Origin: Notolepis coatsorum
Lineage: Eukaryota > Chordata > Actinopteri > Aulopiformes > Paralepididae
Direction of reading: 5' to 3'
Length of the DNA: 64,000 nt
Assembly (NCBI GenBank): GCA_963971535.1
Contig: OZ020598.1
Span: forward strand, 87,192,185-87,256,184
Positions 1-64,000 of this stretch are shown here, piece by piece (within the stretch, counting starts at the first letter, position 1; every line of letters starts with the position of its first letter). The translations under genes and the position numbers were made by a program. The notes under the pieces were generated by a model, which ran no database searches, was not told where the DNA came from, and saw only the letters and a list, made by a program, of their open reading frames with translations.

Positions 1-351
1 TAACGTGAACGTGGCATTAGCTGCCTGGTGCGCATGCGCTGTGACACCAACGGCGGAGATGGACGTTCGGTCTGTAAATACCACTCGTCGAGTAACAATG
101 TTTTAAACTGTTTATTAGCAACTCCGAGCTTCCAGACCCCATCGTGAAGCTGTGTTAAACCCATATTGTACGCTGGGTATCTTTGAAATTCAGATCTGAT
201 ATATTTTTGACACACCCCGAGCCCTGCGATCACGCTTGGTTGTTGTTTTCCTGGATGATCCCGATGCGAAAGCCAGTGACTGCGGTCACAAAAGCCCCAG
301 GCTTGCAAACCGAAAGTCACGAAAGGGGCTAAGGCCAGTCAGGAGTTTAAA
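1..351. other. Unassigned non-coding DNA
   Basis: No credible coding frame or recognised repeat is seen here. The stretch is mixed in composition and runs into a LINE-type 3' tail near position 352. Confidence 0.4.
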
Positions 352-508
352 CATGAATGAATGAATTAAAACTTTAATTAACAGATTGCAGAATGGAATG
401 GGTACAATACAGTACGGCTCAATACACACAATTGTTAAGGGGATGCAGACCAGAGAAAGACGTTTGTCTTGTTTACATCAGGGTCCCCCATTTTCAATTC
501 ATAGTGAG
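352..508 (-). mobile_element. LINE 3' tail, short copy
   Basis: Read on the minus strand, this is the 3' end of a LINE family found many times in the window. It runs from a GGGGGACCCTGATG-like block, through GCATCCCCTTAACAATTG and a CCATTCTGCAATCTGTTAA block, to a short ATTC-type tail. Only about 150 bp are present, so it is a heavily 5'-truncated retrocopy. The ORF-bearing relative lies at 3836-4968. Confidence 0.7.
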
Positions 509-782
509 GCCAGTCAGGAGTTTGACATGTAGACTAGTCAGAGTTGGGCTAATGCATGTTGCATCCAACTGTTTGAAAATTATGGAGCTTAGGTAATTGA
601 GCATTGTCGAATGAATGATCATCAGTAGGTACATAGTTAGAAGAATACAGTTAGGTAAAAAATGCCAAAATAGTCCGGCATTCAAAAAAGACAAGTGCCA
701 AGATAACATTAACAAGGAGAAAAGGACAATCATCTGCTCAAAGATATTCGCATTTCAATGTTAAAAGTTTCCTGCCCAGTCC

Positions 783-1215
783 GTGATTGATTGATTGAAA
801 ACTTTATTAACAGATTGCAGAATGGGTACAGTACAGCTCAATACATACAATTGTTAAGGGGATGCAGACCAGAGAAAGACTTTCGTCTTGTTTACATCAG
901 GGTCCCCCATTTTCAATTCATCATAACATGACATGTAGACATGACATACAGATAGACAGTACTGCTACATCTATACATTTATGACATACCAGATTTGCAA
1001 ATACAGTACTGTTTGTGATACGAAAAAAGTCCAGAAAAGAGAGTATATACATTTGACGTAGAAACTGTACATTGGAGGAGGTTGGGGGGAGGGGGACACT
1101 GTACAACTGTACAAGCAAAACTGTACATTGGAATATTGACAAGACCATACTTGGTAATTTACTGTACATTGGAGGGGGTTGCGTTAGGACATTTACAGGG
1201 GCCAGTTTCGAGGTG
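783..1215 (-). mobile_element. LINE 3' UTR and tail, 5'-truncated copy
   Basis: On the minus strand this matches the 3' UTR of the LINE at 4530-4968, including the CTCCAATGTACAGT motifs, the block with CAAATGTATATACTCTC, and the tail ending in CAATCAATCAATC. No RT-coding sequence is left. It is a dead 5'-truncated copy. Confidence 0.75.
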
Positions 1216-1895
1216 CACACACAGTACTAGGCTGGCTAGCACACCACACACAGTAGGCTGGCTAGCTAGGTGCATTTAGCTGTGTTAGCGTGTAGCTCCC
1301 ATCATCCTTTTATAATAATAGGACATGGATAATCTACTTAACATGCATATAACGATAACATTACGACGGCATATAGTTATGGCCACACAACGATGATGTC
1401 TGTAAGCGGCCCAAGCTAAGCTCGCTAGCTAACATGGTTGACTTCCAGCGTTAGCTTTGCACTGAATGCTAACTAGCTTCAGTAGCCGATGTTGCAGGAT
1501 GAGGTAGGCCACAGAAGCCCAAAAATGAGATAAAATACCCCGGAATAAGTTAGCAAATCACACCAGAATTGACCCATATCAGAAATTATTACATGGAATA
1601 CTTACTCCGCGGATTCTACTTCCAGCGACATGGTTATTTATGTCAAAACAGTTGAGGAAAGTACACAGAAAAAGGCAGCGCACACACGCATTAACCACGA
1701 ATGCAAACAAGGAAGAAGTGGGCGGAGAGAAAATACACATTTCAAAATAAAAGTCTGATAAAAAGAAACTAAAAACGTTCGAATGGCTCAGAAGTCGTGG
1801 AATTGCACATTTTAGTGACGTCGAAAATAGTAAGTTGTTATTATGATGAATTATATTTTTGTTTAATTTACCTTCTTACCACGTCAATAGATTGA
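1216..1895. other. Unassigned non-coding DNA
   Basis: AT-rich sequence with no supportable coding frame, RNA gene or named repeat. Confidence 0.4.
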
Positions 1896-2068
1896 CCCAT
1901 TCTGCAATCTGTTAAATAAAGTGTTCATTCATTCATTCATTCATTCATTCATTCATTCATTCATTCATTCATTGAACATTTTATTAACAGATTGCAGAAT
2001 GGGTACAAAAATGCAGACCAGAGAAAGACTTTCATCTTGTTTACATCAGGGTCCCCCATTTTCAATTA
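1896..2068. repeat. Two LINE tails facing tail-to-tail around (ATTC)n
   Basis: A plus-strand LINE tail (CCATTCTGCAATCTGTTAAA then TAAAGTG) runs into about 12 ATTC units. It is followed at once by a minus-strand copy of the same tail and upstream UTR. The result is an inverted repeat with the tetranucleotide array in its centre. It could come from one retrocopy inserting in the tail of another. Confidence 0.7.
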
Positions 2069-2970
2069 ATCATATTGACCAATTAAAGTTGTAATAACTA
2101 TTTTCTGACAGTATTTCCCCACATTTTCAAAACTTCTTATGGCCCCCTACTTACTTACTTACTGTCTATAAAAAGGTCTCTACTCAATCATTCTTGTTTC
2201 ACCAGCTGTTGTTCCACAATTCCCTTTCTTAGCTAAACCTGGCCCCTGCTTTAGTGCGCTATTTTATAAACTGTTAATTTTTTTTAGCTAATCTCCTAAT
2301 TACATCAATATTGTGTTTGTAGGTGAGGTATTTTCCTACCTTGTTTGACAACCAGAAAATGAGAAAGTTGTAATTGTATTGTATTTTAAATCTTGAAATC
2401 TTGTAATCCATGCAATATCTAAAGTCCTAGACATTGCACATCAATCTGAAAGCAACATGAGTTGGCACTTGGTAGTACAAGTTTATTCATTTCATAATCA
2501 ATAACTCTTCTTCTCACTCCCCCTTTCCTTCAATAATATCTTCTCTTGTTACAGTTACACGATAGGCTACTTTATCACATAAAACAAGAGGTTGACAAAA
2601 TATTCTGTGATGGAGAAGCAATAGTTTGCAAAAAGTGAGCGGGATAGTGTTTTTCTTTCCTGAAAGTGAAACCTAATTCTTGCAGGCTATATCTTACAAG
2701 CAACCTTGGCCATAGAATAGAAATACTTTTTTAACCTGATATACGAAATAAGATAAGATAAGACATTCCTTTATTGATGGTATGAGTCTGTGGCTGAACA
2801 TGGTCCTCATGATGTTTTACATAGGTTATTTATTTGGCCTATACATTGTGCAGATTTGGAAAAGCTTTAACAGCTTATAGCCAGTAACTTCGGATGCCAA
2901 TTTATCTAAGATACTTCCATTGACCATTTTTTCATCAGAAATTGATGAAGCTCACTTGGTCTTTTTCAGA
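2069..2970. other. Unassigned AT-rich non-coding DNA
   Basis: No gene seen. A short run of ACTT units lies near 2148-2163. Nothing else is supported. Confidence 0.4.
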
Positions 2971-2974
2971 AACA

Positions 2975-3480
2975 CCCTCACAGTGCTTCTCAGGTAGGCT
3001 ATACTGAAACACCCTCATGGTCTGGGGACCTTCGCCTGCTTCTCAGGTAGGCTATACTGAAACGCCCTCATGGTCTGGGGACCTTCTGCCTGCTTCTCAG
3101 GTAGGCTATACTGAAACGCCCTCATGGTCTGGGGACCTTCTGCCTGCTGCTTCTCAGGTAGGCTATACTGAAACGCCCTCATGGTCTGGGGACCTTCTGC
3201 CTGCTTCTCAGGTAGGCTATACTGAAACGCCCTCATGGTCTGGGGACCTTCTGCCTGCTGCTTCTCAGGTAGGCTATACTGAAACGCCCTCATGGTCTGG
3301 GGACCTTCTGCCTGCTGCTTCTCAGGTAGGCTATACTGAAACACCCTCATGGTCTGGGGACCTTCTGCCTGCTTCTCAGGTAGGCTATACTGAAACGCCC
3401 TCATGGTCTGGGGACCTTCTGCCTGCTGCTTCTCAGGTAGGCTATACTGAAACACCCTCATGGTCTGCATTACTTACCTT
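2975..3480 (+). repeat. Minisatellite, 54/57-bp unit, about 9 copies
   Basis: The unit starts ATGGTCTGGGGACC and ends GAAACGCCCTC. Unit starts fall at 3017, 3070, 3124, 3181, 3235, 3292, 3349, 3403 and 3460. Unit length is 54 bp, or 57 bp when an extra TGC is present; the first unit is 53 bp. Because 54 and 57 are multiples of three, both strands stay open for about 150 codons. Those frames are a by-product of the unit length and I do not call them genes. Confidence 0.95.
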
Positions 3481-3599
3481 TTGATGCTATGATGTTTAGA
3501 TATGATAAGTACAGAAAATACAAGTACCTCAAATATTCCCCTCGCTCAAAACTGTATTTAAGTGTAGTATTTGAGTACACTACTTACTTTATTCAGTAG

Positions 3600-3835
3600 T
3601 GCTTCAGCTGAAACCCGGCCAATTTTCCGCTGTTAAATAATAACAAAACCTAACCTTCTTACTGTATTTTTTTTACTACTATGTACCCTACTACTATGTG
3701 ACTATACTTATACTACTACTTATCATGCTTATATACTCTATACTACTATGCACTCAGAGTTTGTTACTATTTGACGAACAACACCACTGACCCTTAGCTG
3801 CCAGAGAGGTACCTCTCTTGCTGACTTGTTGTTCA
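3600..3835 (+). mobile_element. L2-type LINE 3' region, interrupted
   Basis: This stretch (the TACTACTATGCACTCA motif, then TGCTGACTTGTTGTTC) resembles the 3' end of the L2 copy at 49390-49510. The expected next block, GTAAGTTGCTTTGGATAAAA, is missing here and appears instead at 6443-6500. The L2 tail was therefore split by the LINE that follows. Confidence 0.6.
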
Positions 3836-4968
3836 CCATTCTCTTCGGTTCAAAACAAACTCAGCAAGACCGACGGCTTCTCAGTTACAGTGGGTGACAA
3901 TATTGTCACAAGGAAAGATCAAATTACCTACCTGGGTTCCATCCTAGAGGCTAATCTTTCCTGTGACAAAATGGCATCCAATGTAATAAAAAAAGTCAAC
4001 CAACGAACTCGATTCTTGTACCGGATCTCCTCACTGGTAAACAAGAATACCCTGAAGACTCTGGCAGGAGCACTCATTCAAGGGTACTACGACTATGCTT
4101 GCACCTCATGGTACCAAAGCACCTCAAAGGCACTAAAAACTAAATTACAAACATCAAAACAAACTGGTCAGACTACTGCTTGACCTAACTCCTAGAACCC
4201 ACCTCACCCCTGCCCACTTTGACAACCTAGGATGGCTTAGAGTAGACGACAGAGTACAGCAACTTGCAATGGGCCTGGTCTACAAGATACACTACGCGAC
4301 CAAGGTACCCATGTACATGTCAAAATACTTCCCAAAGGTCAGTGAATACCACAATCACAACACCAGAGGGAGCTCCACAAATCATGTTAAACCCAGATTC
4401 GGCTCAAACAAGGGACTAAACACGTTTCGCAATTATGCCACATCAATGTGGAACGCCCTACCCAAAGCTGTAAAGGAATGTGAATCACTACCCACTTTCA
4501 AAAACACTCTCAAAGAACACCTAATTCGAAACTGGCCCCTGCAAATGTCCTAACCCAACCCCCTCCAATGTACAGTAAATGACCAAGTATGGCTTTGTCA
4601 ATATTCCAATGTACAGTGTACAGTGTCCGTCACCCCACCCCCCCACCCCCACCCACCCAACCCCACCCCACCTACCCAAACTCCTCCAATGTACAGTTTC
4701 TACGTCAAATGTATATACTCTCTTTTCTGGACTCTTTTTGTATAACAAACAGTACTGTATTTGCAAATCTGGTATGTCATAAATGTATAGATGTAGCAGT
4801 ACTGTCTATCTGTATGTCGTGTCACGTGTGTGTCATTGTCATATATGTTATGATGAATTGAAAATGGGGGACCCTGATGTAAACAAGACGAAAGTCTTTC
4901 TCTGGTCTGCATCCCCTTAACAATTGTATGCATTGAGCTGTACTGTACTGTACCCATTCTGCAATCTG
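3836..4968 (+). pseudogene. 5'-truncated CR1/L2-group LINE, C-terminal RT region
   Basis: Two frames give the C-terminal part of a non-LTR retrotransposon ORF2. The first, at about 3836-4183, contains ITYLGSILEANLSCD and RFLYRISSLVNKN. The second, at 4185-4553, contains LGWLRVDDRVQQLAMGLVYK and WNALPKAVKECESLPTFK. They are separated by a frameshift near 4165-4185. The arrangement (LG-box, a YYDYACTSW region, then a WNALP region and a short tail) is usual at the C-terminus of CR1/L2/Rex-type ORF2 proteins. The catalytic YADD core and the endonuclease are absent. A 3' UTR follows from 4554, and the tail is interrupted at TTAA (4969) by a piggyBac-like MITE, resuming at 6418. The element is not functional. 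The exact clade is uncertain. Confidence 0.75.
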
Positions 4969-4972
4969 TTAA

Positions 4973-6413
4973 CACATTGACCGCCAAACACATTGTACGA
5001 CGGGTTTGCTGATCATGCGAATTCCGCCAAGCCACGGCGTACAACGTTATTGAGATCATATTTCATTTTTTCGCCATGGTATTCATAATTCCGCCACCCA
5101 GCCTCTGCTGATAGAGTGGGAGCCTGCACAACCGTGCAACGCTTCAATACCGCCGCCTGGTGGATGATCGGGCGAGTTACAACCGGAAATTGATCTCTGG
5201 TGATCTCGGTGCATCTGGGAAATCCGTCCGGCAGTCACATATTGTTGCGGGACTCTAGACACACATCCGTGTATATGGATCGCTGCCATAATGTGCGGCT
5301 ACGTGGCGTAGTGGGCAAGGCGCTCGCCACGAATGACGGAGACGCTGGGCTTGCCTGTTCGAGCCCAGCGCTCCACATTGCTTTCAGTTTAGCTGGTCGT
5401 TCATACTAATACACATTGGCCGTATTAGGGGGTGGGAAACTGATGGGTGGGGATCAGGGCGTTGTGGACAGCGACTCCTACAGGTCGGTTGGTGCGCCTG
5501 CGCAGTAGAATCAGGAAGTGTCGGGGGCAGCGTGAGCCTCCCACGCGTTACTCCTCGCCACTGAGAGATCGAGCTGCGCAGGTGAAAAGATGCGACTGCT
5601 GTTACCTCAAGTACCGGAGGGGACTTGTGCTATGTATGACTTAGTCCACATTGCAGCCGGCTTGTGGGAGGCAAGAAACAGCGTTTGTGACAGGGGAGGG
5701 TTGAATTGGATGATACGAAATTGGGATGGGAGAAAATATAGAAAATGGGAGAAAAAGTGGATAAAAAAAATGGATCGCTGCCATAACTCAATAATCGATA
5801 TGATTTTGGCGTTTATTGCGCCATACAAACCGGAAATGGATCTAGTCGATCAACGTCAAATAAGTGGGATCTTTTTCCTCCAGTCTCATCGGCGAACGGT
5901 AAGAGGACAGTAACGTTACTTTCAGCTTGATTGTTTATTATTTTCAATGCAAACCGCTCTCATCAATATATCACCCATACTACATAAAGCATTTACTGAC
6001 GATCACAGAATTATAAACGACCCCCCCCCCCTTTCATCCGCGCATGATGAGTCATAACGTTTAGGATCGTATTCAGTTGGACTTTTTAATATAGCGTGTA
6101 TCGCGAATAAACTGCAATCGATAATCTATATTATGCGTTTAGGCCTATAACTAGCGTTCTAGGAATTACTGCAGAAAACGATAAAAACATACTTATATTC
6201 TAGACTGTATTTTCGTATGAATATATGAATGAAAAAGTATAACGTTCCTACATCCTGAACGATAGATAATCGATGTTGAATGGGCCATAGTAATGTCAAT
6301 TTAGCAATACAATTTAAAAAGGTATAGCCCTGCAAAGAAGGTGAACATCTCCATAGGCTTAGACTGGTGGCAGTGATCATACATTGATGGATAGAAGCGT
6401 GGCAGTTAATGTG
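4973..6413 (+). mobile_element. piggyBac-like MITE, flanked by TTAA
   Basis: The element is bounded by TTAA at 4969-4972 and 6414-6417. Its terminal inverted repeats are CACATTGACCGCCA at the left and, read inward from the right, CACATTAACTGCCA. It splits a LINE tail cleanly (CAATCTG|TTAA ... TTAA|TACAGTTTTCAATC), so TTAA is the target duplication. No transposase is encoded. A SINE is inserted at 5292-5769. A diverged inverted copy lies at about 58055-58965. Confidence 0.8.
5292..5769 (+). mobile_element. tRNA-derived SINE with target duplication
   Basis: A 478-bp SINE. The head is tRNA-like, with an A-box-like TGGCGTAGTGGGCAAGG and a B-box-like GTTCGAGCCCA. A long unrelated body follows, then a GGATAAAAAAAA tail. 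The 17-bp duplication ATGGATCGCTGCCATAA occurs at 5275-5291 and 5770-5786, inside the piggyBac-like MITE. A second, very similar copy is at 18965-19437. The parent tRNA and the partner LINE were not identified. Confidence 0.88.
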
Positions 6414-6417
6414 TTAA

Positions 6418-6437
6418 TACAGTTTTCAATCAATCAA
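6418..6437 (+). mobile_element. Remainder of the LINE tail after the MITE
   Basis: A short TACAGTTTTCAATC segment followed by ATCA-type units completes the LINE tail that stops at 4968. Confidence 0.7.
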
Positions 6438-6442
6438 TCAAA

Positions 6443-6500
6443 ACAATTTGTAAGTTGCTTTGGATAAAAGCGTCAGCTAAATGACTACATGTAATTTACC
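6443..6500 (+). mobile_element. Remainder of the L2-type 3' tail
   Basis: GTAAGTTGCTTTGGATAAAA followed by GCGTCAGCTAAATGACT is the common terminal block of teleost L2-type LINEs. It is also seen, slightly changed, at 49508-49560. It completes the L2 remnant at 3600-3835. Confidence 0.65.
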
Positions 6501-6515
6501 TCCTGCTGCAATGAT

Positions 6516-7050
6516 CAGTGGTGGAAAGTAACTTTAAATCTTTTTTGGAAAGTATTTTTACTCAAGTACTGTACTTAAGTACAATTTCGATCTACTTGTA
6601 CTTAACGTGACTATTTTCATTTGAGGGAACTTTATACGTTTACTCCACTACATTTCAAAGGAAATATTGTACTTTAATTACTCCACTACATTTATCTGAA
6701 CCCATCAGTTACTAGTTACTTTGAAGAAAAAGATTTAGCATAGATGGCAAAATGTTTGTAGCCTGACAACTTCAAGAGGGCATAATCAGAGCAGCTTAAC
6801 TGGACCACATACCACTTTAACATAACCTTTAATCAGAGCAGCATAACTGGACCACATACCACTTTAACATAACCTGTAGATGTCAATGGATCGAGGCTTG
6901 AATGCTTAAGTACATTCAATAGCAAATACGGCTCTACTTTGACTTAAGTAGATTTTGAATGGAGGACTTTTACTTGTATCAGAGTACTCATTTATCTGGG
7001 TATTTCTACTTTTACTTAAGTAAAGGAACTGTGTACTTCCTCCATTACTC
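6516..7050 (+). mobile_element. hAT-type MITE
   Basis: Starts CAGTGGTGGAAAGTA and ends with the near-inverse CTTCCTCCATTACTC. It is flanked by the 8-bp duplication GCAATGAT (6508-6515) / GCAATGAA (7051-7058). The interior is rich in ACTCAAGTA/TACTTAAGTA motifs, as in an abundant non-autonomous hAT family of fishes. No transposase is present. Confidence 0.85.
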
Positions 7051-7175
7051 GCAATGAAGTAAATAATCCCCCAAGATACTCGATTCACGTAGCAAACTGG
7101 ATACATGTTAAATTCAGTGATAATTGGTGAGCTGGTAATAAAAGTGAAATATGTTGGTGTTTTTAAAATCAACAT

Positions 7176-8578
7176 TGTAGCTGAGGGGTACAATTCCCTG
7201 ACTGTATTGTTAGATATGATATTTAATACCACTACCTCATGTACTTTAACTTCTGGCCACCCAGTACAAGATATAAGTATGATGAACACTTTCCCACCTG
7301 ATGAAACGAACCAACACAAATGGACCAAATCGAATATTTAATACAGCAAAGGGTGTACACAATATTCACTTAATTACATTTATGATTTGAAATGTTAAGT
7401 ATGCACTTTTATGGCAAATGAGTATTCGTAGGTAAATCAACATTGAATGTCCAATCTCTGGTTGCGCAGGGAGTAAGTATACAACCTGGAATATTTAGGA
7501 AACGATAGCGATAGTACTTAAATGATTATAGCTGGATACACTAAGGGGGGGGGGGGGGGTCCCGCTGGTTGTAAGACAGTAGGAGGGGGGGGTTAGAGAA
7601 GTCGCTGGCGGTATCCCATCTGGCCGACGGTGTCTTGGGAGAATCCAAAGTCTTAGACCCAGTGCCCACAGAACCTCGGGCCGTAGACGAACACAGCTGG
7701 ACCCTCTGTGGAACGGTATCTGCCGGTCCACAACGGAGAGACGTGGTGCGACCTCACGTGTAGAGCGCCGCCTCACCTGTAGTCCTCTCCGGGGGGTAAT
7801 TCCAACACTCGACAGTGTTGGCCTTTATCCATGGAATAATCAAAGCACATAAAGCATAATCCAAGAGCCGTGGAAGGCTCGCCGTCGTCGGGTAGAGTAA
7901 TCCAATATACAGGTCCAGTCGCTCTTGACCCGGAGCTCCTCGGATGCAATCACCACTAGGAGTCTGACCAGCCTGGATAAGCGTCCAGATAACGTCAGGA
8001 ACGATGGGGGTACTGATAACTGTAGAACTCGAACCGAACGATGCACCATACATAAATAGACTATTATTAGCTTAATAGAATACGTCCAACTCGACGGTAT
8101 GGTGCCAAACTATGACCATTCAACTCTTAATCTACACGATATCTCAATGCCTATTCTGGGCCAAGTAGGCCCTACTACACCGCACGTGCTTCGTGGGGAG
8201 GCTTTTGCGTCTGTCACTCTGTTGGAGGGTAAAGAACTGGACTAAAAGAAAGTTCTACTTTACGAGCGTCATATATATATGCGCTATGAACAAATAGTAC
8301 CACACGTATTTCGCCCGGCATATTACTGCGCGGAACCGGGGGTTGCCTCGACATGTTAGGCGGCACGATTGAACTTGAACCTAGGGGTATGGCAACCTGG
8401 CGCCAGGTTCTAGTCCAATGGTAGAATGAAACTATTATGGGCTGTTTAGTAGAAACGGGGATATTCAATGCATATTGTACAAGGAATATACAGGGGATAT
8501 CAAACGATATACAAATACAATTAAATATATATATATAAATAAATATACATATTCGGTTTAATCTGATCCTTCACAACA
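7176..8578 (-). repeat. 3' LTR of the BEL/Pao element
   Basis: On the plus strand the LTR begins TGTAGCTGAGGGG and ends CCTTCACAACA. It is 1403 bp and matches 14875-16276 apart from a G-run length and one base seen by eye. Short open frames inside it are not supported as genes. Confidence 0.95.
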
Positions 8579-8589
8579 GCCGCCCCCTA
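8579..8589 (-). promoter_or_regulatory. Polypurine tract of the BEL/Pao element
   Basis: On the minus strand AGGGGGCGGC directly precedes the 3' LTR. This is the expected position and composition of the primer for plus-strand DNA synthesis. Confidence 0.7.
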
Positions 8590-8670
8590 ATTAGTCCCAC
8601 CTAATTAGCTAAGCAGAGACAGATTAACCGCACTGTCTTCCACTCAAGGTCCGCTGTAAGGTCAGTCAAC

Positions 8671-11600
8671 TCACAAAGTCATAGGGTCATGGTCATCATC
8701 GATAGTATCTGGGAGTCGGGGCAGTTCTATGAGCCTCGCCACGGGCCGTGTGTAGGTGCGCCCTTGGACGAGTACTTCAGCTGCTCGGACCTTGCCATCG
8801 GCACCGGTGATCACTTTGCTTACGCGGCCAGCCGGCCACATAGCTCTGGGGAGTGACTGGTCAACTATCATGACGACTGTTCCTTCTGTCAAATTGTCTC
8901 TCTCTTTTACCCACTTCTGGCGGGTCTGTAGAGACGGTAGGTAGTGAAGTAGGAAGCTGCTCCAAAACTTGTCAGCTAGTACTTGGCTGTACCTCCACAT
9001 TCTTCGGCCGTTCGCTTCTTCAGGCCTGTACATTGTCTGGGGTAGCGCGGGGTCCAGCCGCCCCATTAGGAGTGTGTTGGGGGTGACTGGGTCGACATCT
9101 GCTACATCACTGGAGACGTAACCGAGGGGTTTGGAGTTCAATACTCCCTCGATCTCCGTGAGGACTGTCATTAGGACTTCCTCTGCCACAGTCTGGGCTC
9201 CGAGTACGGCATACAGGGCTGTCTTTATAGAACGTACTTCTCGTTCCCAGGTTCCACCGAAGTGGGGTGCGTTCGGGGGATTAAACTGGAAGTCAACCTG
9301 GGCTGGAGCGAGGTGGGTCTTAAGTTCTGGGCCCATAGCTTGGAAGCTCTCTCTCAGCTCTCTTTCTCCGCCTTTGAAGTTGGTCCCGTGATCAGACAAC
9401 AATGTAGACGGTTGTCCTTTCCGTGATATGAATCTCCGGAAGGCCATAAGGAATGAGTCTGTGCTCATGGTCGGAAGGAGCTCGATATGTATCGCTCTGG
9501 TGGTCATGCATTTGAATACAATACCCCACCGCTTCTCGGTGCCTCTTCCTCTTTTTATATACAACGGGCCAAAACAGTCCATTCGGAGGCGACAGGGGGG
9601 TAGGTCAGCCATCCGTGGTATGCTGGGCTGCGCGCGCCACTTACGGCAGTCTAGACAGGTTCGCTGGAAGCGCCGTACTGCTTCTCTCCCTTGTAATATC
9701 CAATAACGACGTCTGATCTCCGCGAAGACTCTCTCTGCTCCGGCGTGGTGCACATCCTCGTCGTATTTCTTTATGATCAGCTCTGTGACCTTGTGTCGGC
9801 TGTTCAAGACGATCGGGTGCTTAATGTCATCTGGTAGATCGGGGGCTCTCCGCAGGCGACCACCCACTCTGATGAGATTATGTGCGTCACTCTCTGGTGC
9901 CAGGTGAATCAGTCTGCTGTCTGATGGGACGGGGTTTCCTCCCTGTAGACAGTCTAGCTCATCGGGGAACGAGTCTCTCTGGGCTCGTTGTAGTAGAAGA
10001 AGTTCTGCTTCTTCGTAGTCAGCTGCTGACATGTCAGTGGTGGACTGAATCTCTGGGTGGTGCCGCAGGAATGTCCTTTGTTGCGCACTCTCTAGGGTAA
10101 TGCAGTCATCTATGTTCGGGTCTGTTGAGGCGACAGTGCTCAGTCCACAGAACATAGGCTTCTTGTTCTCAGCCTCCTCTCTACTTGCTTCCCTCGGGGT
10201 GGGCGTAGGCCAATCTCCTTCCGGGAGCTGGAGGAATGCTGGTCCGTCACTGTAGATGTTGTGACGGGTTAGGTCATCCAGGGACATTCCCCGGGTGATG
10301 ACGTCAGCTGGGTTGTGTTTGGTATCCACATATCTCCAGCTTGCTTCTTCTGTTAGTTCCTGAATCTCGGTGACTCTGACTCCCACGAAGACTTTGTATC
10401 TGCATGAATCAGACTTAATCCATGTGAGTACTGTCGTGGAATCTGACCACAAGATTGTTCTATGCACCGGAATGGTGAGTTCACGTTGGATTAACGTGGC
10501 TAGATGCGCTCCTGCGAGGGCTGCGCAGAGCTCTAGACGTGGGATAGATTGTTGCTTACGTGGGGCTATCCTTGAGCGGGCCAGTATGAAAGCAGTGTGT
10601 ATCTCTCCTCCCATCTCTTGGGCACGTAAATAAGCAACCGATCCGTAGGCTACTTCGGAGGCATCGCTGAAGACGTGTAGCTCAATCTCGCATGTCTCTG
10701 GCCTCACTGTGGATGGGAAGTAGCTGCGGCGTATGTTGACACCTGGGAGTGAGCGGAGTTCCGTCTCCCACTCTCTCCATGTTGAGGCAAGGTGTGCGGG
10801 TATTGGGTCGTCCCAGCCCTGGTCCTTGTCCCATAGTGCTCGTACAATCATCTTTGCCCTGGTGGTGTAAGGTAGAATACATCCCAGCGGGTCATATTGT
10901 CTGGCGAGTGTTCTGTACACACTCCGTCTGGTGGTCGGTATCGCCGCCGACCTTCCTTGCTCTGGGGCCAAGGGTTTGTGTCTATAGTGGAGCGAGTCTG
11001 TTTTGAAGCGCCAGACTAATCCTAGTGTCATTTCTTGGGCTTCTCCTGGGATTGTCGCCATCCAGGTCTCGCTGCTGGCAGCCTTGTCTGTGGAGGAGAG
11101 GCTGCGCAATACGTGCGGGTCACTGCTGGCCCACTGCCTGAGATCAAAGCCTCCTTTGATTAGGGAGGCGCGTAACTTGATTAGGAGAGCCTCGGCTTCT
11201 TCTTGAGTCGAGACGCTTTGTAGACAGTTGTCTACGTAGAAACTGTTCTTCACACTGTGTTGGACCTCTTCATCTGCTGCTGGGTCCTCTGTGACGTGTT
11301 TCTGTAGTGCAAATGTAGCACAGCACGGGCTACATGTGGTTCCGAAGGGGAGTACTTCCCACTGGTAGATGGATGGGTTCTCATCTCCGATCTTCTCTCT
11401 CCATAGGAACCGTAGCAGAGGCTTGTCCTCCTCTACTAGTCTCACTTGCAAGAACATCCCTTTGATATCCCCGCTTATAGCCACCTTGTCCTGGCGGAAG
11501 CGCAGTAGCACGCCTAGTAGGGAGGGGCCGAGTGTGGGGCCGGGCAAGAGCTCTTTATTCAGATTTTGGGATCCGATCTGGTAGCTGCAGTTAAACACAA

Positions 11601-14600
11601 TGCGATCCTTGCCATTGTGATGGACCTTGTGATGCGGCACGTACCATGATTCGGTCGTCTGATCGGCCTCTTTAATGTCAATCTTTGTTACGTGTCCCGC
11701 TGTGATTAGCTTCTCAATCTCAGCTCGGTACACACTCTGTTGAGCGGGGTCTTTGGCTAGGCGCCGCTCTGTGTTCAGTAGATAGCGCTCCGTGGCGTCT
11801 TTCTTCGCGTGAAAGGGGGGCATTCCCTCTCTCCTCAGGAGTGGAGTTGCGTATCTCATCACTCCGCCGACTGTGACTCTCTTTGTCCCCTGCTCGAGTA
11901 GGTGGATGGCGTAAATGTCTTCTTTAGAGCGAATGTCTTTCTTTTCGTTCTTAAAGGGCATTGTCTCTAGGGTCCATAGCCTCTCGACATGCTGCAGGAG
12001 AGTGGTGTCTTCTTCTGTCGTTCGGGAGTGGAAGCAGCTAGTGGCTGCGGTTCGGTTGAGAGATTTAGCGAGGGGGCCTTGTAATATCCATCCTAAGCGG
12101 GTCTCGACTGCTGCAGGACAGCCTCTGGGACCGGTATGGACCCGGTCAATCGGGACTATGAGTTCTGCATGGTCGGAGCCTATCAACAGGGTCGGGGTAG
12201 CGCCGTTTATGAGCGGGATAGGTAATTGGCGCAGGTGCACATATTTATCCATCAACTTGGTGACAGGGTAGGTGTACTGCGAGAGTCCTATTTCTTGGCT
12301 GGTGAAAGCATTTGTGATCTTGTACTGTCGCTCTGGCTGCCCGTTGGCTGCGATAGTGAAGGAGACATTCTCACCCTTTATCGTCTTCAAATCTCTTCTT
12401 ATTGTCCGAATCGTCATTTCGTTCTTGCTCCCCCGCAGTCCCAGTTGAGTCGCAGCGGAGGCGAGCAGAAGGGTCTTCTCTGACCCGTCATCAAGGACGG
12501 CGTAAGTGTCCATGACTTTATCCTGGTAGCTCAATGTCACACGGACTACCTTTAAGAGCACTTGAGCTCCGTTGCTGCTGGCGGGGTCAATGTACATGAC
12601 ACTTGCCTTGGTGCCGCTCCGTGGTGCAGGTGTAGGCCGTCTTCCGTTACTATCGTGTAGTATATCTAGATGGGCTCCATCGCACCGGCTGCACCTTTTC
12701 TTTAGGCGGCATTCGGCTGCCATGTGGGGCCGCGCACATCGATAACAGCGCCGGTTGGACTTTATCCATTGGCTCACTTCTTCTGCATTCATCTTTGTGA
12801 ATGTGTCACATTGTGACAGCCAGTGTTCTTTCTCACAGTAGGGACACGCTATCTTCCACTTCTCCTTCCTCGAGGGGGTGCTGTGACTCTTACTGCTCGG
12901 TACTGACTCTGATTGGTGCATGACAGTCACCGATCTTCTTCCATCATTTATTCTCCTGGGTCCCTCTCTGGAGCTTGGCGTGCTCCGCCCGAAGGTGTCC
13001 AGTCGTAAGCTGCTGACCTCTCTCGCCAGGAAGTCGGCCAGATCAAGGAGGGATGGCTCGGGGCCGTCGGGATCTCGGTAGTCCCTCTGCCGCCGAAAGC
13101 GCTCCTGTCTTGCGGGTGGCAGCTTCTCCAAAATCCTCTCAACGTTAGAGTTGGCGTACAGCTCATGCCTGCCCTTCTCCCGTTGAGCTCCCAGCATCCC
13201 CACCAGGGACTGCACTTTGATTGACAGGTCATCTAGTGAGCGATTGTCTGTGGCTGGGGGTAGGCGGTCAATATGCCTTATCTCCTGGATTACGTAATCC
13301 CATATACGTCCATATCTTTGATCCAGCGCTGCAAGGGCCGCTGTGTATGGGGTCGAGGAGGTAGCATAGGCTAGCGCTATATTGTGTGCTCGCTGTACTT
13401 TCAGGTGCTTCAATAATATTGCATACTTGTGGCGTTCATCAATGACATCCGCCAGCATTGTCTCTAAGCACATCCGGAGCTCCGTGTACTGTGCTCGACT
13501 CTCATAGGCGAAGTCTGGGATTGATGGCGTGGCGTTGTATGACGCCGTGGATGGCGAATACATCGGCGAGCGTTGGGGGAGAGACCTCCTGGGCGAGTCC
13601 CCTCTTGCGCCTCGCTGTGGGCCGGTACTGGCAGGGTACCATGGCCCGCTGGTCCAGGTACTGTTCCTCGGGGCTGGTCGTGCGTCGTGCTCACCCGTAA
13701 ATAGAGTCGGGGGTCTGTAGCGCAGCGCCGCGGGGGTATAGCCTGGACTGTATGGGACCTCCTGGTCCGGTGGAGTACTGTGCTGTCGTCGGGCTTGGTT
13801 CTCCTCTTCTCCCTCTTCTTCTTCTATCAAATCTTCCAGATCTTGTAATCGTTTATTTAGCTTCTCCGCAGTGTAGGCCGCTCCTTCCTTGTAGCTGGGT
13901 CTTGCTTGGACCGGTATGGGAAGGGGGTCTGCGGGGGGTCTAGACTCGGTCTGTTGGTCAAGTTCAGGGTCGCTTGCTCGTTGCGGTGACGCTGCTCTTG
14001 ACTGCTGTCTCGACGAGTTCCTTGAGCCCCTGGCGGAGGGAGAGGGAGTTGTCCTTTTGATCAGCTGCTCTATTAGTTGCGCTTGTAGTCTGTCGCGCTC
14101 TGCGTCTCTTTGGGCACCGGCAGCGGTGCGCTGGGCGTCGGCGCGGTCTCTTGCTATATTCTCTTCCATCTGGAAGCGTCTCATCTCCAGACTTGTGCGC
14201 TGTTCTTCGCGCCGTTGCTGTGCTTGGAGGTGTTCGCGCTCGCTGGTCGCCTGGGCTTGGAGACGTTCGCGCTCGCTAAGCGTCTGTGCTTGGAGCCGAT
14301 CGCGTTCGGTAGAGGCTGTCAGGCTGACGAGGAACGCCTGTTGTAGTATCCTCTCCGCTTCGCTGGGGGAAGGCGGTAGTGGAGGTGAGCCGCTCCTGCG
14401 TGAACCGCTCCTGGGGGTACTCGTTGGGGAGTCCTGGAGCTCTAGTTCCTCGGCGCTCTCCTCTTCTTCTTCCGTGCAGAGTTCTCTCTCTGTAGGGTTG
14501 TCTTCCTCCCGGGGCGTGTCGGGGACTACTTCTTTAGTAGTGGCGGGGGGTAAAGGCATGTCAATTCCCTCCTGGTCTCCACCGTGGGCTTGGTCAGTTA

Positions 14601-14658
14601 CATTAGGACCTACTAGGGCCTCTGTGGTCGGGGAAACCTGGTCGTTAAGGTCAGACAT
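8671..14658 (-). CDS. BEL/Pao Gag-Pol polyprotein, 1995 aa
   Basis: An uninterrupted frame. The N-terminal 600 residues are Gag-like, with a charged, Q/R-rich coiled stretch near residues 100-200. Two zinc-knuckle-like clusters follow near residues 600-660 (CPYCEKEHWLSQC, and CYRCARPHMAAEC with CSRCDGAH). A protease-like AVLDDGSEKT lies near 719. The reverse transcriptase carries the variant catalytic box FYVDN near 1139, as is usual in the BEL clade. The RNase H begins around FSDASEVAYG near 1328. The integrase has an HHCC zinc site (HHAGAER ... CLDCRKW) near 1638-1680, followed by the D, D and E of its catalytic triad near 1696 (MDCFG), 1754 (LSDHGTNF) and 1804 (WEREV). The length and domain order (Gag, PR, RT, RH, IN) are those of a complete BEL/Pao element. 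With no stops or frameshifts and near-identical LTRs it may still be functional, but activity cannot be shown from sequence. Confidence 0.95.
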   Translation of the reverse strand: MSDLNDQVSPTTEALVGPNVTDQAHGGDQEGIDMPLPPATTKEVVPDTPREEDNPTERELCTEEEEESAEELELQDSPTSTPRSGSRRSGSPPLPPSPSEAERILQQAFLVSLTASTERDRLQAQTLSERERLQAQATSEREHLQAQQRREEQRTSLEMRRFQMEENIARDRADAQRTAAGAQRDAERDRLQAQLIEQLIKRTTPSPSARGSRNSSRQQSRAASPQRASDPELDQQTESRPPADPLPIPVQARPSYKEGAAYTAEKLNKRLQDLEDLIEEEEGEEENQARRQHSTPPDQEVPYSPGYTPAALRYRPPTLFTGEHDARPAPRNSTWTSGPWYPASTGPQRGARGDSPRRSLPQRSPMYSPSTASYNATPSIPDFAYESRAQYTELRMCLETMLADVIDERHKYAILLKHLKVQRAHNIALAYATSSTPYTAALAALDQRYGRIWDYVIQEIRHIDRLPPATDNRSLDDLSIKVQSLVGMLGAQREKGRHELYANSNVERILEKLPPARQERFRRQRDYRDPDGPEPSLLDLADFLAREVSSLRLDTFGRSTPSSREGPRRINDGRRSVTVMHQSESVPSSKSHSTPSRKEKWKIACPYCEKEHWLSQCDTFTKMNAEEVSQWIKSNRRCYRCARPHMAAECRLKKRCSRCDGAHLDILHDSNGRRPTPAPRSGTKASVMYIDPASSNGAQVLLKVVRVTLSYQDKVMDTYAVLDDGSEKTLLLASAATQLGLRGSKNEMTIRTIRRDLKTIKGENVSFTIAANGQPERQYKITNAFTSQEIGLSQYTYPVTKLMDKYVHLRQLPIPLINGATPTLLIGSDHAELIVPIDRVHTGPRGCPAAVETRLGWILQGPLAKSLNRTAATSCFHSRTTEEDTTLLQHVERLWTLETMPFKNEKKDIRSKEDIYAIHLLEQGTKRVTVGGVMRYATPLLRREGMPPFHAKKDATERYLLNTERRLAKDPAQQSVYRAEIEKLITAGHVTKIDIKEADQTTESWYVPHHKVHHNGKDRIVFNCSYQIGSQNLNKELLPGPTLGPSLLGVLLRFRQDKVAISGDIKGMFLQVRLVEEDKPLLRFLWREKIGDENPSIYQWEVLPFGTTCSPCCATFALQKHVTEDPAADEEVQHSVKNSFYVDNCLQSVSTQEEAEALLIKLRASLIKGGFDLRQWASSDPHVLRSLSSTDKAASSETWMATIPGEAQEMTLGLVWRFKTDSLHYRHKPLAPEQGRSAAIPTTRRSVYRTLARQYDPLGCILPYTTRAKMIVRALWDKDQGWDDPIPAHLASTWREWETELRSLPGVNIRRSYFPSTVRPETCEIELHVFSDASEVAYGSVAYLRAQEMGGEIHTAFILARSRIAPRKQQSIPRLELCAALAGAHLATLIQRELTIPVHRTILWSDSTTVLTWIKSDSCRYKVFVGVRVTEIQELTEEASWRYVDTKHNPADVITRGMSLDDLTRHNIYSDGPAFLQLPEGDWPTPTPREASREEAENKKPMFCGLSTVASTDPNIDDCITLESAQQRTFLRHHPEIQSTTDMSAADYEEAELLLLQRAQRDSFPDELDCLQGGNPVPSDSRLIHLAPESDAHNLIRVGGRLRRAPDLPDDIKHPIVLNSRHKVTELIIKKYDEDVHHAGAERVFAEIRRRYWILQGREAVRRFQRTCLDCRKWRAQPSIPRMADLPPCRLRMDCFGPLYIKRGRGTEKRWGIVFKCMTTRAIHIELLPTMSTDSFLMAFRRFISRKGQPSTLLSDHGTNFKGGERELRESFQAMGPELKTHLAPAQVDFQFNPPNAPHFGGTWEREVRSIKTALYAVLGAQTVAEEVLMTVLTEIEGVLNSKPLGYVSSDVADVDPVTPNTLLMGRLDPALPQTMYRPEEANGRRMWRYSQVLADKFWSSFLLHYLPSLQTRQKWVKERDNLTEGTVVMIVDQSLPRAMWPAGRVSKVITGADGKVRAAEVLVQGRTYTRPVARLIELPRLPDTIDDDHDPMTL

Positions 14659-14855
14659 AATTTTACTTTCTACTTTTACTACGTTTACCGTTTGTCGAAG
14701 GCTAGGTAGTTAACTGACAGTGTAAGCCTCTAAGTACTGAGGTGTCTGTCGTCTGCGCCGCGGGCGTACTAGGTTAGGAGGATCGTTTTGTGGAGTGTTC
14801 ATCATAGGCCATTTCGATATTAATAACACTATATTAATATTACACTAGTTACGCA

Positions 14856-14872
14856 TCCGGCTCGAAGGACCA
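14856..14872 (-). promoter_or_regulatory. Primer binding site, tRNA-Tyr type
   Basis: On the minus strand TGGTCCTTCGAGCCGGA begins two bases after the 5' LTR. It is complementary to the 3' end of vertebrate tRNA-Tyr including CCA. Read on the plus strand it is the acceptor-end sequence TCCGGCTCGAAGGACCA. Confidence 0.85.
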
Positions 14873-14874
14873 AT

Positions 14875-16276
14875 TGTAGCTGAGGGGTACAATTCCCTGA
14901 CTGTATTGTTAGATATGATATTTAATACCACTACCTCATGTACTTTAACTTCTGGCCACCCAGTACAAGATATAAGTATGATGAACACTTTCCCACCTGA
15001 TGAAACGAACCAACACAAATGGACCAAATCGAATATTTAATACAGCAAAGGGTGTACACAATATTCACTTAATTACATTTATGATTTGAAATGTTAAGTA
15101 TGCACTTTTATGGCAAATGAGTATTCGTAGGTAAATCAACATTGAATGTCCAATCTCTGGTTGCGCAGGGAGTAAGTATACAACCTGGAATATTTAGGAA
15201 ACGATAGCGATAGTACTTAAATGATTATAGCTGGATACACTAAGGGGGGGGGGGGGGTCCCGCTGGTTGTAAGACAGTAGGAGGGGGGGGTTAGAGAAGT
15301 CGCTGGCGGTATCCCATCTGGCCGACGGTGTCTTGGGAGAATCCAAAGTCTTAGACCCAGTGCCCACAGAACCTCGGGCCGTAGACGAACACAGCTGGAC
15401 CCTCTGTGGAACGGTATCTGCCGGTCCACAACGGAGAGACGTGGTGCGACCTCACGTGTAGAGCGCCGCCTCACCTGTAGTCCTCTCCGGGGGGTAATTC
15501 CAACACTCGACAGTGTTGGCCTTTATCCATGGAATAATCAAAGCACATAAAGCATAATCCAAGAGCCGTGGAAGGCTCGCCGTCGTCGGGTAGAGTAATC
15601 CAATATACAGGTCCAGTCGCTCTTGACCCGGAGCTCCTCGGATGCAATCACCACTAGGAGTCTGACCAGCCTGGATAAGCGTCCAGATAACGTCAGGAAC
15701 GATGGGGGTACTGATAACTGTAGAACTCGAACCGAACGATGCACCATACATAAATAGACTATTATTAGCTTAATAGAATACGTCCAACTCGACGGTATGG
15801 TGCCAAACTATGACCATTCAACTATTAATCTACACGATATCTCAATGCCTATTCTGGGCCAAGTAGGCCCTACTACACCGCACGTGCTTCGTGGGGAGGC
15901 TTTTGCGTCTGTCACTCTGTTGGAGGGTAAAGAACTGGACTAAAAGAAAGTTCTACTTTACGAGCGTCATATATATATGCGCTATGAACAAATAGTACCA
16001 CACGTATTTCGCCCGGCATATTACTGCGCGGAACCGGGGGTTGCCTCGACATGTTAGGCGGCACGATTGAACTTGAACCTAGGGGTATGGCAACCTGGCG
16101 CCAGGTTCTAGTCCAATGGTAGAATGAAACTATTATGGGCTGTTTAGTAGAAACGGGGATATTCAATGCATATTGTACAAGGAATATACAGGGGATATCA
16201 AACGATATACAAATACAATTAAATATATATATATAAATAAATATACATATTCGGTTTAATCTGATCCTTCACAACA
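14875..16276 (-). repeat. 5' LTR of the BEL/Pao element
   Basis: 1402-bp copy of 7176-8578. It lies upstream of the gag-pol frame on the minus strand, next to the primer binding site, and so would hold the promoter. No TATA box was assigned. Confidence 0.95.
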
Positions 16277-16281
16277 AACAT

Positions 16282-17665
<1,384 letters not shown>

Positions 17666-17670
17666 GGAGG

Positions 17671-18019
17671 TTGTTGCTTGTAGTTACATAATGCCTGCTT
17701 GTAGTTATCTAACAACTGCTTGTAGTTATCTAATGCAGGCCTGCTTGTAGTTATCTAATAACTTCTTATCTAACGCCTGGTTGTAGTTATCTAACACCTG
17801 CTTGTAGTTATCTAACACCTGCTTGTAGTCATCTAACAACTGCTTGTAGTTATCTAACACCTGCTTGTAGTCATCTAACAACTGCTTGTAGTTATCTAAC
17901 AACTGCTTGTAGTTATATAATGCCTGCTTGTAGTTATCTAACGCCTGCTTGTAGTTATCTAACACCTGCGTGTAGTTATCTAACACCTGCATGTAGTTAT
18001 CTAACAACTGCTTGTAGTT
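17671..18019 (+). repeat. 21-bp minisatellite, block 1
   Basis: The unit is CTAACRCCTGCTTGTAGTTAT. Position 6 of the unit and its neighbours vary to give CACCTG, CGCCTG or CAACTG. The left edge is degenerate. The block ends at TGTAGTT, where DIRS copy 1 begins. This is the first of eight blocks of what was once a single array (17671-49600). Confidence 0.95.
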
Positions 18020-18215
18020 ATATTATCATACTGGTCATCGCGTTTCGCTCTTTGCCATTATGAGATAACTCTTATCTCCTAGCACCTACTGTGCTCATGA
18101 ACAAACAATTTGCACTCATGCACGTGACCAGGCCACGCTCCTGTGTCCTGCTATAAGACGCCGGACATGGTCACACTCTACCTTCCTCTTTTTTGTTTCC
18201 AACATGGACGTTGCA
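18020..18215 (+). repeat. Left inverted terminal repeat, DIRS copy 1
   Basis: Begins after the shared GTT with ATATTATCATACTGG. Its reverse complement, with small changes, is found in the right terminus (about 23366-23545). The first 45 bases are also found reversed in the ICR. Confidence 0.88.
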
Positions 18216-18794
18216 GTGAACTCCGTGAACTAGTTGTTATGAAACGCAGGGAGAAATTACACAATGTTGGGTTTTCGCCGGAGGTTCACCAGCCCCAGGA
18301 ATCTTCTCGGCACATCCTAAACAGCGCATCAGGCCTGTCCTGGGGTTTCCTCATCTCGTGACAGCGGATCGAGGGACGTCGCGCGACGGTAGCAGTCGAG
18401 CTTCGTCGCGCACAGGTAGGCCTGCGTTGTCAGGCATTGATACTAGCATGAGTAATACTGCTCGTTGTCCCGTGAGACAGCCGTGTGATGTATTGGCGCG
18501 AGGGGCAGGATATTTTGGAAAACATGGTCGTCATGACTCTGTTTTGGGTGTTTTCCCAACTATCCTAGTGCTTGCGGCTAATGCTAATGCTACAATGCTG
18601 GGTCTCCGTTCTAAAGAGGGCTGTCTTTACTAAAAGGTCTTCCCTCCTCTTAACCATTCATGCTGACGGTCAATCGGTGTCTAATATTGGGGGTTTTGAC
18701 GGGGGCTTGTTTACCATTTCATGGGTGGATGGGCTGAGGCTCAGGGCTGGTGTGCTTTTTGTGAATCTATGAATTGTGTGCAGGACTGGTGTTT

Positions 18795-18882
18795 TTCTCT
18801 GGTCTGCATCCCCTTAACAGTTGTGTGTATGGGCTAGCCCATTCTGCAGTGTGTTAGTGGAGTTTTCGTTCATTTATTCATT
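18795..18882 (+). mobile_element. LINE 3' tail fossil inside DIRS copy 1
   Basis: TCTGGTCTGCATCCCCTTAA followed by a CCATTCTGCAGTGTGTTAG block and a TTCATTTATTCATTT tail matches the LINE tail family at 4900-4968. Similar fossils lie at the corresponding places in copies 2 and 4, so the tail was probably carried by the DIRS lineages. Confidence 0.65.
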
Positions 18883-18964
18883 TACCCCTTCATGGGTGCA
18901 CACCACAGTGGAGGTTGCTGCATACCTACTAGTGAGGCAGTGCTTCACTAGTAGTTGTCTTTTT

Positions 18965-19437
18965 TTTTGTGATCCACTTTTTCTCCCATTTTCTATATTT
19001 TCTCCCATCCCAATTTCGTATCATCCAATTCAACCCTCCCCTGTCACGAACGCTGTTTCTTGCCTCCCACAAGCCGGCTGCAATGTGGACTAAGTCATAC
19101 ATAGCACAAGTCCCCTCCGGTACTTGAGGTAACAGCAGTCGCATCTTTTCACCTGCGCAGCTCGATCTCTCAGTGGCGAGGAGTAACGCGTGGGAGGCTC
19201 ACGCTGCCCCCGACACTTCCTGATTCCACTGCGCAGGCGCACCAACCGACCTGTAGGAGTCGCTGTCCACAACGCCCGATCCCCACCCATCAGTTTCCCA
19301 CCCCCTAATACCAATGTGTATTAGTACGGACGACCAGCTAAACTGAAAGCAATGAGGAGCGCTGGGCTCGAACAGGCAAGCCCAGCGTCTCCGTCATTCG
19401 TGGCGAGCGCCTTGCCCACTACGCCACGTAGCCGCCC
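18965..19437 (-). mobile_element. tRNA-derived SINE inserted in DIRS copy 1
   Basis: A minus-strand copy of the SINE at 5292-5769, with the same tRNA-like head (B-box-like GTTCGAGCCCA on the minus strand) and a poly(A) tail that appears here as T8-9. It is flanked by the 18-bp duplication CACTAGTAGTTGTCTTTT at 18946-18963 and 19438-19455. It inserted after DIRS copy 1 was in place. Confidence 0.9.
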
Positions 19438-19742
19438 CACTAGTAGTTGTCTTTTGTCTGCAGCCACCACTGGTGCTCCATGCTTGTGAAGCAGGTGGCA
19501 TCAGTCCTTTGCCTCTGACATGGTGGAACGGTGTCCCGGTGGCTGGTGGGCTGTTAAAGCCTATACCGCCGCGGTATAGAATTAGCAGCGTTTGGCAACA
19601 TTGTTCGAATTGCTGTTTTTTCTGTCAAAAATGGTGTCGGGTGGTGGGGCCTTAGGGCCAGCCGACGTCAGAACATCGCGCAAGGTTTTGAGGTTATTAG
19701 CTTTTGACCTAGCCGCAAGCTATAACCGCAGGGAGGGCTAGG

Positions 19743-20105
19743 ATGCTGTCAACGCTTGTTCACAGGCATCTTTGGTTGGATCAGTCTCCCCTTGAGGAGG
19801 AGAGAAGGTTTTTTCCCTCCTCAGGGCTCCCCTCTCCGCAGAGGGACTTTGGTCTTTCCGCAGGAGCGCGGGCGGTATTTGACCTAGGCCCCACACCGCC
19901 TCACACCACGCAGCCAGAGGTGAGGGCGCAGCCTCGCCAGCGGCTGTGGCAAGGCCCCCAACAAGCGGCCATGTTTCCCCCGCCTGAGGTACCCTGGACA
20001 CAAAGACAACAGGTGATCGCAAGGCCGACAGCCTTGGCGGCCGAGGGATCGGCTACATTAGATAAGCACGCCCTAAAAAAAACGTTGCCGTCTAGCTGTG
20101 TCTAG
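19743..20105 (+). pseudogene. DIRS copy 1 Gag C-terminal remnant
   Basis: A short open frame starts with a region containing HRHLWLDQSPLEEERR. This resembles RHLWLEQARVPEKKR at the end of the Gag-like frame of copy 4 (near 45090-45150), and on that basis I assign it to Gag. The rest of Gag is missing or replaced. The downstream frame is not conserved enough to assign. Confidence 0.5.
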
Positions 20106-20959
20106 CTCGCTCTCCGGTCACTCCCCCCCCCAACACCAGCGGGATACGGGCTCTGATTTGTTCCTTTTGGCTGCGGGCCGCGTGCCTTCAGTGAAGCACG
20201 AGCGGCCCCACGTTTCGCTTCTCATGGGGACAGGGGTTGACACCCAGTTGCTGGCTATGCTGTGCTGTCAAGCGGCTCCCACGCCACACATTCTGCGTCT
20301 GTGTTTGGTGAGCCTGGTGTTGTGTCTGTCAACGACGAAGGTTGTCAGCGGGGGAACTCGAGGCCCAGGGGGTTGCAGCGTGAGTTCCCCCAGCCCCGCC
20401 CTCGCCAGGCCGGGAATCACGTTAGTGCCTCCCATGGCCGGAAGACTGGCGATGGTCAGTCAGGCGTGCGTGATTTGGGTGGTAGTAATATCACTGCAGG
20501 GCTACGGTGTGTAGGAACCCACCCTATCGGGCAGTGTGGGGACCTCACGCCTTGCATGTCCAGCTGTAGAACAGTTCCTCAGCAGTCCATGCCGGGGAGG
20601 TGTTCAGTGGGGGAGCTTTTGTCACCCAGTGTGATGTCAGCTTCCCCCGTATCAAACCGGCCCTTTCTGTCGGGGTCCCCCCTTGGGTGCGATTGCCTCG
20701 TTGGTAGTGTCAGGGTGCGATATCCCAGCTCCACAAGACGGCCTGCTCGCGCATTTGTCGAGTCCAGGGTGGGCAACGCACAGCGGGTGGGACCGGGCCG
20801 CCTATCTACGGTTCCTGGCGGACCAGCGGCAAGTGGCGGCGGGTGCGCTTGGGATTATCATCACATATGGCTACAGCAGTGCCATATGTCGAGGTGGATG
20901 GGGAGAACGCTGAGGCGGGGACTTGTGTTGCAGTTTGCACAACCCTACCCTCCGTTTTC

Positions 20960-21440
20960 AGGTTCGGTGCAGACCCTATTGTCAGGGTCAACAGCAGTGA
21001 CAGCTCTGGTCGACGAGATCCAATCTCTGTTGGCGAAGCAAGCCATCGTCGTGGTCCCAAAGGAGGACGCGATGCGTGGCGTTTCCTCCCGGTATTCTCT
21101 GGTGCCCGAGAAATCGGAGGGGGGCGGGTGTCAGACCCATACTGGACCTGTCCCATGGAAGGTTCAGAATGTTGACCGTCTCCCACCTGTTAGACGCTGT
21201 CAGGTTGGGGACTGGTTCACCTCCATAGACCTGTAGGATGCGTATTCGCATCCCAATCTTCCATCCTAGGGCTTACCTACGCTTCCTTTGCAGGGCTTAG
21301 CATACGAGTACCAGAGGCTGCCGTTCGGCTGCTCTCTGGCTCCCCGCATCTTCACCAAGTGCGTGGAGACCGCGCTGGGGCCTCTGCGTCGTCTGGGGTT
21401 ATGAATTGTATTCTGCCCTGGACGACGTTCTGGTCCTTGG
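20960..21440 (+). pseudogene. DIRS copy 1 reverse transcriptase remnant
   Basis: Read across frames, this shows a DIRS-type RT: ALVDEIQSLLAKQAIVVV, then GDWFTSIDL, a stop codon (TAG) where a lysine is usual before DAY, two frame changes around the HPRAYLRF region, then GLAYEYQRLPFGCSLAPRIF and TKCVE. An LDDVLVL block at 21418-21438 is the expected catalytic LDD box. The same stop and frame changes are present in copy 2 at 27175-27235. The enzyme cannot be made from this copy. Confidence 0.85.
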
Positions 21441-21689
21441 CCGGTCAGGATAGATCCCCAGGTCTCATACCAGGCAGGTGGTGTCTCACCAGCCTGGGTT
21501 TTGCTGTAGACTGGAAGTAGAGTTGTCCTCTTCCCAGTCAACGGGTGGAGTACTTGAGTTTTTTCTAAGCTCAAGGTCTATATGGGCATCCCTCTCGGAG
21601 CGGCGAGTGGTTGGTTCTCGGCGAGCTCGGGAGGTTCCGTCCTAGGACGGTTACGGCGCTGTCCGTGATGCGCCTGCTGCTGGGGTCCC

Positions 21690-21850
21690 TCTTGGCCTCC
21701 TCTTCATGAGGAGGATACAGAGGTGGTTTTTTCCAGTATGGAAACACAACGTCAGCGTCGTATATTGTCAGACAGGGAGGAGTGCGCTCCCCCTGTCTGC
21801 ACCGGGCGGCGGTCGGACCCTGGCTATGGGCGTTCTCCATCTGCTCTGGC
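21690..21850 (+). pseudogene. DIRS copy 1 RNase H remnant
   Basis: A short stretch reads like the end of the RNase H domain of DIRS elements, with an acidic patch followed by a RQGGVRSP-like motif near 21770-21800. It is broken and lies between the RT and recombinase remnants as expected. Confidence 0.55.
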
Positions 21851-22229
21851 TGAGGGCTCTCCACATCCCCAGCAGGGAGAATGTGGGTGCAGGTGTGATG
21901 TCGCAGGGCGGTCCTCACCCTGACGAGTGGGGACTACGTCCAGACATAGTCAGGCAGGTCTGGGACCGATTCCGTGGCCGCCCGGGATTCTGTACGCATT
22001 CCCCCCTTACACCTGATAGCTCAGCTGTTGGGGCGGGTACGTCGGGAGCGCAGGACTTGGTCCTGGTCGCACCAGGCCGGGGCTCAGGTGTGTGGTCCCC
22101 GGCCCTGATTCAGCTCTTGGTGGTCCTGCCATGGCCTGTTCCGTGGTCACCGCGGGCCCTCTCTCAGGCACGCGGAACTCTGTTCTGCCTCCTGTTCTGG
22201 CGCAGCCTCTAGGCTTGGCTGCTGACAGT

Positions 22230-22997
22230 GTGAATCTGGTGGGGATGCGTCTTGACTATTCTGTGGTTAACGCTATCCGGTACGCGCGCGCCCCGTCCTC
22301 TACCGCGGCTTACGCTGGGGAGTGGCGTATGGTCGAGTGTGGGGGCGGAACATTGTTCAGCCACCCTCTCGTGGAACATTCCTGCTTGGCGCTTGGCGTC
22401 TCAAGCCTGTGGAACGTTCTCTGTCTCCGGGTGGGACCTCCAACTGGTCCTGGGCCGGTTGTCGGAGGCCCCGTTTGAGCCTCTTGAGCAGGCTCCATTG
22501 AAGAATGCGTTCTTTTTGGCCATCACCTCTGCTAAATGCGTGGGTGAGCTGTGTGCTCTCTCTGTGCGGCCTGAGTGCCTGTCTATTCGGCCGATAGCAG
22601 TGCGACTCTGAGGCCTAATCCAGTCTTCGTGCCAAAGAATATCCGGAGCTCTTTTTGCTCCAGGGATATTGTGATTCAGGCGTTTCATCCGCCTCCTCAC
22701 ACTAGTGGGTTAGAGGCAAGCCTTCATCTGTCGTGTTGTGTCCGTGCATTGGGGGTTTATCTCAGTCGGACGCAGGATCTCAGGGCTGCCGATCAACTAT
22801 TTGTTATGGTGGCCCTCGCGCAGGTGGCCCTCGTGGAGTGGAGGCCTCTGCCGCCTTGTTAGGGGGGGCCTCGGTGGAGGACATCTGTGCTGCGGCCTCC
22901 TGGTTCTCTCCGGGTCCCTTCGTTAAGTTTGACCTCATGGACATGACTGGGGGTGTTGTCTCCCAGGCGGTTATGAGGTCTGGGACCTCCCCTGCGT
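22230..22997 (+). pseudogene. DIRS copy 1 tyrosine recombinase remnant
   Basis: Fragments in several frames match the recombinase of copy 2 (28090-29040): PSSTAAYAG, the block around ITSAKCVGELCALSVRPECL, and GGASVEDICAAASWFSPGPF. The first catalytic Arg region (SAKRVGEL in copy 2) reads SAKCVGEL here. The region with the HxxR motif is deleted. The position where the nucleophilic Tyr is expected reads FVKFDLMDM. The protein is dead. Confidence 0.75.
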
Positions 22998-23244
22998 CCC
23001 GCCAGTTGGTGGGCTAGCAGGGGTGTGTGCCACGGGGTGCTGTGTCACACGTGGTCCCGCCTGTACTGTGCGTTTTCAGGGGTCTTTGGTTCCCCCTTTT
23101 TCCGCACTTTGGTGGAGTTGACTGCCTCCCCCCCTTCATTAGGATGGGCGGGTGGACGGGACTCCCCTCCTCCCTGGTAGTGGGGCTTACGGGCCCTCAG
23201 GGGGTACACTTGTCGGGTCACACGTCTGCTCTGACCCGTATCTC

Positions 23245-23345
23245 ATAATGGCAAAGAGCGAGACGCGATGACCAGTATGATAATATAACGAAAGGTTATC
23301 CTATAACCTAGTTATATGAATACTGGCAGAGCGTCTCGCTCTTAG
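23245..23345 (+). repeat. ICR of DIRS copy 1
   Basis: The first half is the reverse complement of the element's left end, and the second half the reverse complement of its right end. At the join, GATAATATAACGAAAGG is the reverse complement of CCTTTCGTT (right end) joined to ATATTATC (left end). This is the internal complementary region that DIRS elements use to make a circular DNA. It matches this copy's own ends nearly perfectly. Confidence 0.9.
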
Positions 23346-23365
23346 CGCCCTCAGGTCCCTTGGTT

Positions 23366-23585
23366 GGGTTTTCAGTGTTGGAAACTTTTTTACGAGGAAG
23401 GTAGAGTGTGACCATGTCCGGCGTCTTATAGCAGGACGCGGGGCGTGGCCTGGTCACGTGCATGAGTGCAAATTGTTTGTTCATGAGCACAGTAGGTGCT
23501 AGGAGATAAGAGTTATCTCATAATGGCAAAGAGCGAGACGCTCTGCCAGTATTCATATAACTAGGTTATAGGATAACCTTTCGTT
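23366..23585 (+). repeat. Right inverted terminal repeat, DIRS copy 1
   Basis: Inverse of the left repeat, plus a right-end extension containing AGGTTATAGGATAACCT and ending CGTT. The AGGTTAT/ATAACCT dyad next to the crossover GTT is conserved in all five DIRS copies. Confidence 0.88.
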
Positions 23586-23724
23586 ATCTAACACCTGCTT
23601 GTAGTCATCTAACAACTGCTTGTAGTTATCTAACAACTGCTTGTAGTTATCTAACACCTGCTTGTAGTTATCTAACAACTGCTTGTAGTTATCTAACACC
23701 TGCTTGTAGTTATCTAACGCCTGC
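23586..23724 (+). repeat. 21-bp minisatellite, block 2
   Basis: About 6.5 units of the CTAACRCCTGCTTGTAGTTAT repeat between DIRS copy 1 and the DIRS 3'-end fragment. It resumes at ATCTAAC directly after the element's GTT. Confidence 0.95.
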
Positions 23725-24175
23725 CCTCCATTAGGGTGGGTCGGGGGGGCTCGGCCCTCCCTGGTCTGATGGTTGTGGGGGGCCTCAGCAGGGTACATTT
23801 GTCGAGCTTCTAGCTCCCGCTCAGCTCCTATTATGCATGAAACGCTGAGCGTGAGCTAAGTGTGATACAGAACGTTAGGTTATGACTATAACCAAGTTCT
23901 GTTAACACTTAGTGAACGCTCAGCGTCTACTCTAGACGCTGCTGCAGGCCCTTGATTTTTCATTGTGGTGAAATTTGTTGGGAAGGAGATGAGTGTGTGG
24001 CACCATCCCTGCTTATATAGGTAAGCGGATGGGGGTGTGGCCAGATGAATGCTGGCATTTAAAGGTACATTTGTGAAATTATTCAGTGTATATATGCTGA
24101 AGCAAGATATATGCATGAAACGCTGAGCGTTCACTAAGTGTTAACAGAACTTGGTTATAGTCATAACCTAACGTT
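23725..24175 (+). mobile_element. Third DIRS lineage, 3'-terminal fragment
   Basis: Only the 3' end remains. It starts with the CCCTCCATTAGGG block also present in copies 3 and 4, then an ICR (about 23830-23935) and a right terminal repeat (about 23940-24175). It ends TCATAACCTAACGTT at 24175, with ATCTAAC of the minisatellite following. The left junction (GCCTGC|CCTCC) is a truncation rather than a normal end. The ICR implies a left end different from copies 3 and 4, so this is a separate family within group B. Confidence 0.85.
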
Positions 24176-24384
24176 ATCTAACACCTGCTTGTAGTTATCT
24201 AACACCTGCTTGTAGTTATCTAACGCTGCTTGTAGTTATCTAACAACTGCTTGTAGTTATCTAATACCTGCTTGTAGTTATCTAACGCCTGCTTGTAGTT
24301 ATCTAACAACTGCTTGTAGTTATCTAACGCCTGCTTGTAGTTATCTAACACCTGCTTGTAGTTATCTAACGCCTGCTTGTAGTT
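24176..24384 (+). repeat. 21-bp minisatellite, block 3
   Basis: About 10 units between the DIRS fragment and DIRS copy 2. It ends at TGTAGTT (GTT 24382-24384). Confidence 0.95.
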
Positions 24385-24590
24385 ATATTTCGTATTGCAT
24401 CGCGTCCCGCTCTGAGCCTTACGAGATACTCCTATCTCCTGTGATACCTAATGTATCTCCCACGAACAAAAACACATGCACCCCACCTGTATGGGGCCCC
24501 GCCCCTTATGGTGGCACCGCCCATATAACCATGACCCTGGTCATGAAACACCCTTCCTCTATTTTCGTCCCAGCGTATTGGATGCGTGCA
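24385..24590 (+). repeat. Left inverted terminal repeat, DIRS copy 2
   Basis: Includes CGTCCCGCTCTGAGCC near the end and a stretch holding CATATAACCATGACCCTGG. The inverse occurs at about 29415-29600. Confidence 0.88.
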
Positions 24591-26929
24591 CCATACGAGC
24601 TAGCGGAATGAAAAGATTAAGGAAGATTAATAATGTTGGAAGCTTACCGGAGGTTGCTGGCCCCTGGCATCTTCGACGCATGTTTTCGGCGACACGACGG
24701 GCCTGTGATGTTCCTCGTTTGATGACTGCACATCGAGGTTCAGCTGTACAAGGCTGGCTGTCGGGCCAGCTTGTACTCAGGTAGGCCCTGTGTCTTCAGG
24801 CATGGGTATTAGTGTTAGTAATGCTGGTTTGTGTTGTTAACACAACCTTGTTGTGTGTTGGCGCCAGGGGCAAGATGGTTTGGTGAACGTTCTCTGCAGG
24901 GAACGGTTTCCAAGCTGTCTTGGGCGTGCTGCTAAAACATCTAAAGCTATGCTAACATGCTATCGCTACTGCCGCATGCTATCACTACTGCTCCCATCTG
25001 GGTTGGCGTCGGGTAGTGGGGCTATGGGTCCAGCCGACATGGTAAACATGTTGCGTGTCTGTGCACAGGCAATTGTTGTCTTGGGTTCCACATTGCCTGG
25101 CGTTAGGCTGCAGTAGAATAAGGGCAGGGCCGCTTGGGGGAAATGTGAGGCCCTGTGCGTTTTTAGACGCGAGGCCCCCCATCTCCTGGGGCGGCCCTGT
25201 GTAGGGGGCTATTGTTTCATTTTGTCACTCTGCTATGAGAAGGTCTGTCTTGCTACAGCTTTCTCTCCTCTCAAACCATTCATACTGACGGTCAATCGGT
25301 ATACTGGGGGAGTAGTGCGGGGGGGGGGCTTTGTTTACCTTTTTTGGTAAATGGGCTAAACTAGGGCTGGTGTTCTGTTGTGAATATTTTGAATGAAGAC
25401 GGGTCTGGTCCGTCTCCCCTTAAACTTTGTGTGTATGGGTTTGCTCATTCTACAGTTTTTGTGGTTTAGCTCTTTTATTCATTTAACCTTTTCATGGTCC
25501 ACACCACAGTGGAGGGTGCTGTTTGCAATCACCACTGGTGCTCCATGTTAACGTCAGTCCTTTGTTTTTGATATATTGAAACAATGCCCCGCCCGGCCGA
25601 CACCATGGGTCGGCCTGGCGAGTGGCTGGTGGGCTGTTAAGGCTTGTACCGCCACGGTATGGAATTGGCAACGATTAGAACTGTGTTCGAATTGGTGTTT
25701 TTTCTATTAAAGAAATGGTGTCTGGTGGAGGGGCCTTGAGGGCCGGCCGACGTCGACACATCGCGCAAGGTTGTTGACGTTATTAGCTTTGACCCAGCCG
25801 CAAGCTATAACCGCTCAGGGTTCCCCTCTCCGCAGGGGATTTTGGTCTTCTGCTGGAGCGCGGGCGGTATTGTCCTAGGCCCTACACCGCCTCACACCGC
25901 GCAGCCAGAAGAAGAGAGAGCACGGCCTCGTCAGCGGCGATGACGGGGCCCTCGACGGGCGGCCATGTTTCCCCCGCCAGTGGTGCCCTGGTTGGAGAAT
26001 CGACAGGGTATCGCGAGGCCGACAGTCTTGGCGGCCGAGGGATCGGCCATTTTGGGTGATTTCGGTGTTGGTAAACCACTCCGTCGTCATTTTGCCGCGA
26101 GCAGCCCGCTCCCCGCTCAGTCCGTTTTCTGTTACCCTCAGAAGCGGGGCTCTGGGTGTGTTCCTTTGGCTGCGGGCCGCGAACCTTCTTGAAGCGTATG
26201 CGGCCCCATTCTTCGCTTCTCATGGAGACAGGGGCTGACACCCAGTTGATGGCTGAGCCTGGGTCTGTCCGTGAGAATGTTGTGCTGTCAAGCGGCTCCC
26301 ACACCTTGAACTGTGTTGGTTGAGCCTGGTGTTACGTCTGTCAACTTAAGTGTTGTCAGCAGGGGGGCTCGAAACCTTTTGAGGCACACAGTGCGGGCTT
26401 CCCCGGCCTCGCCTTCGCCAGGCCAGGTATCATGTTGGTGCTCCCACTCCTGGAATATTGGCAAGTGGTCGCAGCTCACATGGTTTGGGGTGGTAGTGAT
26501 ATCACTGCAGGGCTACGGTGTGTAGGAACCCATGGGGGCCTTACACCTTGCATGTCCGGCTGCAGAACAACTCCTTCAGCATGTTCTGGAGGGGTGTTCA
26601 GTGGGGGGGCTTTTTTGATCGGAAGCCCCCCGTATCAGACAGGCCCTTTTCTGTCGGGGTTCCCCCTTGGGTGCGATTGCCTCGTGGGTGGTGTCAGGGT
26701 CAGGTGTTCCGACACGGAACGCGCTCCTCGCACGATTCCAGGGTTGTCTTCGCACAGCGGGGGGGACCGGGCCAACTATCTACAGTTCCTGGCGGACCTG
26801 CGCCACGTGACGGCGGGTGCGTTGGGAGTGTCGTCACATATGACTACGGCAGTACCATATGTCGAGGTAGATGGAGAGAATGGTGAGGCGGGGACTTGTG
26901 TTTACACAACCCCACCCGTTTTCAGGTTT

Positions 26930-27360
26930 GGTACAGACCCTGTTGTCGGGGTCTCCAGCAGGGACAGCTCTGGTCGACGAGATCCAATCTCTGTGGACGA
27001 AGCAAGCCATCGTCGTGGCGTTCTCCTCCCGGTGTTCTCTGCCCGAGAAGTCGGGAGGGAGGGGTGTAAGACCCAGGCTGGACCTGTCCCATGGGAAGGT
27101 TCAGCATTTTTTGGATCGTCTCCTACCTGTTGAACACTGTCAGGTGGGGGTCTGGTTCTCCTCCATAGACCTGTAGGATGCGTATACGCATCCCCGATCT
27201 TCCATCCTAGGGCTTACCTACGCTTCCTTTGCAGGGTTAGCGTATGAGTACCAGAGGCTGCCGTTCGGTTTTCTCTGGCTCCCCGCATCTTCACCAAGTG
27301 CGTGGAGGCCGCACTGGGGCCTCTGCGTCATCCGGGGTTACGGAGTGTTCTGCCCTGATG
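26930..27360 (+). pseudogene. DIRS copy 2 reverse transcriptase remnant
   Basis: Contains ALVDEIQSLWTKQAIVV, a VRPRLDLSHGKVQHF stretch, WFSSIDL followed by the same TAG stop as copy 1 (27174-27176), then AYEYQRLPFG and TKCVEA, with frame changes at the same points as copy 1. A DDVLVL motif at 27357-27374 corresponds to the catalytic DD box. Confidence 0.8.
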
Positions 27361-27559
27361 ACGTTCTGGTCCTTCGCGGTCAAGGTGGATCGTCAGGTAT
27401 CGTACCAGGCAGGTCTCTACCAGCCTGGGGTTGCTGTAGACTGGATGTAGAGTATTCCTCTTCCCAGTCAACGGTTGGAGGGCTATGGGCATCCATCTCA
27501 GAGCGTGTTGTCAACACGCTCGGGAGGTTCCGTCCTAGGACGGTTACGGCGCTGTCTCA

Positions 27560-27830
27560 CGTCGCGTTTTCACCGACGCCTCCCTCGCTGGTGATGCGTC
27601 GGGCCAACGCAGTAGGGGGCAGCTGGCAAACCATGCTGCCCGGTCTGCGCTACGTTCAATGTGTTGGTGTTGAAAGCGGTCCTTCTGGTCCACAAATGGT
27701 GTTGATCAGGACGGACGATACGACGTCAGTGTCGTGTATCGACAGACAGGGAGGAGTACGCTCCCCCTGTCTGCACCAGGCGGCGGGCGGCTGGCTATGG
27801 GCGTCCTCCATCTGCGCGGCCTAAGGGCTC
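27560..27830 (+). pseudogene. DIRS copy 2 RNase H remnant
   Basis: The frame reads VLIRTDDTTSVSCIDRQGG and further, resembling the C-terminal part of the DIRS RNase H domain. An AFSPTPPSLVMRRANAVGGS stretch lies upstream, where the first catalytic Asp segment is expected but altered. It lies between RT and YR as usual. Confidence 0.6.
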
Positions 27831-28089
27831 CCCACATCCCCGGCAGGGAGAATGTGGGTGCAGGTGTACTGTCGCGGGGCGGCCCTCATCCTGACGGGTG
27901 AGGATTGCGTCTGGACATGGCCAGGCAGGTCTGGGACCGATGCCGTGCCGCCAGGGATTCTTCCCCATACATCTGTTAGGTCAGTTGTTGGGACGGGTAC
28001 GTTGAGGGGCGCAGGTTCTTGATCCTGATGGTGTTACCATCTGGAATGCGCATGCTCCCTCCACTGTCGCGCTTACGCGGGCAGATGAC

Positions 28090-29043
28090 GTATGTTCCAA
28101 GTGTGGTGTAAGGCGGGGGGCCAGGACTCAGTCTCCTGCCCCCTGGTTGCTGTTCTTAGTTACCTCCAGTCTCTCCTTGATAGACTGTCGGCTTCGACGG
28201 TGAGGGTATATGCAGCAGCTATATCCTCCTATCATGAGGGGTTTGAGGGGATGTCTTGTTCAGCCACCCTCTTGTGAAGCGTTTCCTGCTTGGCGCTCGA
28301 CGCGTTAAGCCGGTGCAACGCTCCTTGGCTCCGACTTGGGATCTTCAATTGGTCCTCGGTCGGTTGTCCTTGGCCCCGTTTGAGCCGCTCGAGCGGGCGC
28401 CGTTGGGACAGCTGTCCTTCAGGACCGCGTTCCTTCTGGCTGTCACTTCCGCTAAACGCGTAGGTGAGCTCTGTGCTCTCTCGGTACATCCAGAGTGCCT
28501 GTCTTTTCGGACCGATTGCGGTGTCACTCTGCGACCTAATCCTGCTTTCGTGCCTAAGAATATCCGGAGTTCCTTCCGCTCCCGGGATATTGTGGTTCAG
28601 GCGTTTCGTCCTCCTCCTCACACTGGTGAGTTAGATGCGGGCCTTCACCTGTCATGTCCAGTCCGTGCTTGGGGATTTACCTCAGCCGTACTCATGATTT
28701 CAGGGTTACCGACCAGCTTTTTGTCTGTTACGGTGGGGCTCGTGCTGGTAAGGCACTGTCGGAGCAGCGCCTGTCCCATTGGTTGTGCGAGGGTGTTACC
28801 CTCTGCTACACGCTGGCTGGGCAGGATCCCCCTGGGGGCGTCAGGGCGCACTCCACTTGTGGGGTGGCTGCCTCTGCCGCTCTCCTGGGTGGGGCCTCGG
28901 TGGAGGCCATCTGTGCTGCAGCTTCATGGTCCTCCCCGGGCTCCTTTGTAAGGTTTTTCCTCATGGACATGACCGGGGGTTCTGTCTCCCAGGCGGTTCT
29001 GGGGTCTGTGGCCTTTCCTGCTTCCCATCCTTTGGTCGGGTAG
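28090..29043 (+). pseudogene. DIRS copy 2 tyrosine recombinase, nearly complete but mutated
   Basis: The N-terminal part (VLSYLQSLLDRLSASTVRVY) ends at a stop near 28275. The central part (RTAFLLAVTSAKRVGELCAL, giving the first catalytic Arg) and the C-terminal part (HSTCGVAASAALLGGASVEA then ICAAASW) are in different frames. The second conserved motif is HxxR in active enzymes; here it reads HSTC, so the Arg is lost. Where a catalytic Tyr is expected the sequence reads FVRFFLMDM, with Phe in its place. Assignment of the Tyr position is by analogy with other DIRS recombinases. Such enzymes join the circular element to its target. This copy should be inactive. Confidence 0.8.
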
Positions 29044-29267
29044 CAGGAGTGTATGGGTATGGGCCGCAGTGTGTTGAGTCACACGTGGTTCCGCCTGTAC
29101 GGTGTGTTCAAGGGGTTCTGGCTCCCTCTTGTTCGCATTCAGGTGGAGTTGACTGCGCCCCCCCTTCGTTAGGAAGGATGGGGTGACAGGGCTCCCCGCA
29201 CCCCTTGATGTGGGCTTACGGGTCCTCAGGGGGTACATCTGTCGGGTCTCGCGCCCGCTCTTCCCCA

Positions 29268-29375
29268 TTATCTCGTAAGGCTCAGAGCGGGACGCGATGC
29301 AATACGAAATATAACGATAGGTTATGTAGATAACCTAGTTATATTAGTATTGGCTAAGCGTCCCGCTCTGCGCGC
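29268..29375 (+). repeat. ICR of DIRS copy 2
   Basis: Contains GCAATACGAAATATAACG followed by ATAGG, the reverse complement of the right end (CCTATCGTT) joined to the left end (ATATTTCGTATTGC). It matches this copy's own ends, not those of copy 1, so copy 2 was formed from its own circle. Confidence 0.9.
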
Positions 29376-29399
29376 CCTGAGTTCCCTCTTGAGGGATCT

Positions 29400-29623
29400 T
29401 TTCCTGGGACGGGTTTTGGCGAGGAAGGGTGTTTCATGACCAGGGTCATGGTTATATGGGCGGTGCCACCATAAGGGGCGGGGCCCCATACAGGTGGGGT
29501 GCATGTGTTTTTGTTCGTGGGAGATACATTAGGTATCACAGGAGATAGGAGTATCTCGTAAGGCTCAGAGCGGGACGCTTAGCCAATACTAATATAACTA
29601 GGTTATCTACATAACCTATCGTT
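29400..29623 (+). repeat. Right inverted terminal repeat, DIRS copy 2
   Basis: Inverse of 24385-24590, with the right extension AGGTTATCTACATAACCT and final ATCGTT. Confidence 0.88.
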
Positions 29624-29783
29624 ATCTAATAACTGCTTGTAGTTATCTAACACCTGCTTGTAGTTATCTAACGCCTGCTTGTAGTTATCTAACAACTGCT
29701 TGTAGTTATCTAACACCTGCTTGTAGTTATCTAACGCCTGCTTGTAGTTATCTAACACCTGCTTGTAGTTATCTAACACCTGC
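29624..29783 (+). repeat. 21-bp minisatellite, block 4
   Basis: About 7.5 units. Ends CTAACACCTGC where the poly(A) tail of the L1 element (seen as T-run) starts. Confidence 0.95.
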
Positions 29784-30117
29784 TTTTTTTTTTTTTAATT
29801 TTTTTTATTATTGCAAAACAAAACTTATTAAAAGTCAGTACTCAACACACAATGTATAATGAAACTTTCAGTAAAGGTGGTTAAAATATATGCAAGTACA
29901 GAAACAGGATAAAACAAAAATAGTCAATAATAACATTTTAACCGTATACCGTGTATATCCAGCGAAGTTACAATTATATAAATGTTAGTATATAATATAC
30001 CCCGAATACCTATTTTCTAAAACCCTACACACATATGCTCCAGCTCAAATCCCCCCCTCCCGGACCCCCTCTTGGATAGTACCTCTATTATCCCTCACTC
30101 CTAACCAGACATCACCA

Positions 30118-33100
30118 TTATAGGCTAGCTTTTATTCTCTCCACCACTTCTAACCACATTAACATTTTGGATTCATTGAGCCCTAGAATTCTTGCTGTTG
30201 ATATTTCTTGATATATCACATCAAGATATGTAAGAAACCACACTTTCCGGCACATTTTTTCCGGTTGAAACCAACGTGATGCAATCAGTTTTTTAGCTAC
30301 TGTGATACCCGATAAAACCAATCTTTTTAGTTGTGGGTTCACTGCAAACTCAAAAACATCATTCAATAGCAATACCGCGGGGTGTACAGGTATATTCCAA
30401 AATACGAGTATTGATAATTGTTGGGACACATCTTCCCAGAATGCCTTAACTGGTGGGCAGTCCCAATACATGTGCATAAATGTTCCTTCGTCCCCATTTG
30501 TACATTGGGAGCATTTGGAGTTTTGTATAAGCCCCATTTTGCACAGCCTTATAGGAGTCAAGTATGTCCTGTGAATATAGTTCAGATTGATTTGTTGATG
30601 ATCCGGGTTCCTTGATGTAAGTCGGACATTTGCCCAGGCTCCTTGCCAATCAAAGTCATTTTCCAGGTCTGGTATATCCCTCCTCCAGACATTGTCTAGT
30701 TGAAGGGTTTCGTACGAGGACGTTAGTAATTGTGAATAAAAACCTGATACAAAACCTCCCAATGTATTTCTGTCATAGAAAAATTTGTGGTATCTGTGGT
30801 GTTCAATTGGTATGTGTAATGGAACACCGTGAGATCTCATACAAAGTTTTAACTGTATGTAAAAAAGCCATGTGGACTCGGTGAGGTTAAACTTTATGCA
30901 TATTTCGACATAACTACAGAGGCCCTTGTTATTAAAAATATCCCCTAATGAGTGTATGCCTCTTTCTTCCCATACAGGGAATCTTATAGGTCGTTTTCCC
31001 ATTAAGAGAGCATTGTTATTGAATATGGGAGTGTGATTATGCCATACTTGATTGTTAGGAAATTTCCTTTGAGTTTCCCGCCATGTCCTGATTGCATGGG
31101 TTATTATTGGGCCAAATTCTCGCTCACAATGCTTGATTGAAAGTTTAGTGTATGCTATGTCTTTCAATCTCTGTGGGGCTACTATGTTTTCTTCTAATTC
31201 TCTCCAAGATACCAAAGCCTCGGGGTCAAACCATATCTTCTTCAATGGTCTTAATGTGAAGGCATTAAAATATTGTAAAAAATCTGGGACTGCCATGCCA
31301 CCGTCTGCTTTACTTCTCTGTGCGGTGGATCTTTTTATGCGAGGTGGTTTGTTATTCCAAATAAATTTGTATGTGGAGGTTTGTAATCTTTTCCAGTAGC
31401 CCTCTGGAGGAGGTAACGGAAGCATTGAGCTGAAGAAATTGATTCTTGGTAATACATCCATCTTAACTATTGATACCCTTGCCTGTACTGAGTTTTTAAG
31501 TTTTGCCCACCTGTCCAGGTCGTCCTTGATTTTGTTCTGTATTTTTGTGTAATTGTGCTTCACCGTTTGTCCTATGGTGGGGAATATTTCCACTCCCAAG
31601 CATCTGAAATGTTTTACCATCGGTATCGCACCTGGGAGGGTTATATCTTTTTTTGCAGGGGTGTTAAGTGGAAGGAAAGCCGACTTCGGCCAATTTATCT
31701 TAAATCCCGATAGATCACCAAAGTTCTCAATCAACTTGAGCAGATGAGGCAATGTGGTGTTGGGGTTTTGCATGAACAATATTACGTCGTCCGCATATAA
31801 ACTAATTTTTTGTTGTGTGCCCTTGATTACGATTGGTTCTATGGATTGGGATTGTCTTATATATTGTGCTAAAGGCTCTAATGATAAATTGAATAGTCCG
31901 GGACTAAGAGGGCAACCCTGTCTGGCAGAGCGTGATACCGGAAAGATTTTGGAGATGATTGTGCCTGTTGTAATCATGGCCGATGGGTCCTTGTATAGTA
32001 CTTTAATCATATCAATGAAACCTTTTCCTAACCCCATCCTTTCCAATACTGCCCATAGAAACGACCATTCCAACCTGTCAAATGCTTTCATAGCATCCAG
32101 GGATAGTATCGCCTTAGGTGTGATGTCCTCTTTGTCTGTATCTAGTACGTGCAGTATTCGCCTTATGTTATCATTGATCAGGCGACCTTTTATGAAGCCT
32201 GTTTGGTCCGTATGAACTAAAGACGTCATATGCTTTTGCAATCTGATGGCTAATATCTTAGAGTACAGTTTGACATCGGTTCCGAGGAGGCTTAAAGGAC
32301 GGTAACTACCGCATTCAGTGGGGTCTTTGTCTTTTTTGTGAAGAACTGAAATGAGTGCGGTATTTTGGTGTTCGATGAAGCTTCCCTCTTTGACTGAGTA
32401 TAAGATCATATTTAGTAATAAGGGTCCAAATATGTCCCAGCAAGAAATGTACATTTCTGATGGGATACCGTCAATTCCCGGAGCTTTGCCGTTTTTCATT
32501 CCGGATATGGCCTTCTTGAGTTCTTCTAATGTGATCGGTACTTCTAACTGTTTAGCGTCTTCATCTGTAAGTTTAGGGAGAGTAATTTGATTAAGATATG
32601 TGTCTAATTTGTCTTGATCAAAGGTCGTTTCTGAGTTATATAAATCGGAGTAGAATTCTTTGAATGTATCGTTTATTATTTTGGGTTCTGTTACTAGAGC
32701 TTGTTGTTTCCTAATGGCAGTTATATCTGCAAATTTTGCATTAATTCTTAGTCGCATGGCTAATAGGTGACTAGGTTTAGAACCTTGGAAGTACTGCTGT
32801 TGTCTAGTGCTGCGTATTTGCAATTCCGATTTTTGTCTGTACATTGCTTTGATCTCGGTCTTTAGAATGTTAACTTGGTTATCTAGTCTAGTAGAGTTGT
32901 TGTATTTTAAAGAATTAAAAAGCGTTGAGTAAAGCGTTTCCTTTTCAGACAGTTTTGTGTTTTGATTTTTGCGCAATATGGAGGTAAATCTATCCGAGAA
33001 ATCCTTGATCATACTCTTTACCGACATCCATAATATTCTGGGATCTTGCACCGAGTTAGCATTAACTTGTAGGAATACTGTGAGAGCTTCTTTAATTTGT

Positions 33101-33885
33101 GTAATGAATTCCTTGTTGTTAAGCAGCATCGAATTAAAACGCCATCTTGGGGCCCGGGTAGATAATGTACCAAATGTTGCTTTCAGGATTAAGTAGCAGT
33201 GATCTGATAGCGCATTGGGTGTCATTTCCACTTCGTATTTATCAAATATTCTCGGGGATGCAAAGACGTAATCAATTCTGGATAGTGTGTTGTGTCTCGC
33301 CGAACGACAGGAGTACTTGCGGGTCATGGGGTTAAGTGAACGCCATAAATCAGTTACTCCTGTTGATTTCGACCAATCTTTTAATGCTTTAGATGAATTC
33401 TTTTGTTCGCTGGAGAAGGAAAGGTAAGTTTTGTCCATCCTTGGGTTCCAAATGGCATTAAAATCCGCACCTATTATGTATGAGTACTCGGGATGGTTTA
33501 ACATTTCTCCTGTTAGTGAAGTGAAGAAACCCACTTCGTACAAATTCGGGGCATATACCGCTGCCAATGCAATTTTCCTGTTATTGTGTATAATCCTAGC
33601 TATAGTTATGCGCCCCTCAGCATCCGACCATACCCCTTTCAATTCGATATTTAATTTGCGTCTGACGACTATGGCTACCCCTCTAGTTCTCGTAGCAAAA
33701 GAAGAGTGACCAATATTATGGTATATGTTATCCGCTAACGTATTTATGTCTCCCTCTAAAATGTGCGTTTCGCTTAATAGTGCCACGTCCACATGTTCTT
33801 TTTTCATCAGTGTAAGCACGCTTTTGCGCTTGTGTTGTTTGTTTATCCCACCGGTGTTCCATACCATTATATTCAAACTAGCCAT
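30118..33885 (-). CDS. L1 ORF2: endonuclease and reverse transcriptase, 1255 aa
   Basis: Residues 1-235 form an APE-type endonuclease, which nicks target DNA: SETHILEGD early on, AAVYAPN, GADFNAIWNPR, SRIDYVFASP, and a final SDHCYL near residue 231. The reverse transcriptase domain follows at about 440-800, with KAISGMKNGKAPGIDGIPSE, YRPLSLLGTDVKLYSKILA, ALDAMKAFDRLEW (seen as LSLDAMKAFDRLEW), ARQGCPLSPGLFNLS and the catalytic LYADDVILF near 697. The C-terminal Cys-rich motif CSQCTNGDEGTFMHMYWDC lies near 1125. This is the full length usual for the L1/Tx1 group. No stop or frameshift is present and catalytic residues look intact, so the copy may be active. Whether it belongs to L1 proper or to the target-specific Tx1 branch cannot be decided by eye. 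Confidence 0.93.
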   Translation of the reverse strand: MASLNIMVWNTGGINKQHKRKSVLTLMKKEHVDVALLSETHILEGDINTLADNIYHNIGHSSFATRTRGVAIVVRRKLNIELKGVWSDAEGRITIARIIHNNRKIALAAVYAPNLYEVGFFTSLTGEMLNHPEYSYIIGADFNAIWNPRMDKTYLSFSSEQKNSSKALKDWSKSTGVTDLWRSLNPMTRKYSCRSARHNTLSRIDYVFASPRIFDKYEVEMTPNALSDHCYLILKATFGTLSTRAPRWRFNSMLLNNKEFITQIKEALTVFLQVNANSVQDPRILWMSVKSMIKDFSDRFTSILRKNQNTKLSEKETLYSTLFNSLKYNNSTRLDNQVNILKTEIKAMYRQKSELQIRSTRQQQYFQGSKPSHLLAMRLRINAKFADITAIRKQQALVTEPKIINDTFKEFYSDLYNSETTFDQDKLDTYLNQITLPKLTDEDAKQLEVPITLEELKKAISGMKNGKAPGIDGIPSEMYISCWDIFGPLLLNMILYSVKEGSFIEHQNTALISVLHKKDKDPTECGSYRPLSLLGTDVKLYSKILAIRLQKHMTSLVHTDQTGFIKGRLINDNIRRILHVLDTDKEDITPKAILSLDAMKAFDRLEWSFLWAVLERMGLGKGFIDMIKVLYKDPSAMITTGTIISKIFPVSRSARQGCPLSPGLFNLSLEPLAQYIRQSQSIEPIVIKGTQQKISLYADDVILFMQNPNTTLPHLLKLIENFGDLSGFKINWPKSAFLPLNTPAKKDITLPGAIPMVKHFRCLGVEIFPTIGQTVKHNYTKIQNKIKDDLDRWAKLKNSVQARVSIVKMDVLPRINFFSSMLPLPPPEGYWKRLQTSTYKFIWNNKPPRIKRSTAQRSKADGGMAVPDFLQYFNAFTLRPLKKIWFDPEALVSWRELEENIVAPQRLKDIAYTKLSIKHCEREFGPIITHAIRTWRETQRKFPNNQVWHNHTPIFNNNALLMGKRPIRFPVWEERGIHSLGDIFNNKGLCSYVEICIKFNLTESTWLFYIQLKLCMRSHGVPLHIPIEHHRYHKFFYDRNTLGGFVSGFYSQLLTSSYETLQLDNVWRRDIPDLENDFDWQGAWANVRLTSRNPDHQQINLNYIHRTYLTPIRLCKMGLIQNSKCSQCTNGDEGTFMHMYWDCPPVKAFWEDVSQQLSILVFWNIPVHPAVLLLNDVFEFAVNPQLKRLVLSGITVAKKLIASRWFQPEKMCRKVWFLTYLDVIYQEISTARILGLNESKMLMWLEVVERIKASL

Positions 33886-35222
33886 AGTCTATGCATGTTT
33901 TCGTGTAGTTTTTGGTAATGTTTCTGGAGTATGAAGCTACAATAGATGCACATCCAATTAATGAGGTCCCGTTGAGAGCTGAGCTTAAAAACATATATAT
34001 ATACAAATAAAAATCCCCTATTTTCCCCTCTCCCAGAAAGTCGAACATGCCTGTGTTCCAAGAACACATCCTCCGCGATTGACTTTCTCCCTTGGTCCAC
34101 CGGATTGCCCAACCTGAGCATTGTAATCCTAATTTTCCTATGCTCATTGCCATAGGATCTAACATTTCCATTCTATTGCAATAGAATGTCGCTTTTGGTC
34201 TTGCACCTTCCCTTACTGTAATGAAGTATTGTGATAAATAACCTAAAGATAAAAATAAAAAATAAAATAAAAAGAGAATAAACCTTTATCGACATATTCC
34301 TTTGAACCCTCCACCAACGTGTGAGGGAAAAAAAAGGAAAAGATTGTAGATCAGTATTGACACTTAATGTGAAGAACATTGGAAAAGAATAATGTAAGTT
34401 ACAATATATTTAAAAAATATATAGTAATATTGACACCTTAATGTGAAGAACATTGGAAAAGAACAATGTAAGTTAAATTATATTTAAAAAATATAGGGTG
34501 ATGAGAAGAAAAAATTTAATAAAATAAAAATCAATGGAAAGATATAGATAAGGAATAAGAGATAAATAATTATCAACGTGGAGAAGCCACTAGAACCGAT
34601 TTAACTGATTAGATAAGATAGAAAAGCAGCGCCTTTTAGCGCTTCAATGTGCCTTTAATGGAGTGATTACTTAAATTGTTAGAATAACCTTGCTGTGCCC
34701 ATACGTTTATGTGTGGATAATTTTAAAGTATTATTAAGGGCTGATTGCACTTCATTTAATTTATATATGCTATGTGTATGCACACCGAATGTTATTGTTA
34801 GAGTTGTATGCTTCGTTGTCATGGTGCCTTATATTCTAGAAGGTTGTAGAATATACTAGTGCCTAGACTATTTTACTTCGTTGTCATGGTGCCTTATATT
34901 CTAGAAGGTTGTAGAATATACTAGTGCCTAGACTATTTTACATTCCAGAATGATCTAAGAGACCCAGGGCATTTGAGCGATAAACCCAGAATATTCCAGA
35001 TAGATCTTTTTGTATTGATATTTATTTGTCCCCTCAGAGACCAGAGACTGAAATTATAATGTATTATGAATCGTATTATACACAGTAAACATTGTTATAG
35101 ACGACTTGCATATCGTTTGCTACTTTGATGAACACAGCAATGTTATTCCAACACTGGTGGAATGACCTCATTGATGAACACAATAAAGTCATTCCTACAC
35201 TGGTATATATTTAGAGAGAGGC
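33886..35222 (-). other. Unusually long L1 inter-ORF spacer with duplications
   Basis: 1.34 kb of AT-rich DNA separates ORF1 from ORF2. It contains a direct duplication of about 85 bp (units around 34355-34415 and 34430-34490, sharing ATGTGAAGAACATTGGAAAA) and a second of about 66 bp (34812-34877 and 34878-34943, sharing TATATTCTAGAAGG). The latter holds a small hairpin, TATATTCTA/TAGAATATA. No coding frame is supported. Confidence 0.75.
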
Positions 35223-36377
35223 TTAACTGATTCCGGCATTTCCGTCATGCTTTGGGTTATTTGCTGCATTTTGAATCAGGAAATCCTCAGCATAAAAGGG
35301 TGTAAATGGACCTGACCTGCGGCCGTTATTGTCCAAGAATGATAACAGCGCCGGATATGCTAGCCTTGGCTTGTGGCCGGCTGTGTACAGCTTTTGCATC
35401 ACAACTTTGTATGGTTGACGTCGGATGATGGCCTCTCTGCTCAAATCTTCGTAGATAAATATTGGTTTATCACCATACTTCAGCATCCCACGTTGGTTGC
35501 GAGCATATTTGATGATTTCATCCCTTGTTGTAGTTTTCCGTAGAGTGACAATGATGACTCTCGGCCCGTTGATATTTTGCCCCTGGGAACCAATTCTGTA
35601 AACTTGTTCCACTTCTGGCACTTTGTTTGGATCGGAGTTATTCAAAATCGTTGATAACTCGTTTGGAAAGTTGATGTCATCGCAGTTCACTGATTCATCA
35701 AGCCCCACAATGCGGATGTTATTCCGCCTGTGGTAACGATGGGTTTCTAGTTGCCTCTCCATCACTTCGTTTTTAAGCAATTTTATTTCCCTCCGGTATT
35801 CATCTTTAACTTTTTCCATCTCTTCTCCCATCACTGTCATGATACCTTCGTTCGCCTTGACTGCTTTTGTGTTTTCTGTCACCGAAATCTCCACTGTCGT
35901 GATTCGCACGGACAGCAAAGTGACTGCTCTCATAACCTCTTCGAATTTAGTATCGATGTGTTCAGCGTGTGCGACCAACTGTTCTTCTACGTGTGCTTTG
36001 AAAGCGATCATCTGTTCTTTTATCAGGGTAGTCAGAGAGTTGAAGTCGGGCTGTGCAACTGAACTGCTTGTGTCAGTTGATGTTGTTGGAGCAGTGAGGG
36101 ATCCGATGGATGATTGTGCTATTATCTTCTCAAAATCGCCTGCTTTTTCCTTCACGGTACTTTTTTCTGATGTTCCTGCTATGTTGTCATCTGTTGTCTC
36201 CATCTCGGGGCCAGTTGTCCTTGGTCCCTGTGTATTCTCCTCTATATTCCCCGCGCCGGGGCTCACCAACGGATCTGCCACAGCGTCGCCTGTCATTGTC
36301 TTTGACCGAGTTTCAATCTGCGCCGTTAGCTTTGCCGTTTCTTGTTTCTTTCCCGTCTTTTCCCTATCCCTAACCAT
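35223..36377 (-). CDS. L1 ORF1, RNA-binding protein, 384 aa
   Basis: The N-terminal 120 residues are polar. A coiled-coil region of about 120-215 is rich in K/E/V heptads (EEQLVAHAEHIDTKFEEVMR and on). Then comes an RRM-like domain from about 220, with RRNNIRIVGLDE, a YRIGSQ segment and PRVIIVTLRKT. The C-terminal domain holds FIYEDLSREAIIRRQ and ends with a PFTPFYAEDF stretch. This coiled coil-RRM-CTD layout is that of L1 ORF1p, the trimeric RNA chaperone that coats the element RNA. The frame is intact. It shares the minus strand with ORF2 and lies 1.3 kb upstream of it. Confidence 0.9.
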   Translation of the reverse strand: MVRDREKTGKKQETAKLTAQIETRSKTMTGDAVADPLVSPGAGNIEENTQGPRTTGPEMETTDDNIAGTSEKSTVKEKAGDFEKIIAQSSIGSLTAPTTSTDTSSSVAQPDFNSLTTLIKEQMIAFKAHVEEQLVAHAEHIDTKFEEVMRAVTLLSVRITTVEISVTENTKAVKANEGIMTVMGEEMEKVKDEYRREIKLLKNEVMERQLETHRYHRRNNIRIVGLDESVNCDDINFPNELSTILNNSDPNKVPEVEQVYRIGSQGQNINGPRVIIVTLRKTTTRDEIIKYARNQRGMLKYGDKPIFIYEDLSREAIIRRQPYKVVMQKLYTAGHKPRLAYPALLSFLDNNGRRSGPFTPFYAEDFLIQNAANNPKHDGNAGIS

Positions 36378-36537
36378 GTTGTCTTTTGATATAGTTAGTA
36401 GAAGGTCTTATCAATACATACGATGTGGTCTAGTCTCTTTTGGTATTGTCCAAATAAGGTTTTTAAACGAAATTAACGATAACGGGAGCGGAGCTATAAC
36501 CAATTGCGTGCGCTACATATTGCAGCTTAACCGGAAG

Positions 36538-37334
36538 TCTAACACCTGCTTGTAGTTATCTAACAACTGCTTGTAGTTATCTAACGCCTGCTTGTAGTTA
36601 TCTAATACCTGCTTGTAGTTATCTAATAACTGCTTGTAGTTATCTAACGCCTGCTTGTAGTTATCTAACACCTGCTTGTAGTTATCTAACACCTGCTTGT
36701 AGTTATCTAACGCCTGCTTGTAGTTATCTAACACCTGCTTGTAGTTATCTAACACCTGCTTGTAGTTATCTAACGCCTGCTTGTAGTTATCTAATACCTG
36801 CTTGTAGTTATCTAACGCCTGCTTGTAGTTATCTAACGCCTGCTTGTAGTTATCTAACAACTGCTTGTAGTTATCTAACGCCTGCTTGTAGTTATCTAAC
36901 GCCTGCTTGTAGTTATCTAACACCTGCTTGTAGTTATCTAACGCCTGCTTGTAGTTATCTAACGCCTGCTTGTAGTTATCTAACAACTGCTTGTAGTTAT
37001 CTATCGCCTGTTTGTAGTTATCTAACGCCTGCTTGTAGTTATCTAACAACTGCTTGTAGTTATCTATCGCCTGTTTGTAGTTATCTAACAACTGCTTGTA
37101 GTTATCTAACGCCTGCTTGTAGTTATCTAACACCTGCTTGTAGTTATCTAACGCCTGCTTGTAGTTATCTAATAACGGCTTGTAGTTATCTAACACCTGC
37201 TTGTAGTTATCTAACGCCTGCTTGTAGTTATCTAACACCTGCTTGTAGTTATCTAACACCTGCTTGTAGTTATCTAACACCTGCTTGTAGTTATCTAACA
37301 CCTGCTTGTAGTTATCTAACGCCTGCTTGTAGTT
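36538..37334 (+). repeat. 21-bp minisatellite, block 5
   Basis: About 38 units, very regular, with only the A/L/V-type variants (CGCCTG, CAACTG, CACCTG) and a few TATCGCC units. Ends TGTAGTT (37332-37334) at DIRS copy 3. The minus strand is open for 262 codons of LDNYKQ(V/A/L). Confidence 0.97.
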
Positions 37335-37530
37335 CTGTATCGTTAGTGGCTTAGCTTGGCATCGCCTTCTGCACTATCTCGCGTACGTGCACGCGTACTG
37401 AATAAACCACAAATGTACCTCTAATACCAGTATTAGTCTGACCACACCCCTCATCAGCTTACCTTCATAAGCAGGTGTGTGGTCACCTGCTCTCCTCCTT
37501 CTCGCTTTCACCACAAGGAAGAGGTGCCTC
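37335..37530 (+). repeat. Left inverted terminal repeat, DIRS copy 3
   Basis: About 195 bp ending in TTTCACCACAAGGAAG. The inverse is at about 42440-42605. The shared core includes CAGCTTACCTTCATAAGCAG, followed by GTGTGTGGTCACC. Confidence 0.88.
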
Positions 37531-40500
37531 GGTAGATCCCCACACTTGACACCATGATGGAAGAAATTGGATTAGGAACAGCTTGGGAAACAAGGATACG
37601 TTGACATCATATCTTTATTTTCTCTCTCACTATTTTCGAGAAAATACGGCGATATTGTCTTCGTACTGGAGTGTCTAGAAGATGATGATCATTCTACAAA
37701 CCCTCCACCGGTTTTCGTATTGGGAGCACGCCGCTGCATGCTTCTCAACTGCAGTTCCTTGCTGTGTTTGTTGGGGTGAAACCTGTCAGGCCACAGCTGA
37801 ACTGTCGGACATGCCGCTGTTGTGAGGAGCGGTGCGTTCCAGGTTGGGTGAGTAGTGTTTGCTGGCGGGCTCCACTTGTCTGTTAGTGCTATGGGGGCTA
37901 CTAGACAAAGTTTATGGAAACCGGCCCCAGGCTAGGGTCCTTTGTTTAGCCGTCTAGGCGACAGAAGGCCTTGGTCTGGCGACCATTATAGTTTTAACTA
38001 GTGGGCCGCGACCATTGACACTGGTGATCCCTGTGTGTTCTGGACGAGTGGATTCTCTCTGTCACCGTGTTAAGACCCCATCTTTCATATCCAAATGAGA
38101 GTATTCCTTCACGAGGGGATATGTGCATGTAATGTGCGATAGCGGCAGATTCATGTTCAAAGTCAGCTATACAGGCCAGTTGGTACTGTGCTGATTCCGC
38201 CGGACGTGGTAATATCACCGTTGTGAAGCGGTGTTGACGTCTTGTTTTCTCTTTTTTCTTAAAAAGTGAGGAGGGTTCAGAACGGCGGCCTGTCTGGGTG
38301 AGTGTTATGTCATTGTTTACATGTTCATAGCTTACGGTTAGCCGGTCGGTGGCCTGGCGCGGGGTAGCTTGGCTTCTCGCGCGCCGCCGGGAGCTCGCTC
38401 CTGATCGCGTGCGTCGTAGATCGGCGTCTCGCGAGCGGAAGCAATAGCACCCGAACGGTTGGAGCGGCCGTTAGCTTGATGCTATTCTGTTGAACGTGCT
38501 TTGATTTTTAACATGTTTTACACTCTTGACCACGACGTCATCCTTGACAGGGGATGTTCGTCGACCCTGCCTGAGCCTAGACGGGGATTGCGTCAACAAA
38601 GAGGACTGTAGCGACTGGTGGAGCGGCGACGCTGCCCGGATCGAACAACACGGGACGGCTGTGTTCTACGGTGGCTTGTGACTGCACTTCGCTGATCTGC
38701 GTTCCGGGCAGGTACGGGGTTGGCCAGACCCCATAACACGTCTTCTGGTTTTACCTTGCTAAATGTATTGTGAATAACGGTGTTTTTTCCCAAAACGTGT
38801 GTTGTTGCAATGCATTTGAGATACGTTGCGGGTTGTGTGTGAGCTGTTTTTGTCACTGGCAGTTAGCTTCTCCGTGCAGGTCGTGATGTATTGATCTGGT
38901 TGTTGTGTGAGAAACATCATGGTGTTTATGTGTACCGTGTACTCACTACTAAGGCAACTAGCCTATGAAGCTATGCTTGGTGACGAGTGAGTGAAAGAAT
39001 GTTCTTTCTCAGACTGTAATGACAATGAACAGTGAGTTCACACATTAACAGGTTTTCCTGTTTTAACTGGCCGTATTGAGGGTAAAATAGGAGGATTGTG
39101 TTTCCCCCCCCGGTTCCCTGGGGACTTTATCACCTCCTATCAGACATGTTGTGCATTAATTGTGTCTTTTGTGTGGTAGGGATACGATGTAACTCTCAGC
39201 TTGATTGCTGAGGTTGTGCTAAATCTGCTGGAGAAACTTATTTCCTAAAGGGAAATTGGTTGGTTGCTGTCATGTGTGCTTAGCAAGGCCTGTGGTCGAT
39301 ACTAATCAAGAATGATGTATTCTCTCATTGTGAAAAAAACGGCGTTCCTCTGTTGAGTGTTTTTGCCATTTTTTGTAGGTGATGATGGGTTGTGTGTGTC
39401 ATGTGACCTACAACTGGGTTGTACTGGCCACAGAAGCACATGTGTATGTTGGACCGGGGTTCTTAGAGCCCTCTCTATTCTGTGTTTTTCCTTAGTAAAA
39501 ATCAGATAGCAGGTTAGCTCGTGCGCTGTGTGGAGCTGTGAAACGCTTCATAGAGCTGACTATGACTGTGTCATATTCTCTTTTTGTCGTTACGTCGTAT
39601 CATGGGTGTGGGGTCGTAAAGGGGTGAACTGGTAACCTTTCCTCTCCCCATTGTTCTGTCGGTCAGGGGTACACCCCCTGTCCTTCAAGGTTCCCGTCAC
39701 GTGGCGGTTCGGCACGTTACGGGGGGGGGGGGGGGGGGGGGGGGAGGGAGTTCCTGGTCCCACGGCCTGGTATATTGGGCGTGTGCACCGCAGGAATTCC
39801 CCCGCCATAGAGTACGTCACCGTGCGCGTCTCTGTTGGTAGGACTTCCGTGTGCTGTTCAGGTCCATGTGATGGATCTGTTTTCAGGGGGGGTGGTCAGG
39901 GCTCCTCCTCACCAAGCGCCTACTCAGGCCTTCTGTGAGTTCGGACTCCTTCTTCCATGTGAGGAAGCCTCCATCAGAGTACAGAGCCTTCCTCCTCAGA
40001 TTGTCAAAGTGAGTGGACCCTCTAGAAGGGTCCTTTTCTATTGTATGTATATTCGATTCAATTCGTTTATTGAGTGTGTATGGGTTCGGTGCCTCTTCCC
40101 CGGAGGCCCTAAAACCAGTTTTTTACATGGCTCAAGGTGCAATATATTCTTTTCAATCTGTACAGCTCGCGTGGGAAGTCTCTCTGGGGATCCCCGTCTC
40201 TTTCCTATGGGAGGGTGGTGGGATGTAAAAATGTGAACATTTTTTACCCCGGCTGTGTAGACTGGGATACATACTGTTGATGCTTCCTTCTTTCTATTCC
40301 AGAAGTGTTGGAGTTAGGGAGTGTCACACCCCTCTTGTCGTTCCCCTGGGCGCCTTGGGGATTCAATGACAGGTCTAAATAGCCTGTTCATTGATGGGGG
40401 TGTGTCCCGACGCACGTATAGTGCTAGCTCGCTGTAAACAGGCGATTGACTGGCACGCCTTAGTTGCTTGTGGTTGAAACAGCGTTTTTATAAAGCAACT

Positions 40501-40943
40501 GAGATGGGGGTTTTTCCTCTTCCGGCGACCACATCCCATGACCTGGGTGGGTTGTCGACGGATTCTCGTTCATGTCTGGGGGATGATGACGGGATGGATC
40601 TGAACATATGTAGTGGGGTCTCACGCCCTTGGGGTGGGCCGCCAGGCGCGGTTCGTCCCGACGTCTGGGTGGCGCCTTCTTTTCATGTTAAGATCAACAC
40701 GCATATCTGCCCTTCTCCTGGAGTAGGCATGTCGGCGTGGTTAGGGCACGGGACTGGTTCTGGTCACGCTGGTCCGGATCAGTTGAACCCGTTGTCCGCC
40801 GGGGATGCAGATCTGCTGTTCTGGTACCCTGAGGGACTTGGGCTTTTTTCAGGGGGAAAAATGCCAGGTCGGTCTGGGTGTCACAGGGTTAAGCGCTATG
40901 GAGACCCTGGTTGGGTATGTTTTTACTCAGCACTGTCGTCATG

Positions 40944-41063
40944 GCTTACAGCCATGCCATTCTGTACGCGCTCGATCTCGTCGGATCTCGGCCGCTACAC
41001 AGGTTGGTCCTGGTTAGTACTTGGTTGGGAGACCGCCGGGGAATACCGGGTACGGTGTGCTTA
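40944..41063 (+). pseudogene. 5S rRNA-derived segment in DIRS copy 3 (first)
   Basis: About 120 bp aligning along the full 5S rRNA: GCTTACAGCCATGCC at the start, CTCGATCTCGTCGGATCTCG in the middle, CTGGTTAGTACTTGGTTGGG over the internal promoter, GAGACCGCCGGGGAATACCG, and a GTGCTTAGG end. Helix-disrupting changes (for example GGCCGCTACACAGG where AAGCTAAGCAGG is usual) argue against a working rRNA gene. The copy at the same place in DIRS copy 4 shows the segment was already in the group B ancestor. Confidence 0.88.
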
Positions 41064-41722
41064 GGGGCTGGTTCTCCATAATTTTTCGCTCCTCTCTCAC
41101 GCATGGCGAAGAGGGGCCTGTGGGGGTGGTTTTTTGACCTCCTCTGGTGACCCTGTGCTTCCCGTACCGCCAGGCCCGGTCCGAAGTGATGTTTGCGACC
41201 CGTAGGCCTGGGTTAACCCTTTTTGGAAACTGAAACACTTGTACTGCGGTATAGCCGGTGTATACCCGCAGGTGTGTTTTGGAGTTTTTTCTTGAGGGGT
41301 TATAGGAACAACCACCGCATTGGGTAACACCGAGGTGGTTGATTCCCTGGTGTGTTGGAGCAGTGTCAACTCCCGGGTTCACCGGTTGAGGGTGCCCCTG
41401 CACGTTCATGACGTCTGCCAATCGTGTCAGCCTTCTCTGCCTCGACCCCTCTGGGTGGGGGTTGTTAAATGGAGGCTTGGTCATGCAACACCGCCAGCTT
41501 ACGCTCCTTCCGCCGGGGCGGCTGTGTTCAGCTGTCCCCTCTGGCGCCTGTCTCGTCCGCAGTCTCCAGGCTAGGGTTAACAGCCTGTTGCCTGGTTTTT
41601 CCCCGGTGCGCTGCCTGCTTCCGTTGGTTAACCTTTTTTGTGTGCTTACGGCCATGCTGACTGCCTATTCTGCAGGGTCAGTGTGCCAGGCGGTGTACTA
41701 TTGGGGGGACGGGGCCCGCTCG

Positions 41723-41825
41723 GCTTACGGCCATACCGACCTGGACACGCCCGGTCTCGTCCGATCTCGGAAGCTGGGCAGGTTCTGGCCTGGTTGGTTC
41801 CGCCTGGGAATACCAGGTGCAGTAA
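41723..41825 (+). pseudogene. 5S rRNA-derived segment in DIRS copy 3 (second)
   Basis: GCTTACGGCCATACCGACC, then GTCCGATCTCGGAAGCTGGG, GGCCTGGTTGGTT and GCCTGGGAATACCAGGTGC match 5S rRNA closely, better than the first segment. About 15-17 bp over the internal promoter (the AGTACTTGGATGGGAGA region) are missing. The flanking DIRS sequence in copy 4 (47560-47575) has no insert. Confidence 0.9.
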
Positions 41826-42309
41826 CTGAGGGGCCTTTGTCCGAATACGCTGGCGATGTGGGGGGCGGGGCACTACGTGCCCACCTGGTGGGGTCTTGAT
41901 GCTGGCATCATGGACTTCTCCGGGCCCCCATTCCAGGGAGTCCAGTCCTTTTGGTGGGTCTGGGTCTTCCTTCGTGCTCCGCTGCTACGGCCTTGCCACG
42001 GGGTTGGGTTTGCCCTTGACCCCGTGATTCTGGGGGCAGTAACGAGGTTGTTCCTCCGTTCGTTCCCGGGTGGCATGCGGGTTGTGCGTGTGTGTAGTCG
42101 TGGGGTCAGGCCACGGTCTGCTCACCCTGTGCGTTGAGTTGCTTGAGTGCCTCTTCGCACGGTCGGGTCCGTCGCCCTCCCGTGACGTCCCTAATAGGGG
42201 GGCTACCCTCCATTAGGGGGGGTCGGGGGGGCTCGGCCCTCCCTGTTCTGATGGTTTTGGGGGGCTGTCAGCGGGGTGTATTTGTCAGCCAAGTGGCTCC
42301 GCTTGGCCT

Positions 42310-42415
42310 CCCTTGTGCAGAAGGCGATGCCAAGCTAAGCCACTAACGATACAGAACGTTAGGTTATGACTATAACCAAGTTCTGTTAGTTAGGGGCGAT
42401 GCTTGGCATCGGACG
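42310..42415 (+). repeat. ICR of DIRS copy 3
   Basis: CCACTAACGATACAGAACG followed by TTAGG is the reverse complement of the right end CCTAACGTT joined to the left end CTGTATCGTTAGTGG. Again it is specific to this copy's own ends. Confidence 0.9.
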
Positions 42416-42439
42416 CCGCTGCAGCCCTTGTCCTCACCT

Positions 42440-42649
42440 TGTGGTGAAAGCTTGGGAAGGAGGAGAGCAGGTGACCACACACCTGCTTATGAAGGTAAGC
42501 TGATGAGGGGTGTGGTCAGACTAATACTGGTATTAGAGGTACATTTGTGGTTTATTCAGTACGCGTGCACGTACGCGAGATAGTGCAGAAGGCGATGCCA
42601 AGCATCGCCCCTAACTAACAGAACTTGGTTATAGTCATAACCTAACGTT
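42440..42649 (+). repeat. Right inverted terminal repeat, DIRS copy 3
   Basis: Inverse of the left repeat, then an extension holding TGGTTATAGTCATAACCT and ending AACGTT. Confidence 0.88.
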
Positions 42650-43549
42650 ATCTAACACCTGCTTGTAGTTATCTAACGCCTGTACCTGCTTGTAGTTATC
42701 TAACGCCTGCTTGTAGTTATCTAACACCTGCTTGTAGTTATCTAACGCCTGCTTGTAGTTATCTAACACCTGCTTGTAGTTATCTAACGCCTGCTTGTAG
42801 TTATCTAACGCCTGCTTGTAGTTATCTAACGCCTGCTTGTAGTTATCTAACAACTGCTTGTAGTTATCTAACGCCTGCTTGTAGTTATCTAACACCTGCT
42901 TGTAGTTATCTAACGCCTGTACCTGCTTGTAGTTATCTATCGCCTGCTTGTAGTTATCTAAAGTCTGCTTGTAGTTATCTAACACCTGCTTGTAGTTATC
43001 TAACGCCTGCTTGTAATTATCTAACAACTGCTTGTAGTTATCTAACACCTGCTTGTAGTTATCTAACGCCTGCTTGTAGTTATCTAACACCTGCTTGTAG
43101 TTATCTAACACCTGCTTGTAGTTATCTAACACCTGCTTGTAGTTATCTAACGCCTGCTTGTAGTTATCTAACACCTGCTTGTAGTTATCTAACGCCTGTA
43201 CCTGCTTGTAGTTATCTAACGCCTGCTTGTAGTTATCTAACACCTGCTTGTAGTTATCTAACGCCTGCTTGTAGTTATCTAACACCTGCTTGTAGTTATC
43301 TAACGCCTGCTTGTAGTTATCTAACGCCTGCTTGTAGTTATCTAACGCCTGCTTGTAGTTATCTAACAACTGCTTGTAGTTATCTAACGCCTGCTTGTAG
43401 TTATCTAACAACTGCTTGTAGTTATCTAATGCCTGCTTGTAGTTATCTATCGCCTGCTTGTAGTTATCTAAAGTCTGCTTGTAGTTATCTAACACCTGCT
43501 TGTAGTTATCTAACGCCTGCTTGTAATTATCTAACAACTGCTTGTAGTT
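42650..43549 (+). repeat. 21-bp minisatellite, block 6 (largest)
   Basis: About 43 units between DIRS copies 3 and 4, ending at TGTAGTT (43547-43549). Three units carry a 6-bp insert giving GCCTGTACCTGC. There is also a higher-order pattern: a run with TATCTATCGCC, then TATCTAAAGTC, occurs twice (about 42937-43030 and 43446-43538), suggesting internal segmental duplication of the array. Confidence 0.97.
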
Positions 43550-43735
43550 CTGTTCCGTTAGGGGCTCTGCTTGGCATCACTACTGCACTCCCTCGCGTAC
43601 GTGCACGCGCACTGAATAAATTCCACAAATGTACCTTTAATACCAGTATTAGTCTGACCACACCCCTCATCAGCTTACCTTCATAAGCAGGTGTGTGGTC
43701 ACCTGCTCTCCTTCTCGCTTTCACCACAAGGAAGT
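43550..43735 (+). repeat. Left inverted terminal repeat, DIRS copy 4
   Basis: Starts CTGTTCCGTTAGGGGC and ends in TTTCACCACAAGGAAG. Inverse at about 48180-48350. Confidence 0.88.
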
Positions 43736-43851
43736 GCCTCGGTAGTACCCCACTTGACGTGTTGTTAGTTGAAAAGAGTTGTGACTGGTTTACATTGTGC
43801 TTAATCTTTTCTTCTCTCACTTTCGTTGTACAAGAAAAGGTTTGGGTCATA

Positions 43852-45158
43852 ATGTATTCCGCGGAGAGTAGACCCGCTAGACCTACTCTTCACCACCGGT
43901 TCTCCATTCCCGCCTCCGTTGTGCGCCTCGGTGCTGGGCTGTTGCCACTCTCGTGGTTGCCGACCCAGCCCGGGAGACTGCCGGTGGATAGTTTTCCTCA
44001 CCGAAGAGCCGAGGGGTCGGTGCCGTCGCTCCGGCGATGGCCTGATCTCGACTCTGGTTCCTCTGGTTCTGGGGAATCGCCCGTTGGTGAACGGGGGGTT
44101 GTTCTGGAGCCGGAGGATTTGCGATGCAAACTTTTCGCCTCTGCTCGCTCGCGTCGCAAGATGGTGGCGTGCAGACGCGAACGGCCTGGGTTTGGGGAGC
44201 TGCTGGAGACCAGCGAAGATGCGTCCGGCTCGGGATTTCCGATGGAGACTGAGGACTTCATGGACGAGGCAGACGGATTTTTGTTTGATGGCCCCGTGGA
44301 GGAGAGTATCCCTCCTCAGGAGACCCCGGAGGGGGGGGAAATGGCTCCATGGGGCGCCCTGTTCGAGGATGTCGAGGAACCACCTTGGCCTCAGCAGCAG
44401 GATGCCCTATTGTCGGCCGCATCGGATTGTGGCTCCTTGACCAGTCGCAGCCTGCTGTATGTGAGGGGTCGGTGGAGGAAGGTTCGCAGGGGGAACTGCG
44501 GGCCTTGTTTCCCGAGCTCATGGCGGTAGCCGCTACCGCAAACGGTGTGCCGCTGCCGCTGCCATTGCCTGCACCTGTCCCTGATGACCTCATAGGCCAT
44601 CGCTGGCAGCGTCCCCCAGTGAGAGGGGTGGACGTTGTCTACCCATTTTTCCCATCGATGGGGGCCTATGTTCGTCGGGGTCAGGCGGTGGCCAACATCA
44701 TGGGACTAACTCCTACCTACGTACCGGTTACGCGGGTAGCAGGGTTGGTCAAAGGTATGGGGGAGGGCGTGCCTCGGCTTGACAGTCCGATGGCCACGCT
44801 CCTCTGTCCGGATATGGTGTGGGAGCCACTGTGCAAGCCGGTCCTCCAGGGGAAATCGGCTAGGCGATTGGCTTATTGGGGTGACCAGTCATTTATCGCT
44901 GGTACACAATCGCTGGCTGCGGCGTCTAACATCGCCCACCTGGCTAGATTTGTATCGGGGATAATGACGGGCGGCACGGATCTGACCGAGGTGAAATGTG
45001 ATCAGATCACCCAGGCTGCGGGAGCTGTCCTGCATCTTTCCCAGGTGCTGGCCATAGCCATGGGGAAAGTGCGCGCCCTGGCCACCCTGGGCCAGCGTCA
45101 CCTTTGGCTGGAGCAGGCCCGTGTGCCAGAGAAGAAGAGAGCAACGTACACTCGGTAA
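43852..45158 (+). pseudogene. Gag-like frame of DIRS copy 4, one frame change
   Basis: Starts at ATG 43852 (MYSAESRPARPTLHHRFS). The first frame runs to 44529 and contains an acidic region (DFMDEADGFLFDGPVEE). The second frame, open from before 44349 to 45158, carries GVDVVYPFFPSMGAYVRRGQ, DMVWEPLCKPVLQGKSARRL, ITQAAGAVLHLSQVLAIAMG and RHLWLEQARVPEKKR. The two frames overlap by about 180 bases, so either a mutation or a frameshift near 44400-44480 is needed to join them. No zinc knuckle is seen. I assign Gag from its position first in the element and from the RHLW(L)(D/E)Q block shared with copy 1. Confidence 0.6.
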
Positions 45159-46014
45159 TAGGTTCTATTTAGCTTGATGCTCCACATGCAGCTAGAACTG
45201 GTGTTATTCCATTGCTTTGACTAAGTATATGTGTTTTCACAATGCTGTGTTGTTTGGTTGCAGTAATACTTGTACGCACACATTTCACGGCCTAGCCGCT
45301 TACTCTCGTTCAGCGTGTTTTTCCTATGTATGACATAGGCAACGGGTATAGGATTCACGCACAGGCGACTTGTGTTTTGTTGTAAAACCTTTTACACTTT
45401 TTGTGGGTAGCGGGCATTGTATTAGCTTCGCTATGCTTTGTTTTCTACCGGAGGTTTTTCAAGATGGCTACGGTTGTTTTTCTGTGTGTAGGGATAAAGG
45501 GTGTGTTTCGGGAGGGGGTGTCGAATAAACCCCTCCTTCCCCACTTGATTGGTTTAGGGGATTTTTGATATTTTCTGCTGAGCCAGTCAGGGCCAAGCCA
45601 GTGCTTGACAGGGGGGGGGGGGGGAGGGGTATTCTACCGACTCCTGTTACATGACAGGATCCGGTAGGTTTTCCCCGCCCGTTGTAGCGTTGTTGCTATG
45701 GCGACGCCTTCCATGAGCTGGTGTCTTAAAGATGTCGAGGTTGGGCGCAGGGCTCACAGGCCTGCTGCGCCCGGTTTATGTGTCAAACTTGAGTCTTTTG
45801 GTCACGTGTCTCACAGTTTACATATCTTTTTTCTTGACCGTGGTCTCATGTGGGAAGGTGTTTCTGGGAGGGTCTGGTCTTACACTCTGATTAAAAGGAG
45901 TGACTGGATTGAAATCATGTGAAAAACAGGGTTTTTTACTCCCAGCTGTGCAGATTGGGTCATACGGGTGATGCCTTTTCTTTATTTGTATAAAGAGTTG
46001 AATGTGTTTTGATG

Positions 46015-46160
46015 GATTGGAAATGAGGGTCCCTGATGGTAACAAGACTAAACGTCTTTCTCAGGTCTGCCTCCCCTTAACCTGTTGTGTGTATTGCCGT
46101 ACTGGGTTGTACCCTTTTCTGCAGTCTGTTGGGTAAATTTTTTCATTCATTCATTCATGG
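46015..46160 (+). mobile_element. LINE 3' tail fossil inside DIRS copy 4
   Basis: ATGAGGGTCCCTGATGGTAA, a TCTGCCTCCCCTTAACC block, CTTTTCTGCAGTCTGTTGGG and (TTCA)n match the window's LINE tail family in plus orientation. Confidence 0.65.
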
Positions 46161-46785
46161 AGTTGATTGCATCTCGCCCCTCTTGTCGTTTCCCTGGGCG
46201 TCTTGGGGATTCAATATGGTGGTCTAAACGACCTGTTGTTGATGTGGGTATGTCCAAACGCACACATAGTGCTGGCTCAGGATGTGCTTTTGGGCCATTG
46301 GCTGACTAGCGCGCCTTGATTGCTTGGGTGAAACAGCGTTTTTATGGAGCAATTGGGATGGGGTTTTTTTCCTCTTCCGACACCCTGTGTGTTGTCGATG
46401 GGTTCCCGTTCATGTCAGGGGATGATGACGGAATGGGTCTGGACATATGGGGAAGGGTCTCACGCCCTAGGGGTGGGCCACCGGGCGCGGTTCATACCGA
46501 CACGTCTGGGTGGCACCTTCTTTTTTATGTTGGGATCAAACACGCATATCTGCCCCTTCTCCTGGGGTTGGCAGGTCGGCGTGATTAGGGCACGGGACTG
46601 GTTCTGGTCGCGCTGGTCCAGTCCAGTTGCACCCGTTGTCCGCTGGGGATGCAGATCTGCTGTTCTGGTACCCTGAGGGACTTGGGGTTTTTTCAGGGGG
46701 AAAAATGCTGGGTCGATCCGGGTGTCACAGGGTTGAGCGTTATGGGACCCTTGTTAGGTGCGTTGTATTCTGCACTGTCGTAATG

Positions 46786-46904
46786 GCTTACGGCCGTGCC
46801 GACCTGTACGCGTCCGATCTCGTCGGATCTCGGCCGCTGTGCGGGTTGGTCTTGGTTGGTACTTGGTTGGGTGACCTCCTGGGAATACCGAGTGCAGGGT
46901 GCTG
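46786..46904 (+). pseudogene. 5S rRNA-derived segment in DIRS copy 4
   Basis: GCTTACGGCCGTGCCGACC, GCGTCCGATCTCGTCGGATC, TTGGTTGGTACTTGGTTGGG and CTCCTGGGAATACCGAGTGC align along the whole 5S rRNA. It sits at the place equivalent to the first segment of copy 3 and shares its TCGGATCTCGGCCGCT variant, so both descend from one capture. Confidence 0.88.
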
Positions 46905-48059
46905 GGGCTGGTCTTCCATTTTTTACGCTCTTCTCTTGCGTTTGATGCTGAGGGGCCTGTTGGGGTGGTTTTAACCTCCTCGGGGGACCCTGTGCTCCCC
47001 GTATCACCGGGCCCGGTCCGGGGTGATGCTCGTTGACCCGTAGGCCCGGGATAGCCCTGTTGGAAACCAGAACGCGGGCTGCGGCGGTGCCGCAGATGTG
47101 TTTTGGGGTTTCTTTCCTGGGGGTTATGGGACCAACCATTGCATGGGGTGATGCCTGGGTGGTTGGTTCTCTGGTGTGTTGCTGCAGTGTCAACTCCCGG
47201 TTCTCCGGTTGAGGGTGCCTCTGCACGTTCATGACGTCTGCCGATCGTATGGGCTTTTTCTGTGTGCAGCTGTCAGGGGTCGAGTGGTCTAAGGATCCCG
47301 CTTCTGACATGCTGTTTAAAGGCTTGGTTATGCGACAACGCCAGTTTACGCCCCTTCCGCCGGGGCGGCTGTTTTTCAGCTGTCCTTTCTGGCGCCTGCC
47401 TCGTCCGCAGTTTCCAGGCTTGGGTTGACAGCCTGTTGCCTGGTCTTTTTCCCCGGTGCGCTGCCTGCTTCCTTGGTTAACCTTTGTGTGTTATGACCAT
47501 ACTGTCTGCCTGTTGCAGGGCCTGTGTTCCAGGCGGTGTGCTGTTGGGGAGGACAGGGCCCGCTCGCCTGAGGGGCCTTTGTCCGAATGCGCTGGCGATG
47601 TGGGGGGCGGGGTCACTAGGTGCCCACCTGGTGGGGTCTTGATGCTGGCATCATGGACTTCTCCGGGCCCCCATTCCAGGGAGTCCAGTCCTTTTGGTGG
47701 GTCTGGGTCTTCCTTCGCGCTCCGCTGCTACGGCCTTGCCACGGGGTTGGGTTTGCCCTTGACCCCGTGATTCTGGGGGCAGTGACGAGGTTGTTTCCTA
47801 CGTTCGTTCCCGGGTGGCATGCGGGTTGTGCGTGGGTGTAGTCGTGGGGTCAAGCCACGGTCTGCTCACCCTGTGCGTTGGGTTGCTTGAGTGCCTCTTC
47901 GCACGGTCGGGTCCGTCGCCCTCTCGTGAAGCCCCTAATAGGGGGGATGCCCTCCATTAGGGGGGGTCGGGGGGGCTCGGCCCTCCCTGTTCTGATGGTT
48001 GTGGGGGGCTGTCAGCGGGGTGTATTTGTCAGCCAGCGGCTCCGCTTGGCCTCCCTTTG

Positions 48060-48165
48060 TGCAGTAGTGATGCCAAGCAGAGCCCCTAACGGAACAGAAC
48101 ATTAGGTTATGGCTATAACCAAGTTCTGTTAGTTAGGGGTGACGCTTGGCATCAGACGGCCGCTG
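48060..48165 (+). repeat. ICR of DIRS copy 4
   Basis: CCCCTAACGGAACAGAAC followed by ATTAGG is the reverse complement of the right end joined to this copy's left end, with one base changed from a perfect match (ACATTAGG for ACGTTAGG). Confidence 0.88.
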
Positions 48166-48179
48166 CAGCCCTTGACCTC

Positions 48180-48394
48180 ACCTTGTGGTGAAAGCTTGGG
48201 TAGGAGGAGAGCAGGTGACCACACACCTGCTTATGAAGGTAAGCTGATGAGGGGTGTGGTCAGACTAATACTGGTATTAAAGGTACATTTGTGGAATTTA
48301 TTCAGTGCGCGTGCACGTACGCGAGGGAGTGCAGTAGTGATGCCAAGCGTCACCCCTAACTAACAGAACTTGGTTATAGCCATAACCTAACGTT
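48180..48394 (+). repeat. Right inverted terminal repeat, DIRS copy 4
   Basis: Inverse of 43550-43735, then TGGTTATAGCCATAACCT and final AACGTT. Confidence 0.88.
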
Positions 48395-48690
48395 ATCTAA
48401 CGTCTGCTTGTAGTTATCTAACACCTGCTTGTAGTTATCTAACGCCTGCTTGTAGTTATCTAACACCTGCTTGTAGTCATCTAACACCTGCTTGTAGTTA
48501 TCTAACGCCTGCTTGTAGTTATCTAACACCTGCTTGTAGTTATCTAACGCCTGCTTGTAGTTATCTAACAACTGCTTGTAGTCATCTAACACCTGCTTGT
48601 AGTCATCTAACACCTGCTTGTAGTTATCTACCACCTGCTTGTAGTTATCTAACGCCTGCTTGTAGTCATCTAACAACTGCTTGTAGTCAT
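48395..48690 (+). repeat. 21-bp minisatellite, block 7
   Basis: About 14 units, including several with TGTAGTCATC in place of TGTAGTTATC. Interrupted at 48690 by an L2 LINE. Confidence 0.95.
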
Positions 48691-49573
48691 CAGACAGTCA
48701 TCACAGTGGAGAATGTAGCTGTGGTTTCGCCCCTAATCGCTAAGAACCTTGGTGTAGTCCTTGACAATCGGCTGAACTTCTCTGCTCACATCGCCGCAAC
48801 AACCAGAACCTGCAGATTCCTCCTGAGCAATGTCAGAAGAATCAGCCCCTTCCTGGCAAAAGAAGCCACTCAACTCCTTGCACAATCAACAACAGTCATG
48901 TCTTGCCTCGACTACTGCAATGCACTGCTTGCTGGTCTACCGACCACCGCCACCAAGCCTCTTCAACTCATTCAGAACATAGCCGCCCGCCTGATCCCCA
49001 ACCTACCAAAGTCAGCCCATGTTACCCAACTTCTTAGAGAGCTGCACTGGCTCCCCATCACCGCACAACTCCACTTCAAGGTCCTCGACCTGGCATAAAG
49101 CGCAGTGAAGGGAACGGCTCCCACCTACCTCCGGTCAATGGTCTCTAACTACACACCCTCAAGACCCCACCGCTCTACATCTTCTGGCCACCTCAGACCC
49201 ACTCCTATCTGAGCTCCGGGAGGGTCATCAAAGAGAAGAAGTCTATTCTCGGTCCTCACTCCACAATGGTGGAACGAACTTCCCACCACAGTTAGGACAG
49301 CCGAAACACAACCAATCCTTCGCCGTCAACTAAAAACACACGTAATCAATATCTGAAATGAAATTTTTTTAAACATCATGCACTCTTCCTAATATACTAA
49401 TATGTCTCTACTACTATGCACTCAACACTGCAGCGCTCAAGTTTCAACACTCTGATGAACATTGTTACTCAGCTGAAAGAGTTGTACCCTTCCTGCTGAC
49501 TTGTCGTACATGACTTGTAAGTCGCTTTGGATAAAACATCAGCTACAGTAAATGACTCAAATGTAAATGTAAA
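48691..49573 (+). pseudogene. 5'-truncated L2 LINE, C-terminal RT region
   Basis: The frame from about 48691 to 49098 reads KNLGVVLDNRLNFSAHIAA, then TCRFLLSNVRRISPFL, then SCLDYCNALLAGLPTTATKP and LRELHWLPITAQLHFK, the familiar C-terminal part of L2-clade ORF2. A stop at 49096-49098 (TAA) and a later frame break interrupt it. The TGTACCCTTCCTGCTGACTT block and the GTAAGTCGCTTTGGATAAAA tail end in (AAATGT)n at 49573. The YADD core and endonuclease are missing. It lies inside the minisatellite, which resumes with one degenerate unit at 49574. Confidence 0.88.
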
Positions 49574-49600
49574 TCTGACGCCTGCTTGTATTTATCTAAG
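49574..49600 (+). repeat. 21-bp minisatellite, final degenerate unit
   Basis: CTGACGCCTGCTTGTATTTATCTAA-like unit directly after the L2 tail. It marks the right edge of the original array. Confidence 0.75.
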
Positions 49601-50520
49601 GAGGAGGTGGAGAGCGTTTATTCATTCCCTTCTCCCACCTGGATTCTTCATGCCTGTCCGGGGGTTTAAACCGGCGACATCTTCCAACATTACAAGCCTT
49701 ACGTTTCCCTAACCTTTAGGCAACCACTGACCACTGACCGATGACCACTCCACTCTGGCTCGGCCGACCTCTGTGTCACATCACAGACTGGGGTGTGTGT
49801 GTGGGGGGGTGTGTGTAACTCTCTCGTTACCGGGGGACTGTGGTGAGTGTTCTCTAAAAGAGGCAGACCTAGCTGTCATAAGAGATTTCAAAGCTGAAAA
49901 TTCACTGGCATCTCCCTTTAACTGGGACGCTGCTATATTAAAATTAGCCACTCAAATCTCTATCCACCACACCGTCTTTTGTTGTTGAGTGACTAATAAT
50001 ATAATGGGGACAAAAACATCCCAAACCTAACCCCCAAAGCTACACACCTGTTTGTTTGTCTTTGTTTATGCCTCTCTAAGAGCTTGTGGTGGAGTGTACC
50101 CTGCCGATGTGCACAATGCACAAGGGAGCCATTAATTTGCTCCTGGGAAGCTATTTGGTGCTCCTGGCTAATGGCTGCTGTGTGCGTCAGTCAGCCAGCC
50201 CTCGAGTCAGGAGCAGAAGTATGCGTGTGTGTGTGTGGGGAGGAGGGAGGGGGGGGGGGGGGGGGTGTCATCGTCCAGGGTAGCAGATGTTGATGGATCT
50301 GCCCCTCTGGGCCACCTCTCCTCTTTGGGTCTCAGGTCACATTCCTATTGGCAGCTCCATCATTCTTCACACTGGGCATTAGAAAGGCCAGGGAATTAGG
50401 TTGATAAACATTCATTGATTTTTCACTCTTCTAATGCACAAAAAACGAGGGTGTTATGGGTGGGGTGGGGGGTTGGCGTCTACACACCATCGCAGCAGGA
50501 CTGTAGTCAAATATCTGGGG
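49601..50520. other. Unassigned non-coding DNA
   Basis: No supportable gene. Contains a G-run near 50250-50265. Confidence 0.45.
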
Positions 50521-50521
50521 A

Positions 50522-51797
<1,276 letters not shown>

Positions 51798-52240
51798 TGA
51801 ACCCTTTCACTACCACACTACAGAAGGTTAACCTTTCACTACCACACTACAGAAGGTTCACCTTTCACTACCACACTACAGAAGGTTAACCTTTCACTAC
51901 CACACTACAGAAGGTTCACCTTTCACTACCACACTACAGAAGGTTCACCTTTCACTACCACACTACAGAAGGTTAACCTTTCACTACCACACTACAGAAG
52001 GTTCACCTTTCACTACCACACTACAGAAGGTTAACCTTTCACTACCACACTACAGAAGGTTAACCTTTCACTACCACACTACAGAAGGTTAACCTTTCAC
52101 TACCACACTACAGAAGGTTCACCTTTCACTACCACACTACAGAAGGTTAACCTTTCACTACCACACTACAGAAGGTTCACCTTTCACTACCACACTACAG
52201 AAAGTTAACCTTTCACTACCACACTACAGACGGTTAACCG
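51798..52240 (+). repeat. 29-bp minisatellite, about 14 units
   Basis: The unit is CCTTTCACTACCACACTACA followed by GAAGGTTAA or GAAGGTTCA. The T(A/C)A position alternates irregularly between units. Confidence 0.95.
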
Positions 52241-52390
52241 GCTGTAGTGTGGTAGTGAAAGGGTTAACCTTCTGTAGTCTGGTTGTGAAAGGGTTAACCC
52301 TTTGTCGTGTGGCAGTGAAAGGGGTAAACCTTACGTATTGTCGCAGTGAAAGGGTTAACCCTTTGGTGGTGTGGTCGTGAAAGGGTTAAG
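52236..52390 (-). repeat. Inverted, diverged continuation of the 29-bp minisatellite
   Basis: From 52236 the repeat continues in reverse orientation as GTAGTGTGGTAGTGAAAGGG and four more diverged units of about 29-31 bp. A GGTTAACC centre lies at the switch. A further diverged set is at 60438-60550. Confidence 0.8.
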
Positions 52391-52650
52391 GTGCTCTACA
52401 GGCTTCATCTGTCCAGGAGTAGGTTGGCTAGAATGTACAGAGGGTCATACCCAACTTGTCTTAGATGTAATCAAGAACCAGCCAACCTCAGCCACATGTT
52501 TTGGTCATGTCCCAAACTAACTAAATTCTGGACGGATATATTTGGGATATTTGTACCAAGTTGTGGACCCTAATCCTCTGACCTCTATCTTTGGGGTGAG
52601 GTAAGGTTACCAGCAAAGCGGGCAGAGGCTATAGCCTTGTCCTGGCTAGA
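52391..52650 (+). pseudogene. L1-type ORF2 C-terminal fragment
   Basis: The frame reads KVLYRLHLSRSRLARMYRGS, then CLRCNQEPANLSHMFWSCP and KLTKFWTDIF. This is the Cys-rich C-terminal region of fish L1 ORF2 (CxxC...H...C). No other part of the element is present. It is unrelated in sequence detail to the full-length L1 at 30-36.5 kb. Confidence 0.8.
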
Positions 52651-53090
52651 TTAATGAATTAATTCATTCTTGCATTCATATAGCGCTTTTCTAGACACTC
52701 AAATCGCTTTACAATGTAGGGTGGAAATTGCCTCCTTTACCACCACTGTGTAGCACCCAACATTTGGCCAAACAGGCTCAATGGCTGCCTTACACACTGG
52801 CACCAGGCACTACATCACACTACACAATGGCTGAACGGCTCAGGAGACAGGGATTGGTATCAGCCAATTAAGAGGGGGGGGGGGGATTAGGTGGCCTTGA
52901 TGTCAGAGACCTGATTGGGAATTTGTCTAGGAACGTTGGGGGACCTCCTTGCGATAAGACGCCCTGGGTTCTTTAATGACCGAATTCAATGACAGGGACA
53001 TTATTACTGCCACATCCAGAGGTCAGAGGTCAGAACACCAATGGCTTTGATGATCATGAGTTAATAGCAGAGAGCATGCCAGCGATCATG
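52651..53090 (+). repeat. Dispersed teleost repeat (TATAGCGCTTTTCTAGA type)
   Basis: Begins with the motif CATATAGCGCTTTTCTAGAC, followed by CACTCAAATCGCTTTACAA, a block widely dispersed in fish genomes. It runs on through CCTTACACACTGGCACCAGG to ACCCATGTAGCCACTCTGCC near 53125. No coding frame. The class (SINE or LINE UTR) is not certain. Confidence 0.5.
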
Positions 53091-53321
53091 AATCCGGAGC
53101 TCTACCCATGTAGCCACTCTGCCAGTTTAAAAAAAGAAAAAAGAAGAAAAAACAGTTTGTCAATCTAAAAGTGCAATTGTCAGCTAGCTAACGATACATT
53201 TATAGTACCAAAAGCAATCGATAATCGTTAATATGTTAGATGTTTTTGAAAAATCATTAATATCATTTAATCATTAATAAAGAGTTAGATAACATGCATG
53301 CACTGAATCTGTTATAATACT

Positions 53322-53677
53322 TGTTAACAGAACTCGCTTTAGGGCGTCAATAATGTGGTCAAGAGACATGGATTCTATCTTGTGCCTGAACTGGCTTGGC
53401 TTCTTTTATTCACACATGAGCAATAGTTATACAACACTCTACTCTCTTTGAGAGCCGTTTGAGGAGAGAAAGAAAGGGGTGGGGACCTTCCCTTTTATAG
53501 TCGCCCCTAAGGTAGAATACGCCCATAGCGCCCTCCAGTGGAGACAGATATATATGCACCAATGGCAATCTCTGGTGGAGACAATGATCTACACAGGTAA
53601 ACAGCTACAAGTGTAAACAGTCATATGTACAGTTGGACAGTCACTAACAGCCCCATACAGAGTCTCTTATCTCAACA
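53322..53677 (-). mobile_element. Solo LTR, 356 bp, with 5-bp duplication
   Basis: Starts TGTTAACAGAACTCGC and ends CTTATCTCAACA, with TG...CA ends. It is flanked by ATACT at 53317-53321 and 53678-53682. On the minus strand a TATAAAAGGG box precedes an AATAAA signal, setting the orientation. No internal region or second LTR is present. The superfamily was not identified. Confidence 0.85.
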
Positions 53678-53682
53678 ATACT

Positions 53683-55919
53683 TTTCTGTTTTTTTGTTTT
53701 AAATTTTTTTTCTATCTGCGACCAGCAACTCTATAGTGTCAGTCAGTCGGTCCACAAAGTTCCAAACCCTCTAGAGCCTGTTTTCCCATGGCGGCTAAAA
53801 TTGTGCATGGAGGTCAAGTGTGTGGGAGGGAAGGTGTGTTCATGGCAATTGGCTAAAAGTGGGCATGGCAATAGGGAGGTGTAGTGGTTACGTCATTGCC
53901 GTTTTTCGTGTTCCACCCTCTGTTCAACACAATGTATTTCCCCATTGCCCATTTCTAAATCGTCTCGTTTAAAACAAATAAAGCATTAACATTTGCATGG
54001 TGTACCTTTCTGTGGTTATTCATCCACAATCTATAGCTCAACATGAAAATATTCGCAATTAATCATAAAAAAAATTGCCAAATTCTATTTCAACCAAAAA
54101 TGCTTAAAATAATGTTAGTGATAGAAGGGAACTCATTTTGTGCAAAAATGGAAAGCTTTTCAATTTCCATGCGGCAGAATTGTTACAATAGCCGATCATC
54201 CATTTTCCCAATGATAAATCCCTATACGGGTGGAACAACCAGTGACGTCAGACTACACCTCCCTATGGGAGTGGCTTATAGCAAAACGGTGCATAACTTC
54301 CCAATGGATTCACAGACTGGCACAATATTTTGTGGAAAGGTTGGTCATGCGCCAAATAATTGCTGATTAACTGTTCATGGCAATTGGCAGAAAAAAGGGG
54401 GAATAGACCACCGGCTCATGCGCAGATTGTCCAGAGAGACTTCCTGGGCAATCTGCGCATGAGCGTAAAAATGCGCCGGTTGGGGAGTAGGTGCGTAAAA
54501 GTGACTATAGCTCGGCCGAGAAAGTGCAGATCAACTTGGGGTTGGGCTCTCCGTGTTTAGGAGTCTCAGGCGTATAAAAAGGTCTATTGGCTCATGTCTC
54601 CAGCACCCCCACAGCCGTAGCTACAACCACTTACGTCAAGGCTCTCGTCAACATTCATAAATTTTTATCCCCCCGTGCTCTCCCATGAGCTCAAAGTACT
54701 GGAAGTGTTGCAGTGGTCTATGCCAGTGGGAGGGCCTATGACAAAAAGGTACATAACTTCTAAACCAGTTGTCAACAGGGGCGGTCTTCAGAGAGTGTCG
54801 GTGTGGTACCACCCCCCCCCCCCCCCCCCCCAGGGGGTCTTCAGAGAGTGTCGGGGGCGCTGGGAGCAGAATTGTTGAAAGGGGGGCATTGAGCTGCTCA
54901 AAGCGGGCACTAGTTTATTTGATTATCATTGTTTTTTTAATGACAACAACTTGACTGGAACCAGAGAGGGACCTACATGAAGTGAGCAGAATCGAAAATC
55001 CCACTTCAGAAACAGGGAAAGTGTCACTTTCTAGCAAAGAAAAGGTTTACATTTTGTAATGTGTAATTTATACACACTTCTGGTAGTAAGAAGTATAATG
55101 AGTTTTTTATTTGAGAAAGATTTTTATTAGACCCTACCCATTGTTAGAAGTCTTCATTTGACACACAGCACTGACAGGCTTAACTGATCCAACAAACTGA
55201 GACAAATAGAAACATGAGATGGTGATGCTTCACCTTCACTGCATAATGTGGTGTTATATTCTATATTTATTACCTTGACCTTCTCTCCCCAGAAACCTCC
55301 TGCAAAGCCTCACCTTCCCTCCTCTTTCTACCTTTTTTACCCTACCCCCCAATCTCCCCCCAATCCATTCAATCTTGTTTGCTGCAGCTCAAATGTATTA
55401 GATGGCGGGCCGAGTGCATCTAAAGTGAACTAAGATTGATCTGCGTCAATAGAGGACACAATTATTTGTGTATGATATAGTTATTATGTTAAGTCAAAAT
55501 ACATTTGTTACATTTTTGAGGTCATCGTTTTTCGTAATCTTACATTTAAATTAAATGTTTGCTCATGCATATCTTTGGACACATCTAGCTGATAAACCAA
55601 TAAGAATTCACATACGGGAATTAAGGACCCCGAACATGTCAACAACGGAGTATGGATCTGGAATGCTAGCTATGTCTGGATTATACATTGCAACTTGAAA
55701 GACAGTAAATACTATTCTAATAAAACGTTCAAAACTATGTTCAACTTGTGTATTGTTTTGTTACTATAATATTGTATTTCGCATTGTATTAAGCCATACC
55801 GACGTCACAGATGAGCTTGCTAGCCATTAGATGGTTAACGTGATATTAAAGTTAGATCTATCCGACCACAATTTGATTCCAAGTTTATTACATACCTCAC
55901 TTTGTTGGTTTCTCACGAA
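53683..55919. other. Unassigned non-coding DNA with a hairpin
   Basis: No gene supported. Contains a perfect 16-bp inverted repeat (54414-54429 and 54449-54464), a C-run near 54811-54830 flanked by a direct repeat of GGTCTTCAGAGAGTGTCGG, and two similar GGTNCATAACTTC motifs (near 54290 and 54750). Confidence 0.5.
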
Positions 55920-56022
55920 AGTATTTCTTTGGTCTGCATCCCCTTAACAATTGTGTGTATTGAGCCGTACTGTATTGTACCCATTCTGCAATCTGTTAAA
56001 TAAAGTTTTCAATCAATCAATG
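55920..56022 (+). mobile_element. LINE 3' tail, short copy
   Basis: GGTCTGCATCCCCTTAACAA, a CCATTCTGCAATCTGTTAAA block and an AAAGTTTTCAATCAATCAAT tail, as in the family at 4900-4968. Only about 100 bp remain. Confidence 0.75.
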
Positions 56023-56225
56023 TCAGACTCTCCATAAAAAAAACGATTGAATTGCTCAGAATTTTTTATTATGTCCCCAATAGGACATAATAATATTAAT
56101 ATCATTCCCCAGTATGACACAATAAACACCCAATGAATGCCCCCCCCAACCCAGAGTCCAAAAGGTTACATTGAATAATTTCCCCACGGTTTGGTATGGG
56201 GGGATGGGTATTCACAGTGGGAAAG

Positions 56226-56494
56226 ATGGAGTGCTACATGCACGTGTGTAATTCTTGCAAGGAACCTAGCAAAATTATACAATTTTCAGAGACAAGTTGG
56301 TTGAAATGTATTAACAGTTCGTTGCAGTGGGCTAGTTTCGATGGCCCAGAAAGCAAGATTGCACAATTGGCTGTTAGAACAGCCCAATTCCAGATGTGCC
56401 AGCTAATAAAGGCTACCACAGAGAATGCTATGCAATTTGCTAATATAAGGAACATAGCCCGCAAGAGGAAGGCAAAGTTGACAAAGACCACAAA
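56226..56494 (+). CDS. Cys-rich protein of unknown function, exon 1
   Basis: From ATG 56226 the frame gives MECYMHVCNSCKEPSKIIQF, with a CxxC pair, then SETSWLKCINSSLQWASF, and ends in a basic ARKRKAKLTKTTK stretch. After 56494 a good donor follows (AAAAG|GTTTGT). Exon 2 at 57259 continues in phase: one base from here plus AA there makes a Glu codon. I do not recognise the family with confidence. Cys-rich proteins of this kind occur as multi-copy, often transposon-borne, genes in aquatic animals, so this may be such a remnant. The start could also be ATG 56196, or lie in an upstream exon. Confidence 0.5.
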
Positions 56495-56559
56495 AGGTTT
56501 GTACCAAATGCAATTTATTTCAAACATATGATACATGATTAATGTATTTCTTTATACAT

Positions 56560-57258
56560 TTCTTACTGGACTGGCCCTATAATTTGCCCTTCAGGTGAAA
56601 ACTAGCAATATGGGTGTAAACAAATTTGTATTAATCCTGTAACAGGGGCACAGCATCTATGAGTCAAGGTCAGGTCTAGCCTGGAATAGAGAACAGAATG
56701 TTGATTTTGTGATGTGTAACTAGTACAGTGCAGGGGTGTCCAGTCCAGGGCCCAGAGTGTAGAGAGCTGTGTGAGAGTCATCCCCGGACAGCTTCTGTGA
56801 GAGGATGACTATCCTTATCCCCCATGTTCAAAAGTTGAGCTCTGCAGATTAGCCTGGCCCCACTTCTATCCAGAACAATATATATAAGGGGACTGCACAT
56901 TGTTTATTCACTGTGCTGTTTACCATGGCCTCTCATTCAATCATGATATTCATTGTTTTGTCAAATACAGGTCCTAAGTGCAGTTGCCACTCTGATAATG
57001 GTTCTGGATATGGAGCAGGGCTAGAGTCACCTCAAGAGCTCAATCTTTGAGCTTGCAAGATTACTATAGAACCCTCAGGCTAGGGTTAGATCAGGCCTAG
57101 AATATATCTGTAGTGTGGTCCAGGGTTGAGCATCTGGGGAAACAGAAAAACAATCAATACATTTTGGAGCATTGTTACTACAATAGATAACGTTATTCAT
57201 CACATTAACTATCTATGCCCCCCCCCCCACACACACTTTGTTTCCCTTTAAAATGTAG
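56560..57258. other. Putative intron of the Cys-rich gene
   Basis: Lies between the donor near 56494 and the acceptor ending 57258. No repeats or frames of note, apart from a short C-run at 57221-57229. Confidence 0.4.
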
Positions 57259-57921
57259 AAGACGCAGAGGGACACACAGCAGAACACGATACAGCACCAC
57301 CAAAGAGTAGACTCCTCCGTTCAATGACAACCACTACCACCACCAACAAAGAAAAACCACATCTCCTTCCAGTCCAATGTGTAATATGCAGACGTGAGAA
57401 ATATTTCACAGAAAGTCACAGTCGGAAGAAGGTCAAGGAGAGTCTTACAACATGTGAAACACTGACAGCTGGTAGGCTGTGTGATGCAGCAGAGGCCCGC
57501 AAAGATGAGCACCTGCTCCTCCATATACGTGGGGTGGATCTGGTTGCTGCAGAGGCAAAGTACCATTTCAGATGTTACAGAGATTACACAGTATTTCTGT
57601 ACAAGAAAAACAACAGCACATGGACCATCCAATATCAAACAGGAGACAAGCACTTCTGTGAAACAGTGGTGGAGGAGAGGTTATTAAAGAAACGGAAGGT
57701 GCTCAAGCTCTCAAAGTTAACAGCCCTGTTTAAGAAATCTGTACTTGACACAGATGGCATTGACATCTCCTCTTACAAATCTGCTTCCTTGAAAGTGAGA
57801 CTCCAAAACTCCTATCGTTTTCTGAAGTTCCAGAAGCTGTCAAGACATGACTTTGTCTATGTTGAGGATTTGACACCACATGAAGTAGTCCACTCTGAAG
57901 TAGCCAAGACTGCAGCAACAA

Positions 57922-57990
<69 letters not shown>

Positions 57991-58050
57991 TATCATCATC
58001 ATCAGAATTATCATCAGATGAGGATGACACAAGAACAATTTCAACTAACG
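57259..58050 (+). pseudogene. Cys-rich protein exon 2, cut by a MITE
   Basis: The acceptor TTTAAAATGTAG ends at 57258. The exon reads DAEGHTAEHDTAPPKSRLLR, then PVQCVICRREKYFTESHSRK, CETLTAGRLCDAAEARKDEH, GVDLVAAEAKYHFRCYRDYT, and a basic LLKKRKVLKLSKLTALFKKS region. The Cys/His set (CVIC ... H ... HFRC) suggests a metal-binding fold. A (TCA)n-encoded poly-Ser run at about 57925-57990 and an acidic end follow. At 58051 the frame enters the TTAA and terminal repeat of a piggyBac-like MITE and stops at 58259, so the natural C-terminus is lost. Function unknown. Confidence 0.55.
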
Positions 58051-58054
58051 TTAA

Positions 58055-58965
58055 CACATTGGGCGCCATGCATTGTGCCCATCATTATGCCCTCTCTGCC
58101 ACCGCTGTAAGCCTATGGAGATGTTTACCTTCTTTGCAGGGCTATAACTTTTTAAATATTATAGCTATATCTGCATTACTATGGCCCATTCAACATCGGG
58201 TATCTATCATTCCGGATGTGGGAACGTTATATTTGGTCATTCATACATTGTTGTGTTAATACCGTCAATAATATAAGTATGTTTTTCTGCTGTAATTCCA
58301 AAAACGCTAGTTATAGGCCCTGAAGCATATGATAGATTATCGATTGGCGTTTCTTTCCTATACACGCTATATTAAAAAATTCAAATGTGTATGATCGGTA
58401 TACATTATGCTTCATCATGCGTGAAGGAAAGGGGGGGGGGTCGTTTATAATTCCTTGATCGTCAGTAACGGCTTTATTTAGTATGGGTTGATATATTGAT
58501 CGGACTGATTGCAAACAAAGAAATGGACAATCAAGCTGAAAGTAACGTTAGTTGCCACTTACCGTTCGCCGATGAGACTGGAGGAAAAAGATCGCAATTA
58601 TTTGACGTTGATCTGCTAGATCCATTTCCGGTTTGTATGACACAATAAACGCCGAAATCATATCGATTATTGCGTTTAGAAAGCGATCCAAATGCACTCG
58701 AGTGTGTATATTGATCCACGCCACAATATATCTCTGGCGGAGGAATTTCCTCGATGCACCGATCGCCACTTCCGTTTTGGCGTGAGTGTAACTCGCCCAA
58801 CCATCCACCAGGTGGCGGTATTGAGGCGTTGCAATATCAGAACAGGGTCCGGCTGCGATCCGGAGGGAGGCTGGATGAATTATGAATGCCATGGCAAAAA
58901 AATGAAATATTGATCCCAAACACGTGATACGCCGTTGTTGGTGTTCAATGCATGGCGGGCAATAA
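58055..58965 (-). mobile_element. piggyBac-like MITE, second copy, inverted
   Basis: Begins after TTAA at 58051-58054 with CACATTGGGCGCCATGC. It aligns in reverse with the MITE at 4973-6413, sharing TAAGCCTATGGAGATGTT, ACTATGGCCCATTCAACATC and CGTTCGCCGATGAGACTGGA. The right end (GGCGCACAATGCATGTGTGA) is a degraded terminal repeat and no second TTAA is clear. It lacks the SINE seen in the other copy. Confidence 0.7.
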
Positions 58966-58969
58966 CGAT

Positions 58970-59520
58970 TTACGCCGTTCTTGGCGCACAATGCATGTGT
59001 GAGAAAGTTACTGTAGCTAACGTAACGTTAGTCTAGCATGCATTGCCCACACTTTGCCATGTGTAATCTGAAGGCAAAATGGACTGCATATAAACTGCTG
59101 ATGACTCATCATAACTTCCTATCACGTTTGAATAATGCTGTAAAGTTAAGTAAAAATGCATTTCAATATTAATGTATATGAATTAAGACCTTACCGATGC
59201 AGAGCAAAGTCCACTGTTGTCAACACACCGAAGGCGATATTTACTTCCTCGTTCCTGAGCTGGAGGAATGTCATTGGGAGAAATCAAGTCACTTGACGTT
59301 GTAACGCATTTTGATTGGTTCTGCAGCAACGCCCCTTTTCAGCAATATCAGTAGTTTTTAGCTATCAAAACATTCGTTTTCATAAAACTATGACCCAAAA
59401 ACGTCACCAACAAACGGAAATGTGTTAATATAGCATATATGTAGTTCATATTAAATATATCATATCCTCTCTACAACCAGATCAATCATTTCACTAACGA
59501 AAGCCTCTAGCAACCTTCGG
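58970..59520. other. Unassigned non-coding DNA
   Basis: Nothing supportable seen. Confidence 0.4.
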
Positions 59521-59524
59521 CCCA

Positions 59525-59685
59525 CCATCTATATCCCCTTGTCCCACTTTGCCTTTGCCTGTCTGTGTTTGTGTATTATATGTTTGTTTTTGTTTTGCTG
59601 CCATTTTGGCCAGGTCTTGCTCGAAAAAGAGATCATTGATCTCAAGTGACTACCTGGTCAAATAAAGGTAAAATAAATTAATGGC
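59525..59685 (+). mobile_element. LINE 3' tail (CTGGTCAAATAAAGG type)
   Basis: TTTTGGCCAGGTCTTGCTCG, AAAAAGAGATCATTGATCTC and a CTACCTGGTCAAATAAAGGT tail match a widespread teleost LINE 3' end. No coding part is present. Confidence 0.65.
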
Positions 59686-59865
59686 TGAGAATGTCATATA
59701 TACTCATGATAAACAGAAAACAATCATAAGCATCAATACTGTGAGCCGGAAATGAAATTCCCATTGGGTGTAGGAGGTTAGGGGGGAATTCTGGGACCTG
59801 GACGTCAGATAGGGGGCCGTTGACCCAAAAATTTGCATGCATCTATGCATGCATGCATTCATACA

Positions 59866-60193
<328 letters not shown>

Positions 60194-60199
60194 GGACAG

Positions 60200-61510
60200 C
60201 AAAGCTTGGTTTACTTACACACAGACATGCATTCACAGCTAGGAGCTGCTTTTTATAGACACAGTGGGCCACACTGTTGCGGGTCATTAACCAGCTCCAC
60301 TTGAGTGCCTTGCTCAAGGGCACAGAGACAGTTTATATCGAGGTAAGGTAGATTACAGCACACCTCTCCCACTTTACCCCACCCAAATATTCCCAGAATT
60401 TTAACCAGCAATTTTTTTTTACTCACAATCAAATGTCTTTAACCCTTTCACTGCCGTGCTACCAAACGGTTAACCCTTTTCACCGCGACAATACACAGAA
60501 GGTTAACCCTTTCACTGCCACACGACAGCCGGTTAACCCTTTCAAGGGTTAAAAGGGCAACTCTGTGTCTCTCTTGTATTTGTAGAAATGTTGCTTTACC
60601 ACTGAGTAATATGAGCTCACAGCTCTTTACATACAGTATCGTCAGGCCAGAGATAGAGCCCTAAACGACAGCGCATGCTCCAGCTTCCTGCTTCATGAAG
60701 GACTATACTGGGGTTACGTTTCGACTGATATGTCTTCCATATAGAGCGGACAAAATTATTCTTCTAGTTTTTTTTGTGCCGCCCCAGAAAATGTCTCCAT
60801 ACTGCTCTCCTGAAAACGCACATCACAAGACATTTCACGTACACTGGACATTCAATTCAAACCTTTATTTATTCTCGAACAATTGAGGTCACCCTCATGT
60901 TCAATGTCGTCGACACTTTACACTACATTTCTTACAATAATAATAATAAATATGAATAACTATCTATATAGCACTTTTACAGTCCAGAGTGCCCCACAGC
61001 AATTCGTATACAATTAACATAGGCATAAAATCAGCATATAGTTGACTTGACAGAATAAAAAACAATGCATAAATTGCAGACATATATAGGTATAAAAGAC
61101 AATAAAAGTAGTGCAACGTAAACCTGCAGACATAAGAGCAGGCATAAAAAAGTACAATAAGTACAATGTTGCTCGAAGGCATGTGAACCCCCCCCCCCCC
61201 CCCCAAACAGCCAGTTCCCCAAACACCCCACACATCAATCCCCAACCACCCACCCATCCAAGACACCCCCCCCCCCCCCCCCCCCCCGATAAAGCACATC
61301 ATGACCTAAGGAAAACACAAACTGCCCGCGCACCACTCACACCGCCATGCACGGCGACGGGAATGCCACCCCTGCGGGTCAACCCCACGGGCCGCGCCAT
61401 CTCCTCCGGTCCCCGTGACCTCGCCACCACGAGGAAACCAGCGAATCCCACGCCCCCACCCCCAAACTCCACAGAGGAAATTACAGGCACCTGTGTAAAC
61501 TGTCAAAGGG
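60200..61510. other. Non-coding DNA with minisatellite relatives and C-runs
   Basis: 60438-60550 holds about four diverged units related to the inverted minisatellite at 52236-52390 (AACCCTTTCACTGCCGTGC and similar). C-runs lie at 61187-61204 and 61267-61287. A TATATAGCACTTTTACAG motif at about 60973 resembles the dispersed repeat at 52675. No gene is supported. Confidence 0.55.
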
Positions 61511-61516
61511 GAAGAT

Positions 61517-62141
61517 TGTTACGAATAGGCAGTGAGGGGAGGTGAGGAGAACCCAATTGCAGGACAGCGATAACGAGAGAGAGGAGGCAGAGACGGCAGA
61601 GTAACAAATAGTGAAGGACTTTTACTGACCAGTGGATAAACAAAAGCACGTTACAAAGAATAAACAAAAGCTAACTGAAAACACGGAAAACAAACCTCAG
61701 CTGAGCTGGAAAAACAGGACTGGTCTAAACAGGAACGAACTCACGGGAAAATAAAGGGTAAACGGCAGACAGGGAGCTATGAAGAACAGGAACATAACAG
61801 GAAACTGGGGTAACAGGGACAATGACGCCACAAGGAAGTGAGGGCAGAGCCCACTTAAATACACAGACTGATTACAACGAGCAACACCTGGCAAAATCTA
61901 ATAAACACAATGGGAAACACCAAACTAGACACAAACGGCATAACCAAAATACAACAACCAGACATCACACAAGGGAAGGGAGAGCCGAAGACAACATGAA
62001 CGAGGAAATCATATCAACCATATTTAACCATAAATATATAATAGACTGCACCATCTGACGGTGCCCGCCAGAGGGCAGCAGGAGACCACTGTTCATATTG
62101 TTCCAACTGTCCCAGACAGGGCTCAGTCTGGGATCGTGACA
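61517..62141 (-). mobile_element. Solo LTR, 625 bp, probably Ty3/gypsy type
   Basis: Plus-strand ends are TGTTACGAATAGGC and GGGATCGTGACA. It is flanked by GAAGAT at 61511-61516 and 62142-62147; the true duplication is probably 5 bp with one chance match. On the minus strand a TATTTAAGTGGGC element resembles the promoter of fish gypsy LTRs, which suggests minus orientation. No internal region is present. Confidence 0.75.
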
Positions 62142-62344
62142 GAAGATTAATCAAAGGTGTAACAACACACAGTGAAGCTGTCCTGAACACAGTCAGTTTG
62201 GGTTTAGTCACGTGAACTAGCCCACTGCAAACTGCATGAAACTGGTGAAATCACTTTCTGAAATCATCTCAGTCATATTTGCTGAGCTTTTCAAATGAGT
62301 CGGACCTTGCTGGTCGAAGTCAGAAGAATCAACAGGCTGGGGAT

Positions 62345-62640
62345 TATCAAAAGGCTGGCTGGTCATGGATTATCAAATGACTGGGTCATGGATTATCAAA
62401 GGACTGGATGATCATGGATTATCAAAATACTGGATGGTCATGTATTATCAAAAGACTGGCTGGTCATGTATTATCAAAAGACTGGCGGGTCATGGATTAT
62501 CAAAAGACTGGCGGGTCATGGATTATCAAAAGACTAGCTGGTCATGGATTATCAAAGGACTGGCTGGTCATGGATTATCAAAAATCTAGCTGGTCATGGA
62601 TTATCAAAGGACTGGCTGGTCATGGATTATCAAAGGACAT
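62345..62640 (+). repeat. 26-bp minisatellite, about 11 units
   Basis: The unit is CATGGATTATCAAAAGACTG followed by GCTGGT, with small variants (GGGT, AGCT). Open frames across it repeat every 26 residues because 26 is not a multiple of three. Confidence 0.93.
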
Positions 62641-62649
62641 ATTATATAT

Positions 62650-64000
62650 AATGCTGCTCAAGAAAGACCCTGGGAATAATGTCTGTTTTGTGGGCTGTTT
62701 CGGACAAATCAACAGAAAGGTAGCACACTTTTTATTGCCATTCTCTGAGTAGTGTTGATGATCAATTGACAGCTACTGTAGTATGGTGAAATGAGTCTGG
62801 TAAATTATTCAATCTATATTTATACTCGATAAATAGTAGTTAAACTCATTTACAGTGCAGAGTGTCAGATGTTATATTCACAAGTGTCACAGTGCGTTCA
62901 TAAATATAAAGACATCAGACAATCAGAATAATTAACCTGTTAAGCCCTATTTTCTGAAAATCAGCCTAAAATACATAGGCTACCTAAGTAAATGGAAGAT
63001 TGCTCCACTTCTACAAGGTCCATTTGCATTGTTCTCTGTATCTAGGGACATCTATGAATCTCAGTGAATGTATTCCCAGTGTCAGAAATATTACTAGGCT
63101 TGAGTAAATTTTGATGAAACAAAGGAGAATATAAATTAAGATTTTTCTTTGCATCTTTGACAGTGAATAACACCATGCTAAAAATGACCGGACATGGGAA
63201 ATTGCCAGTGAGCTCATTCAGCACCTTCTTGAGATCATGTGTACAAAAAAAATCTAAGGAAATTAATAAAGGGAAGATGATTAAACAGAAGGTTTTGTAG
63301 ATACAGTACTGAATTCTGCCATCTGGACACATGCTATTTGAAATATTATTATAGAATATAGAATAGCAGGCCTATAAATTACCTTATTTTAGCCACGTTG
63401 CACATCTATGGATCGGGCCAAATCTACTCGTTCCAAAGACAGAGTTCAATTTGGATTTAGTATCACCAGGCGTGCAGGAAGAACCGGCAGTTTATTTTAT
63501 TTTGTGACAGGTTCGCCATTTTGAATCGGATTTGAACACGGATGGTTGCTAAATGCTCACAGAAGGTAGACACACTAACTGTGTTCCAATCTATGCCAAT
63601 AACGTTCAGTTTTGTGATAGAGAATCCTGAGAAATAAGAGATTTAATTTGTTTTTATATACAGAAGTAATTTGCTTGCAGGAAGCTGTAATTCGCTAGGA
63701 AATGTAGTTTTTCTAAATTTAAATGCTCATTGAGAGCTCTGGATGCCCTGTACTCATATGACTACAACTTGCGACGTTTTGCTAATTCAAAATGGCGGAT
63801 ATTCGCAAAATTATTAAGACATTCCATGAACTAAAATCTTTCTAACCTATTGGTAAACAAACGTATTGCTGAAAATATACACTATGCCTGCTGTTGTGAC
63901 ATGGTTAGGGTCTTTACTATTAGATACATTTGAAAGAAAAACGCTACTTAATGTCATACAGTCTGGAGAGATTGATTTATGACGTGATGTCATTTGCGGT
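62650..64000. other. Unassigned AT-rich non-coding DNA
   Basis: No gene, RNA or repeat could be supported. Short minus-strand frames near 63011-63332 have no recognisable features. Confidence 0.4.

Follow-up and report, generated by a model that had tools for sequence, protein, structure and literature searches.

The closest described counterparts of the elements analysed here are the DIRS1-like retrotransposons of ray-finned fish. In the available part of the paper that tabulates them (PMC3266345), GaDIRS1, GaDIRS2 and TnDIRS1a all start with GTT, two of the three also end with GTT and one ends with GAT, and the fish elements in its Table 3 have an AAC junction, ICRs of 36-46 and 56-57 bp and a right extension of 26-27 bp. 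According to the model presented there, a 3-bp joint recombines with an identical genomic sequence, producing no target-site duplication. DIRS insertion hot spots, as well as insertion into existing copies, are likewise already known in fish, as the accessible text of two further papers relates (PMC6387122, PMC5941688); the nototheniid DIRS1 hot spots were made out by FISH at the level of centromeres or pericentromeres and were not seen in outgroup fishes, and the same text gives no base-level target for them. Tyrosine-recombinase elements that reside in short tandem repeats have been described as well, namely some CryptonV families, for which the repeats are microsatellites (PMC8869645), and nimaviruses, for which they are telomeric repeats (PMC10871703). 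These are not DIRS retrotransposons, and the available text on the nimaviruses states that their recombinases have no close relationship to the DIRS enzymes (PMC10871703). Among the matches listed in our literature search, judged by title and the start of the abstract, none described a DIRS insertion in a minisatellite, and the parts of PMC9210276 and PMC2685390 at hand held no match on DIRS target sites.

Here we describe DIRS copies that lie in one 21-bp minisatellite within the window, i.e., the whole stretch of 64,000 nucleotides that was analysed. These copies resemble GaDIRS1, GaDIRS2 and TnDIRS1a in their GTT start, AAC junction, ITRs and two overlapping ICRs, and the tabled fish elements in a right extension near 27 bp and in the lack of a target-site duplication, which for the fish elements is part of the integration model; they differ in that their coding is broken and their target is a single minisatellite site, whereas the available part of PMC3266345 describes no repeat target. 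With the nototheniid elements they share localised clustering (PMC6387122, PMC5941688), and with CryptonV and the nimaviruses a home in short tandem repeats, although the nimavirus specificity, as reported in the text available to us, rests on many read sets (PMC10871703) and ours on one locus.

Results

The 21-bp array, whose unit reads TTGTAGTTATCTAAC(A/G)CCTGC with variants, runs from 17671 to 49600 of the window, where it is split into eight pieces that add up to 2,885 bp once re-joined (Table 1). Internal higher-order repeats were discerned by eye in piece 6. An earlier note, made from the letters alone, had placed four near-complete DIRS-like elements and a 3' fragment within this one array, and our analysis confirmed this arrangement. 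Two further insertions, an L1-like LINE and a LINE-like fragment, interrupt the array as well, and the surrounding 32 kb holds repeats and a BEL/Pao element.

Table 1. Pieces of the 21-bp array and the elements inserted in it (window coordinates)
Feature	Position	Strand	Details
Array piece 1 (left edge)	17671..18019	+	TRF, sequence
D1, DIRS1-like, group A, 5563 bp	18020..23582	+	blastn ITR/ICR, exact termini
D1 ICRs	23239..23346	+	left 23239-23289, right 23287-23346; overlap on AAC 23287-23289
Array piece 2	23583..23724	+	TRF, sequence
Dfrag, DIRS 3' fragment	23725..24172	+	right end intact; ICR 23871-23926
Array piece 3	24173..24384	+	TRF, sequence
D2, DIRS1-like, group A, 5236 bp	24385..29620	+	
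D2 ICRs	29269..29370	+	overlap on AAC 29313-29315
Array piece 4	29621..29785	+	TRF, sequence
L1-like LINE	29786..36537	-	ORF2 30118-33885, ORF1 35223-36377
Array piece 5	36538..37334	+	TRF, sequence
D3, DIRS1-like, group B, 5312 bp	37335..42646	+	no recognisable recombinase
D3 ICRs	42315..42411	+	overlap on AAC 42355-42357
Array piece 6	42647..43549	+	TRF, sequence
D4, DIRS1-like, group B, 4842 bp	43550..48391	+	no recognisable recombinase
D4 ICRs	48059..48154	+	overlap on AAC 48098-48100
Array piece 7	48392..48695	+	TRF, sequence
LINE-like fragment	48696..49575	.	label by eye
Array, last piece	49576..49600	+	degenerate

All four full copies carry ITRs of 158-180 bp with 94-100% identity (blastn) and, near the 3' end, two ICRs that overlap on an AAC junction, while the fragment carries the right ICR. 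Across the window copies the ICRs measure 42-51 and 56-60 bp, and the right extension, as reckoned from the blastn coordinates, about 25-28 bp. Long ITRs together with two AAC-overlapping ICRs constitute a DIRS1-like anatomy.

All nine DIRS junctions fall directly after GTT in the same array phase, between TTGTAGTT and ATCTAAC. The left junctions lie at 18019, 24384, 37334 and 43549, and the right ones at 23585, 24175, 29623, 42649 and 48394, as the earlier note had them to the base (9/9); the 3' fragment contributes a right junction only, its left end being truncated. Since both ends of each full copy carry GTT, the crossover may have occurred anywhere within these three bases. Removing an element together with one GTT restored an intact array unit with neither duplication nor loss (4/4 full copies), i.e., the empty sites rejoin exactly and a target-site duplication is absent from all four. 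These nine base-exact junctions fit the GTT-core model of circle integration.

If, as that model has it, the ends of an inserted element are copied from its ICRs, the divergence between a terminus and its own ICR dates the insertion. Over nine such comparisons we counted 2 mismatches in 467 bp (3 in 471 with slightly longer local alignments), whereas the copies differ from one another by 6-28% or are unalignable. By blastn, segments of D1 and D2 are 72-86% identical and those of D3 and D4 about 80-94% (short 5S-derived and terminal pieces excepted), and the fragment is 73% identical to both D3 and D4. Groups A and B share no DNA alignable by blastn at E 1e-4, save for a single stretch of 104 bp present in both D1 and D4, which is part of a repeat that occurs outside the array too. 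Moreover, the differences between copies appear in both terminus and ICR in 12 of the 13 differing columns for D3/D4 and in 22 of 23 for D1/D2. Given that the termini match their own ICRs while the copies differ, the copies diverged before inserting, and several separate, recent DIRS insertions with a GTT core are the firm reading. The same apparent youth could result from gene conversion between termini and ICRs.

The coding capacity of the copies is badly eroded. D1 is broken and retains a degenerate recombinase around 22501-22975, recognised by YR similarity, and D2 retains one around 28388-29010. In the latter, HSTC and FF stand where all four homologues have HSTR and Y; the Arg and Tyr replaced here, by Cys and Phe, are catalytic residues in tyrosine recombinases. 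For D3 and D4, hmmsearch gave no recombinase match and tblastn only one, which lay in D4 and was at chance level (E 0.64). Used as a query, the recombinase piece retrieved four short homologous proteins, one of which matched Phage_integrase at 20.8 bits, under the cut-off of 27.1, and another at chance level; it led to no confirmed locus in either genome_contigs or viral_contigs, in which the array motif found no match either. The RVT_1 (Pfam) match was weak and confined to D1 (E 0.011), no RNase H or methyltransferase was matched in the three forward frames of D1-D4, and the DIRS pieces and frames otherwise yielded nothing beyond chance level in Pfam, NCBIfam, PHROGs and PDB. No tRNA was found. 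D4 keeps an open piece of 289 aa (44289-45155), presumably gag, which has a 30-aa match to D1 and for which no homologue was found.

In both pairs most gaps have lengths that are not multiples of three, namely 48 of 63 in the alignment of D1 with D2 and 27 of 32 in that of D3 with D4 (end gaps included). D1 and D2 are identical at 0.813 of 2303 and 0.783 of 785 bases, so that some 600 of the 3,088 bases aligned are different, whereas only about 11 substitutions (upper bound 39) per copy per 5 kb are expected since insertion, indicating that most of the decay preceded insertion. With no intact recombinase recognised in any full copy, and none of any kind recognised in group B, the copies in the array look non-autonomous, and an outside recombinase was probably supplied in trans, possibly one for all five.

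The right ends of groups A and B have a signal of about 28 bp in common, AACTWGGTTAT(3-4 bases)ATAACCTNNCGTT. When the right 60 bp of the two groups were aligned, none of 500 shuffles did as well in any of the four comparisons; no such result was obtained for the left 60 bp or for the 200 bp that come next at the right end. One recombinase reading this shared signal could have served several lineages, which then need not mean several target choices. The earlier note had reasoned that at least three lineages used the site independently; the insertions are indeed separate, but separately evolved targeting does not follow, as one trans-acting enzyme is possible.

The same note had held that a single phase among 21 is not expected by chance. 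Against a 21-phase null this stands; the 1-in-21 odds, however, are unsupported, because the published model has a 3-bp core and the tabled fish elements start with GTT, and we replaced them with a null conditioned on GTT, i.e., a choice among the 272 GTT trinucleotides on both strands of the array. The GTAGTTATC class comprises 121 of these 272, including nearly all plus-strand GTTs. Given a GTT core, the probability that all five insertions fall in this class, and thus share one phase of the repeat, is 0.017, and that they fall in any one class 0.019, so that P is left at about 0.02.

The concentration of the copies is more telling than their shared phase. The 2.9 kb array holds 272 GTTs against 958 in about 32 kb outside it, a density roughly three times higher, and with equal weights for all GTTs the probability of finding every one of the window's five DIRS copies inside the array is 0.0005, or 0.0002 when the GTTs of the two non-DIRS insertions are added; both values are post hoc, as they come from a single window that is reported for its DIRS clustering. 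Searching the about 32 kb outside the array by blastn with all five copies, we found no DIRS terminus, and the only matches were stretches of repeats carried inside D1 and D4. This concentration suggests an insertion hot spot.

We also compared the array site with the circle joint of each full copy. Over 24 flanking bases their resemblance was no greater than at ordinary GTT sites. In all four cases the minus-strand GTT of the unit, at which no insertion lies, matched the joint as well as the used one or better (10 vs 7, 8 vs 8, 8 vs 7 and 8 vs 7). Mimicry of the circle joint by the target was thus not found over this span, and an array site no more like the joint than an ordinary GTT site lends no positive support to recognition beyond GTT and speaks against recognition by similarity. 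When only the 8 closest bases are compared, the joints of group A agree with the target at 5/8, which 3.5-4.5% of 956 background GTT sites reach, and those of group B at 3/8, which 34% of them reach.

Discussion

We consider it probable that the locus records five separate and recent insertions through a GTT core, via a circle and a recombinase acting in trans, at a local hot spot. In this scheme, the element ends would be rebuilt from the ICRs into a circle with a GTT-containing joint, and a tyrosine recombinase would join the GTT of the circle with that of the target. Each end of the inserted element would then carry GTT, with nothing duplicated, and the GTT core would fix the exact base of insertion. 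The enzyme for the non-autonomous copies would probably come from elsewhere in the genome, the ~28-bp right-terminal signal of groups A and B likely being its recognition site. The array may act as a hot spot because its DNA is expendable and an accessible GTT recurs in it at 21-bp intervals, and perhaps also because the recombinase reads the bases flanking GTT.

What drew the copies to the array can be read in several ways. It is quite conceivable that DIRS inserts at any GTT and that the GTT-rich array simply survives insertion, so that copies persist there. A 3-bp core is what the model in the available text of PMC3266345 has, and both the roughly threefold GTT density and the persistence of two non-DIRS insertions in the array agree with it; yet it leaves the shared class at a P of about 0.02 and the concentration at about 0.0005, and the surrounding 32 kb, with its repeats and BEL/Pao element, tolerates insertions too.

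The earlier note had instead proposed a dedicated docking site, and a DIRS dock in the 21-bp array, as far as these sequences go, is possible. True sequence-specific docking, in which the recombinase reads the bases around GTT (TAGTTATCTAA) and the array is a preferred niche, as rDNA is for R2, is a reading that we hold tentatively. The placement of all five insertions in the GTAGTTATC class and of all five copies in 2.9 kb (P 0.0002-0.0005, post hoc) speaks for it, as do the right-terminal signal and site that groups A and B have in common and the closeness of the group A joints to the target over the nearest bases, and repeat-specific YR elements do exist, judging from the accessible parts of PMC8869645 (CryptonV) and PMC10871703 (nimaviruses). 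The sample is nevertheless small and post hoc, the joints show no likeness to the target over 24 bases in any of the four copies, those of group B match the nearest bases only as well as a third of the background does, and the presence of the L1-like LINE and the LINE-like fragment means that the array may just tolerate insertions; Dictyostelium DIRS-1, moreover, has no apparent sequence preference in the available part of PMC5633606.

One extension of docking goes further. A DIRS recombinase with extended specificity may use the array as a shared dock, which a guild of recombinase-dead families would then exploit in trans through the common right-end signal, a proposal that we regard as speculative. 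The 21-bp unit spans about two helical turns. We know of no report of a repeat-docking DIRS system, and this one would be the first.

Homing, whereby the DIRS copy that arrived first in the array drew in the later ones, appears unlikely. Insertion into existing copies is described for Danio rerio (PMC5941688) and Dictyostelium DIRS-1 (PMC5633606), and FISH shows centromeric and pericentromeric DIRS hot spots in Antarctic fish (PMC6387122, PMC5941688), as far as the available texts go, but here none of the five copies is nested in another, array DNA separates them, and the DNA of group A has hardly any similarity to that of group B.

The terminus and ICR comparison bears out the separate insertions at one base that the earlier note had claimed. 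An origin of all copies from a single ancestral insertion by segmental duplication inside the array, for which the higher-order repeats of piece 6 and the expansion of tandem arrays by unequal exchange could be cited, is rejected as highly improbable, given that the copies are 6-28% different or unalignable and each terminus matches its own ICR, such that it would stand only if gene conversion had renewed all termini.

If the array were a real dock, there would be a vertebrate-type retrotransposon whose target is short and defined and which inserts without duplication. Such a dock could account at the base level for the DIRS hot spots known from microscopy of fish, and it would provide a natural target for a site-specific recombinase. 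Even without a dock, the locus is a clean natural record of nine base-exact junctions with self-dating termini, and it suggests that DIRS families lacking a working recombinase keep moving.

As for the L1-like LINE, its ORF2 had no confirmed locus in viral_contigs, and the element is flanked by a 12-bp duplication, TCTAACACCTGC.

Site spacing in the 21-bp array and its L1-like insertion

Across all pieces of the 21-bp tandem array, consecutive GTAGT(T/C)ATC sites lie 21 bp apart in 110 of 118 intervals, a spacing of approximately two helical turns of DNA; the sites would therefore share one helix face, i.e., be oriented to one common side of the helix. Alongside the DIRS copies, the array holds a minus-strand L1-like LINE, whose insertion is accompanied by a 12-bp duplication, TCTAACACCTGC, and whose ORF2 is open (1255 aa) and matches L1 ORF2p in the PDB (E 4e-133). 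Repeats are described as targets of some LINE lineages in PMC8869645.

Sequences carried within the DIRS copies

Matches to Rfam RF00001 (model 1-120) mark three modules derived from 5S rRNA in the two group-B DIRS copies, D3 and D4. One module in each copy occupies a corresponding position, and the extra module, unique to D3, falls where the D3-D4 alignment has a 102-bp gap. DIRS elements with 5S modules bear a likeness to the plant Cassandra elements. D1, a group-A copy, holds a nested repeat, since its 476-bp stretch at 18964-19435 has a 97.7% identical copy on the opposite strand at 5295-5770, outside the array.

Other repeats in the window

The 1405-bp LTRs of a BEL/Pao retrotransposon are 99.86% identical to each other, and its minus-strand open frame spans 1995 aa. 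A second minisatellite partly recurs ~8 kb away.

Coordinates of repeat features in the window
Feature	Position	Remark
BEL/Pao LTR retrotransposon	7174-16276	
L1-like LINE	29786-36537	inserted in 21-bp array that also holds DIRS copies
5S rRNA-derived module in D3	40944-41061	Rfam RF00001
5S rRNA-derived module in D3	41723-41828	Rfam RF00001
5S rRNA-derived module in D4	46786-46903	Rfam RF00001
29-30-bp minisatellite, inverted arrangement	51803-52389 and 60439-60544
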